This document shows, one piece after another, positions 1-40,877 of a stretch of DNA of 40,877 nucleotides; positions within the stretch are counted from its first letter, which is position 1, and each line of letters begins with the position of its first letter. The translations under genes and the position numbers were made by a program. The notes beneath the pieces are model-generated. The model searched no databases, was not told where the DNA came from, and saw only the letters and a list, made by a program, of their open reading frames with translations. The DNA is from Oscillospiraceae bacterium (GTDB lineage Bacteria; Bacillota; Clostridia; Oscillospirales; Oscillospiraceae), in the NCBI GenBank assembly GCA_009785525.1, contig WQWC01000016.1:1-40877 (forward strand). The letters are read 5' to 3'.

Positions 1-658
1 CCATGAGCGCAACGCCTACCATAATGCTTACACGCATATTGTTGAGGCTGTTCATGGAGATAATCAGCGGTTGTTCGGCTAAAAAAATGGGGTAAAGCAT
101 ACCACCCGCCGCATGGACAAAGGACGAGCTTTGTATGATGATTTCCGTGGGCTGTGTCCCTGCGACAAAATACACGGTATAAAATTCTTGCCGTGGGGTC
201 ATATCTTCTAAGCTTTGCCCCGGCTTGCCCACAGATACATAGACTTCTCCATCTACCCAAAGGGTCATAGCGAATATGGCACTATGCCCTGATATGCCAT
301 AGACCGCACCCTCATCCAGTTGGAGTGAAATGCGATATGTCGCAAGCATGGAGCGTCCGTCTTGCTGATCCGGGGTATGTGTCACTCTGCCCGCTGCGAA
401 ATCTGCCGGGGTGTAAAGTACGCCACAATAACGCTCAAAAGCGATTGGGGAGAGATAGGCTATTTGTGAAGAAAGGTCAACGCCGTCCAGCTCTGCAGGG
501 TCGCTGATGTACGCTGTATCGCTTCTTGTAAGCATCATCACAGAGATAAACAATACAGATACAATGAGTAGGTATATCAGTGCGATTAGGGGATAGCGTT
601 TCTTTTTCGTGGTGCTTTTGTCCTTATCAGATTGTATCGGTGCTATGTTCTGTTCCAT
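1..658 (-). CDS. Partial membrane sensor-like protein (7TMR-DISM-like N-terminus), cut by left edge
   Basis: This reading frame starts at the ATG complementary to 656-658 and runs off the left end, so only about 219 N-terminal residues are visible. An AGGGGG ribosome binding site lies about 8 bases upstream. The protein begins with a short Lys-rich cytoplasmic stretch, then one hydrophobic helix at about residues 20-43, then an extracytoplasmic region. In that region a beta-rich pattern (MTLWVDGEVY, SVGKPG, then a conserved VHAAGG stretch) resembles the extracellular sensor part of Clostridial membrane histidine kinases of the 7TMR-DISM type. The signalling output domain would lie outside the window, so whether it is a kinase, a cyclase or something else cannot be seen. 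The family call rests on pattern similarity only. Confidence 0.6.
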   Translation of the reverse strand, partial: MEQNIAPIQSDKDKSTTKKKRYPLIALIYLLIVSVLFISVMMLTRSDTAYISDPAELDGVDLSSQIAYLSPIAFERYCGVLYTPADFAAGRVTHTPDQQDGRSMLATYRISLQLDEGAVYGISGHSAIFAMTLWVDGEVYVSVGKPGQSLEDMTPRQEFYTVYFVAGTQPTEIIIQSSSFVHAAGGMLYPIFLAEQPLIISMNSLNNMRVSIMVGVALM

Positions 659-717
659 CTATATACCCCCTTGTCACCATATATCCGTAAATGAAATTTG
701 AAAACAACATTACATAT

Positions 718-746
718 ATTGTAGCAAAAAACCATTTGATTTTCAC
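718..746 (-). promoter_or_regulatory. Probable sigma-A promoter of the left-edge gene
   Basis: On the minus strand GTGAAA (741-746) and TACAAT (718-723) are separated by exactly 17 bases. The start codon lies about 60 bases downstream at 658. Confidence 0.5.
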
Positions 747-885
747 TACTTAATTTTACATATTAAAGCACCCGAAAATTTTATCCGTGAAAGTTTGGCA
801 GATTCGCCCTTTTGGTTGTAGTAGTGGTAAGAGAGAGTAACACGCAAGCATAGTCAAGCCCCATTTATATTATACATTTGAGCAT

Positions 886-919
886 AAAAAACGGGACGCA
901 TTGTATATCTGCGTCCCGT
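886..919 (-). terminator. Rho-independent terminator after the molybdopterin-subunit gene
   Basis: ACGGGACGCA (891-900) pairs perfectly with TGCGTCCCGT (910-919), a 10-bp stem with a 9-base loop. On the minus strand it is followed by a run of T, so it ends transcription coming from 1030-3375. Confidence 0.8.
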
Positions 920-1029
920 TTCTCGTGCCATTCCGTTAGCCCATCTGCCATAAAGTATTGATTTTATTGGGTTCTTGCTTTGTGTCGTATGTCAGCCGGG
1001 CTCAAGGCAGTGTTTTTTATCGTTTATAC

Positions 1030-3375
1030 TTACGCTTTGCCCAGCGCTTTCAGCACTTTATCCGGCGTTGCTGGTGGGTCTACCCATACGCCGATTGCGT
1101 TGTGAATTGCGATAACCACCATGTGTGTGTTGGCAAGTGAGTGGCTTATGCCAGATGCGCCGTAGGCCGCGTTACCTGCACGGGTTTCAAGGAATTGCCG
1201 CTCTACATGCGGTATGTCAAGCATTGTTGGCTTTTTGTAGTCTATCATGTTGTTATTCAGCCGAACCCCAGTCCTCTCATCATAGACATAGTCCTCCAGA
1301 AGCTGGCACCCCTGGCTGAAGTACATAACCTGGTCAATCTGACTTTCCAACGACGTCGGGCGCAGGACTTTGCCGGGATCTGCGACGACGCCGAAACGCA
1401 GAACTTCAACTTCGCCTGTTTCGGTATCGACTGCTACTTCACAATAAGCAGTGTTCATTGTGTCCAGCATTCTGCCGAGGCCGACGCTCCAAAGAGCAGC
1501 CGGTGGCCTGCCGGTATATGTCGCCACAACATAGCTGGTTACCGCATGGGCAAGGGGATGGCAGATAGACGGATCATTCTTTACAACGATTTGACCGCCG
1601 ACGAGATCAAGCTCCTCGGCGTTATAGCCTTTAAGCGGATTCGGGCCGGGATAGGAAGCCGGACCTTTCATGGCGGGCGGATATGGATTTTCAGCTTCAT
1701 TTGCCGCCGCTTCAAGAATTTGCTTTTTCAGGATATTTGCGCATTCTTTCATAGCCCAGGCAGAAGCTGTGCTGCCGTCAGAGCCGCCGCCGACAGGCGT
1801 GAATTGTTCTTTATAGTTAAATTCAATGACGACATCATCATACTCAAGTCCGAGTTCTTCCGCGACAACCATCGCGTTACACTCAACGGCGAATATACCT
1901 GTGACAGGCCCCTGCGTTGGCATAATTACTTTGCCTTTCCGCAGCTCCAGCTTGCATTCATAGCCGGAAATCGCATGGCGCGGGCACATCTGATAACGGA
2001 AGCTCATGCCGTGATAACGCCCGTCCGGCAGTTTTTTCATTCCTGCATGATGCCAGTTCCAGTCCATCATTTCTATACCCGCTTCAACGCATGCCTCAAA
2101 ACTCGGCACAAGCCGCATGTCTTCCTGCGAATCCGGGCCGTGGAGGTTCAGTCTTGCTATATCGATCGGGTCTTTTCCCAGCTTTTCGGCGATCAGATAT
2201 ACCGCCATCGTGCCGGAATCCCAATTGAATGGGCAGTGCTGGCCGCTGGTGTACATTTTTCCGCGGTTTGAGTCTACTATCTCCATGTACTGCCTTATGT
2301 TCATACACTTCATCGTATAATATGGCCCGTAGCCATGGTCGCCCGATGTGGCGAAAAACGCCGTGCCTTGGATGCCGCCGTCGGCAACGGAATAGTCATC
2401 AATTGCGGTGATAAGTCCATCGTCCGTGAAGCCGACTTTCATGTACATATAACGCTGGTTCATCAGGAAATCAAACGTATCCTCGCGCGTGTCGGCACAT
2501 CTGACCGGGCGGCCGGTGCGGCGGGCGAGAAGCGGGGTGATCTCCTGCGAACGGCGCATACCCCAGTCGCAGTATTTCCCGCCCTGGAAGATTCCTTCCT
2601 GCACGGTCTGCTCAATCGGGATTTTATACATCGGGAGGAAATTCGCCAGACGCTGAACCGCACCCTCAATGTGAAGAATATCCTCTTCCGGGCGGTACGG
2701 GTCGGCGGATGACCACCACGAGACGGTTCCTGCCGGATTTGGCATATGCGAGGCGAACGAGGGCAGTGTAAGAGAGTATTCAAGTATGTTATCCGCCTCC
2801 GCCATCGCTTTGTCCACATCGCCCTGTACCGTCTCCGCATAGGACACGTTGCCCTGCTTGGGCTTGACTGGCGGTGCGCCCATCATTCCACCGCCGGAAA
2901 CGTCTATACTTGCCGGGCGGATTGTCGGGTAATCCGGCTCCCTGCCCTTAAGTATATCAACGACGTGCGGGAGAACCTCCCACTCGACATCCAAAAGACG
3001 CAGAGCCTCTTCACATATATCTTCACCCTCCGCGACCACGATGACCGCGACTTCAACGCCCTCTCTGTCCGCGTAATTGTCGAGCCACGGGCGGCGCGGG
3101 GGTTCAATCAGCGCTTTGATATCCTCGTCTTCCCAAGTGACGATGTCAACAACGCCTGGCAGTTCTCTCGCCTTTGAGATATCTACGCTGAGAACGCGCG
3201 CATTGCCATAGGGACTCCTCAGGAATTTCGCGTGGAGCATATTCGGTATGACATAGTCAACACCGAATTTCGCGGTGCCTGTTGCAAGCGAGTGCGATGC
3301 CTTGCCCGGCAGGTTATGTTTGCCGACTACTCTGAATTCTTCCCGTTGACCGTTTACACCAATAATATCAGCCAT
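1030..3375 (-). CDS. Xanthine dehydrogenase-family molybdopterin-binding subunit, orphan
   Basis: The 781-residue protein matches the large molybdenum-cofactor subunit of the xanthine dehydrogenase/CO dehydrogenase family. The N-terminal 'hammerhead' domain covers about residues 15-150 (FGVDY, then HAKFLRSPYGNARV). A GGK stretch followed by GRPVR and TREDTF corresponds to the cofactor-binding core, and the C-terminus has the usual GV-TP-VL ending. The ATG at 3375 is chosen because GGGAGA lies 7 bases upstream; a TTG six codons earlier is not supported. Such subunits normally work with a [2Fe-2S] subunit and a FAD subunit, and neither gene is present nearby. At about residue 745, where the family has a catalytic Glu in a GxGE motif, this protein reads GISH, so the usual base seems missing. 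It has its own promoter and terminator. The substrate is unknown. Confidence 0.8.
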   Translation of the reverse strand: MADIIGVNGQREEFRVVGKHNLPGKASHSLATGTAKFGVDYVIPNMLHAKFLRSPYGNARVLSVDISKARELPGVVDIVTWEDEDIKALIEPPRRPWLDNYADREGVEVAVIVVAEGEDICEEALRLLDVEWEVLPHVVDILKGREPDYPTIRPASIDVSGGGMMGAPPVKPKQGNVSYAETVQGDVDKAMAEADNILEYSLTLPSFASHMPNPAGTVSWWSSADPYRPEEDILHIEGAVQRLANFLPMYKIPIEQTVQEGIFQGGKYCDWGMRRSQEITPLLARRTGRPVRCADTREDTFDFLMNQRYMYMKVGFTDDGLITAIDDYSVADGGIQGTAFFATSGDHGYGPYYTMKCMNIRQYMEIVDSNRGKMYTSGQHCPFNWDSGTMAVYLIAEKLGKDPIDIARLNLHGPDSQEDMRLVPSFEACVEAGIEMMDWNWHHAGMKKLPDGRYHGMSFRYQMCPRHAISGYECKLELRKGKVIMPTQGPVTGIFAVECNAMVVAEELGLEYDDVVIEFNYKEQFTPVGGGSDGSTASAWAMKECANILKKQILEAAANEAENPYPPAMKGPASYPGPNPLKGYNAEELDLVGGQIVVKNDPSICHPLAHAVTSYVVATYTGRPPAALWSVGLGRMLDTMNTAYCEVAVDTETGEVEVLRFGVVADPGKVLRPTSLESQIDQVMYFSQGCQLLEDYVYDERTGVRLNNNMIDYKKPTMLDIPHVERQFLETRAGNAAYGASGISHSLANTHMVVIAIHNAIGVWVDPPATPDKVLKALGKA

Positions 3376-3416
3376 CTGATTTTCTCCCTTCAAGTTCTAA
3401 TCGGATTTTTACAATA

Positions 3417-3445
3417 ATGATACCATACGCGCGCACGTTTTGCAA
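3417..3445 (-). promoter_or_regulatory. Probable promoter of the molybdopterin-subunit gene
   Basis: On the minus strand TTGCAA (3440-3445) and TATCAT (3417-3422) are 17 bases apart, about 40 bases ahead of the start codon. It follows the upstream gene's terminator, so this gene is transcribed alone. Confidence 0.6.
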
Positions 3446-3482
3446 GAAACATCCAAAGAAATTGCCGTATCCCAAATAAATG

Positions 3483-3522
3483 CGTAAAACGCGCCTCCCG
3501 TGCGAATCCGTGGGGCGCGTTT
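3483..3522 (-). terminator. Rho-independent terminator after the short-chain dehydrogenase
   Basis: AAACGCGCC (3487-3495) pairs with GGCGCGTTT (3514-3522), and two further inner pairs are possible. On the minus strand the stem ends in TTTTA. It lies about 25 bases beyond the stop codon at 3545. Confidence 0.7.
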
Positions 3523-3544
3523 ACGGCGATTTTATGTAGAATTT

Positions 3545-4534
3545 CTATCTCTGATTGATATTCTTATAATCTTTGAACAGCGTATCCGGCGCAGTTTTTA
3601 TTACTTCTTCAACCGTCCAGCCCTCTGGGTTCTGCATCATCGCCACAACGGCCGGGTTGGAATAACGCATTATACTGCCGCCGAATGTCATAAATACAGA
3701 GCCGTTTATGTCTTTTGCGGCGTCCGTCGCCAGATAGGTGATGAATGGGGCGAAAAGTTCCGGCGGTTCCGTCCCATCATACGTGACTATTGGAATTCCG
3801 CTTTTTGTGGATGTCTCGTCTTTTTCAACGACTTTGTCAAACAGTTCCATATCGACCGAAGCGCGCGTTTTTGCTCCCGGAGCGAACGCATTGGATGTGA
3901 TGTTGTCGTCGGCGAGTTCACAGGCCAGCGCCCAGGTCAAACCTAAGACTCCGGCGTTTGCCGTGCAATATTCCGCCTGGCGTATATCGCCGCCTAAAAA
4001 TGCCGGTGAAGAGCAATTGATAATACGCCCCCAGCCTTTTTTACGCATATACGGGACAGCGTGGCGAATCATGTTGAAGTACCCTTTCGGCTTTACCGCG
4101 TTGACTGTGTCCCAGAGTTCTTCAGAGATTTTTTCAACAGGTGCGAACCCAAAAGCACCCGCGACATTGACGATTATATCGACAGAACCGTAAGTCTCTG
4201 CCGCGAAATCGACAATGCGTTTGGCCTCATCGAAATCAGCGATATTGCCGTAACACGCCGACGCTTCGCCCCCGGCTGCACGGATTGCCGCCGCCGTTGT
4301 CTCCGCGTCGCCTGTGTATTTTTCAATCTCTGTGTTATACCATTCCAATTGCTCCGGAGTCAGCTTCGCAAGCCTTGCCTCATCCAACTGATTTGCTGTG
4401 TTCTTCTTCAATGGCCCCCTGTTGTTAGTGACAACTTTAGCGCCCTCTTCCGCCAGGGATAGTGCAACCGCCCGTCCCACGCCTTGGCCGGAGCCTGTCA
4501 CAATCGCCACTTTGCCGTTTAGTAAGTTCCCCAT
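3545..4534 (-). CDS. Short-chain dehydrogenase/reductase lacking the catalytic lysine
   Basis: This 329-residue protein has the classical SDR Rossmann fold: a TGSGQGVG dinucleotide-binding motif near residue 14, an NVAGAFG stretch matching the NNAG motif, and a catalytic Ser region (NCSSP). The sequence after the first strand (NNRGP and a charged insertion of about 45 residues) recalls the dehydrogenase domain of peroxisomal multifunctional enzyme type 2, which oxidises 3-hydroxyacyl-CoA. The usual YxxxK motif reads Y189-CTA-N193, and the AAC codon is clear in the DNA, so the catalytic Lys is replaced by Asn. I place the start at the second ATG (4534) because AGGAGG is 7 bases upstream of it and only 1 base from the first ATG at 4540. 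It is monocistronic, with its own promoter and terminator. Substrate unknown. Confidence 0.85.
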   Translation of the reverse strand: MGNLLNGKVAIVTGSGQGVGRAVALSLAEEGAKVVTNNRGPLKKNTANQLDEARLAKLTPEQLEWYNTEIEKYTGDAETTAAAIRAAGGEASACYGNIADFDEAKRIVDFAAETYGSVDIIVNVAGAFGFAPVEKISEELWDTVNAVKPKGYFNMIRHAVPYMRKKGWGRIINCSSPAFLGGDIRQAEYCTANAGVLGLTWALACELADDNITSNAFAPGAKTRASVDMELFDKVVEKDETSTKSGIPIVTYDGTEPPELFAPFITYLATDAAKDINGSVFMTFGGSIMRYSNPAVVAMMQNPEGWTVEEVIKTAPDTLFKDYKNINQR

Positions 4535-4572
4535 GTTCATTCCTCCTGTGGTGTTGTATTTTAATATAGTAT

Positions 4573-4602
4573 ATTATACAACATTCGGGCATCTGATTGC
4601 AA
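4573..4602 (-). promoter_or_regulatory. Probable promoter of the short-chain dehydrogenase
   Basis: On the minus strand TTGCAA (4597-4602) and a perfect TATAAT (4573-4578) are 18 bases apart, about 40 bases before the start. Confidence 0.65.
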
Positions 4603-4630
4603 GCCTGCAGGGATGAGCTTTGTCAGCACC

Positions 4631-4685
4631 TGTAGGGGCGGTCATCCCCGCCCGCCCGCGGGCGACCGGGACGGTCGCCCCTACA
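4631..4685. repeat. TGTAGGGGCG-type palindromic repeat, copy 1
   Basis: The element starts with TGTAGGGGCG and ends with its reverse complement CGCCCCTACA, with a central CCCGCGGGC core. Related copies occur at 5383-5435, 9793-9819 (half copy) and 20026-20135. A further partial copy abuts it at about 4702-4720. It has the look of a small palindromic element dispersed between genes. Confidence 0.8.
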
Positions 4686-4714
4686 TGGGTGCGGGATAAA
4701 AGGGCCACGCGCCC

Positions 4715-5272
4715 CTATAGGTTAAGCGCTTCTTCCCATATCTCCGGAAACTTTGCGGATACGAATTCCGACAACGGATGTTCGCCTTTTAACAATTCAA
4801 GCTCTTTGATTTCATCTAAAAGCATATGTCTATCAATTGCCTTTTGTTTCTCGGAAAGATTTTCATAACGAGTGATGACGAGCAGGCCTTCTTTTTCGTA
4901 CTGTAAAATCCGTTCATAGGCGTCGTCAACAACATCTACGTCTTGTATCTCAACAGATTCTTTTGAAATTACCGCATGTTTAATTGTTGTGTTTTCGTCA
5001 ACTTCAAAATCGCCGTTGCATGTGTATATGTATCCTTTTACTCCGCCGTAGAATTCAAGCAAGCCGTTTTTGAAAGACTCGTTATACACCGGCATACCAT
5101 CCTCGCGGATTCCATATGTCATCCAGTTAAATTCTCTGTTCCAAATATAGATTGCGGACAGGGGTTTATAGGTTGATAAATATACGCACGGATATTTTAG
5201 GTTTGACTGCGGGTTTGCAAATGGCTTCAGTGTATGCAGCCCGCCTACAGTAGTTCCGTGATAGGCTATCAA
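4715..5272 (-). CDS. Uncharacterised 185-residue protein between two repeats
   Basis: I do not recognise this protein. The most likely start is the TTG at 5272, because GGAGG lies 9 bases upstream; the frame stays open for 49 more codons but those run through a hairpin and a repeat. The N-terminus (IAYHGTTVGG, then a VYLST stretch) has the spacing of a YHGT/YLS pattern seen in some ADP-ribosyltransferase-like folds, but I cannot confirm a catalytic Glu and do not assign a function. The rest is acidic with a predicted helical C-terminus. No signal peptide or membrane helix is seen. The stop codon TAG lies in the sequence CTATAGGGGCGCG, the edge of a palindromic repeat, and a second repeat lies upstream. 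The gene therefore sits as a cassette between repeats, separating the dehydrogenase from the hydrogenase operon. Confidence 0.6.
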   Translation of the reverse strand: MIAYHGTTVGGLHTLKPFANPQSNLKYPCVYLSTYKPLSAIYIWNREFNWMTYGIREDGMPVYNESFKNGLLEFYGGVKGYIYTCNGDFEVDENTTIKHAVISKESVEIQDVDVVDDAYERILQYEKEGLLVITRYENLSEKQKAIDRHMLLDEIKELELLKGEHPLSEFVSAKFPEIWEEALNL

Positions 5273-5295
5273 TATAAGTAACCTCCGTTCTATGC

Positions 5296-5324
5296 AAAAA
5301 CCGCGCACCCAGATAAGTGTGCGG
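5296..5324 (-). terminator. Terminator between the hydrogenase operon and the 185-residue gene
   Basis: CCGCGCAC (5301-5308) pairs with GTGTGCGG (5317-5324), with one G-T pair and an 8-base loop, and is followed on the minus strand by TTTTT. It probably ends the hydrogenase transcript. It ends only about 10 bases before the ribosome binding site of the next gene, so it could also act as an attenuator for that gene. Confidence 0.7.
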
Positions 5325-5382
5325 CTTCTGCAATTGATTAAACCCAAAGGGATTAATTCCCCGTCCCTTGGGGCGTTGCTTT

Positions 5383-5435
5383 TATAGGGGCGGTTGTCTC
5401 CAACCGCCCGCGGGCGCACACTGTGCGCCCCTACA
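5383..5435. repeat. TGTAGGGGCG-type palindromic repeat, copy 2
   Basis: TATAGGGGCG at the left end and CGCCCCTACA at the right end are joined by two internal hairpins: GGCGGTTG with CAACCGCC, and GGGCGCAC with GTGCGCCC. It belongs to the same family as 4631-4685. Confidence 0.75.
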
Positions 5436-5463
5436 CGGGCTCTGCTATGGGGAGATTCAATAC

Positions 5464-7209
5464 TTACACCGAACGTTTAACATACTCTGTGTGAAGAAGA
5501 TCATGCGCTTTTTTGCTGTGGGGTTCACCCAGGAACTCTTCATAGAGCTTTTTGACTTCGGGGTTATCGTGCGCGCGGCGCAGGGACTTGTTCTTGTCCA
5601 CGCTGTACAGAACTTCGCGGCGCTTTTTCAGAATCTCTTCGCTTGAGTTGTGGTTTGGCTGGCCGCCGCCCGCTATACACCCGCCGGGGCAGGCCATGAT
5701 CTCTATCGCGTGATACTCTGACTTGCCGGCGCGTATGTCGTCAAGCAACTTCCTGGCGTTTCGCAGCTCATGAGCCACCGCAACTTTGAGTTTGGTGCCG
5801 TCTACTTCAATCTCGGCTTCTTTGATGACAGTGCCTTCAATGCCTCTCAATGCCTCAAACTCGAGTTTTTCGAGCGGCTTGTTCGTCAGCTTCTCATAGA
5901 ACGTCCGCAGAACAGCCTCTAAAACTCCGCCTGTGGTGCCGAATATATCACCTGCGCCGGAGGATGTGCCCATGAACGAGTCGAATTCCCCGTCAGGCAA
6001 ATCGTTGAACGAAATTCCGGCTTCTTTGATCATGCGGCCAAGCTCTCTTGTGGAGATAACGTAATCGACATCGCCCAGTTCTTCACGGTTGGCTTCGTAT
6101 TTCTTCGCCAGACACGGCATGACGGAGACGCTGACTATCTTCGACGGATCAATGCCGAGTTTTTCGGCAAGGTACGTTTTAGCCAGCGCGCCCAGCATTT
6201 CCTGCGGGGATTTGCAGGATGACGGAAGATCAAGCAGGTCGGGATAATGATGCTCCACAAATTTTATCCACGCGGGGCAGCAGCTTGTGACCATCGGCAG
6301 CGCGCCGCCGTGCTTTACCCTGTGAATAAGCTCCGCACCTTCTTCGACGACGGTTACGTCAGCCGTAAAGTTTGTTGACAACACCTGGTCGAACCCAAGT
6401 CTTCTTAAAGCCTCAACCATTTTCCCTGTGACGTCTGTGCCGGCCGGCAGACCGAAAAGCTCACCCAAAGCGGCACGGATTGCGGGGGCGGTCTGTACTA
6501 TCACGTACTTGTCCGGGTCATTAAGCGCGTTCCATACTTCTTTTGTATATGCCGCGCCGACAATCGCCCCGGTCGGGCAGACGGCTGCGCACTGTCCGCA
6601 GAATGTGCACTGAGTATCAATCAGCGGAGTGTCAAAAGCTGTGGTGACAGTTGTGTGGAATCCTCTGTTCACGGCGGATAATGCGCCGACTGATTGTACT
6701 TCATTACAGACAGCTTCGCATCTTCTGCAAAGTATGCATTTGTTAGGGTCTCTGAGAATCGAATGGCTTGAAAGATCCTGTTCGAAGTTAGTTTTCTCGC
6801 CTTCGTACGGAATCTCCCTCACGCCCAGCTCAGCCGCGAATGTTTGCAGCTGGCAGTCTAAGTTCTTGGCGCAAGTCAAACAATCCGTCGGGTGGTCGGA
6901 CAGCATAAGCTCAACCACCGTGCGGCGGGCGTGGAGGGCTCTTTTGGAATTCGTACGAACCTCCATACCCTCAAAAACGAACGTCGCACACGCCGGGACA
7001 AGCTTGCCTTTGCGGCCGCCAACCTGCTCTACAACGCAGATACGGCAGCTTGCCGGTCTGTTCAGCACTTCCAAGTCGTGCATGTTCAGGTAGCACAGCG
7101 CGGGTATGTGTATACCGGCCTGTTTTGCCGCGTCTAAGACGCTGTCGCCTTTTTTTGCGGCAACAGGGATATCGTTAATCTTTATGTTAACAGTAGCGTT
7201 ATCAGACAT
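5464..7209 (-). CDS. hndD: [FeFe] hydrogenase catalytic subunit (HndD/HydA type)
   Basis: This 581-residue subunit carries the H-cluster where H2 is formed or oxidised. In order there are a plant-type [2Fe-2S] domain (C39, C55, C58, C74), a His-ligated [4Fe-4S] site (H106, C110, C113, C119), two ferredoxin clusters (C158-C168 and C201-C211), and the H-cluster domain. The H-cluster domain shows all three signatures: TSCCPAW (C310), MPCLAKKYE (C366) and CPGGCIAGGG (C507, C511). A small-subunit-like tail follows. The ATG at 7209 is chosen because GGAGGAGGGG lies just upstream. It is the last gene of hndA-hndC-hndD, 13 bases after hndC. Length and domain order match the electron-bifurcating NAD/ferredoxin enzymes of Clostridia (HydABC) and HndD of Desulfovibrio. 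No signal peptide is seen, so the enzyme is cytoplasmic. Confidence 0.95.
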   Translation of the reverse strand: MSDNATVNIKINDIPVAAKKGDSVLDAAKQAGIHIPALCYLNMHDLEVLNRPASCRICVVEQVGGRKGKLVPACATFVFEGMEVRTNSKRALHARRTVVELMLSDHPTDCLTCAKNLDCQLQTFAAELGVREIPYEGEKTNFEQDLSSHSILRDPNKCILCRRCEAVCNEVQSVGALSAVNRGFHTTVTTAFDTPLIDTQCTFCGQCAAVCPTGAIVGAAYTKEVWNALNDPDKYVIVQTAPAIRAALGELFGLPAGTDVTGKMVEALRRLGFDQVLSTNFTADVTVVEEGAELIHRVKHGGALPMVTSCCPAWIKFVEHHYPDLLDLPSSCKSPQEMLGALAKTYLAEKLGIDPSKIVSVSVMPCLAKKYEANREELGDVDYVISTRELGRMIKEAGISFNDLPDGEFDSFMGTSSGAGDIFGTTGGVLEAVLRTFYEKLTNKPLEKLEFEALRGIEGTVIKEAEIEVDGTKLKVAVAHELRNARKLLDDIRAGKSEYHAIEIMACPGGCIAGGGQPNHNSSEEILKKRREVLYSVDKNKSLRRAHDNPEVKKLYEEFLGEPHSKKAHDLLHTEYVKRSV

Positions 7210-7222
7210 ATTTCCCCTCCTC

Positions 7223-9127
7223 CTATTCGCGCACGATTGCGGCAAATTTACATTTGTCCACACACGCGCCGCATTTTACGCATTTATCCTGGTCGATGAC
7301 ATGCGGAGACTTCAGTTCGCCCGAGATGCAGGAGACCGGGCAAACTTTCGCACACACCGTACAACCGATACATTTGTCGGCTATAATTCTGAAACTGGTC
7401 ATGTTCGTGCACGCACCCGCGGGGCATTTTTTGTCCCTGACATGCGCTATATACTCGTCACGGAAATACTTCAGCGTTGACACGACAGGGTTCGGCGCAC
7501 TTTGTCCGAGTCCGCACAAGGAGGTGTTCTGTATAACTTCGCTTAAATTCTCAAGCTCGGTCAAATCTTCCTCTGTACCATGGCCGTCGGTTATTCTCTC
7601 AAGTATCTCAAGCATACGCTTAGTACCAACACGGCACGGCGTGCACTTTCCGCAGGATTCTTCGACAATAAAGTCCATGTAGAATTTCGCGACATTGACC
7701 ATGCAGTCGTCTTCGTCCAGGACTATCATGCCGCCGGAACCCATCATTGAGCCGATAGCGTCAAGCGAGTCGAAGTCAACTTCAATGTCGATTCCATCAG
7801 CCGCTATACATCCGCCGGACGGGCCGCCGGTTTGGACGGCTTTGAGCTTTTTGCCGTCTTTAACGCCGCCGCCGATGTTTTCAACTATCTCCCTGATAGT
7901 AATACCCATCGGGACCTCAATCAAACCAACTGTGTTGATCTTGCCGGCTAAGGCGAAAATCTTCGTACCGGGCGAATTCTCTGTACCGATAGTTTTGAAC
8001 CACTCCGCGCCTTTAATCAGAATCGGCGGGACACATGCGAATGTTTCAACGTTGTTCAGCGACGTCGGCTTATACCAAAGGCCTTTATCAGCGGTGCGCG
8101 GCGGTTTGTTGCGCGGCTCACCCCTCTGTCCTTGGGCCGAATTCAACAGCGCTGTAGACTCACCGCAGACGAACGCACCCGCGCCGAGCGTCACCGATAT
8201 TTTGAAGCTGAAATCACTGCCCATAATATTGTCGCCCAAGAGGCCACGTTCTTCGGCTTGTTTAATTGCAGATTCGAGCATTTTTACGGCCTTGGGATAT
8301 TCGGCTCTTGTGTAAATAACGCCTTCGTCAGCGCCGATTGACCTACCGCAGATAGCCATAGCTTCCAGAACGCTGTGCGGGTCACCGTATAATATAGCGC
8401 GATCCATAAACGCGCCGGGGTCACCTTCATCCCCGTTGCAGATGACATATTTCTTGTCACCGACAGCTCTTGCTGTGGTTTCCCACTTATCGCCCGCCGG
8501 GAATCCGCCGCCGCCGCGTCCGCGTAAATTGGCGGCTTTGACTTTGTCAATAATCTCTTGCGGCGTCATTTCAAAAATTGCGCGGCTCAAGGCCTCATAC
8601 CCATCCTGAGCTATATATTCATCAATACTGGTCGGGGCAATCAATCCGCAGTTTCTAAGGGCGATACGGACTTGTCCTTTATAAAACGGTATATCATGCT
8701 GCAGATGCACCAGTTCGTTCGTTATCGGGTCTTTGAACAAAAGCCGCTCCACATGTTCATCGTTCTTCAAATGCGATGTTACGATTTCCGGAACGTCGTT
8801 CGACGTTACCGTGACATAAGAGACGTCTTCCGGGAAAACCTTAACGCAAGTACCTTGCTTACAGAAGCCGAAGCAGCCCGTTTTGATGACGTTTACTTCA
8901 TTTTCAATCCCGTTTGCTTTCAGTTCCGAGATAAACGTATCATAGATTTTCGTGCCTTCCGCCGCTTCACAGCCTGTATCCGTGCAGAGCAGGACGTGCT
9001 TTTTGGCAAGCCCCGATTGCTTTTGCGTTGAAGTAACAGGTATCTCCGGCGTATCACGAAGCAGCATTTCCGCGGCGTATTGTTCCCGCAAGTCTCTTAA
9101 TTGCGTTTGAGATGTCACTCTACTCAT
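7223..9127 (-). CDS. hndC: NAD(P)H- and FMN-binding hydrogenase subunit (HndC/HydB type)
   Basis: This 634-residue protein is the NuoF-like electron-entry subunit of the hydrogenase. A thioredoxin-like [2Fe-2S] domain comes first (C48, C53, C85, C89), then the FMN/NADH-binding domain with GRGGGGFP, then a [4Fe-4S] site (ESCGKCTPCRVG), and finally two C-terminal ferredoxin clusters (CIGCTVCAKVCP and CVKCGACVDKC). The N-terminal domain supplies what HndB provides as a separate subunit in Desulfovibrio, which explains the absence of hndB. The start at 9127 follows AGGAGGTG. It overlaps the end of hndA (ATGAGTAG), so translation is probably coupled. In the family this subunit is where electrons are split between NAD(P)H and ferredoxin. 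Confidence 0.95.
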   Translation of the reverse strand: MSRVTSQTQLRDLREQYAAEMLLRDTPEIPVTSTQKQSGLAKKHVLLCTDTGCEAAEGTKIYDTFISELKANGIENEVNVIKTGCFGFCKQGTCVKVFPEDVSYVTVTSNDVPEIVTSHLKNDEHVERLLFKDPITNELVHLQHDIPFYKGQVRIALRNCGLIAPTSIDEYIAQDGYEALSRAIFEMTPQEIIDKVKAANLRGRGGGGFPAGDKWETTARAVGDKKYVICNGDEGDPGAFMDRAILYGDPHSVLEAMAICGRSIGADEGVIYTRAEYPKAVKMLESAIKQAEERGLLGDNIMGSDFSFKISVTLGAGAFVCGESTALLNSAQGQRGEPRNKPPRTADKGLWYKPTSLNNVETFACVPPILIKGAEWFKTIGTENSPGTKIFALAGKINTVGLIEVPMGITIREIVENIGGGVKDGKKLKAVQTGGPSGGCIAADGIDIEVDFDSLDAIGSMMGSGGMIVLDEDDCMVNVAKFYMDFIVEESCGKCTPCRVGTKRMLEILERITDGHGTEEDLTELENLSEVIQNTSLCGLGQSAPNPVVSTLKYFRDEYIAHVRDKKCPAGACTNMTSFRIIADKCIGCTVCAKVCPVSCISGELKSPHVIDQDKCVKCGACVDKCKFAAIVRE

Positions 9128-9629
9128 TCCCCACACCTCCTTCTCTATACTCTTGAATTATCCCTTTGACATCATCGATAGTGATCTTGCCGTACAGTTT
9201 GTCGTTAACCAGCGCCAGCGGAGCCAATCCGCATGCGCCCACACAGCGCAGGGCGTTTAAAGTAAACATATGATCCGTCGTGGTCTGTCCTGCTTGAATG
9301 CCCAGCTGCTTGCTGAACTCCTCTAAAATCTTGTCCGCGCCCAGAACAAAGCAAGCTGTGCCCATGCATATGTTGACCACATATTTGCCCCTCGGCACTG
9401 TGCTGAAGTATGAATAGAACGTGACGACGCCGTTTACTCTGGCGGGCGGCATTGCAAGCCGCCGGGCAATATGAGTCTGCACTTCATCCGGCAGATAACC
9501 CACTATTTCCTGCGCTTTGTGCAAAATCGCGATAAGTTTTCCGTCCAGGCTGCCTTGTTTTTCTAATTGATCGATAAAATCGTCAATTTCTTTCAGCTGC
9601 CCATGGTCTTGACATGTATTTTCCGTCAT
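9120..9629 (-). CDS. hndA: NuoE-like [2Fe-2S] hydrogenase subunit (HndA/HydC type)
   Basis: This 169-residue subunit has the NuoE thioredoxin-like fold with the expected cluster ligands C88, C93, C129 and C133 (CMGTAC and CVGAC). An N-terminal helical segment carries the VGYLP stretch typical of the family. It passes electrons between the FMN subunit and the hydrogenase subunit. An AGGAGG site lies 8 bases before the ATG. It is the first gene of the three-gene operon, behind a strong promoter at 9667-9695. The operon lacks accessory maturases (HydE, HydF, HydG), which must be encoded elsewhere. Confidence 0.93.
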   Translation of the reverse strand: MTENTCQDHGQLKEIDDFIDQLEKQGSLDGKLIAILHKAQEIVGYLPDEVQTHIARRLAMPPARVNGVVTFYSYFSTVPRGKYVVNICMGTACFVLGADKILEEFSKQLGIQAGQTTTDHMFTLNALRCVGACGLAPLALVNDKLYGKITIDDVKGIIQEYREGGVGNE

Positions 9630-9666
9630 AGACTAACCTCCTGTTTTTTATTTTTACACTTGATAC

Positions 9667-9695
9667 ATGATAACATATCCGCCGACGGTTTTCAA
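9667..9695 (-). promoter_or_regulatory. Promoter of the hydrogenase operon
   Basis: On the minus strand TTGAAA (9690-9695) and TATCAT (9667-9672) are 17 bases apart, about 40 bases before the hndA start codon. Confidence 0.7.
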
Positions 9696-9784
9696 TCGGC
9701 TAATTGCTGGCAAGATGATTTGACAAAATTATTGAAATAATTTCCCAAAAACGGCATATACGCGGGGGCAATGGGGACGCGCAG

Positions 9785-9813
9785 AAAAAATAGCGGGCGG
9801 CAAAATGCCGCCC
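9785..9813 (-). terminator. Repeat-derived terminator after pdxS
   Basis: GGGCGGCA (9795-9802) pairs with TGCCGCCC (9806-9813) around a 3-base loop. On the minus strand the stem is followed by GCTATTTTTT. The sequence 9793-9819 is also a half copy of the TGTAGGGGCG repeat family, so the repeat serves as terminator of cysE-pdxS. Confidence 0.8.
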
Positions 9814-9834
9814 CTACGGATTGATCGCTATTTA

Positions 9835-10707
9835 TTATTTCCCGCGCTCTGCCATTAACAACGTGATCTCTTGCTCGTTAATCCCGACCATTGCCTCGCC
9901 TAAGTCTTCTGAAAGTTCCGTCAGCAGTTTTGCATCATTGAAGTTCGCCACCGCTTTGACAATTGCGGCGGCGCGTTTTGCCGGGTCTCCGGATTTGAAT
10001 ATGCCGGATCCGACAAACACACCCTCGGCCCCCAATTGCATCATCAGCGCGGCGTCTGCTGGAGTCGCGACTCCGCCGGCGGCAAAGTTCACAACCGGGA
10101 GTTTACCGTTCTGATGCACGTACAGCGCGAGATCATACGGGATTTGCAGTGTCTTTGCCGCGTCGTACAGTTCGTCAATGCTCATGGACTTAAATCTGCG
10201 CATCTCACTCTGCATCATCCGCATATGACGGACAGCTTGCACAATATCGCCTGTCCCCGGCTCGCCTTTTGTCCGGATCATCGACGCGCCCTCATTAATC
10301 CTCCGCAACGCTTCGCCAAGGTCTTTCGCGCCGCAGACAAACGGGGCGGCAAACTGCGCCTTGTCGATTTGATACCTGTCATCAGCAGGGGAGAGGACTT
10401 CACTTTCGTCGATATAATCAATCCCAATCGCCTCAAGAATCTGCGCCTCAACAAAGTGGCCAATCCGGCATTTCGCCATTACGGGAATTTTAACAGCCTG
10501 CTGTATCTCCTTTATCATTTTAGGGTCGCTCATACGCGAAACCCCGCCGACAACGCGGATATCGGCCGGTATACGCTCTAACGCCATAACGGCGCACGCC
10601 CCGGCGGCCTCCGCGATTTTGGCCTGCTCCGGATTCATCACGTCCATTATGACGCCGCCCTTCAGCGTTTGCGCCAGATTTTTGTTCTGTTCAAATCTTT
10701 TGTTCAT
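9835..10707 (-). CDS. pdxS: Pyridoxal 5'-phosphate synthase, PdxS subunit
   Basis: This 290-residue protein is the synthase subunit that builds pyridoxal 5'-phosphate from ribose 5-phosphate, glyceraldehyde 3-phosphate and ammonia. The (beta/alpha)8 protein keeps the key residues: D22 in IMDVMNP, the substrate-binding Lys K79 in MAKCRIGH, and the second Lys K147 in RTKGEPGTG. Length and sequence are typical. It starts 17 bases after cysE, with AAGGAG overlapping the cysE stop codon, so both are one operon. PdxS usually needs the glutaminase PdxT, commonly encoded next door; no pdxT is present here, so it must lie elsewhere. The pairing with cysE may link the cofactor to PLP-dependent cysteine synthesis. 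Confidence 0.95.
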
Positions 10708-10723
10708 TTTAATCTGCTACTCC

Positions 10724-11626
10724 TTATTCTTTTCTTGCAACTGGTCTAAGCTTAAAATCCAGCTCCGGCTTTTTCATGCTTACGCTTGTGTTCTCCGGCA
10801 CTGACTCTATAACAAACGCGTTGCCGCCGATTACGCTGCCGCGGCCTATCACCGTGTCCCCGCCCAGGATTGTCGCGCCTGAATAGACGGTGACTTCGTC
10901 CTCTAGCGTCGGGTGACGCTTTTGCCCGCGCAACCGCTGCCCGCCTCTGGTAGATAACGCCCCCAGCGTCACGCCTTGATACAGCTTTACGTGTGAACCT
11001 ATCACCGCCGTTTCGCCGATGACAACGCCTGTGCCGTGGTCAATAAAGAAATGGCCGCCGATCACAGCGCCTGGATTGATTTCAATGCCGGTCAGGCTGT
11101 GGGCGTGTTCCGACATCATCCTTGGGATGAACGGCACCTCCAGCTTATAGAGCTCATGCGCCAGGCGATACACCGTTATCGCGAAAATGCCGGGATAGGC
11201 GAATATGACCTCATGCACACTTTTGGCAGCCGGGTCACCGTCATACGTGGCTTGCGCGTCCGTCAGCAGGACTTTACGCACAGCGGGGAGTTTAGAGAGG
11301 AAGTCTCTGCAAATCTCACCCGCTTTGTTATAGGATTTTTCGCACAGCTCTCCGCATGTGTCAAGGCACAGCGAAAGCGCAATCTGACGGCGCAGTCTCT
11401 GTTCCGCCGCGATAAGTAAATCTCGGACGCGCCACTCCGTGTCCGGGGAGTTTATGACAGCATCGTCAAAATACCCGGGGAACAGCAGCCTCCGCAAAAT
11501 CGTGTTAAGCGTTTCTACCTCGGTTCGGCTCGGCAATCCGTCCAAACACGAATCCTCGGTGGCAACATCTTCGGCATAGCTTGTTGTGATGGATTTTACA
11601 AGATAATTGAGATCATTGTCATTCAT
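10724..11626 (-). CDS. cysE: Serine O-acetyltransferase
   Basis: This 300-residue enzyme makes O-acetylserine from serine and acetyl-CoA, the first step of cysteine synthesis. The N-terminal half is the helical SAT domain, and the C-terminal half is a left-handed beta-helix of hexapeptide repeats (IEINPGAVIGGHF onward). The catalytic Asp-His pair is seen in FIDHGTG (D196, H197), followed by VIGET. The overall form is the longer EpsC-like type found in Clostridia and plants. A modest CAGGTG ribosome binding site precedes the ATG. A strong promoter lies at 11660-11688 and pdxS follows. No cysteine synthase gene is seen in the window. Confidence 0.93.
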   Translation of the reverse strand: MNDNDLNYLVKSITTSYAEDVATEDSCLDGLPSRTEVETLNTILRRLLFPGYFDDAVINSPDTEWRVRDLLIAAEQRLRRQIALSLCLDTCGELCEKSYNKAGEICRDFLSKLPAVRKVLLTDAQATYDGDPAAKSVHEVIFAYPGIFAITVYRLAHELYKLEVPFIPRMMSEHAHSLTGIEINPGAVIGGHFFIDHGTGVVIGETAVIGSHVKLYQGVTLGALSTRGGQRLRGQKRHPTLEDEVTVYSGATILGGDTVIGRGSVIGGNAFVIESVPENTSVSMKKPELDFKLRPVARKE

Positions 11627-11659
11627 ATTAAAACACCTGATTTCGTAATTGAGTATATT

Positions 11660-11688
11660 ATTTTATGCGTATTATCACGGAAAGTCAA
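11660..11688 (-). promoter_or_regulatory. Promoter of cysE-pdxS
   Basis: On the minus strand TTGACT (11683-11688) and TAAAAT (11660-11665) are 17 bases apart, about 35 bases before cysE. I see no T-box or S-box leader in the short gap. Confidence 0.7.
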
Positions 11689-11692
11689 TACT

Positions 11693-12244
11693 TTATCTCT
11701 CTATCCATTCTTCACGTAAAATAGCATATTGAAACCTATCGCACCATTCGTTATTAAGCTCACTGCTTCCCAACTGAGATTTAATAAAATGGGCTTCGCG
11801 CCGCATACCTATACGCTCCATAATTTTATATGAAGCATGGTTTCTTGCATTGCAGCCCGCAGTAATACGGCGAAGACTGAGAATATCAAACCCAAGTTTT
11901 AACATAGTTCTGCCGATTTCCGTGCCGTATCCCCGTTTCCAATAATTACGATGCACAGTCCAGCCCAGTTCAGGGTCGTCAGGCAAGCGGAACAATGAAG
12001 CGGCACCAATCAATGTATGGTCATCCTTCAAAACAGCCGCATATTCGTAGTTAGTGCAATCATCCGCCTCCGCGTTAGTAATTGCCCAACTCAAATAATC
12101 GCGCACTTCCGCTTCGCTTCGCGGCCCTCCTTTTCGATATTTCATATTCTCGGCATTATTAAGCCAATCGAAAACAATCGGGAAATCGCTATCATTAAAT
12201 TTGCGATATGCAAGCCGTTCAGATTCAAGTTCAATAAATTTCAT
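11693..12244 (-). CDS. GNAT-family N-acetyltransferase, RimJ/RimL type
   Basis: This 183-residue protein has the GNAT pattern: an N-terminal LESERLAYRKF strand, a central ELGWTVHRNYWKRGYGTEIG segment that forms the acetyl-CoA-binding loop, and the later ITAGCNARNHASYKIMERIGMRREA stretch typical of the RimJ/RimL group. Such enzymes acetylate protein N-termini or small amines; the target here cannot be told. The ATG at 12244 has no strong ribosome binding site. The gene is transcribed divergently from the aldo/keto reductase, and both promoters appear to share one -35 box (12252-12303). Its 3' end lies 5 bases from the cysE promoter. Confidence 0.85.
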   Translation of the reverse strand: MKFIELESERLAYRKFNDSDFPIVFDWLNNAENMKYRKGGPRSEAEVRDYLSWAITNAEADDCTNYEYAAVLKDDHTLIGAASLFRLPDDPELGWTVHRNYWKRGYGTEIGRTMLKLGFDILSLRRITAGCNARNHASYKIMERIGMRREAHFIKSQLGSSELNNEWCDRFQYAILREEWIER

Positions 12245-12251
12245 CTTTTAA

Positions 12252-12303
12252 ATAATAACATATCAAACCCCGTATTGCAATTGCGGCCTAATCATTATAT
12301 TAT
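12252..12303. promoter_or_regulatory. Divergent promoter pair sharing one palindromic -35 box
   Basis: TTGCAA at 12275-12280 is its own reverse complement. Reading right, TATTAT lies at 12298-12303 after a 17-base spacer and serves the aldo/keto reductase. Reading left, TATTAT on the minus strand (12252-12257) also follows after exactly 17 bases and serves the acetyltransferase. Both spacers are optimal, so two polymerases would compete for one -35 element. Confidence 0.6.
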
Positions 12304-12336
12304 AGTGGTAGTTCTCCTCGAAAGGATGGTAAGACT

Positions 12337-13515
12337 ATGCAATACAGGATAAACCCTAAAAACGGCGACGCGATATCGCAATTGGCGCTGGGGTGTATGC
12401 GATTCCCGCGCCGGGGCGGTAAAATTAATCAGGAGAAAACAAACGAGCTTGTCGCCATGGCGATTGAAAACGGGATCAATTATTTCGACACGGCGTATAT
12501 TTATCCCGGCTCTGAAGAAGCCCTCGGCAAAGCGCTTTCGGCTTGCGGCAAGAGGAGAGAGGTGAAAATCGCAACCAAGCTTCCGCATTTTATGTGCAGA
12601 AAGCCGGAGGATTTTGACAGAATCTTCTCAACACAGCTCACCCGGCTTCAGACAGACTATATTGACTACTACTTCATACATATGCTAGGCAACACAGAAT
12701 CCTGGGAACGTTTGAAGTCCTATGGCATTGAGGAATGGATAGAAGAAAAACGCACTGACGGGAAAATTCGGAATTTAGGCTTTTCGTTCCACGGCGGGAA
12801 ATCGCATTTTCTACAATTGCTTGATGTTTACGACTGGGATTTCTGCATGGTGCAATACAATTATTTTGACGAACACGACCAAGCAGGCGCGTCCGGGGTC
12901 CGGGCGGCACATGAAAGAGATTTGCCGGTGTTCGTGATGGAGCCTCTCCGCGGCGGCTTGTTGGCGGATGGATTGCCGAAAGAAGCGGAGGCACTGTTCC
13001 GTGCTGCGGACAAGAATCGCTCCCCTGCCGAATGGGCGCTGTTGTGGCTGCTCAACCAGCCAGAAGTAACCATGGCGCTCTCTGGAATGTCGAATCCGGA
13101 GCAGTTGGCCGAGAACTCACGCGTTGCGGACATAGCTTTGCCGAACGTTTTAAGCGAGAGCGAACTTTCAATTTACAAAAGCGTTGTTGAAACGTTGAAG
13201 CGTTCGATCAAAGTGCCATGCACCGCCTGCGGATATTGCGTGCCTTGCCCCGTTGGCGTTGATATCCCGTCCTGCTTCGCCGCGTATAATGAAACGTATA
13301 CATCCGGCCTGATTTCCGGCCTCGGTCAATATTTCCAAGTCACCGGAATGTCTGCGCCTGTGCAAAGCGACGCGTCCAAATGCACCGGGTGCAAAAAATG
13401 CGAGGAACATTGCCCGCAGGGTATTGAAATCGCCAAGGAGCTTGTGAACGTAAAACGGAGAATGCGGATTGTAAAACCGATAGCAAGTGTGATGAGGAAA
13501 TTTATGCGGATTTAG
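12337..13515 (+). CDS. Aldo/keto reductase with C-terminal ferredoxin-like domain
   Basis: The 392-residue protein has an N-terminal aldo/keto reductase TIM barrel with the catalytic tetrad D51, Y56, K81 and H115 in the expected motifs (FDTAYIY, ATKLPH, FIHML). The C-terminal part (about 290-392) carries cysteines in CTACGYCVPCPVG and CTGCKKCEEHCPQG, which can bind two [4Fe-4S] clusters. This arrangement is common in anaerobes, and substrates of the group are mostly unknown. AAAGGA precedes the ATG. The gene stands alone, divergent from the acetyltransferase, and a pair of repeat hairpins follows the stop codon. Confidence 0.88.
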   Translation: MQYRINPKNGDAISQLALGCMRFPRRGGKINQEKTNELVAMAIENGINYFDTAYIYPGSEEALGKALSACGKRREVKIATKLPHFMCRKPEDFDRIFSTQLTRLQTDYIDYYFIHMLGNTESWERLKSYGIEEWIEEKRTDGKIRNLGFSFHGGKSHFLQLLDVYDWDFCMVQYNYFDEHDQAGASGVRAAHERDLPVFVMEPLRGGLLADGLPKEAEALFRAADKNRSPAEWALLWLLNQPEVTMALSGMSNPEQLAENSRVADIALPNVLSESELSIYKSVVETLKRSIKVPCTACGYCVPCPVGVDIPSCFAAYNETYTSGLISGLGQYFQVTGMSAPVQSDASKCTGCKKCEEHCPQGIEIAKELVNVKRRMRIVKPIASVMRKFMRI

Positions 13516-13536
13516 AGCTGTAGATGAAAAACACCC

Positions 13537-13570
13537 GGCTCTGCGGAGCCACCTTCTTTACTAAAGAGGG
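13537..13570. repeat. Two adjacent hairpins, probably a second dispersed repeat
   Basis: GGCTC (13537-13541) pairs with GAGCC (13546-13550), and CCTTCTTTA (13552-13560) pairs with TAAAGAGGG (13562-13570). No T run follows, so this is not an obvious terminator. The layout resembles a short dispersed repeat, but only one copy is present in the window. Confidence 0.45.
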
Positions 13571-13611
13571 CAGGGGACGGAGGCTTGTTAAAAAACGGAG
13601 GCAGAAATATT

Positions 13612-14355
13612 ATGAGCATAGAAAATACATTTGACTTGGAATCGGAAGAAATTTTAAAGCCGGAAAACCTTGCGCAGAGAATTGAAAATTTCCCTGAAAT
13701 CGCGGTCGCGACATTCAATGACAAAATTATAAACTTAGTTGCGGATTGGCCCGATGCCCGAATAATAAGCGAAGTAAATCATAGGAACGTATATGAAATT
13801 GAACATAAAGGGAAAAAGATAGCGGTATATCGGACAGATATTGGTGGCGCGGCTTCGGCGGGAATGCTTGAGTTGATGATTGTCAAAGGGGTAAAGAAAT
13901 TTGTGTTTTTCGGTGCGTGTGGTACGCTTGATAAAGATATTTCCGCCGGTAATTTTATTGTACCGACTGCGGCTTACCGAGATGAGGGCACAAGTTATCA
14001 TTATTTAAAAGCGGGCGACTATGTGGAGATTAAAACGGCGGAAAAGCTCTCACAAATTATGCGGGAATTAAAACTGCCGTATATTAAAGCCAAAACTTGG
14101 ACGACAGATGCTATTTTCCGCGAAACCCGGAACAACATGCTCAAACGAAAAAGCGAGGGATGTGTGGCTGTGGAGATGGAGTGTGCTTCGGTTATGGCGG
14201 CAGGACAGTTCAGGGGTGTTGAAGTCTATCAGTTTATCTATGGGGAAGATAACCTCGACAGTTCAGAATGGGAGCGCAGGACTATGGGAAACGTTACGCT
14301 TGAGACGCGGGAGAGATATTTGTACATTGCACTGGATATTGCGAGTATGATTTAG
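13612..14355 (+). CDS. Nucleoside phosphorylase (PNP/uridine phosphorylase family)
   Basis: This 247-residue protein belongs to the family that cleaves nucleosides with phosphate to a base and ribose 1-phosphate. The family signals are the phosphate/ribose loop region (TDIGGAASAGMLE), the strand FVFFGACGTL, and the active-site stretch VAVEMECASVMA, where the conserved Glu residues contact the ribose. The sequence is closer to the uridine-phosphorylase-like branch, but the base preference cannot be told. The ATG at 13612 is used because GGAGG lies 10 bases upstream; an in-frame TTG at 13585 lacks support. It stands alone in the plus-strand block. Confidence 0.85.
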   Translation: MSIENTFDLESEEILKPENLAQRIENFPEIAVATFNDKIINLVADWPDARIISEVNHRNVYEIEHKGKKIAVYRTDIGGAASAGMLELMIVKGVKKFVFFGACGTLDKDISAGNFIVPTAAYRDEGTSYHYLKAGDYVEIKTAEKLSQIMRELKLPYIKAKTWTTDAIFRETRNNMLKRKSEGCVAVEMECASVMAAGQFRGVEVYQFIYGEDNLDSSEWERRTMGNVTLETRERYLYIALDIASMI

Positions 14356-14393
14356 TGATTGGGAGATTCGGCGTTATTTATGATACAAACCTA

Positions 14394-14422
14394 TAGACAG
14401 CGCATGGTAATGGTGGTATACT
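14394..14422 (+). promoter_or_regulatory. Promoter of the tandem dehydrogenases
   Basis: TAGACA (14394-14399) and TATACT (14417-14422) are 17 bases apart, about 40 bases before the first dehydrogenase. Confidence 0.7.
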
Positions 14423-14462
14423 TTGGGTTAATCAATACACTATTAATATGGAGGTAATCTTA

Positions 14463-15485
14463 ATGAGAGATTTCAAGGGAAAAATCGCGTTTATCACAGG
14501 CGGCGCTTCCGGTGCGGGACTTGGTCAGGCAAAGTTGTTTGCGAAAGAAGGCATGAAAGTTGCCATCGCTGACGTGCGGCTTGACGCTTTGCACAGCGCT
14601 GTCAGTGAAATTGTCGAGTACGCGGGCTGCAACGTCGCTGACGTTATGCCGCTGTGCTTTGACCTGACTGACCGCAAGGCGTACACGTCCGCCGCCGATA
14701 CGGTGGAAAAAGTATTCGGCGGGCCGCCGCACTTGCTTATTCAGACGGCGGGCGTCAATTCGTTTGGGCCAATAGAGGCGTCTACTTTTGACGATTTTGA
14801 CTGGGTCATGGGCGTATGCTTGGACCACGTTGTCAACGGATTGGTTATCTTTGTTCCGCGCATGATTAAAGCCTACGGCGGCACTGACGGCGTGGCTAGA
14901 GAAGAGTTCCACGTTGCGTGCACATCCTCCGGCGGGGCGTTCATGGCTGGGGCCACCTGCGGGCCGTACTGTGCCGCGAAAGCCGCCGCGAACAATCTTA
15001 TGTACAGTTATGCCGATGCGCTTGCCCCATACGGCGGCGGCTCGACAGTTATCTGCCCCGGAAATATCAACTCCAACATTGGAGACGCGGAAAAGCATCG
15101 TCCGGAGCATTTGCGCAACACGGGTTATCACGTGTCAGAAGGTACGATGGCACATCTGAGGTCAGTTCACGCAACCGGTATTGATCCAATTGAACTGGCG
15201 GAAATTCTTAAAGAAGCGATTGAAAACGGACGTATTATCGCATTGCCGACCAAGGACATCGAAAGCTGGGAGCCGCAGCTGCGCGGCATGAACGGCAGGA
15301 TTGAAGACTATTTGCTGACAGCGCCGGAGCGCCAGAAGATAATGGAAGAGCGCATGGCTGAAATGATGCGCAACAGGCCGGAACGCGACAATCCGGGCGG
15401 CTGGGAAGTCCCGGAAGGCGCTGAGAGATTCGGCATGGCGCGCAAAGATTTGGATTACATAGACCCAAGCAAAAAACCGCAATAG
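14463..15485 (+). CDS. Short-chain dehydrogenase, tandem copy 1
   Basis: The 340-residue SDR has the TGGASGAGLG cofactor motif, an acidic Asp after the second strand (AIADVRLD) that suggests NAD preference, an NSFG stretch in place of the usual NNAG, and the catalytic Ser and YCAAK (Tyr and Lys intact). The C-terminus is about 80 residues longer than a classical SDR and ends in DPSKKPQ. I use the ATG at 14463 because GGAGG lies 8 bases upstream. The next gene is a close copy with the same length and the same ending, so this is a recent tandem duplication in one operon. The substrate is unknown. Confidence 0.9.
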   Translation: MRDFKGKIAFITGGASGAGLGQAKLFAKEGMKVAIADVRLDALHSAVSEIVEYAGCNVADVMPLCFDLTDRKAYTSAADTVEKVFGGPPHLLIQTAGVNSFGPIEASTFDDFDWVMGVCLDHVVNGLVIFVPRMIKAYGGTDGVAREEFHVACTSSGGAFMAGATCGPYCAAKAAANNLMYSYADALAPYGGGSTVICPGNINSNIGDAEKHRPEHLRNTGYHVSEGTMAHLRSVHATGIDPIELAEILKEAIENGRIIALPTKDIESWEPQLRGMNGRIEDYLLTAPERQKIMEERMAEMMRNRPERDNPGGWEVPEGAERFGMARKDLDYIDPSKKPQ

Positions 15486-15539
15486 ATGCACCCGCAATAT
15501 ACAGTAATCACATAATTATTATATATTTGGAGGAAAAAC

Positions 15540-16562
15540 ATGAAAGATTTCAAGGGGAAAATCGCGTTTATCACCGGGGGCGCATCCGGCGCCGGACTGG
15601 GACAGGCAAAAGTTTTTGCTAAAGCAGGCATGAAAGTCGCTATCGCTGATGTGCGTCTCGACGCTCTGCACAGCGCTGTTAGTGAGATTATGGAGTATTC
15701 CGGCTGTAAAGCGGCCGATGTACTGCCGTTGTGCTTTGACCTGACTGACCGTGCCGCATACACTTCTGCCGCTGATACGGTGGAAAAAGTCTTCGGCGGA
15801 CCGCCGCATCTGCTTATCCAGACAGCGGGCGTCAACTCGTTCGGGCCTATTGAGGCTTCAACATTTGACGATTTTGATTGGGTCATGGGCGTATGCTTAG
15901 ACCATGTCGTTAATGGACTGGTTATCTTTGTTCCGCGCATGATTAAAGCCTACGGCGGTGCTGACGGTGTGGCAAGGGAAGAGTTCCACGTTGCTTGTAC
16001 ATCATCTATGGGCGGATTCATTGCAGGCTCCGGTTGCGGACCTTATTGCGCCGCGAAAGCCGCCGCGAACAATCTTATGTACAGCTATGCCGACGCGCTG
16101 GCCCCATATGGCGGTGGCTCAACCGTGCTTTGCCCCGGAAACATCAACTCAAACATCGGAGACGCGGAAAAGTATCGTCCGGAGCATCTGCGCAATACAG
16201 GCTATCACGTGTCGGAAGGCACAATGGCACACCTGAGATCAGTTCACTCAAGCGGAATTGATCCCATTGAGCTGGGCGAGATTCTTAAAGAAGCAATTGA
16301 AAACGGCCGCATTATCGCGTTGCCGTTTAGCGATCCCGAAACTTGGGGTCCGATGCTGCGCAATTCAAACGCGCAAGTTGAGGAGTATCTGCTGACAGCG
16401 CCAGAGCGCCAGAAGAAAAGGGAAGAGCGCATGGCTGAAATGATGAAAAACAGACCGGCCGGTGGTGGCCCGGGCGGCTGGGAAGTCCCGGAAGGCGCCG
16501 AGAGGTTCGGTATGGCGCGCAAAGACCTAGACTATGTGGATCCCAGTAAAAAACCACAATAA
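15540..16562 (+). CDS. Short-chain dehydrogenase, tandem copy 2
   Basis: This 340-residue copy agrees with copy 1 at most positions; counting differences by eye gives roughly 45. The changes are clustered. One patch follows the catalytic Ser (SSMGGFIAGSG against SSGGAFMAGAT), and another covers about residues 260-285 and the RPAGGG stretch near the C-terminus. These are the parts of an SDR that shape the substrate pocket and lid, so the copies may differ in substrate. The cofactor and catalytic motifs (TGGASGAG, YCAAK) are unchanged. GGAGG lies 6 bases before the ATG. A strong terminator follows at 16577-16606. Confidence 0.9.
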   Translation: MKDFKGKIAFITGGASGAGLGQAKVFAKAGMKVAIADVRLDALHSAVSEIMEYSGCKAADVLPLCFDLTDRAAYTSAADTVEKVFGGPPHLLIQTAGVNSFGPIEASTFDDFDWVMGVCLDHVVNGLVIFVPRMIKAYGGADGVAREEFHVACTSSMGGFIAGSGCGPYCAAKAAANNLMYSYADALAPYGGGSTVLCPGNINSNIGDAEKYRPEHLRNTGYHVSEGTMAHLRSVHSSGIDPIELGEILKEAIENGRIIALPFSDPETWGPMLRNSNAQVEEYLLTAPERQKKREERMAEMMKNRPAGGGPGGWEVPEGAERFGMARKDLDYVDPSKKPQ

Positions 16563-16576
16563 ATAGTATGCATAAA

Positions 16577-16606
16577 ACCGGCGGGACATTTGTCTCGCCG
16601 GTTTTT
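16577..16606 (+). terminator. Rho-independent terminator after the tandem dehydrogenases
   Basis: ACCGGCGGGAC (16577-16587) pairs with GTCTCGCCGGT (16592-16602), an 11-bp stem with one G-T pair and a 4-base loop, followed by TTTT. Confidence 0.9.
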
Positions 16607-16625
16607 AGTCTGCCTGGGGGTTTGC

Positions 16626-16657
16626 AAAAAACAAAGGGTGCGCAACGCGCACCCTTT
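16626..16657 (-). terminator. Rho-independent terminator after the fusion gene
   Basis: AAAGGGTGCGC (16633-16643) pairs with GCGCACCCTTT (16647-16657) around a 3-base loop. On the minus strand GTTTTTT follows. It ends transcription coming from 19128. Confidence 0.9.
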
Positions 16658-16671
16658 ACTTACTGTCTCTA

Positions 16672-19128
16672 CTACAACCCCAGCTTATTCACCGCATCCT
16701 CACGCATCTTGAACTTCTGTATCTTACCGGAAGCGGTCATCGGGAACTCCGTCATAAATTCAACATAGCTCGGAACTTTCCACTTGGCCATGTTGGTCAG
16801 CACAAAGTCTTTTACTTCTTTCTCGGTCATTTTCACACTGTCTTTTAATATGATGCAGGCCATAATCTCCTCGCCATATTTCTCTGATGGTACGCCGATT
16901 ACCTGCACGTCCATGATTTTCGGGTGGGTGTACAGGAACTCTTCTATTTCCTTCGGATACACATTCTCGCCGCCCCGGATTATCATGTCTTTAAGTCGCC
17001 CGGTTATGCGGTAATTGCCATCCGAACGCCTCACAGCGAGGTCGCCGGTGTGCAGCCAGCCATCTTCATCAATCGCCGCGGCCGTGGCGTCCGGCATTTT
17101 GTAATAGCCTTTCATAACATGATACCCGCGTGTGACGAATTCTCCGGTCTCTTCATCGGGGAGTTCCTGATTCGTATTCGGGTCTACTATCTTGCACTCA
17201 ATTCCCGGCAGTTCCCGCCCGACTGTGCCGACACGGACTTCCACCGAGTCGCCAATCGAACTCATTGTAGCGCCGGGGGAGCATTCTGTTTGGCCGAAGA
17301 CGATCAGTATTTCAGACATATTCATTTTGTCGATGGCATCTTGCATGACGGAAACAGGGCATGTACTGCCGGCCATTATGCCGGTACGCACATAGGCAAA
17401 ATCTTTCGGGTCGAAATCCTTATGCTCCAGCATCGCGATAAACATTGTTGGTACGCCGTTGATGGCGGTGATACGCTCCTGCTTCACGCAGGCCAGTGAC
17501 GACGTTGGCGAGAAATACGGCAGCGGGCACATTGTAGCGCCGTGAGTCATTGACGCCGTCATTGTTAGCACCATACCGAAGCAGTGGAACATCGGCACAT
17601 GTATCAGGAACCTGTCCGCCGTTGACAAATCCATTCTGTCGCCGATACATTTGCCGTTATTGATTATGTTGTGGTGAGTCAGCATAACGCCTTTCGGGAA
17701 CCCGGTTGTGCCGGAAGTATATTGCATATTACACACATCATGCGGGCGAGTAAGCGCCGCCAGGCGATGCACTTCTTCAACCGGGACTTTCTCCGACAAC
17801 GCAAACGCCTCATCCCATGTCAGGCAGCCTTTTTGTTTGGAACTTGCGTTGATTATATTGCGCAGAAACGGTAGTTTTCTGCATTTTAGCGGCCTTGTCG
17901 AGGACGAATACTCAAGCTCCGGGCAGATTGTTTTCATAACGGCAACATAGTCAGAATCCTTGTATCCGTCAATCATCACCAAAGTGTGGATATCCGCCTG
18001 GCGCAACAGATATTCCGCCTCGTGGACTTTGTATGATGTGTTCATCGTCACAAGCACCGCGCCGATTTTAACCGACGCCCAGAACGTGATAAACCACTCT
18101 GGCACATTGGTTGCCCAGACGCAGACTTTGTCCCCGGGTTTCACGCCCAACGCGATAAGTGACCGGGCGAATTTGTCAACATCCTCGCGGAACTCCCAGT
18201 ACGTCCGCGTGTAGTCCAGCGTTGTGTATCTGAATGCGCACTGGTCAGGGAACTCTTCAACGACACGGTCAAGCATTTCGGTGAACGTTATATCCAAAAG
18301 CTCGTCCTTAGGCCAGATGTATTTGCCTGTTTTGCGCCTGTTGTCGAAGAGCTTTTCATCCGCCGCACGGGTTCCGTTAAGACGATTCATTGTATTTACG
18401 TAATGCGGCAAAATAATCTCATAATCGTCCAGCGCCGGGCGGTTATCGTTATCGCGCGTCATATCCAAGGTGAGGTGGCCCTTATAGTCGATTGACCGTA
18501 AGGCAACCAGCGCGTCCGAAATCGGCACGTCACCGTCGCCGGTCATACAGCGCGTCAATTTCCCGCCGGACTCAAAAGAATCACAGACATGTACAAGCTT
18601 TACGTAAGCCCCAAGATTGCGGATCGTGGCGTCCGCCGATTCTCCGCTGTATCTGTACGTGTGGTGCAGATTCCACAACGCGGCAAGATGGTCACTTGCA
18701 AACCGGTCAAGCACCCCGCAGAGCCTTGCGGTGTCGGCATAGATTCCTTTCGTTTCAATAAGCAGCGTGATATTCGCCGCTTCAGCTTTTTCCAACAACA
18801 TTCCGACGAGGGCAACAATCCGCTCTTCGTCGCAGTCCATCTCAAAACTCATGTTGAGGCAAACGTATGGGGATTTCAGCGTTTTTGCAAGCTCTATACA
18901 ATCGGACGCGGATTTCAATGCATCGTCGTATTCGTCCGCCTCACCATCCCCAGCTGAAACGTTGACTGTAATGCACGGTATCTCAATGGGTTTCCCGCCG
19001 GTGCTACGCGGGGCGGATTTTGGGTTGTAACAAAGCTCTAGACCGTGGAATTCCATTTTCTCTGCCAAGTCGCAATGTTCGTTCCAGGAGAGACTTTCCC
19101 ATGCGTTTGATTTATATGAAAGTTTCAT
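16672..19128 (-). CDS. Fusion of a xylose-isomerase-like TIM barrel and an acyl-CoA synthetase
   Basis: This 818-residue protein joins two enzymes. Residues 1 to about 250 form a sugar phosphate isomerase/epimerase-like TIM barrel with candidate metal ligands E125 (LLIETKG), H155/H156, H180 and D183 (VHVCDS), and D222. After a linker, residues from about 275 to 818 are an AMP-forming acyl-CoA synthetase: the ATP loop YTSGTTGFPKG (470-480), VFGQTE, the TGD and GRLKDMI motifs, and the adenylation Lys K802 in ASGKIQK. Both halves look complete. The ATG overlaps the stop of the upstream gene (ATGA), so translation is coupled. AMP-ligase similarity is to medium/long-chain fatty acid or aromatic acid:CoA ligases; the acid is unknown. 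The frame is continuous through the junction, so this is not a missed stop. Confidence 0.9.
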   Translation of the reverse strand: MKLSYKSNAWESLSWNEHCDLAEKMEFHGLELCYNPKSAPRSTGGKPIEIPCITVNVSAGDGEADEYDDALKSASDCIELAKTLKSPYVCLNMSFEMDCDEERIVALVGMLLEKAEAANITLLIETKGIYADTARLCGVLDRFASDHLAALWNLHHTYRYSGESADATIRNLGAYVKLVHVCDSFESGGKLTRCMTGDGDVPISDALVALRSIDYKGHLTLDMTRDNDNRPALDDYEIILPHYVNTMNRLNGTRAADEKLFDNRRKTGKYIWPKDELLDITFTEMLDRVVEEFPDQCAFRYTTLDYTRTYWEFREDVDKFARSLIALGVKPGDKVCVWATNVPEWFITFWASVKIGAVLVTMNTSYKVHEAEYLLRQADIHTLVMIDGYKDSDYVAVMKTICPELEYSSSTRPLKCRKLPFLRNIINASSKQKGCLTWDEAFALSEKVPVEEVHRLAALTRPHDVCNMQYTSGTTGFPKGVMLTHHNIINNGKCIGDRMDLSTADRFLIHVPMFHCFGMVLTMTASMTHGATMCPLPYFSPTSSLACVKQERITAINGVPTMFIAMLEHKDFDPKDFAYVRTGIMAGSTCPVSVMQDAIDKMNMSEILIVFGQTECSPGATMSSIGDSVEVRVGTVGRELPGIECKIVDPNTNQELPDEETGEFVTRGYHVMKGYYKMPDATAAAIDEDGWLHTGDLAVRRSDGNYRITGRLKDMIIRGGENVYPKEIEEFLYTHPKIMDVQVIGVPSEKYGEEIMACIILKDSVKMTEKEVKDFVLTNMAKWKVPSYVEFMTEFPMTASGKIQKFKMREDAVNKLGL

Positions 19129-19967
19129 AATTCACCTCTTGATTTAGAGAGTGCCGCCAACTCCGCGCTGGTGCGCTGGAGGGCGGAGTCATTGACATTA
19201 TATGAAATGTCAAGAGATTCCCCCCGGACTTTTATTATATTCAAGAACTGTTCAAGCGACAGTGTGCGAGATTTTCCCGCGCACGACGAGAGCTTAATCT
19301 GCCCAACACCCAGTTTAACGCCCATAAGCGCGGCGGCAGAGCCGAGTCCCAGATTATCAGTGCAATGCAACGACAACGTGTTCTTTTTCAGTTCAGGCAC
19401 AGAATTCAGGACGGTTGAAATGAAATCCTGCATCTCTTCCGGCAGCATTTCACCGACTGAGTCACAGAGCGTGATTGTCGTAGCCCCGGCCTTTATTGCG
19501 GCTTTCAGTACATCTTTTAGAAACTCGGGATCACTGCGGGTCGCGTCCGATGCTGTGAATTCAACATCATCACACAGCTTGCGGCAATAGCCTGTTATTT
19601 CACTTATCAAAGGCAGCGCTTTGTCGGCCTTCATCTGATACATATATTCCATCTGCACTGTTGAAGTCGGCATAGAAACGTTCAGTCGCGGGCATTTGGC
19701 CTTGGAAAGTGACAGCCAGGTTCTGTCCACGCTCTCTTTAGACAGCGCGACAGGTACACATATACAGCTATACAGCAATGTGGACGACAGTGTCCGTATA
19801 AAAGCCGCGTCGGCGGGGTCTTCCCCGACAAGTCCTGTTTCGATTACGTCTATATGCAGTTTTTCCAGCAGCTTCGCAGTCTCCAGCTTTTCCTTAAAGC
19901 TCAAAACCGGCGGATAAGCCTGGTCTGATTCGCGCAGTGTTATATCAGCGATTTTAATTTCAAACAT
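19125..19967 (-). CDS. DRE-TIM aldolase-like protein (HMG-CoA lyase/homocitrate synthase family) with altered metal site
   Basis: The 280-residue protein follows the HMGL-like/isopropylmalate synthase pattern: DITLRESDQ near the N-terminus (D8, R12, E13), an FTASDATRSDP stretch, CDSVG, and a final barrel strand. The family's HxH metal pair reads H201-C-T203, and the usual GxGERxGN segment is replaced by SSCAGKSRT. The enzyme may therefore bind metal differently or do different chemistry. I start it at 19967 (MFEIKIADITL), where family similarity begins; the open frame continues 52 codons upstream through a repeat and is not credible. A GGAA about 13 bases upstream is the only ribosome binding site. 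Its stop overlaps the fusion gene start, so the two probably act in one pathway. Confidence 0.75.
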   Translation of the reverse strand: MFEIKIADITLRESDQAYPPVLSFKEKLETAKLLEKLHIDVIETGLVGEDPADAAFIRTLSSTLLYSCICVPVALSKESVDRTWLSLSKAKCPRLNVSMPTSTVQMEYMYQMKADKALPLISEITGYCRKLCDDVEFTASDATRSDPEFLKDVLKAAIKAGATTITLCDSVGEMLPEEMQDFISTVLNSVPELKKNTLSLHCTDNLGLGSAAALMGVKLGVGQIKLSSCAGKSRTLSLEQFLNIIKVRGESLDISYNVNDSALQRTSAELAALSKSRGEL

Positions 19968-20025
19968 CCTTAAGCAACTATTCCTTTCGATACGGTTAGG
20001 TTTATATTTCACCGGGCGGCCAATC

Positions 20026-20135
20026 TGTAGGGGAGAACATGGTTCGCCTGCCATCCACGAAAATGCGGGGAATCGGGGACGCGAGGTGCCAGGGACGAAG
20101 GCGAAGAGCCGCGGGCGCACCATGTGCGCCCCTAC
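20026..20135. repeat. TGTAGGGG-type palindromic repeat, copy 4 (longer, diverged)
   Basis: The element starts with TGTAGGGG and ends in GCGCCCCTACG. It contains the hairpin GGGCGCAC with GTGCGCCC at its right end, the same as in copy 2. It lies between ilvE and the aldolase-like gene on the minus strand. It lacks a T run, so read-through from ilvE is possible. Confidence 0.65.
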
Positions 20136-20152
20136 GGGGTGGCTAACATCCT

Positions 20153-21229
20153 CTAAACTTCAACAGTCCAGCCCATGTTATCGGGTGCAGTGCCTGTCTG
20201 AATGCCGGAGAGCGTGTCATACATCCTCTGCGCGAGCTCTCCGACCTGGCCGTTTCTGATGACAAGGCTTTTGTCCTTTATTACAAGCTTGCCGACGGGC
20301 GATATAACAGCCGCCGTGCCGGTGGCGAATATCTCTGTAAGACTGCCGTCTTCGATAGCTTTTGCAACGTCTTCGATACGGATTTTACGCTCGGAAACCT
20401 TCACGCCCCACTTCTGCAGAAGCGCGATAACGCTGTCACGCGTCACGCCGGGCAGGATCGTTCCCAAAAGCGGCGGGGTGATAACCTCATCATCAATGAC
20501 AAAGAACGCGTTTGACGTGCCGATTTCCTCAACAAAACTATGTTCAATAGCGTCAAGCCACATAACCTGATCACAGCCCAAGTCCTTCGCTTTTTGCTGG
20601 GCTTTCAGGGAACCCGCGTAATTCCCTCCGACTTTGGCGGCGCCTGTGCCGCCTGGGGCGGCGCGGATATATTCATCCTCGACAAGAATGCTTGTCGGCT
20701 GTAATCCACCGCCTGGGGTGTCATAATACGGGCCGACGGGGCTAAGTATGATAATAAACTTAAAATGCTCTGCCGGATGTACGCCAAGAAATGCGTCATC
20801 GGCAATTATAAACGGACGGATATAGAGCGATGTGCCGGGCTTGTCCGGAATCCAGTCCCGATCCAGCGAGACGAGGGCTTTAATCGCCCCGACAAACAAA
20901 TCTTCCGGTAGCTGCGGTATGCACATCCGTTCGTTTGTCGTGTTGACTCTGGCGGCGTTTTTATATGGGCGGAACAGCAGAATTCGCCCGTCCGGAGTGT
21001 TGTAAGCTTTCAACCCCTCAAAATTTTGCTGGGAGTAATGCAGTGACGCCGCAGCGGGGTCAAGCGGAATCGGGCCGTAGGGAACAATGCGACCGTCATG
21101 CCAGTCGTTTTCGGTGCTGTACTCCATTATGAACATATGGTCGGTAAACATTCTGCCGAATTTCAGCGCCTCTGGGTCGGGTTTTTGCTTTGGAGAGAGC
21201 GTTTTTTGTATCTTGAAATCGTATAGCAT
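20153..21229 (-). CDS. ilvE: Branched-chain amino acid aminotransferase
   Basis: This 358-residue protein transfers the amino group between glutamate and the keto acids of leucine, isoleucine and valine. It is the longer (type II) form: DFKIQKT at the start, QQNFEGLKAY, the PLP Lys K199 in GAAKVGGNYA, then the VEEIGTSN stretch and the TEIFATGTAAV signature. The ATG at 21229 begins where the family usually begins; AAAGGA lies about 12 bases upstream. No other branched-chain biosynthesis genes lie near. The downstream aldolase-like and CoA-ligase genes, on the same strand, could be co-transcribed, which would fit a branched keto acid or acyl-CoA pathway. Confidence 0.93.
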   Translation of the reverse strand: MLYDFKIQKTLSPKQKPDPEALKFGRMFTDHMFIMEYSTENDWHDGRIVPYGPIPLDPAAASLHYSQQNFEGLKAYNTPDGRILLFRPYKNAARVNTTNERMCIPQLPEDLFVGAIKALVSLDRDWIPDKPGTSLYIRPFIIADDAFLGVHPAEHFKFIIILSPVGPYYDTPGGGLQPTSILVEDEYIRAAPGGTGAAKVGGNYAGSLKAQQKAKDLGCDQVMWLDAIEHSFVEEIGTSNAFFVIDDEVITPPLLGTILPGVTRDSVIALLQKWGVKVSERKIRIEDVAKAIEDGSLTEIFATGTAAVISPVGKLVIKDKSLVIRNGQVGELAQRMYDTLSGIQTGTAPDNMGWTVEV

Positions 21230-21276
21230 GATAATAATCTGTCCTTTCACTTGCCCCGGTGATGTCTTAATCTAAT

Positions 21277-21306
21277 ATTACTATCAGTTAACGGCCGATT
21301 TGTCAA
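21277..21306 (-). promoter_or_regulatory. Probable ilvE promoter
   Basis: On the minus strand a perfect TTGACA (21301-21306) and AGTAAT (21277-21282) are 18 bases apart, about 50 bases before ilvE. I see no T-box leader. Confidence 0.5.
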
Positions 21307-21341
21307 GAATTTGCTTGAAAGTTTATTAAGATTTTACATAA

Positions 21342-21372
21342 AAAAAGAACGGGAAGCAAAATACCCCCCGCT
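21342..21372 (-). terminator. Possible terminator after the 54-residue gene
   Basis: CGGG (21350-21353) can pair with CCCG (21367-21370), followed on the minus strand by TTCTTTTTT. The stem is short, so confidence is modest. Confidence 0.45.
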
Positions 21373-21379
21373 CAGCTTG

Positions 21380-21544
21380 CTATTTCGTGCCATCGGTAAG
21401 CTCATCGTTGAGAATTGTCAAAATTTTAGTGTCGTCATGGCTTATGTATGTTTCTTCGGCTTTTTGCTGCGCTTTCTGTAATAGGTTAATTGCATCTGTT
21501 ACAGCTCGGAACAATTCCAGATACATTTCTTTATAATCAGCCAT
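21380..21544 (-). CDS. Small unknown protein of 54 residues
   Basis: A clear ribosome binding site (GGAGGG, 5 bases upstream) precedes this short frame, which starts MADYKEMYLEL. The product is acidic and probably one long amphipathic helix (about residues 4-33) followed by a shorter one. I do not recognise a family. It is divergent from the Xre-type regulator at 21652, with repeated GTAGC motifs in between, so the pair may form a small regulated locus. A toxin-antitoxin role is possible but unproven. Confidence 0.6.
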   Translation of the reverse strand: MADYKEMYLELFRAVTDAINLLQKAQQKAEETYISHDDTKILTILNDELTDGTK

Positions 21545-21562
21545 TTTACCCTCCAGCTTTTC

Positions 21563-21602
21563 GGCTATGTGTAGCCCAATAGTAGCACGTGTAGCCTATA
21601 AT
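21563..21602. promoter_or_regulatory. Candidate operator and promoter of the Xre-type regulator
   Basis: GTAGC occurs at 21571-21575, 21582-21586 and 21591-21595, about one helical turn apart. GGCTA (21563-21567) and TAGCC (21572-21576) form an inverted repeat. A perfect TATAAT lies at 21597-21602 with only a weak -35. The repeats lie where an autoregulating repressor would bind. Confidence 0.45.
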
Positions 21603-21651
21603 TGCAAGACATTTTGTATATGCTTAAACAAAATGCATTGGAGATGGTTGA

Positions 21652-21894
21652 ATGAACACTGTTTTAGCCGTGCGTAATCGTATTTTACAGCTGTGCAATG
21701 AACGAGATTTTACAATAAACAAGCTGGCAACCCTGTCTGCGCTGTCACCATCATCAGTCAAGAATATTTTGTATGGGAAAAGTAAAGACCCCAAGCTGTC
21801 AACAATAAAGAAAATATGTGACGGGCTTGAAATCAATTTGGGCGAATTTTTCGACACACCTGAGTTTGATAGTCTTGAGCAGGAAATCAAATAA
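21652..21894 (+). CDS. Xre-family helix-turn-helix regulator
   Basis: This 80-residue protein is almost entirely a lambda-repressor-like DNA-binding domain. The NKLATLSALSPSSVKNILYG stretch is the helix-turn-helix, followed by the family-typical KLSTIKKICDGLEINLGEFF. There is no further domain, so it probably binds DNA as a dimer and may regulate itself. GGAGATGG lies just before the ATG. It is divergent from the 54-residue gene and followed by a terminator. No integrase or phage genes are near. Confidence 0.85.
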   Translation: MNTVLAVRNRILQLCNERDFTINKLATLSALSPSSVKNILYGKSKDPKLSTIKKICDGLEINLGEFFDTPEFDSLEQEIK

Positions 21895-21899
21895 TCAAC

Positions 21900-21938
21900 G
21901 AACCCGCCTCGCTGATAAATAATCGGTGAGGTGGGTTC
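21900..21938. terminator. Hairpin terminator after the Xre-type regulator
   Basis: GAACCCGCCTC (21900-21910) pairs with GAGGTGGGTTC (21928-21938) with one G-T pair. It is followed by ATAATTTTAAT on the plus strand. Confidence 0.7.
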
Positions 21939-21957
21939 ATAATTTTAATAAAAATTT

Positions 21958-21987
21958 TTGCATATTTATAGCAGCTTATGTTACGAT
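21958..21987 (+). promoter_or_regulatory. Possible promoter of the Ig-like secreted protein
   Basis: TTGCAT (21958-21963) and TACGAT (21982-21987) are 18 bases apart, about 60 bases before the GTG start. Confidence 0.4.
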
Positions 21988-22048
21988 AAAAGCGTATTCA
22001 TAACAACCGCTGTTATGCACTTCAGGAATTAAGGGGAGAGCTTTAATT

Positions 22049-22558
22049 GTGAAAAAACTTTTTTTAGCAATTGCTGTTCTTGTATTGTCAACCGCTGTAT
22101 ACATTATTATGCAGACGAGGGGGGCGGACGATATAAGTGGGACTGTTACCTTGAGTACAGAGTTCGCCTCATATCCAATTGGTACAACAGAAATACGTGT
22201 TTTCTGGAAAAATGACGGAGTAACTAATATTACGTTTGGAGATGCTTTTGCGCTGGAGAAGCAAGTAGAAGGAATATGGACTTACGTGACGTCAACGATA
22301 GAATTCCCCCACGTAGGCTATCTTGTATTTCCCGGGACGGTTGTGGAGCATATCTATGGTTTCCGACCTCTCTATGATGAAGACAACAACCGCATTGTCA
22401 TTACCCCTATAACCTGGTACACCTTATCCAACAATGTCACGCTTACCGAAGGGCATTATAGGATATTGACAGACTATTTGGTGCGCGAAGGGGCTTATTA
22501 CGTGAGTATAGTGATTTATGCAACTTTCGCGGTGTCCCCACATTCAACACACCCATAA
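22049..22558 (+). CDS. Secreted or membrane-anchored Ig-like domain protein
   Basis: The 169-residue protein begins with a hydrophobic signal or anchor helix (about residues 3-21). The rest is beta-rich: alternating hydrophobic strands such as TEIRVFWKNDG, WTYVTSTIEF and HYRILTDYL resemble a bacterial Ig-like fold found in small Firmicutes surface proteins. There is no lipobox Cys. The start is GTG at 22049, with AAGGGGAGAG about 10 bases upstream. It stands alone between the regulator and the B12-related region. Function unknown. Confidence 0.65.
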   Translation: MKKLFLAIAVLVLSTAVYIIMQTRGADDISGTVTLSTEFASYPIGTTEIRVFWKNDGVTNITFGDAFALEKQVEGIWTYVTSTIEFPHVGYLVFPGTVVEHIYGFRPLYDEDNNRIVITPITWYTLSNNVTLTEGHYRILTDYLVREGAYYVSIVIYATFAVSPHSTHP

Positions 22559-22637
22559 TTGTCGAAGTAATGTTTGTACATTATAGCCCGTTTGTTGCAA
22601 ATTGTCAACAAAAAATATTGCATTTTTATAAAACCTA

Positions 22638-22666
22638 TTGACAAATCGGTGAACTTGTGTCAATAT
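22638..22666 (+). promoter_or_regulatory. Promoter of the cysteine-rich small protein
   Basis: A perfect TTGACA (22638-22643) and CAATAT (22661-22666) are 17 bases apart, about 45 bases before the ATG. The -35 region (CCTATTGACAAA) is repeated almost exactly at 23004-23015 ahead of the riboswitch. Confidence 0.7.
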
Positions 22667-22712
22667 CAATATTCCTTAGTTGCAAGACAATAGAAAGGAT
22701 AATTGCACGATT

Positions 22713-22961
22713 ATGGACAACTGCCACAAATTTTTCTGCAACCGCGAATGCAAATACTTCCCCTGCCATACGATTCCGGACGATAAAGATGGATTCAACT
22801 GTCTGTTTTGCTACTGCCCATTGTATTTGTTGGGAGACAAATGCGGCGGTAGATTCAGATACGATAAAAACATCAAGATTTGTACGGACTGTCACCTGCC
22901 GCATATGCCGGAGTATTACGAAACCATCACGGCTAAAATGAGGGAGCTTATCTACACGTGA
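22713..22961 (+). CDS. Cysteine-rich small domain protein (B12-associated)
   Basis: The 82-residue protein has ten cysteines (C4, C9, C13, C18, C30, C33, C35, C44, C57, C60) and several histidines, enough for one or more metal sites. The pattern, beginning CHKFFCNREC with a later CLFCYCPLY, matches the 'cysteine-rich small domain' family that is repeatedly found beside cobalamin genes and sometimes fused to them; its biochemical role is not known to me. The ATG at 22713 is the natural start, with AAAGGA about 13 bases upstream. A TTG 33 bases earlier is in frame but less likely. It has its own promoter and no room for a riboswitch. Its position just ahead of the B12 riboswitch operon supports a corrinoid or metal role. 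Confidence 0.8.
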   Translation: MDNCHKFFCNRECKYFPCHTIPDDKDGFNCLFCYCPLYLLGDKCGGRFRYDKNIKICTDCHLPHMPEYYETITAKMRELIYT

Positions 22962-23007
22962 TATTGTCTGTGATTGCTGGTTATTTCCATAATATTTGAA
23001 ATCCCTA

Positions 23008-23036
23008 TTGACAAACCGGGGATTTTATGCCAGACT
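23008..23036 (+). promoter_or_regulatory. Probable promoter of the riboswitch operon
   Basis: TTGACA at 23008-23013 matches the consensus. The best -10 at 17 bases is CAGACT (23031-23036), which is weak. The start of transcription would fall just before the riboswitch. Confidence 0.5.
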
Positions 23037-23054
23037 AATACCTAAAGTAAATAC

Positions 23055-23193
23055 TGCTGATTCGGTTCACCTTGTCTAAAAGGTGAAGCATGGAATGGGG
23101 TGAGATGCCCCGCGAGTAGGTCACTGTGAAGCCCGAAAGGGATAAGTCAGATACATGCCGAATCAGTACCGCACCTGCCTCCACCGGGTTGCG
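23055..23193 (+). promoter_or_regulatory. Cobalamin riboswitch
   Basis: The RNA closes with an 11-bp stem (23055-23065 with 23158-23168). Inside are the hairpin TTCACC/GGTGAA (23066-23087), the hairpin GGGG/CCCC (23097-23111) with a TGAGATG loop, the ACTGTGA segment (23123-23129), a GAAA-capped CCC/GGG hairpin (23132-23141), and AAGTCAGATACATGCC (23144-23159), which fits the B12 box apart from one missing base. A further hairpin with CGCA/TGCG ends (23170-23193) is in the place of P13. Its loop CTCCACC can pair with GGTGAG of the GGGG hairpin, as expected for the kissing loop. It controls the operon starting at 23473, and such elements shut expression off when cobalamin is bound. Confidence 0.88.
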
Positions 23194-23204
23194 AACTGTT
23201 TTTG

Positions 23205-23247
23205 AGCGTTCGTTTACCTATTTGCAGGTACGGGCGCTATTATTTTT
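23205..23247 (+). terminator. Riboswitch-controlled terminator with candidate antiterminator
   Basis: AGCGTTCGT (23205-23213) pairs with ACGGGCGCT (23230-23238), and ACCT pairs with AGGT inside; ATTATTTTT follows. CCGCACCTGC (23169-23178) can instead pair with GCAGGTACGG (23224-23233), nine of ten positions, which would break the terminator. This gives a plausible on/off switch. Confidence 0.7.
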
Positions 23248-23315
23248 GGCTTTATAGATTGGACATATATAAAGCAAACCTCCTGAACCATATCTAAAAA
23301 ATATTTCCCTACCCT

Positions 23316-23391
23316 GTGCAAATGCGGTGTCGCCGGATTGGGTCTCCGTCGGCACCGTACCCGGCACATACAAATTACCGCACTGAATCCG
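23316..23391 (+). other. Second structured leader segment before the transporter genes
   Basis: GGTGTCGCCGGA (23326-23337) pairs with TCCGTCGGCACC (23345-23356) at 11 of 12 positions, and GTGC/GCAC (23316-23319, 23364-23367) encloses it. TGCGGT (23323-23328) could instead pair with ACCGCA (23377-23382). No T run follows, so it is not a terminator. The rest of the 511-base gap 22962-23472 holds only the riboswitch and terminator; I see no gene in it. Confidence 0.5.
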
Positions 23392-23472
23392 GTGTTGTTG
23401 GATTCTGTAATTAATTAAAAGCAGTGAAAAATATCAATAAAAACATATAACATATCAAGGAGGAATTATCGA

Positions 23473-24663
23473 GTGAAGAAGAAGATTTTAGCAGTGCTAA
23501 CAGCATCTATCCTCGCCATAGCGCTACTCACGGCTTGCGCGGAGGGAGAACAAACTTCGCAGTCTGACACTACGCCTGCCGCAACTGCGCCTGGCACAAC
23601 ACAACCGGCAACAACAGAGCCGGCAGAAACTGAACCCGCGGAAACTGAGCCGGAAAGCAGGTTTATGGAGATTCGTTACGCCACTGGATTTTCGGTAGAG
23701 TACTTAGAGGATAATATTACAATAGTCACTGACGCGGAGAATCAGAGATTTCTGCTTGTGCCGAGAGGACAGGCTGTACCGTCCGGCTTCGATGACGATA
23801 TGATAGTGATTGAAACCCCAATACAACGGGCGGTATTTGGTTCTACCACACATGTTGGGATGATTGCCCCGTTCGATATCTGGGGAAATATAGCAGGTAT
23901 CGTCACCCCTCACGGACAGGTGCCGTATCTGGACGCGGACATTGACGCGTCGGGCTATGATATTCTGTATCTTGGCGGTTGGAGAGACCCGGATTACGAG
24001 CTTCTGATGCTTTCAAATCCTGATCTGGCGTTCGTATATACTGGCTCGTCGCCTCAAACTGAGCTGATAACTATGCTGGAAGAGCTGGGTATCCCATTTG
24101 CTGTCAATAACGAGTACATGGAACCGACATATCAGGGTCGCATGGAATGGATGCTGTTTTTCGCACCGTTCTTTGGGATAGACGAACAAGTTGTCAATTA
24201 TGTAGATAATCAGTTCGAGATGCTTGAGGAAATGTATGCGATAGTCGCGGGTGCAGAGCATCGGCCGAATGTCGCGTGGGGTTCAGTTTGGCAGGGTACC
24301 ATATGGGTATCGGGCGCGGATTCGTTTGTAGCGAATCAAGTGCGATCGGCCGGCGGCGAATGGATGTTTGATGTGGGCGGACAGATCAGTTTTGAGGAAT
24401 TTTACGTAGCGTTGGCAGAGGCGGATGTATTTATACTCGCAATGAACGAGCAATCTGTCCCGGATTACGAGTCGCTTTTAGCAATGGTGCCGATTATAGA
24501 AGATGCCCCGGTGATTGTTAACAGAAATGTGTGGCAGTTCCACGTTGGCTACTGGTATTTTACAGACCGGCTTGCCGGGCAGGTTTTGGATTTGGCCGCT
24601 ATCTTTCATCCCGATTTGTTTCCCAATCATGCGGTCTTTAACTATAACCCGCTTGCCGAATAA
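23473..24663 (+). CDS. btuF: Corrinoid-type ABC transporter substrate-binding lipoprotein
   Basis: The 396-residue protein is the extracellular capture subunit of the importer. It has a lipoprotein signal with lipobox LTAC (lipidated C22), then a Thr/Pro/Glu-rich spacer (about 28-62) of repeated TEPAE units, then a periplasmic-binding fold of the BtuF/FecB type with two lobes (GMIAPFDIWGN in the first, YILGGW-like and VAWGSVWQGTIWVSG in the second). The GTG start at 23473 follows AAGGAGG at good spacing. It is the first gene after the B12 riboswitch and is followed by the permease and ATPase. The riboswitch and cbiZ downstream argue for a corrinoid ligand rather than a ferric siderophore, but the sequence alone does not decide this. 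Confidence 0.85.
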   Translation: MKKKILAVLTASILAIALLTACAEGEQTSQSDTTPAATAPGTTQPATTEPAETEPAETEPESRFMEIRYATGFSVEYLEDNITIVTDAENQRFLLVPRGQAVPSGFDDDMIVIETPIQRAVFGSTTHVGMIAPFDIWGNIAGIVTPHGQVPYLDADIDASGYDILYLGGWRDPDYELLMLSNPDLAFVYTGSSPQTELITMLEELGIPFAVNNEYMEPTYQGRMEWMLFFAPFFGIDEQVVNYVDNQFEMLEEMYAIVAGAEHRPNVAWGSVWQGTIWVSGADSFVANQVRSAGGEWMFDVGGQISFEEFYVALAEADVFILAMNEQSVPDYESLLAMVPIIEDAPVIVNRNVWQFHVGYWYFTDRLAGQVLDLAAIFHPDLFPNHAVFNYNPLAE

Positions 24664-24701
24664 TCGCTAAAAGACTCCAGAGAAAGAAGGTGGCGTCAAT
24701 A

Positions 24702-25736
24702 ATGCAACCGAGTATTGAAACAGAGAGGATAGCCAGACGCAGGATTTTGTTTATCGTCCTTCTGCTGGGCGTGGCTGTGATCTTTTGCCTGAACATCGCC
24801 ATGGGCTCGGTAAATGTGCCGCTGCCGGATGTTGTCCGGACTTTATTCGGGCGCGAGATTGAAAGTTCGGTCCATGAATCCATCATAATGAGAATTCGCC
24901 TGCCGAGGACGTTAGCGACCTTGGCAGGCGGTGCATGCCTTGCGATTTCCGGCTTAATGCTGCAAATATTCTTTGGCAATCCGATTGTCGAGCCGTATGT
25001 GCTGGGCATTTCTTCCGGTTCTATCATGTTTGTCAGCATCGTTATGCTGGGCGGGGTTACGTTTGGATTCAATATACTGTCCCCATTGTTCATGTTTATC
25101 GGTTCATTGATAGGGGCGTTTATCGTCATGCTTGCGGTTGTGTTTGCCGCCGGTAAAGTAAAGAGCATTGTAACATTGCTTGTCATAGGCATAATGATAG
25201 GTTTTCTTGCCGGGTCTGTCAGAAGTATTTTAACTGCGTTTGCCGACCTTGAAACCGTTGGCAGGCTCACCTTATGGACGATGGGCAGTTTTTCCGGGTT
25301 TACATGGCAGCAAGTTAGGATACTCCTTGCCATAACAGGGGTTTTCTCATTGGCGGCCATCCTGATGTCCAAGCCGCTGAACGCGCTGCTGCTTGGCGAG
25401 AAATACGCTGTCAGCATGGGTGTTGGGATTCGTTTCTTCCGTATTGCCATCATCGTCATCGCAAGCGTGCTGACGGCGGCGTTGACAGCGTTTGCCGGGC
25501 CGATTTCATTTGTGGGATTAGCTGTGCCGCACATGATGCGGATGGGATTTAAGACGGCGGATAACCGAATCTTGCTGCCTGCGAGTATTCTTGGCGGGGC
25601 ACTTATGATGAGTCTTTGTGACCTTATCGCAAGAACGGTATTAGCGCCGCGTGAGCTTGCGATAGGTGCCATTACGGCATTGGTTGGCGCACCGCTGCTC
25701 ATCTTCATGCTGGTGAGGAGGAAAAACGTGTTATGA
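24702..25736 (+). CDS. btuC: BtuC/FecCD-family ABC transporter permease
   Basis: The 344-residue membrane protein has the many hydrophobic helices of the BtuCD type, with family signatures RLPRTLATLAGGACLAISG near residue 65 and FAGPISFVGLAVPHMMR near residue 270, the latter being the region that contacts the ATPase. I use the ATG at 24702, 9 bases after AAGGTGG, rather than the GTG four codons earlier. Its stop overlaps the start of the ATPase gene (ATGA), so translation is coupled. It forms the transmembrane channel of the corrinoid importer. Confidence 0.9.
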   Translation: MQPSIETERIARRRILFIVLLLGVAVIFCLNIAMGSVNVPLPDVVRTLFGREIESSVHESIIMRIRLPRTLATLAGGACLAISGLMLQIFFGNPIVEPYVLGISSGSIMFVSIVMLGGVTFGFNILSPLFMFIGSLIGAFIVMLAVVFAAGKVKSIVTLLVIGIMIGFLAGSVRSILTAFADLETVGRLTLWTMGSFSGFTWQQVRILLAITGVFSLAAILMSKPLNALLLGEKYAVSMGVGIRFFRIAIIVIASVLTAALTAFAGPISFVGLAVPHMMRMGFKTADNRILLPASILGGALMMSLCDLIARTVLAPRELAIGAITALVGAPLLIFMLVRRKNVL

Positions 25737-26929
25737 GTCAAGCATTAATGCGAACAGCGGATTTGAAAGTAGGTTATGGAAAACGCTGTGTTGTTGACGA
25801 GGTTGATATTGAAGCGCTGCGCGGAGGCATGGTATGCCTTTTAGGGCCGAACGGTTCAGGGAAGTCAACAATTCTCCGAACTTTATCGGGCATGTTGAGT
25901 CCTGTTGCGGGTGCGGTTTATATTGAGAATATCAACATACAATTGCTTCCGAAATCAAGCCTTGCAAGGCGGATGGCTGTTGTATTGACCGACAAGTTGC
26001 AGCCGGGGCTTTTGACCGCCTTTGAAATCGCCGCGATGGGCAGGCATCCATACACAGGCTTTTTCGGCAAACTGAAAGAACATGACCGTGAGGTTGTTAT
26101 GGATGCCCTCACAAGCGTCAGGGCGCAGGAACTGACGCACCGGTACTATAATGAATTGAGCGACGGCGAAAAGCAAAAAGTGATGATTGCCCGCGCGCTT
26201 GCGCAGGAACCGGAACTGATTGTACTAGATGAGCCGACCAGCCATTTGGATATCAGTCACCGCGCGGAAGTCATAGAAGTCCTGGCCAGATTGTGCAGTG
26301 AGAAAGGCATCACGATCATCATGGCGCTGCACGATATTGACCTTGCGCTGAAAGGCTGCAAAACTGTGCTGATGATAAAAAACGGAGAGATTATAGCCCA
26401 AGGCCCGCCGGAGCAAATCGTGCGGGAGGGCATCATTCAGGAGCTTTATGATATTTCAAGTGCCAGATATGACGATTTGCTGTGCAGCCTGGAGTTGGGC
26501 AGTTACTCGCAAAAAAGCGCCTTGTTCATTATTGGCGGCGCGGGCACCGGGATACCGGTGTTTCGTGCGCTGCGCAGGGCTGGTTTTGGGATGGATTGCG
26601 GCGTGTTGCATCAAAGCGATGTTGACGCGCATGTCGCGCGCGCACTTTGCAACCATATTGTGACGGAAGATGATTTTCAGGCGATATCTGATGAAAATTA
26701 TGCCGCGGCATGTAAGTTAATGCAGGGGCATGATGTCATCATTGACACAGGATTTCCGGCTGGTGCAACTAACGCAAGGAACATGGACTTACTTCTTCTG
26801 GCGCTGGAAAAAGGCAAAAAGGTCTATACATTACGAGCGAAGGATAGCGTCTATTCTCCTTACGGCAGGCAACCTATATATTGCAATGCCGTGCCGGAGC
26901 TTATAACGACCCTTGGAGATTCGCGCTAG
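25733..26929 (+). CDS. btuD: BtuD-like ABC ATPase with extra C-terminal domain
   Basis: The first 255 residues are an importer ATPase: Walker A GPNGSGKST (38-46), signature LSDGEKQK (142-149), Walker B LIVLDEP (162-168) and the switch His in ALHDID. The protein then continues for about 140 residues, where FecC/BtuC-type ATPases normally end. The extension starts SALFIIGGAGTGIPVFRALR (263-282), a glycine-rich loop as in Rossmann folds, and later has VIIDTGFPAG and a lysine-rich strand. I do not recognise the extension. It could bind a nucleotide or corrinoid, or regulate the pump. The coding frame is continuous, so it is a true fusion. Confidence 0.88.
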   Translation: MSQALMRTADLKVGYGKRCVVDEVDIEALRGGMVCLLGPNGSGKSTILRTLSGMLSPVAGAVYIENINIQLLPKSSLARRMAVVLTDKLQPGLLTAFEIAAMGRHPYTGFFGKLKEHDREVVMDALTSVRAQELTHRYYNELSDGEKQKVMIARALAQEPELIVLDEPTSHLDISHRAEVIEVLARLCSEKGITIIMALHDIDLALKGCKTVLMIKNGEIIAQGPPEQIVREGIIQELYDISSARYDDLLCSLELGSYSQKSALFIIGGAGTGIPVFRALRRAGFGMDCGVLHQSDVDAHVARALCNHIVTEDDFQAISDENYAAACKLMQGHDVIIDTGFPAGATNARNMDLLLLALEKGKKVYTLRAKDSVYSPYGRQPIYCNAVPELITTLGDSR

Positions 26930-26958
26930 GGGGACTGCATCTGTGAGGTTATATATAA

Positions 26959-27948
26959 ATGTTAAAGTTGACTAATATCTCCCACCACCCAATGGACAGA
27001 GCAAAATTCGACAATGATTCCGGCAAACCGTCAGATTTTTTGCGCCGTAATGCCTTAGATGGATTTGAAGTCATGCAGTGCGGTGCGGATGAGATGGCGT
27101 GGTATCCGCCGGACAGCGTGATTGGTGTCCATATGCGCTACTGGCCGGTGTGTATAGACTTCTTCCGTGGTGACGTTACTGCGCTGTGCCAGGCGTTCGG
27201 CACTGACGATGTTTGGCAGCGGTATTACGGCGCGAGAACGCGTGATGAGTTCGTGTTGAAATATCGGGAAGGTCTTCGTGCGGCGGAAGACGCTGGGGCG
27301 CAGTATGCGGTGTTCCACGCCTCGCACACTTCACTCTCGGAGATTTTTACGAACGTGTTCAGCGCTGACTCCGGTGAAGTAATAGACGAATTTATTGCGC
27401 TTATAAACGATGTGCTGGACGGCTTTACATGTGATATGACACTGCTGTTTGAAAATCTGTGGTATCCGGGGATTACGCTGCTTGATGAGTCACTCGCGTT
27501 GAAGATGATGGAAGAGGTCCACCACCCCAATAAAGGCTTTATGCTGGATATCGGGCATATGATGATTACCAATCCGGCGCTGAGTTCTTACGTTGAGGCG
27601 GCGGAATACATAGCGTCGATTTTACGTGACAGACCCGCGATGCTTTCATATATCAAAGGTATCCACCTAAACGGTGCGCTGACGGGCAAGTATTTGCAAG
27701 CTGTCATGCAGGGCGAGGGTCTGCGTGATATAGAGGGCAGCTTTTGGGAGCGGTACGCTAATGCCTATAATCACGTCTCGCGTATCGACGCTCATGTGCC
27801 TTTTGCCGATGCGTCGATACAAACAGTGCTTGAACTTGTAAACCCTGATTATCTTGTGTTTGAGCTAATATCAGAGGATTTGCCCGAGTTAGAGAGATAC
27901 ATTGCTGAGCAACAGAAATTTTGTGGTTTTATAGAGGGGATTGACTGA
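26959..27948 (+). CDS. Xylose-isomerase-like TIM-barrel protein in the B12 operon
   Basis: This 329-residue protein resembles the sugar phosphate isomerase/epimerase (AP endonuclease 2-type) TIM barrel. Candidate metal ligands occur in the expected order: H125-like FHASHTS, E in LLFENLW, D and H in MLDIGHMM, H in IKGIHLNG, and E near the end (LVFELIS). The usual substrates are sugars or small acids, and none fits a known B12 step. It lies 29 bases after the ATPase gene and 1 base before the ChlI-like gene, so it belongs to the operon. It is the second member of this broad fold in the window, the other being fused to the acyl-CoA synthetase. Its role here is unknown. Confidence 0.75.
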
Positions 27949-27949
27949 G

Positions 27950-28969
27950 ATGGAACAAGCGAGAAAAGGCTATTGCTTCACCGCGATAGTCGGGCAGGAC
28001 GACATGAAAACCGCACTGATATTAAACGTGATAAACCCAAATCTGGGCGGCGTGTTGATACGCGGTGAAAAAGGCACGGCAAAATCAACAGCGGTACGCG
28101 CCTTGGCAGAGCTATTACCAGAGCGGGTGCAGGTCGCAGACTGCCGCTTTGGCTGTGCGCCGAACGACAAGGCACACATGTGCGGCGAGTGCCTTGAAAA
28201 GCTTACTAATCACAAGACACTGGAGCAGTCGCTCGCAAAGATGAAAGTCGTTGACCTGCCGGTGAGCGCAACTGAGGACAGAGTTGTCGGCACGCTTGAT
28301 ATGGAACACGCGATCAAAACCGGCGAAAAGAAGTTCGAGACCGGGATACTCGCAGGCGCAAATAGGAATATCCTATATGTGGACGAAGTAAATCTACTTG
28401 ATGACCACGTGGTAGATGTCTTGCTAGACTCCGCCGCGATGGGTGTCAACACAGTCGAGCGCGAGGGCGTTTCGTATACGCATCCCGCCAGGTTTATTTT
28501 AGTCGGGACAATGAACCCCGAAGAGGGTGACTTGCGTCCACAGCTTATTGACCGCTTCGCGCTGTCAGTAACGGTAATCGGCGAAAGAGACGCAGAAAAA
28601 CGCGTGCTCGTGATGGAAAACAGGCTGAAATATGAAGACGAGCCGGAGAAATTCTTTGAGGATTTTGAACCGATGCAACAGGCACTGCGCGACAGGATTA
28701 AAACTGCGGAGGGTCTTTTAGGTCAGGTTACATACTCAAGCAGAATACTCGAAAAAATTGCGAAAATATGCATTGCATTGGACGTGGATGGGCACAGGGC
28801 GGACATTGTAATGCTCAAGACCGCTATGACGCTTGCCGCCTATAGTGGGAGGACTGAGGTCACCGAAGAGGATGTTATGGAGGCGGCAAAGCTCACCTTG
28901 CCGCATAGGATGCGCAGAAATCCGTTTGAGGACGCCGTGCTGGATCTGTCGCAGATAGAGGGCATTTAA
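27950..28969 (+). CDS. bchI: Magnesium chelatase subunit I-like AAA+ ATPase
   Basis: The 339-residue protein is an AAA+ motor of the ChlI/BchI family. Walker A is GEKGTAKST (39-47), Walker [12 protein letters not shown], and the sensor region [18 protein letters not shown] is typical. Four cysteines (C65, C69, C78, C81) lie in a short insertion after the first helix and could bind a metal or iron-sulphur cluster. Such insertions occur in ChlI relatives of anaerobes. In chelatases this subunit powers insertion of a metal by the large CobN/ChlH-type subunit, together with a ChlD-type partner; both partners are in this operon. The ATG at 27950 follows GAGGGG. No bacteriochlorophyll genes are present, so the substrate is more likely a corrinoid. 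Confidence 0.9.
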
Positions 28970-28972
28970 AAC

Positions 28973-29980
28973 GTGGCTACGGACAATTCGCGGCGATTAC
29001 TGGTGCTGTGGGCAACGGGACGCTGTAATTTGCAATGTCAGTATTGTTATGCCGATAGGGTCAGTGAGGCTGACATGGATTTCAACACCGCAAAGCGCGC
29101 AATTGATTTGCTGTCCGATAAACCGTTGAAGATACAGTTTGCCGGCGGTGAGCCGCTCTTAAATGTGCCGCTTATTGAGCAAATTCTTGACTATGCGAGC
29201 GAAAAATTCAAGGGTGTGCAGTTTTCCATCCAAACCAACGGCACATTGCTGGACGATGACGTTATCAGATTGCTCAAACGACACGAAGTTGCTATCGGCG
29301 TCAGTCTGGATGGAAAACTTGAAACGAATGAGCGATCCAGAGGTGGCACGCAGGGTGCGGTAAACGGGATACGGCTGTTACGGGAGCACGGCGTGACAAT
29401 CAACATTAATACAGTGGTCAGTGCGGCGAATGTCAGTAAGCTGCGTGATATGGTAGATTTAGCGTTATACTTTGGAAATGTTCACGGCATTGGACTTGAC
29501 TTGTTGAGGAACTCAGGCCGTGCGGCGGCACTTGGTTCTGAGGTAAGCGCCGCCAACGGCGAGATTTTGCGTGATGAATTAAGGGCGCTTTACGAATATC
29601 TGAAGAAAACAAATGCCGCCTCTCCGCGTAAAATTGTGATTCGCGAGTTTGAAAAGGCGCGGGCCTTGTTAAGAAACAAAACACCAGGCGAGGATTACTG
29701 TTACGCGGCGCAGGGCAACTCGTATGTCGTATTGCCGTCCGGGGATTGTTATCCATGCGGCGGATTGGCGCATGACTCAAAATACTTTATGGGTAATGTA
29801 TACTCTAAAATCAAGCCTCTTGCAATCCGTTGCGGAAGACCGGCAGAATGCGCGGATTGCCGGTATGCCGTGATTTGCCCCGGTGGATGTCCGGCCCGTG
29901 GACTGCTCAGCGGCGGTTTTGACAGGCTGGATTGTGTAATGAAAAAGACCACGTTTGAACTGCTTGAGGAGGATATATAG
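28973..29980 (+). CDS. Radical SAM/SPASM protein between the chelatase ATPases
   Basis: The 335-residue protein has the radical SAM motif C18-x3-C22-x2-C25 (CNLQCQYC), the GGEPL motif, and a C-terminal SPASM-like region with several cysteines (DCYPCGG, then CADCRYAVICPGGCPARG) that could hold extra iron-sulphur clusters. The group includes peptide-modifying and sulfatase-maturing enzymes. No precursor peptide gene is obvious beside it. The GTG at 28973 is 3 bases after the ChlI-like gene and the next gene begins 3 bases after it, so all three are tightly coupled. Its place between the two chelatase ATPases suggests it acts on the same tetrapyrrole or modifies one of the chelatase proteins. 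That is an inference only. Confidence 0.88.
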   Translation: MATDNSRRLLVLWATGRCNLQCQYCYADRVSEADMDFNTAKRAIDLLSDKPLKIQFAGGEPLLNVPLIEQILDYASEKFKGVQFSIQTNGTLLDDDVIRLLKRHEVAIGVSLDGKLETNERSRGGTQGAVNGIRLLREHGVTININTVVSAANVSKLRDMVDLALYFGNVHGIGLDLLRNSGRAAALGSEVSAANGEILRDELRALYEYLKKTNAASPRKIVIREFEKARALLRNKTPGEDYCYAAQGNSYVVLPSGDCYPCGGLAHDSKYFMGNVYSKIKPLAIRCGRPAECADCRYAVICPGGCPARGLLSGGFDRLDCVMKKTTFELLEEDI

Positions 29981-29983
29981 ATA

Positions 29984-31876
29984 GTGACGAGAACGGTGTT
30001 CCCCTTCGCAGCGGTGCTGGGGCAGGAGAAAATCAAGAACGCGCTGATATGGAATCTAATTAATCCGCGTATAGGCGGCGTTTTGATTAGCGGCGAAAAA
30101 GGCACGGCGAAATCGACGCTGATACGTGGCGCGGCAGAGCTTGGCGACATGAAAATAATCGAATTGCCGCTTAACGTCACAGAAGACAGACTTGTTGGCT
30201 CAATCGACTTAAAACAGGCGCTGCAAAACGGGCGGCGCGAGCTGGAGCCGGGCATCCTCAAAGATGCTGACGGGAACATACTCTACGTTGACGAAGTCAA
30301 TCTGCTCAGCGACCACATCGTAAACGCACTGTTGGAGGTCGCGTCCAGCGGCGTCAATACCATCGAGCGCGAGGGGATATCGCATTCGCACCCCAGCCGG
30401 TTTGTTTTGATAGGCAGCATGAATCAAGAGGAAGGCAAGCTGCGTCCGCAATTTCTTGACCGCTTTGGCCTGTACGTTGAGGTTGAAGGAGAGAAAGACT
30501 TAATCACGCGCGTTGAGATTATGAAGCGCCGCGTCGCATTCGAGGGTGACCCTTTGGGCTTTATTGAAAATTGTGCAGACGAAACGCGGGATTTGACCGC
30601 CAGAATCAGTGCAGCCAGAATAAGGCTGCCGGAAGTCGAGGTCACGTCCAACGCGCATCGGTTCGCCGCGACGCTTGCGCAGGGCGTCCATAGCGCGGGT
30701 CATCGCGGAGAGCTTGCGCTTATAGAAACGGCAAAGGCTATCGCCGCGTTTGACGGCAGGCATATGCTAAATATAGATGACATCAAACAAGCGGCGGAGT
30801 ATGCCCTGCCTCATAGAGCGCAAGAGCCGCCTCCAGACGATTTCTATGAAGAGCCGCCGGAAGAATCTCCGGAGGAAGAGCAGACCGAACAAGAGTCTCC
30901 TGAGCAAGATGAAGATCCTCCGCCTCCACCGGAGGCGCAAGAAGCGCAACAGCCGCCAGATATAACTCCGCCCGAAAGGGATGATGCAGACAATGCGGAC
31001 ACTTCTAACAATGAAGATGAGGACGATATCCAAGAAGCGGGGGACGCGTTCGTCATTCCGCGTTGGATTGACCCGCATGTCACACGGCAGATAAACAAGG
31101 GTTCCGGCAGACGAAATCTTGTCCGCAGCGGGACTAATCAAGGCCGGTATGTCAATCACCGGATGGCGGGCAGTGAGCGTGTGAGCGACTTGGCGTTTGA
31201 CGCAACAGTCCGCGCCGCCGCGCCGTTTCAGAGCATACGCGATAAGGCCGGACGCGCCATCGCTATTGAGGGTGATGATCTGCGTGTCAAAATACGTGAG
31301 AAGCGGACGGGCGGGAGTATCCTGTTTGTCGTGGACGCCAGCGCGTCTATGGGTGCGAATAAGCGCATGAAAGAGGTTAAGGCCGCGATTTTGTCAATGT
31401 TGAACGTATCGTACCAAAAGCGCGACAAGGTCGGGCTGATAGCGTTTCGCAAGGACAGCGCGGAGCTGCTTTTAGGCATCACTCGCTCTGTCGATCTGGC
31501 GCAGAAGAAACTCGCGCAGTTGCCGACAGGCGGCAAAACGCCGCTGTCAAAGGGGCTGGACTTGGCGTATGAAGTCATTATGGGCCTGAGGATGAAAGAG
31601 CCCGACGCGGTCCCGACATTAGTTCTAATCTCAGACGGGAGAGCAAGCGGGAAAAAGGCGCCAGGCAGCAATCCGTTTGGCGAGGCGCTGAAATCAGCCG
31701 AACGCATCGGCAACCAAGGTATCCATACGATCATTTTAGACACAGAAAATGACTTCATAAAATTCCATCTTTGCCAAAAGCTGAATGAAAAACTGCGCGG
31801 AACGCTGCTCACGATGGAGGATATGAAAGCAGATGGCATCGTGGAAGCAATCGCGGCGACACGGCGCGCGACATAA
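29984..31876 (+). CDS. bchD: Magnesium/cobalt chelatase subunit D-like AAA+/VWA protein
   Basis: The 630-residue protein has an N-terminal AAA+ domain, a proline- and acid-rich linker (about 280-345, many PEE and PPP runs), and a C-terminal von Willebrand A domain with the metal-adhesion motif DASAS (about residue 450), a conserved Thr in TGGKTPLS, and SDGRAS. In typical ChlD proteins the Walker motifs are degenerate, but here Walker A (GEKGTAKST) and Walker B ([11 protein letters not shown]) are both intact, so this subunit may hydrolyse ATP itself. It links the ChlI motor to the large CobN subunit in a chelatase. The GTG start follows AGGAGG. Confidence 0.9.
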
Positions 31877-31896
31877 ATAAAAAGGGGGAAGATACT

Positions 31897-33039
31897 ATGC
31901 TGTTGACGACATTGTGTACAGGCGAAGAAGTACACCGTTACAAAAAATCCATCGTCGTATTTTTAAATGGCAAGAGAAAAACACTGGCAACATCTCCGCA
32001 TAACGGGGGTTACCGCGAAAATCTGACTGCCGTGTTCAATAATGACGCGACACGCGGCGCGGGGGTAGCGACAGCGCTTGACGCGCCGACTTACGCCGAA
32101 CATATGGCGTTGTTAAGCGAAAAGCTGGGCCTTGACCCCGATACAAGCGCCGGTATCTCGACTGCCGCGCAGATGGAGAACGTCTCAATTAAAACTGAGA
32201 GTTACAAGGACATCACTGTGACGGCGATAGTCACCGGTGGCGTTGAAGTCAACGGCGGCAGGGCCGGGGACCCGGCGTCGTGGGATGAGCTTGAAAATAA
32301 AGCCATCGAGCATGTGAAGCACGGGACAATCAATATCATACTCCACATCAATGTCGATTTGTCCGAGGGCGCGCTGGCAAGGGCTATGGTCATGTGCACT
32401 GAGGCGAAATCCGTCGCGCTGCAAGAGCTGCAAGCGCCGAGCCGTTACTCTATGGGGCTCGCCACCGGCTCCGGCACTGACGGGACAATAATCATCGCCA
32501 ATGCGGACTCAAAAATCCATCTCACCAACGCGGGGAATCATGTCAAGCTTGGGGAGCTTATCGGCAGAACCGTCAAAGACGCTGTGACAGAGGCGCTGCT
32601 TTTGCAGACGGGCTTATCACCTGAGTCTCAGCACAATGTCCTCAAGCGTGTCGAACGCTTTGGCATCACAGACGACCTGCTTTGGGAAAAGTATGCAGGC
32701 AACCCCAATGACGGACTCAACCGGGCGAGGTTTTCTGGCAGGCTTGATGCGCTTGTGCGTCGGGATGCGCTTGTTGCATACACATCGCTGTACGCACACT
32801 TGCTCGACCAAGTGGTGTGGGGGTTGTTGTCGCCCGACGAAGCGAAGCCGGCCGCCGGCGTTTTGCTGCGTGCGATGGATATGCCGCCGCTCAAAAATAA
32901 AAAGAGCCCGGTGGATGTAATGGGTTGTCTTCATTTGCTGTTGGGCGCGTTGATTAACGGACTTTTATCCCTGTTGGGCGCAGCAAAGGCGGGAAACGAA
33001 GAGAATAAGGAGGTCGAAGAAACCGATGATAGTTTATAA
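31897..33039 (+). CDS. cbiZ: Adenosylcobinamide amidohydrolase CbiZ with C-terminal extension
   Basis: The 380-residue protein has the CbiZ family core in its first 240 residues: a TTCTGEEVHRYKKSIVV start, NGGYRENLTAVFNND, a VNGGRAGDPAS stretch, and an ATGSGTDG loop. CbiZ cleaves the aminopropanol link of cobinamide to give cobyric acid, so imported cobinamide and cobalamins with the wrong lower base can be rebuilt. The remaining 140 residues are a helical extension ending in a hydrophobic segment (LHLLLGALINGLLSLLGA) and an acidic tail, possibly a membrane or partner contact. AAGGGGGAAG precedes the ATG. The last 14 bases overlap the next gene. Together with the importer it is the clearest sign that the operon handles corrinoids. 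Confidence 0.9.
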   Translation: MLLTTLCTGEEVHRYKKSIVVFLNGKRKTLATSPHNGGYRENLTAVFNNDATRGAGVATALDAPTYAEHMALLSEKLGLDPDTSAGISTAAQMENVSIKTESYKDITVTAIVTGGVEVNGGRAGDPASWDELENKAIEHVKHGTINIILHINVDLSEGALARAMVMCTEAKSVALQELQAPSRYSMGLATGSGTDGTIIIANADSKIHLTNAGNHVKLGELIGRTVKDAVTEALLLQTGLSPESQHNVLKRVERFGITDDLLWEKYAGNPNDGLNRARFSGRLDALVRRDALVAYTSLYAHLLDQVVWGLLSPDEAKPAAGVLLRAMDMPPLKNKKSPVDVMGCLHLLLGALINGLLSLLGAAKAGNEENKEVEETDDSL

Positions 33040-33877
33040 AGGCGTAAGCAAAACCTATAGTAATATAACCGCCGTACACGATTTGAACATGGAGATCCAA
33101 AAGGGTGAGTTTTTTGGTCTGTTGGGCCCTAACGGCGCGGGGAAAACCACCATCATCCGTATGACCATGGCGCTGACTCCGCCGACTTCCGGCTCTATCG
33201 AAATCGGCGGACAGAAGATTCGCAGGGACTCAACAGATATAAAGCAGAAATTCGGAATCGTCCCGCAATACAGCAATTTGGAAAACGATTTAACCGCGTA
33301 TGAAAACCTCGAATTCCACGGACGGCTATACGGTCTGCCGAAGCAGCTGCGGCGCAGGCGTATTGATGAACTGCTGGAGTTTGCTGACCTGACAAGCAGA
33401 AAAAAAGACATCGCAAGGACATTTTCAGGTGGTATGCAACGCAAGCTGATGATAGCCAAGACACTGATGCACGACCCGGAGATTATGCTGCTTGACGAAC
33501 CTACAGTCGGGCTTGACGCGACAACGCGGCGTAAAATCTGGGATTTCCTCCGCCAATTGCGTGAAAACGGCCTGACCATATTTATGACAACGCATTATCT
33601 GGAAGAGGCGCAAGCACTCTGTGAACGCGTTGGCCTTATTGACGAGGGAAATCTCATCATGCTGGATACGCCGGAAAAGATTATTCAAAGCGCGGGACAA
33701 TTCGTGCTTGACTGCTATCAAAACGGAAAGACAACGCAGAAGTTCTTTGAAGACAGAGAATCGGCAATTGCCGCGGCCGAGCAAACAGAGGGAAGCTTTA
33801 AAGTGCGGGAGGCAAATCTTGAAGACGCCTTTATCAAGTTGACAAATAAAGACCTGGGGGTGCGGAATGAGATTTAG
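33026..33877 (+). CDS. ABC-2 type exporter ATPase
   Basis: This 283-residue ATPase is of the ABC-2 exporter type (drug/antibiotic resistance DrrA-like) rather than the importer type. Walker A is GPNGAGKTT (36-44), the signature is FSGGMQRK, Walker B MLLDEPTVGLD, and the switch His lies in TTHYLEEA. The C-terminal 70 residues form the usual regulatory strand domain. It overlaps the end of cbiZ by 14 bases and its permease by 11 bases, so it is translationally coupled in the operon. What is exported is unknown; candidates are a modified corrinoid, a metal-free corrin or a toxic tetrapyrrole. Confidence 0.92.
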   Translation: MIVYKGVSKTYSNITAVHDLNMEIQKGEFFGLLGPNGAGKTTIIRMTMALTPPTSGSIEIGGQKIRRDSTDIKQKFGIVPQYSNLENDLTAYENLEFHGRLYGLPKQLRRRRIDELLEFADLTSRKKDIARTFSGGMQRKLMIAKTLMHDPEIMLLDEPTVGLDATTRRKIWDFLRQLRENGLTIFMTTHYLEEAQALCERVGLIDEGNLIMLDTPEKIIQSAGQFVLDCYQNGKTTQKFFEDRESAIAAAEQTEGSFKVREANLEDAFIKLTNKDLGVRNEI

Positions 33878-34595
33878 TTCGATTATTTGGAAAGAATGGC
33901 TGGTTCTAAAGAATAAATTCATCAGCACAACGCTGGGCGCGATTGTCGGCCCGTTGCTGTTTCTTGTCGCGTTCGGCTGGGGACTTGGCAATGCCGTCGA
34001 AATAGACGGCGGCAGTTATATCGACTTTGTCATACCAGGAATAATCGCCATGCTTACCATGACGACCAGTTTTAACGTCGTTGCGAATGATATAAACATA
34101 TCACGTGTATATTCAAAGACCTTTGAAGCGGTGATGATCGCTCCGATTAAAACGGCTGTCTTTGTGCTGGCAAGAGTGACCGCAAGCGCGCTGCGCGGGC
34201 TGTATGGCGCCGCGTTGATTTTGGTAATAGCTCTTTTGTTCGGGGCCAATCTGCATATTGATTGGTATTTTGTCTTAGTTTTGATATTGAACTGCTTTGT
34301 TTTCTCAACAGCCGGCATCATTGCCGGTATAATCGTTGATTCACATGCCGACATGGCGAAAATAACAAGCTTTGTGATAACTCCAATGTCATTTTTATCC
34401 GGCACGTTTTTCCCACTTGACAGATTTCCGGATTTTCTGCGCGTTATCTTTGAACTATTGCCGCTGACGCAAGCAATAATCGGGCTGCGCGAAGGGGTAT
34501 CCGCCGCCGGGAGTTGGATTGTTCCGGTAGCTCTCTTCGGATATCTCATCGTAATGCTGCCGATTTCCGTAATTCTTTGCAGACGCGCCGAGTAA
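33867..34595 (+). CDS. ABC-2 type exporter permease
   Basis: The 242-residue membrane protein has six predicted hydrophobic helices and the ABC-2 permease pattern, with the conserved SFLSGTFFPLDRFPDFLR stretch near residue 175 and the final LREG. It pairs with the preceding ATPase. GTGCGGA precedes the ATG that overlaps the ATPase stop. It is followed at 13 bases by cobN. An exporter inside a B12-repressed import and chelatase operon is unusual. Confidence 0.9.
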   Translation: MRFSSIIWKEWLVLKNKFISTTLGAIVGPLLFLVAFGWGLGNAVEIDGGSYIDFVIPGIIAMLTMTTSFNVVANDINISRVYSKTFEAVMIAPIKTAVFVLARVTASALRGLYGAALILVIALLFGANLHIDWYFVLVLILNCFVFSTAGIIAGIIVDSHADMAKITSFVITPMSFLSGTFFPLDRFPDFLRVIFELLPLTQAIIGLREGVSAAGSWIVPVALFGYLIVMLPISVILCRRAE

Positions 34596-34608
34596 GGGGG
34601 GGCTTACT

Positions 34609-37600
34609 ATGTTCAAAATGGTATTTATTCACCAGCGCAATGGCAGTGAACTGTTTCTCAAGCAGGCGTTTGAGCAGATAAAAAATACATATGGTGACGA
34701 GGTGCATTTGGATTTTTTTATCGATGGCGAGGTTGATTATGTCGAGACGGAGTATGAGGCCTGCCTATCCGCGCTTGAATCTGCCGATTTTGTCTATGTG
34801 AGCGTGCACGGTGCCTTGCCGTATTTTAAGAAGTTCAGCGTTTTGCAGAAAATCTTTATGGGCAAAATCCCGTCTCTTGTCTATTCGGGAATAGACGAAG
34901 AGAATGCCGAAATGCAAAAGCAGAGTTCCCTGTCTGATGTGTTGTGCGGGCAGCTTATGAGGTATCTGTTTGCAGGGGGTAAAGAGAATCTCAGTAGCTT
35001 TATCCGCCTGATAATGAAAGAAATCGGCGGGATAGACTGCAAACCGGATGAGGTAATCATCCCGAAATGGGATGGGCTATACGGACTGCCGGAAGGCATA
35101 AGCGAGAACGAATATCTGGAATCCGTATCTTCCCAGACATCAAAGCCTGTCATCGGTATACTGATACATTATCATAATGTTCAGAACGAAAACACACAAC
35201 ATATAGACGCTTTGATGGATTCTATCAAAGCGCACGGAGCGGTGCCGCTGGCACTGTATACGAATATCGTACCGATAGGGACGAGCCATACGGGATTGCG
35301 CGGCGCGCTTGAAAAATACATGTTGCGGGACGGAAAATCTATCGTTGACGCGCTGATTGTCACGACAGGGTTTGCGCTCAGTCTGTTGTCCTCGCCGGGC
35401 GATGGGAAGTCACGGGTCGAGACAAGCATATTTGAGCTGCTGGATGTACCGGTGTTTCAAGCGATGAACACATTTTACAGCTATGAAAAATGGCGGGAGT
35501 CACTGGCCGGAGTGGACCCGATGCTGCTGAACTCAACTGTTTATCAGACGGAGTTCGACGGACAGATCATTACTGTGACAATTGCTTACTCAGAACTTAT
35601 ACAGACCCCGTACGGCACGAAAAATATAATGCGCCCGATACATGAACGTGTTGATAAGGTTGTGCGGTTGAGTATACATTGGGCAAAGCTTAAAAGAAAA
35701 AAAATGTGCGATAAAAAGGTCGCGATAATTCTGCACAATATGCCGCCAAGGGCGGACATGATAGGCTGTGCGTACGGCCTTGACACACCTGAATCGGTCT
35801 ATAACATGTACCGGCTTCTGCGTGAGCGCGGCTTGCCTCTTGAATATGAATTTGAAGACGGGCAGGAGATCATCAAGCAGATCACAGACGGCCTGACAAA
35901 CGACGGGCGTTTCCTGTCTGAAAGCGAGATGCTGGAGCGCAGTGCCGCCATCGCGGAAAGCGCCGACTATACACAATGGTTTGAATCCTTGCCGGAAAAG
36001 AATCTGGCTGAGTTAAAACGCGATTGGGGAGAGATGCCTGGCAGCTTCATGGTGGTTGATGACAAGATACTCATCCCCGGTATCCTCAACGGCAATCTGT
36101 TCATCGGACTCCAGCCTCCCCGCGCCTATGAGGAAAAGGCCGAGGAAATGTACCATTCGACCGATCTCGTCTGCCCATATCAATATCTGGCGTTTTACCG
36201 CTGGCTTGAGCGTAAATTTGGCGCGGATATTGTCGTTCACGTCGGTACGCATGGCACGATTGAATGGCTGCCGGGCAAAGAGATCGGCCTGTCGGATGAG
36301 TGCTATCCCGATTTGGCTATTGGCGACCTGCCGCATTTGTATCCGTATATCATCGACGTACCGGGTGAAGGCGTTCAGGCCAAACGGCGCACATCCGCCG
36401 TCATTCTCGATCATCTGATACCGTCAATGACTGAGGGCGGCATGTATGGTGCACTCGAAGATATTGACGACCTGATAGCGCAATACTACCGTGCGAAGTC
36501 TGAGAATCTGCCTAAGCTTGAGATATTGCCAGAGCAAATATGGGCGGAGGTTGAAGGCTCAGATCTGCATACAGACCTGGGTGTGTCGCGCGAGAGCTTT
36601 TTCAGCGACATTGACTCAGCCGCTGAAAAACTGCATCTGTGGCTCAGTGATATCAAAAGCTCAAAGATAAAAGACGGGTTGCATATATTCGGTGATGTTC
36701 CAACTGGTGAGCGTTACCGCAATATGCTGCGCTTGCTTGTTGCGGTTCCCAACGGCGATGTGCCGTCACTAAGGGAGGGACTTTGCGCCCTGTATGGCGA
36801 GGACTATGAGGAACTGCTTGCAAATCCGGGTGAAAAGCGGCCGGACGGTCGCACCAATGCAATGGCTCTTGAGGAAATTGACGAGCGCGGGCGTATATTG
36901 TTTGAATCATTCAGTGAACTTGGATATACACCGGACGCTGTTGCCGCAGCTGTCGATGCGTTGGACGGAGACGGAGACAACTCCGCGCTTAAAAAATGCT
37001 TGGGCTTCGTCGCGAACGAAATCAAACCAAGACTCGACCTCACAACGGATGAAATGAAATACTTTGAACGCGGCATTGACGGCAGATTCGTCGCCCCCGG
37101 GCCGTCCGGCGCGCCAAGCCGCGGAAATGCGACAATACTTCCCACCGGCAGGAATTTCTATATGATTGACCCGACCACCGTGCCAAGCCGCAGCGCGTGG
37201 GAGACTGGCAAACTTCTTGGCGACCAGCTGCTACAGCGTTATCTTGACGACGAAGGTCAGTACCCAGAAAACGTGGCTATCGTCGTCTATTCAGGCGAGA
37301 CGATCAAGACATCAGGCGATGATATTGCTGAAATCATGTACCTGTACGGTGTACGCCCGGTGTGGATCAAAAACACCGACCGCGTGATAGATATTGAGGT
37401 CATTCCGCTTGAAGAATTAGGCCGTCCAAGAATAGATGTCACACTGCGTATAAGCGGATTGTTCCGTGACACGTTCCCGAATCTTATTGAACGTATCGAA
37501 GACGCGGTGAATCTGATTGCCTCGCTGGATGAGGATATTGAGATGAACTTTGTGAAAAAGCACGTGATGGCCGATTTTGACGAGTTCATCAGCCAGGGAA

Positions 37601-38349
37601 TGCAGAGGGAGCAGGCGTTTGAACATGCAAGGCTGCGCGTGTTCGGTTGCCCTCCCGGGACATACGGCGCGGGCGTCGATATCATGGTCAACAGCAAGAA
37701 GTGGGAGACAGCGGAGGATCTGGGTCGCGCGTATATCAATTGGGGTGCGCACGCTTACGGCAAAAATATTCACGGCACAAAGCTTGAGGATGTGTTTTCC
37801 CGCCGCCTGGAATCCACTGATGTCACCGTCAAAAATATATCGTCGTACGAGGCCGACATGCTCGACAGTGACGATTTCTATAACTATCATGGCGGCCTGA
37901 ACGCGGCGGTTAAGTCCCAGAAAGGCAGCTATTCCGCGTCTTACACAACGAACGCCGGAGACCCGAAGCATGTCGTTACAAGAAGCACCCAAGAGGAGAC
38001 GTCGCGTATCATGCGTGCCAGAATTAACAACCCGAAGTGGATAAAGGGTTTGAGAGAACACGGTTTCAGGGGTGCACAGGAGTTTTCCGCGATGGTCGAT
38101 ATCGTATTCGGCTGGGACGCGACAAGCAACGTTATAGAGGATTGGATGTATGATTCTATCACAAAGACATATCTGCTCGATAAAGCACTGCAAACGTGGA
38201 TTCGGGATGTAAACCCGTGGGCGTTGCAGGCAATCAGCGAAAGATTGCTTGAGGCCGCGCAGCGCGGCATGTGGGACGCGGACGAAAATATGCTGGAGCA
38301 GATAAGGGAGATCTATCTGTCTGTAGAGAATGATCTGGAGGGCATGTGA
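34609..38349 (+). CDS. cobN: CobN-type cobaltochelatase large subunit, copy 1
   Basis: The 1246-residue protein is the full-length large subunit that holds the tetrapyrrole and metal in CobN/ChlH-type chelatases. The family motif HxGTHG is intact (H544 and H548, with VGTHGTIEWLPGK), as is the following CYPDL and YPYIIDVPGEG stretch. GGGSD-like and Lys/Arg-rich regions typical of CobN follow, and the C-terminus (WIRDVNPWALQAISERLLEAAQRGMW) is the classical ending. GGGGGG lies about 8 bases before the ATG. With the ChlI- and ChlD-like subunits this makes a three-part, ATP-driven chelatase. In aerobic B12 synthesis it inserts cobalt into hydrogenobyrinate diamide, but no such pathway is present here, so the reaction may be salvage-related or run in the removal direction. 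It is followed directly by a second copy. Confidence 0.93.
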   Translation: MFKMVFIHQRNGSELFLKQAFEQIKNTYGDEVHLDFFIDGEVDYVETEYEACLSALESADFVYVSVHGALPYFKKFSVLQKIFMGKIPSLVYSGIDEENAEMQKQSSLSDVLCGQLMRYLFAGGKENLSSFIRLIMKEIGGIDCKPDEVIIPKWDGLYGLPEGISENEYLESVSSQTSKPVIGILIHYHNVQNENTQHIDALMDSIKAHGAVPLALYTNIVPIGTSHTGLRGALEKYMLRDGKSIVDALIVTTGFALSLLSSPGDGKSRVETSIFELLDVPVFQAMNTFYSYEKWRESLAGVDPMLLNSTVYQTEFDGQIITVTIAYSELIQTPYGTKNIMRPIHERVDKVVRLSIHWAKLKRKKMCDKKVAIILHNMPPRADMIGCAYGLDTPESVYNMYRLLRERGLPLEYEFEDGQEIIKQITDGLTNDGRFLSESEMLERSAAIAESADYTQWFESLPEKNLAELKRDWGEMPGSFMVVDDKILIPGILNGNLFIGLQPPRAYEEKAEEMYHSTDLVCPYQYLAFYRWLERKFGADIVVHVGTHGTIEWLPGKEIGLSDECYPDLAIGDLPHLYPYIIDVPGEGVQAKRRTSAVILDHLIPSMTEGGMYGALEDIDDLIAQYYRAKSENLPKLEILPEQIWAEVEGSDLHTDLGVSRESFFSDIDSAAEKLHLWLSDIKSSKIKDGLHIFGDVPTGERYRNMLRLLVAVPNGDVPSLREGLCALYGEDYEELLANPGEKRPDGRTNAMALEEIDERGRILFESFSELGYTPDAVAAAVDALDGDGDNSALKKCLGFVANEIKPRLDLTTDEMKYFERGIDGRFVAPGPSGAPSRGNATILPTGRNFYMIDPTTVPSRSAWETGKLLGDQLLQRYLDDEGQYPENVAIVVYSGETIKTSGDDIAEIMYLYGVRPVWIKNTDRVIDIEVIPLEELGRPRIDVTLRISGLFRDTFPNLIERIEDAVNLIASLDEDIEMNFVKKHVMADFDEFISQGMQREQAFEHARLRVFGCPPGTYGAGVDIMVNSKKWETAEDLGRAYINWGAHAYGKNIHGTKLEDVFSRRLESTDVTVKNISSYEADMLDSDDFYNYHGGLNAAVKSQKGSYSASYTTNAGDPKHVVTRSTQEETSRIMRARINNPKWIKGLREHGFRGAQEFSAMVDIVFGWDATSNVIEDWMYDSITKTYLLDKALQTWIRDVNPWALQAISERLLEAAQRGMWDADENMLEQIREIYLSVENDLEGM

Positions 38350-40877
38350 TGAATGTAAACGCGCATGTGATATGCTTCTGCTGCGACGCGGAAAGCCGTG
38401 TCTGGCGTCCGCTTTTCGATAAGGCCGGGATAACGCTGACATCAGTAACTATGGCGGAAATGGGCGACAAGCAACGGCTTGAAGATGTCCGCAAGACGAT
38501 TGTCGATTTGGTGACAGGGAGTTCGCGTTCGGTCGTGTTGTTTAACCATTTCACCATGGATATGCAGGTTGAGGAGTATTTCCGCACGTTGCCGAAAGAA
38601 ACGATAAGCGTCCCAATCGGCGGAGAAGCTATATTGCTCGGCTGCGGCACAGCAGAGTCGGCGCATGTTGAGGCGATAAATAAGTATCTGCATTATTCAG
38701 GCGACGAGAATGTTCGCAGTGCCGGTGAATACATCCGCAAGCATTTGCTTGGGGACGAGCGTATTCTTCACGTCGATCCTCCTGTCGAAAAAGCCTTCGA
38801 CGGTATTTACTGCTTCAACAGCGGCACGGTTTATACTTCATTGGTACAATATCTTGCAAAAAGCAAAGATTTCGCCACTTATGTCGGGATATTCTTTCAC
38901 AGAAACAATCTTGTGCGGGATGATTTGGCCTCTACTAAAAAACTGGCCGAGCAGCTTGAGGCGAAAGATGTTGGTGTCATCCCCGTATTTACCGGCTCAA
39001 ATACAGACGAGCCGCGCTTTAGCGAAATTGTGGACACTTATTTCACATTACACGGCAGACTGAAAATTGAGGCGTTGGTCAACTTGCAATTGTGGGCGAT
39101 AAAAGCCGAGGAAGGCCGAAGCGTCGCGGAGCAATATGTTTTTGAATTTGAACGTATGGGCATCCCGATCATCTGTCCGATTCAAAGCCATTTCATCACG
39201 GCACAGCAATGGCGCGAGTTGCCAGTACCCATCAGTGCCGATATGTCTGGTGCGTATATCGCCCCGGAAATGGCGGGAATGATAGAGCCTATCATCATCT
39301 CAGTCCGCGGCGAAAACGGCAAAGCGGAAGCATTGCCAGAGCGGATTGAATATCTCGCGAACAGAATCGCCCGGCTTGTCAGACTGCGGACAAAGCACAA
39401 CGGCGAAAAGAAAATTGTCATCATGCTGCACAATTCTGTGTGCGCCGGAGTGGAAGCGACGATTGGGAAAGCATTCGGCCTTGACGCGTTTGAAAGTGTC
39501 GTAGGGATACTGACGCGACTTGAGGCGGAGGGGTATCAAACAGGTGAGTATCCTGAGACCGGCGAGGCACTGCGTGAATTGTTCATGGAAAAGAAAGCAT
39601 TTTCCGATTTCCGATGGACGGCGGTGGAAGATATCGTCAACAGCGGTGGCTGTCTATACAAAATGCCGGTTGCCGGTGAGTATGACCGTTATTATGCCGA
39701 GTTGCCTGATGAACTGCAGCAATATATGGAGAAAACCTGGGGCGAACCGCCGGGCGAAGGCATGGCACTGGATGAAAGTCTCATCATCACCGGCTTGAAC
39801 TTCGGGAATATAACGGTGATGGTTCAGCCAAAGCGCGGGTGCTATGGTGCAAAATGCACCGGTGAGGTCTGTAAAATCCTCCACGACCCGGCGTGTCCGC
39901 CGCCGCACCAGTACCTTGCTACATATCGCTATATTGAGCACATACTCAATGCGGACGTGTGTATCGACATTGGGACGCATGGCAGCGTTGAGAACCTGCC
40001 CGGCAAATCCAATGGGCTGTCCGGGCTTTGCTGGCCTAATATCGTTATGGGGTCAATACCAAGCTTTTATATCTATAACGCGGGCGTCACAAACGAAAGT
40101 CCGCTGGTCAAACGCCGGATGAACGCCGTGATTATAGACCATCTGCCGCCGCCGAGCATGGGTGCCGATGAGAACACACGGCAGCTTGTCCGCAAAATCG
40201 AGGAATACTTTACCGCCAAATCCATGGGCAACGGGCAGGATAAAGAAGCTGAAATTGACATATGCGCACTACTGAGTATCATTCCGGCGGCGGAACGGAT
40301 CATGTCGCGTGCGGATGGATTTGAACAGGGGCTGTATGAAGTATCCGGCGCTGTCAAAGTCGCTGAAGAGGCCATGAAAATCAGTACGCCGCATGTATTC
40401 GGCAAAATCCCAAACGAAGAAGAGGTTGAGCGGTTTATAATGGAAGTCTACAGGGGAGATGGTCTTGAGTATGACACGGATTCCCCGGATGCGCAGAACA
40501 TCAGGGAAGGGCTCATGCGTACGGATAATGAGATGAAGATGCTGATTCGCGGACTCTCTGGCGGATATATCCCCGCCGGTGAGGGAGGGATGCCGGATGA
40601 AAATGGCAAAAATATCCTGCCCACCGGGCGGAATATGTTTGGACTGAATACGGATAAAGTGCCGACAAAAACCGCATATGCGCGCGGCAAGCTGCTGGCA
40701 ATCCAGCTTCTTGAAAGCTATCAAAAAGATGAGGGCAGACTTCCCGAAAGCGTCGCGATGAACATGATATCGCTCAATATCACCCGAACCAACGGGGAAC
40801 AGCTGTCACAGTTTCTCTATCTGCTGGGGGTAGTGCCGGTTTGGGATGGGCTGGAGCGTGTAACAGGTTTACGGGTA
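38349..40877 (+). CDS. CobN-type large subunit, diverged copy 2 (cut by right edge)
   Basis: This frame starts at the ATG of TGATG, overlapping the copy 1 stop by one base, and is open to the window end, giving 843 residues of a protein that is probably of full CobN length. It resembles copy 1 in order and spacing but is strongly diverged. The HxGTHG motif reads D540-I-GTHG, so the first His is replaced by Asp while H544 is kept. E and LPGK of the next segment remain, but the Trp before them becomes Asn (VENLPGK). A cysteine-rich stretch CYGAKCTGEVC (about residue 500) is absent from copy 1 at that place. The change at a likely metal ligand suggests a different metal, a different tetrapyrrole, or a non-catalytic partner role. 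Confidence 0.88.
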   Translation, partial: MNVNAHVICFCCDAESRVWRPLFDKAGITLTSVTMAEMGDKQRLEDVRKTIVDLVTGSSRSVVLFNHFTMDMQVEEYFRTLPKETISVPIGGEAILLGCGTAESAHVEAINKYLHYSGDENVRSAGEYIRKHLLGDERILHVDPPVEKAFDGIYCFNSGTVYTSLVQYLAKSKDFATYVGIFFHRNNLVRDDLASTKKLAEQLEAKDVGVIPVFTGSNTDEPRFSEIVDTYFTLHGRLKIEALVNLQLWAIKAEEGRSVAEQYVFEFERMGIPIICPIQSHFITAQQWRELPVPISADMSGAYIAPEMAGMIEPIIISVRGENGKAEALPERIEYLANRIARLVRLRTKHNGEKKIVIMLHNSVCAGVEATIGKAFGLDAFESVVGILTRLEAEGYQTGEYPETGEALRELFMEKKAFSDFRWTAVEDIVNSGGCLYKMPVAGEYDRYYAELPDELQQYMEKTWGEPPGEGMALDESLIITGLNFGNITVMVQPKRGCYGAKCTGEVCKILHDPACPPPHQYLATYRYIEHILNADVCIDIGTHGSVENLPGKSNGLSGLCWPNIVMGSIPSFYIYNAGVTNESPLVKRRMNAVIIDHLPPPSMGADENTRQLVRKIEEYFTAKSMGNGQDKEAEIDICALLSIIPAAERIMSRADGFEQGLYEVSGAVKVAEEAMKISTPHVFGKIPNEEEVERFIMEVYRGDGLEYDTDSPDAQNIREGLMRTDNEMKMLIRGLSGGYIPAGEGGMPDENGKNILPTGRNMFGLNTDKVPTKTAYARGKLLAIQLLESYQKDEGRLPESVAMNMISLNITRTNGEQLSQFLYLLGVVPVWDGLERVTGLRV

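Follow-up and report, generated by a model that had tools for sequence, protein, structure and literature searches.

Which substrate an ATP-driven chelatase with two CobN large subunits would act on is the question raised by an operon in which such a set lies with corrinoid import genes and CbiZ. We analyzed the operon in a window of 40,877 nucleotides, which is the entire contig WQWC01000016.1 of an Oscillospiraceae bacterium (GCA_009785525.1), together with the remaining contigs of the genome and homologous loci in relatives.

Operon layout, riboswitch and transport genes

Twelve genes follow one another on the plus strand behind a cobalamin riboswitch, in the order SBP, BtuC, BtuD, TIM barrel, ChlI, radical SAM/SPASM, ChlD, CbiZ, ABC-2 exporter pair, CobN1 and CobN2. 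Consistent with the initial annotation, which described genes on one strand from position 23473 with overlaps or gaps of at most about 40 bases, the intergenic distances measured -14 to +29 bases. The riboswitch that it had placed at the head of the block was likewise recovered: a focused search of a 2.3-kb stretch identified the aptamer RF00174 at 23046..23176 (+) with 38.3 bits (gathering score 31.5, E 1.4e-7). A whole-window scan at the gathering threshold did not list this match, which emerges solely under the less strict filtering of the focused search, and we discarded absence of the riboswitch on the basis of the focused search; the call is strengthened because riboswitches also precede homologous operons. 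The block had been drawn from position 22713, where a gene is indeed present, but this small cysteine-rich PF04071 gene (22713-22961) precedes the riboswitch and is thus outside the regulated run.

The first gene (23473..24663) encodes an SBP-like lipoprotein with a lipoprotein-like start and 28-35% identity to proteins of four homologous operons. It matched no Pfam or NCBIfam family and a PDB sequence search gave a spurious match only; we consider it a probable corrinoid-binding protein on account of where it lies and of its resemblance to SBP genes in homologous operons. It is followed by a BtuC-type FecCD permease (24690..25736; PF01032, 260 bits) and a BtuD-type ABC ATPase (25733..26929; PF00005). 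Further downstream lie CbiZ, a predicted adenosylcobinamide amidohydrolase with a C-terminal extension (31897..33039; PF01955, 186.9 bits), a DrrA-like ABC exporter ATPase (33026..33877; PF00005, and TIGR01188 with 284.8 bits, below its cut-off of 312.45) and an ABC-2 permease (33867..34595; PF01061, 92.5 bits).

Two enzymes of other kinds are interspersed among these genes. The TIM-barrel protein (26959..27948; PF01261, 43.2 bits) gave no useful PDB relative by sequence, and among the homologous loci compared its gene is present only here and in L019. The radical SAM/SPASM enzyme (28973..29980; PF04055) carries a CX3CX2C motif and seven cysteines, a pattern that we take to be the SPASM signature, and both are conserved in all five orthologues. 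Its NCBIfam matches to the tetrapyrrole enzymes NirJ and Ahb are weak, and those to peptide maturases are better; a peptide maturase with an adjoining precursor gene is nevertheless unlikely, as there is no space for such a gene beside it here or in G572. Occurrence of the family apart from the operon was examined in 295 genomes of the order (E 1e-25), a plasmid search returned distant relatives only (best 30.1% among the matches listed), and the AlphaFold model was too poor for use (pLDDT 42.3).

A canonical and a divergent CobN in a genome with its own CbiX

The putative chelatase motor consists of a ChlI-type AAA+ subunit (27941..28969), whose best NCBIfam matches, TIGR02442 and TIGR02030, are both below cut-off, and a ChlD-type subunit with AAA and VWA parts (29984..31876; PF13519, AAA_lid_2). 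ATP-site motifs are present in both, with the loop GEKGTAKS in ChlI, and ChlD has the MIDAS motif DASAS. The cobaltochelatase large subunit CobN1 (34609..38349; 1246 aa) scored 961.3 bits on TIGR02257, above the cut-off of 822.05, and retains the superfamily motif H-x-G-x-H-G as HVGTHG. Its closest PDB relative is the CobN structure 7c6o (749 bits, compared with 335 bits for HmuS), and in the tree it is placed beside named CobN proteins. By these measures CobN1 is a canonical CobN, accompanied by an ATP motor.

CobN2 (38349..40877; PF02514, 589 bits) is severed by the contig end after 843 aa. The last 114 bases of the window are the first 114 of contig C50, on which the gene resumes and stops at C50:1152, giving a full length of 1188 aa. 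CobN2 is a distant paralogue of CobN1, and a recent duplication was discarded given their 26% identity and separate clades. It contains a four-cysteine insert, and H-x-G-x-H-G is altered to DIGTHG here and to HVGTGG in three other CobN2 proteins, while being intact in the remaining 21 of the 25 sequences aligned; the tree omitted G742a, in which CobN1 is in pieces, and the alignment omitted G742b. The window part of CobN2, 843 residues, scored 333.3 bits on TIGR02257; it retrieved distant relatives only in a plasmid search (best 33.2% among the matches listed) and its AlphaFold model was too poor for use (pLDDT 39.9).

The block, though reshuffled, is conserved in five other members of the class and one named relative, so that it is neither unique to this genome nor lacking the conservation as a unit whose absence would have spoken against the initial proposal. 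A riboswitch lies upstream in all five CbiZ-type loci with upstream DNA in view, and CbiZ is present in six of seven such loci; the riboswitch scans covered 14 neighbour stretches and left out L019, L027, L029, L031, L033, L038, L051, L052, L055, L057, L059, L065 and the short search loci. A scan of genome contigs with CobN1, using poorly conserved stretches as patterns, found one relative, L019. CobN1 and CobN2 also occur without each other, in G552 and in G446, where CobN1 exists only as remnants and the rest of the unit is intact; thus, they are not an obligate pair. A second CbiC lies downstream of CobN2 in G482 and G572, and this arrangement was observed in a single genus.

The initial annotation had stated that no corrin ring synthesis genes are present, which holds for the window but not for the genome: a convergent corrin operon on contig C50 includes a class II chelatase of its own, CbiX, and CbiD, CbiG, CbiJ and two methylases lie on contig C27. 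The genome's cobQ is without the amidotransferase domain. As judged from these genes, the organism has its own anaerobic corrin pathway, CbiX included, and the class I chelatase set is thus surplus to synthesis. A complete pathway using the operon's chelatase at the normal cobalt step had been named as an outcome that would contradict a remodelling role; the pathway exists, but a separate chelatase would serve that step. CbiK is above cut-off in 11 of 12 CobN genomes, and G317 has both chelatase kinds in one gene run. cbiD is present in all 10 class-sample genomes with CobN above cut-off, a set from which G496 and G602 (PF02514 under cut-off, not CbiD-positive) were dropped; with them included, the association is 10 of 12. 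Early cobalt insertion by CbiK or CbiX should make a costly, ATP-driven late chelatase unnecessary.

Corrinoid salvage and the direction of the metal reaction

That the operon serves salvage or remodelling of imported corrinoids, as first proposed, is supported by the riboswitch, the BtuFCD-like import genes, CbiZ, the class-wide conservation of the unit and the starvation induction of a corresponding operon (PMC4285132). For the chelatase, the reading that we tentatively favor, at a little under an even chance, is a corrinoid-starvation system related to Dehalobacter restrictus operon-2 in which CobN1, together with ChlI/ChlD, acts as a cobalt-inserting chelatase on corrins that have been salvaged or damaged. 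Scarce cobalamin would permit expression through the riboswitch, SBP, BtuC and BtuD would import corrinoids, and CbiZ would cleave the nucleotide loop, allowing the cell to rebuild the ring with a lower ligand of its own. Corrin rings that are imported without cobalt, or that later come to lack it, would receive it from CobN1, driven by ChlI/ChlD and ATP. CobN2 may share this motor to act on a second substrate, or may help to supply metal via its cysteine site. The radical SAM enzyme may modify or repair the ring or a protein partner, and the ABC-2 pair may export a by-product. We infer the substrate, the direction of the metal reaction and the role of CobN2; the parts of the radical SAM enzyme, the TIM barrel and the exporter are guesses. 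The second CbiC after CobN2 suggests a tie to late corrin intermediates. Several points run against cobalt insertion: the hosts insert cobalt early through CbiK or CbiX, so that metal-free corrins would have to originate outside the cell or through damage; CobN1 is reduced to remnants in G446; no CobW was seen in the operon analyzed here; and the second CbiC was observed in a single genus.

The initial annotation had instead suggested metal exchange or removal. On such a reading, both CobN proteins would act on imported corrinoids by stripping out or swapping their metal, with the cysteine site of CobN2 taking the metal and CobN1 inserting cobalt. Two unlike CobN proteins sharing one motor, the insert and changed catalytic motif of CobN2, a chelatase surplus for synthesis and an exporter that could carry a product away are all compatible with this reading, as is the CobN relative HmuS, which works in the removal direction (PMC12583661). 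However, class I chelatases consume ATP for metal insertion (PMC7689651), whereas removal by HmuS does not need it (PMC12583661), and the ATP motifs of ChlI and ChlD therefore favor insertion; CobN1 is a canonical CobN that passes TIGR02257 and adjoins named CobN proteins, the HmuS motif is missing, CobN1 and CobN2 are found apart, and destroying corrinoids during B12 shortage makes little sense. Exchange or removal found no positive support and we regard it as unlikely. In our estimate, a specific form is quite improbable: an ATP-driven metal change on finished corrinoids in which CobN2, whose altered active site would adjoin a cysteine-liganded metal or iron-sulfur site, accepts or passes on the metal, CobN1 puts cobalt in, and the ring is repaired or opened by the SPASM enzyme. 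Such a system would make scavenged wrong-metal or damaged corrinoids usable; to our knowledge, no enzyme takes the metal out of a finished corrin or replaces it.

CobN and ChlI/ChlD could also leave the metal unchanged and hold the corrin for loading or reactivation of corrinoid proteins, a role comparable to that of other MoxR/VWA pairs in activating metal enzymes. ChlI and ChlD do belong to the AAA+/VWA group; Acetobacterium woodii possesses 30 methyltransferase systems (PMC3315566), and G482, which is very probably this species, has three CobN. Yet CobN1 retains a catalytic motif needless for a mere carrier and salvage better matches import and CbiZ, making this a distinctly unlikely explanation. 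Finally, it is very improbable that the substrate is a different tetrapyrrole (heme or siroheme, for example) and that the B12 riboswitch and CbiZ serve a separate task. Heme is also carried by FecCD transporters, and the radical SAM protein weakly resembles NirJ and Ahb, though peptide maturases better; the setting, however, is corrinoid throughout, with the riboswitch in 5/5 loci in view, CbiZ in 6/7 and CbiC in two. Identification of the substrate would uncover either a means of repairing metal-free or damaged corrins or a new role for class I chelatases. It would also aid annotation of the numerous CobN-like proteins that the HmuS authors describe as unclear in function.

Comparison with known systems

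The three-subunit layout is that of magnesium chelatase (BchH/ChlH-ChlI-ChlD), but CobN1 is below the BchH cut-off (TIGR02025, 751.6 versus 829 bits) and no chlorophyll genes were seen around the operon. With HmuS, a heme de-chelatase, both CobN proteins share the superfamily PF02514 (PMC12583661). The domain V motif LSLDHxxEFMGG is nevertheless missing, the stretch reading LDSDDFYNYHGG in CobN1 and SSGKFGTQVQGG in CobN2 compared with LSLDHVYEFMGG in the HmuS-type protein of B. finegoldii, and in place of the hmu neighbourhood found in B. finegoldii (HmuY, TonB receptor, MotA/TolQ/ExbB, DUF2149) the operon has ATPase subunits. HmuS membership was discarded because motif and neighbourhood are missing; the heme ligands of HmuS are Met-79 and His-254. 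With the class I cobaltochelatase, in which CobN is paired with ChlI/ChlD or CobS/CobT, the operon shares a TIGR02257-passing CobN1, kept motifs and ATPase subunits; it differs in the host's anaerobic early-cobalt route with CbiX, the lack of CobW and the second, divergent CobN.

The operon corresponds to D. restrictus operon-2, for which 346-fold induction by corrinoid starvation is reported (PMC4285132); such induction is reported for D. restrictus alone. That operon and the syntenic A. woodii region share with it a cobalamin riboswitch, FepBCD/BtuCDF-like transport, CbiZ, CobN and magnesium-chelatase-like subunits (PMC4285132); here the riboswitch comes from the focused search, the whole-window scan having listed none, and corrinoid-type ABC import, CbiZ, CobN, ChlI and ChlD likewise lie in one run. 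The operon differs from operon-2 in its additional TIM barrel, its gene order and a host with CbiX instead of CbiK. Moreover, the passages of PMC4285132 consulted name one CobN, compared with two here, and its main text is silent on a radical SAM gene. G482 has the gene set that the operon shares with these two regions. The recurrent SPASM enzyme and a CobN2 marked by its four-cysteine insert and by changes in H-x-G-x-H-G are new details of this type of system, and provide concrete test cases in acetogens.

Layout of the riboswitch operon

The window is the whole of contig C16 (40,877 bases), from a 2.16-Mb genome in 70 contigs that is 96% complete. A cobalamin riboswitch, which the whole-window scan did not list, was found at 23046-23176 by a focused search, and downstream of it twelve same-strand genes, the first at 23473, continue until the contig stops, separated by intergenic gaps of -14 to +29 bases. 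The gene families that the initial annotation had claimed for this operon agreed with our family searches, with two qualifications. There is indeed a gene at 22713, where the operon had been said to start, but it is a separate one, encoding a small cysteine-rich PF04071 protein (22713-22961, + strand) immediately 5' of the riboswitch. Furthermore, the first operon gene is a putative SBP, assigned by its position and its similarity to homologous operons only. At the other end, the first 114 bases of contig C50 of the same genome are identical to the last 114 bases of the window; CobN2 extends into C50, and joining the two contigs gives a full-length protein of 1188 aa.

A strong, terminator-like inverted repeat of 17 pairs (21900-21938) separates the two gene blocks of the window. 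Elsewhere in the window, a PF01261 TIM barrel is fused to an AMP-binding enzyme (16672-19128, - strand) and adjoined by an HMGL-like gene and an aminotransferase class IV gene, and trimeric [FeFe] hydrogenase-like genes (Fe_hyd_lg_C, Complex1_51K and 2Fe-2S thioredoxin-like) lie at 5464-9629 (- strand).

Corrin synthesis in the same genome

A salvage or remodelling function had been proposed on the premise that corrin ring synthesis is absent. This premise falls, as corrin genes, including cbiX, are present on C50 and on a further contig, C27. On C50, convergent with the operon, best matches were to cobQ, hemL, hemB, cobA-hemD, hemC, hemA-sirC, cbiL, cbiC, cobD, cbiB and cbiX, and a GATase_3 domain close to the contig end, the sole GATase_3 match in the genome, is perhaps cbiA. 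C27 carries cbiD, cbiG, cbiJ and two more tetrapyrrole methylases. A search of the genome for CbiK found none. Further riboswitches lie 5' of cobT (contig C2) and ahead of BtuC- and BtuD-like genes (contig C23). Judged from the subset of pathway steps searched, the genome is predicted to follow the anaerobic route, in which cobalt goes in early, and to possess a class II chelatase for it, and the class I chelatase of the operon would for this reason be surplus. The cobQ ORF on C50 (1209-2048 of stretch L005, - strand) encodes 279 aa and retains the N-terminal half of cobyric acid synthase together with roughly its final 27 residues. Relative to a Spirosoma CobQ, ~220 residues are missing in frame, and with them the amidotransferase (GATase) domain. 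The loss is either real or an assembly fault; if it is real, home-made corrinoid may be limited.

Distribution of CobN loci

CobN is rare: the order sample of 394 genomes contained 4 with the gene and the class sample of 391 contained 12, of which 10 scored over the cut-off, own genome included in both counts. The loci fall into two kinds, with and without CbiZ. The CbiZ kind comprises seven loci: the window's own, those of class genomes G482, G572, G552, G446 and G742, and L019, from the Oscillospiraceae MAG Emb289P1bin49, whose genes are 82-98% identical to the window's and whose isolate name points to what is presumably a termite gut sample. CbiZ was present in six of the seven (the G742 contig begins inside BtuD), the exporter pair in six (absent from G446) and the radical SAM gene in five, being absent from G446 and from L019, where ChlI and ChlD are separated by 43 bases. 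CobN2 was present in 4/5 loci traceable past their end, the exception being G552; the L019 and G742 loci are cut. Gene order varies among these loci, and the shared content therefore reflects more than a mere lack of rearrangement. Neighbourhood comparison upheld the view of the gene block as a conserved unit, its content recurring, reshuffled, across the seven loci. A riboswitch lies upstream in all five loci with upstream DNA in view (own, G482, G572, G552 and G446), followed in G552 by an HNH-repeat, homing-endonuclease-associated ORF ahead of BtuC (L056 9396-10409, + strand) and in G446 by an SBP-like ORF.

The other kind is found in G390, G317, G286, G750, G576 and G612, with G674 showing CobN alone in view. 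Its CobN proteins share ~28-33% identity with CobN1 in long matches and are mostly accompanied by ChlI, ChlD and FecCD transport genes; these loci gave no CbiZ or radical SAM matches, and G390 carries the exporter pair. A cobalamin riboswitch lies nearby in G317 and G612, and none was listed in the scanned stretches of G390, G286, G750 and G576. In G317 both chelatase classes stand side by side, CbiK, CobN, ChlI, ChlD and CbiD forming one same-strand run (L028, L029). CbiD was present in all ten class genomes with CobN over the cut-off compared to 108/391 overall (hypergeometric 1.9e-6, uncorrected for relatedness), and in 10/12 when two weak CobN matches were added; of the 12 other CobN genomes tested for CbiK, 11 had a match exceeding its cut-off.

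CobN1, CobN2 and the radical SAM/SPASM protein

CobN1 (34609-38349, + strand) passes the TIGR02257 cut-off (961.3 bits against 822.05), keeps the motifs HVGTHG and YHGG, and has CobN 7c6o as its best PDB relative (749 bits, compared to 335 bits for HmuS). CobN2 (from 38349, + strand) shares 26% identity with CobN1 in their best-matching stretch and groups in one clade with the G482, G572 and G446 proteins (support 100; tree of 25 aligned sequences). These proteins share a four-cysteine insert, which in the window's CobN2 reads C-x4-C-x4-C-x7-C (residues 498, 503, 508 and 516) and lies ~24 residues ahead of the active-site motif; three of the four cysteines occur in the sister clade G390/G750, and the insert is absent from the remaining 19 sequences. 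The H-x-G-x-H-G motif, described as conserved across the superfamily and with its second His essential in HmuS (PMC12583661), is intact in 21/25 sequences and altered in all four CobN2 proteins (DIGTHG in the window's, HVGTGG in the other three). G446 keeps CobN2, ChlI, ChlD and CbiZ intact with only short remnants of CobN1 (L062 18252-19175, - strand), and G552 has CobN1 alone; CobN1 and CobN2 are therefore not an obligate pair. In G482 and G572, which belong to one genus, CobN2 is followed by a second CbiC, which shares 78-81% identity with the CbiC of the main corrin cluster.

Five radical SAM orthologues, 42-46% identical to the window's protein, have CX3CX2C and all seven SPASM cysteines in common. 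No NCBIfam match exceeded its cut-off among the best 25, the best of those listed being a ranthipeptide maturase, and no other genome among 295 of the order had a match at E <= 1e-25. The radical SAM protein is a recurrent yet dispensable partner of the operon.

Chelatase function and relation to known systems

There is good support for expression of the operon when cobalamin is scarce, for corrinoid import and for cleavage by CbiZ. Class I chelatases insert metal using ATP, with CobW supplying cobalt (PMC7689651), and because CobN1 belongs to this family and is accompanied by an ATP motor, we infer from sequence that the operon's chelatase inserts cobalt. The initial annotation had suggested that the metal may be exchanged or removed; removal is possible, but our analysis yielded no positive evidence for it. 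HmuS acts independently of ATP, and the work that gives its motifs describes most remaining bacterial and archaeal superfamily sequences as not reliably annotatable (PMC12583661). The roles proposed for CobN2, the radical SAM protein, the exporter and the TIM barrel are guesses. Separately, an HmuS-like CobN on Trichlorobacter lovleyi plasmid pGLOV01 (L067 9762-15468) groups with a B. finegoldii HmuS-type protein; its neighbourhood is hmu-type (DUF2162, MotA/TolQ/ExbB, DUF2149 and TonB receptors), adjoined by the corrinoid genes BzaF, CobT, cobyric acid synthase and CbiQ.

In an open-access library, titles and opening lines of abstracts on CbiZ, CobN, riboswitches, chelatases and radical SAM proteins contained no description of the SPASM partner or the CobN2 subfamily, and the main text of PMC4285132 does not contain "radical SAM"; the claim to novelty for both is weak. 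The closest published work is on D. restrictus operon-2. Led by a riboswitch, it encodes transporters, two CbiZ, CobN and magnesium-chelatase subunits, is syntenic with an A. woodii region, and is induced by corrinoid starvation 346-fold in transcript and, on average, 46-fold in protein (PMC4285132). D. restrictus also has a broken cbiH (PMC4285132), to which the cobQ GATase loss would, if real, be a parallel. Altogether, the operon is real, conserved and of this already described type, with new parts that are worth study.
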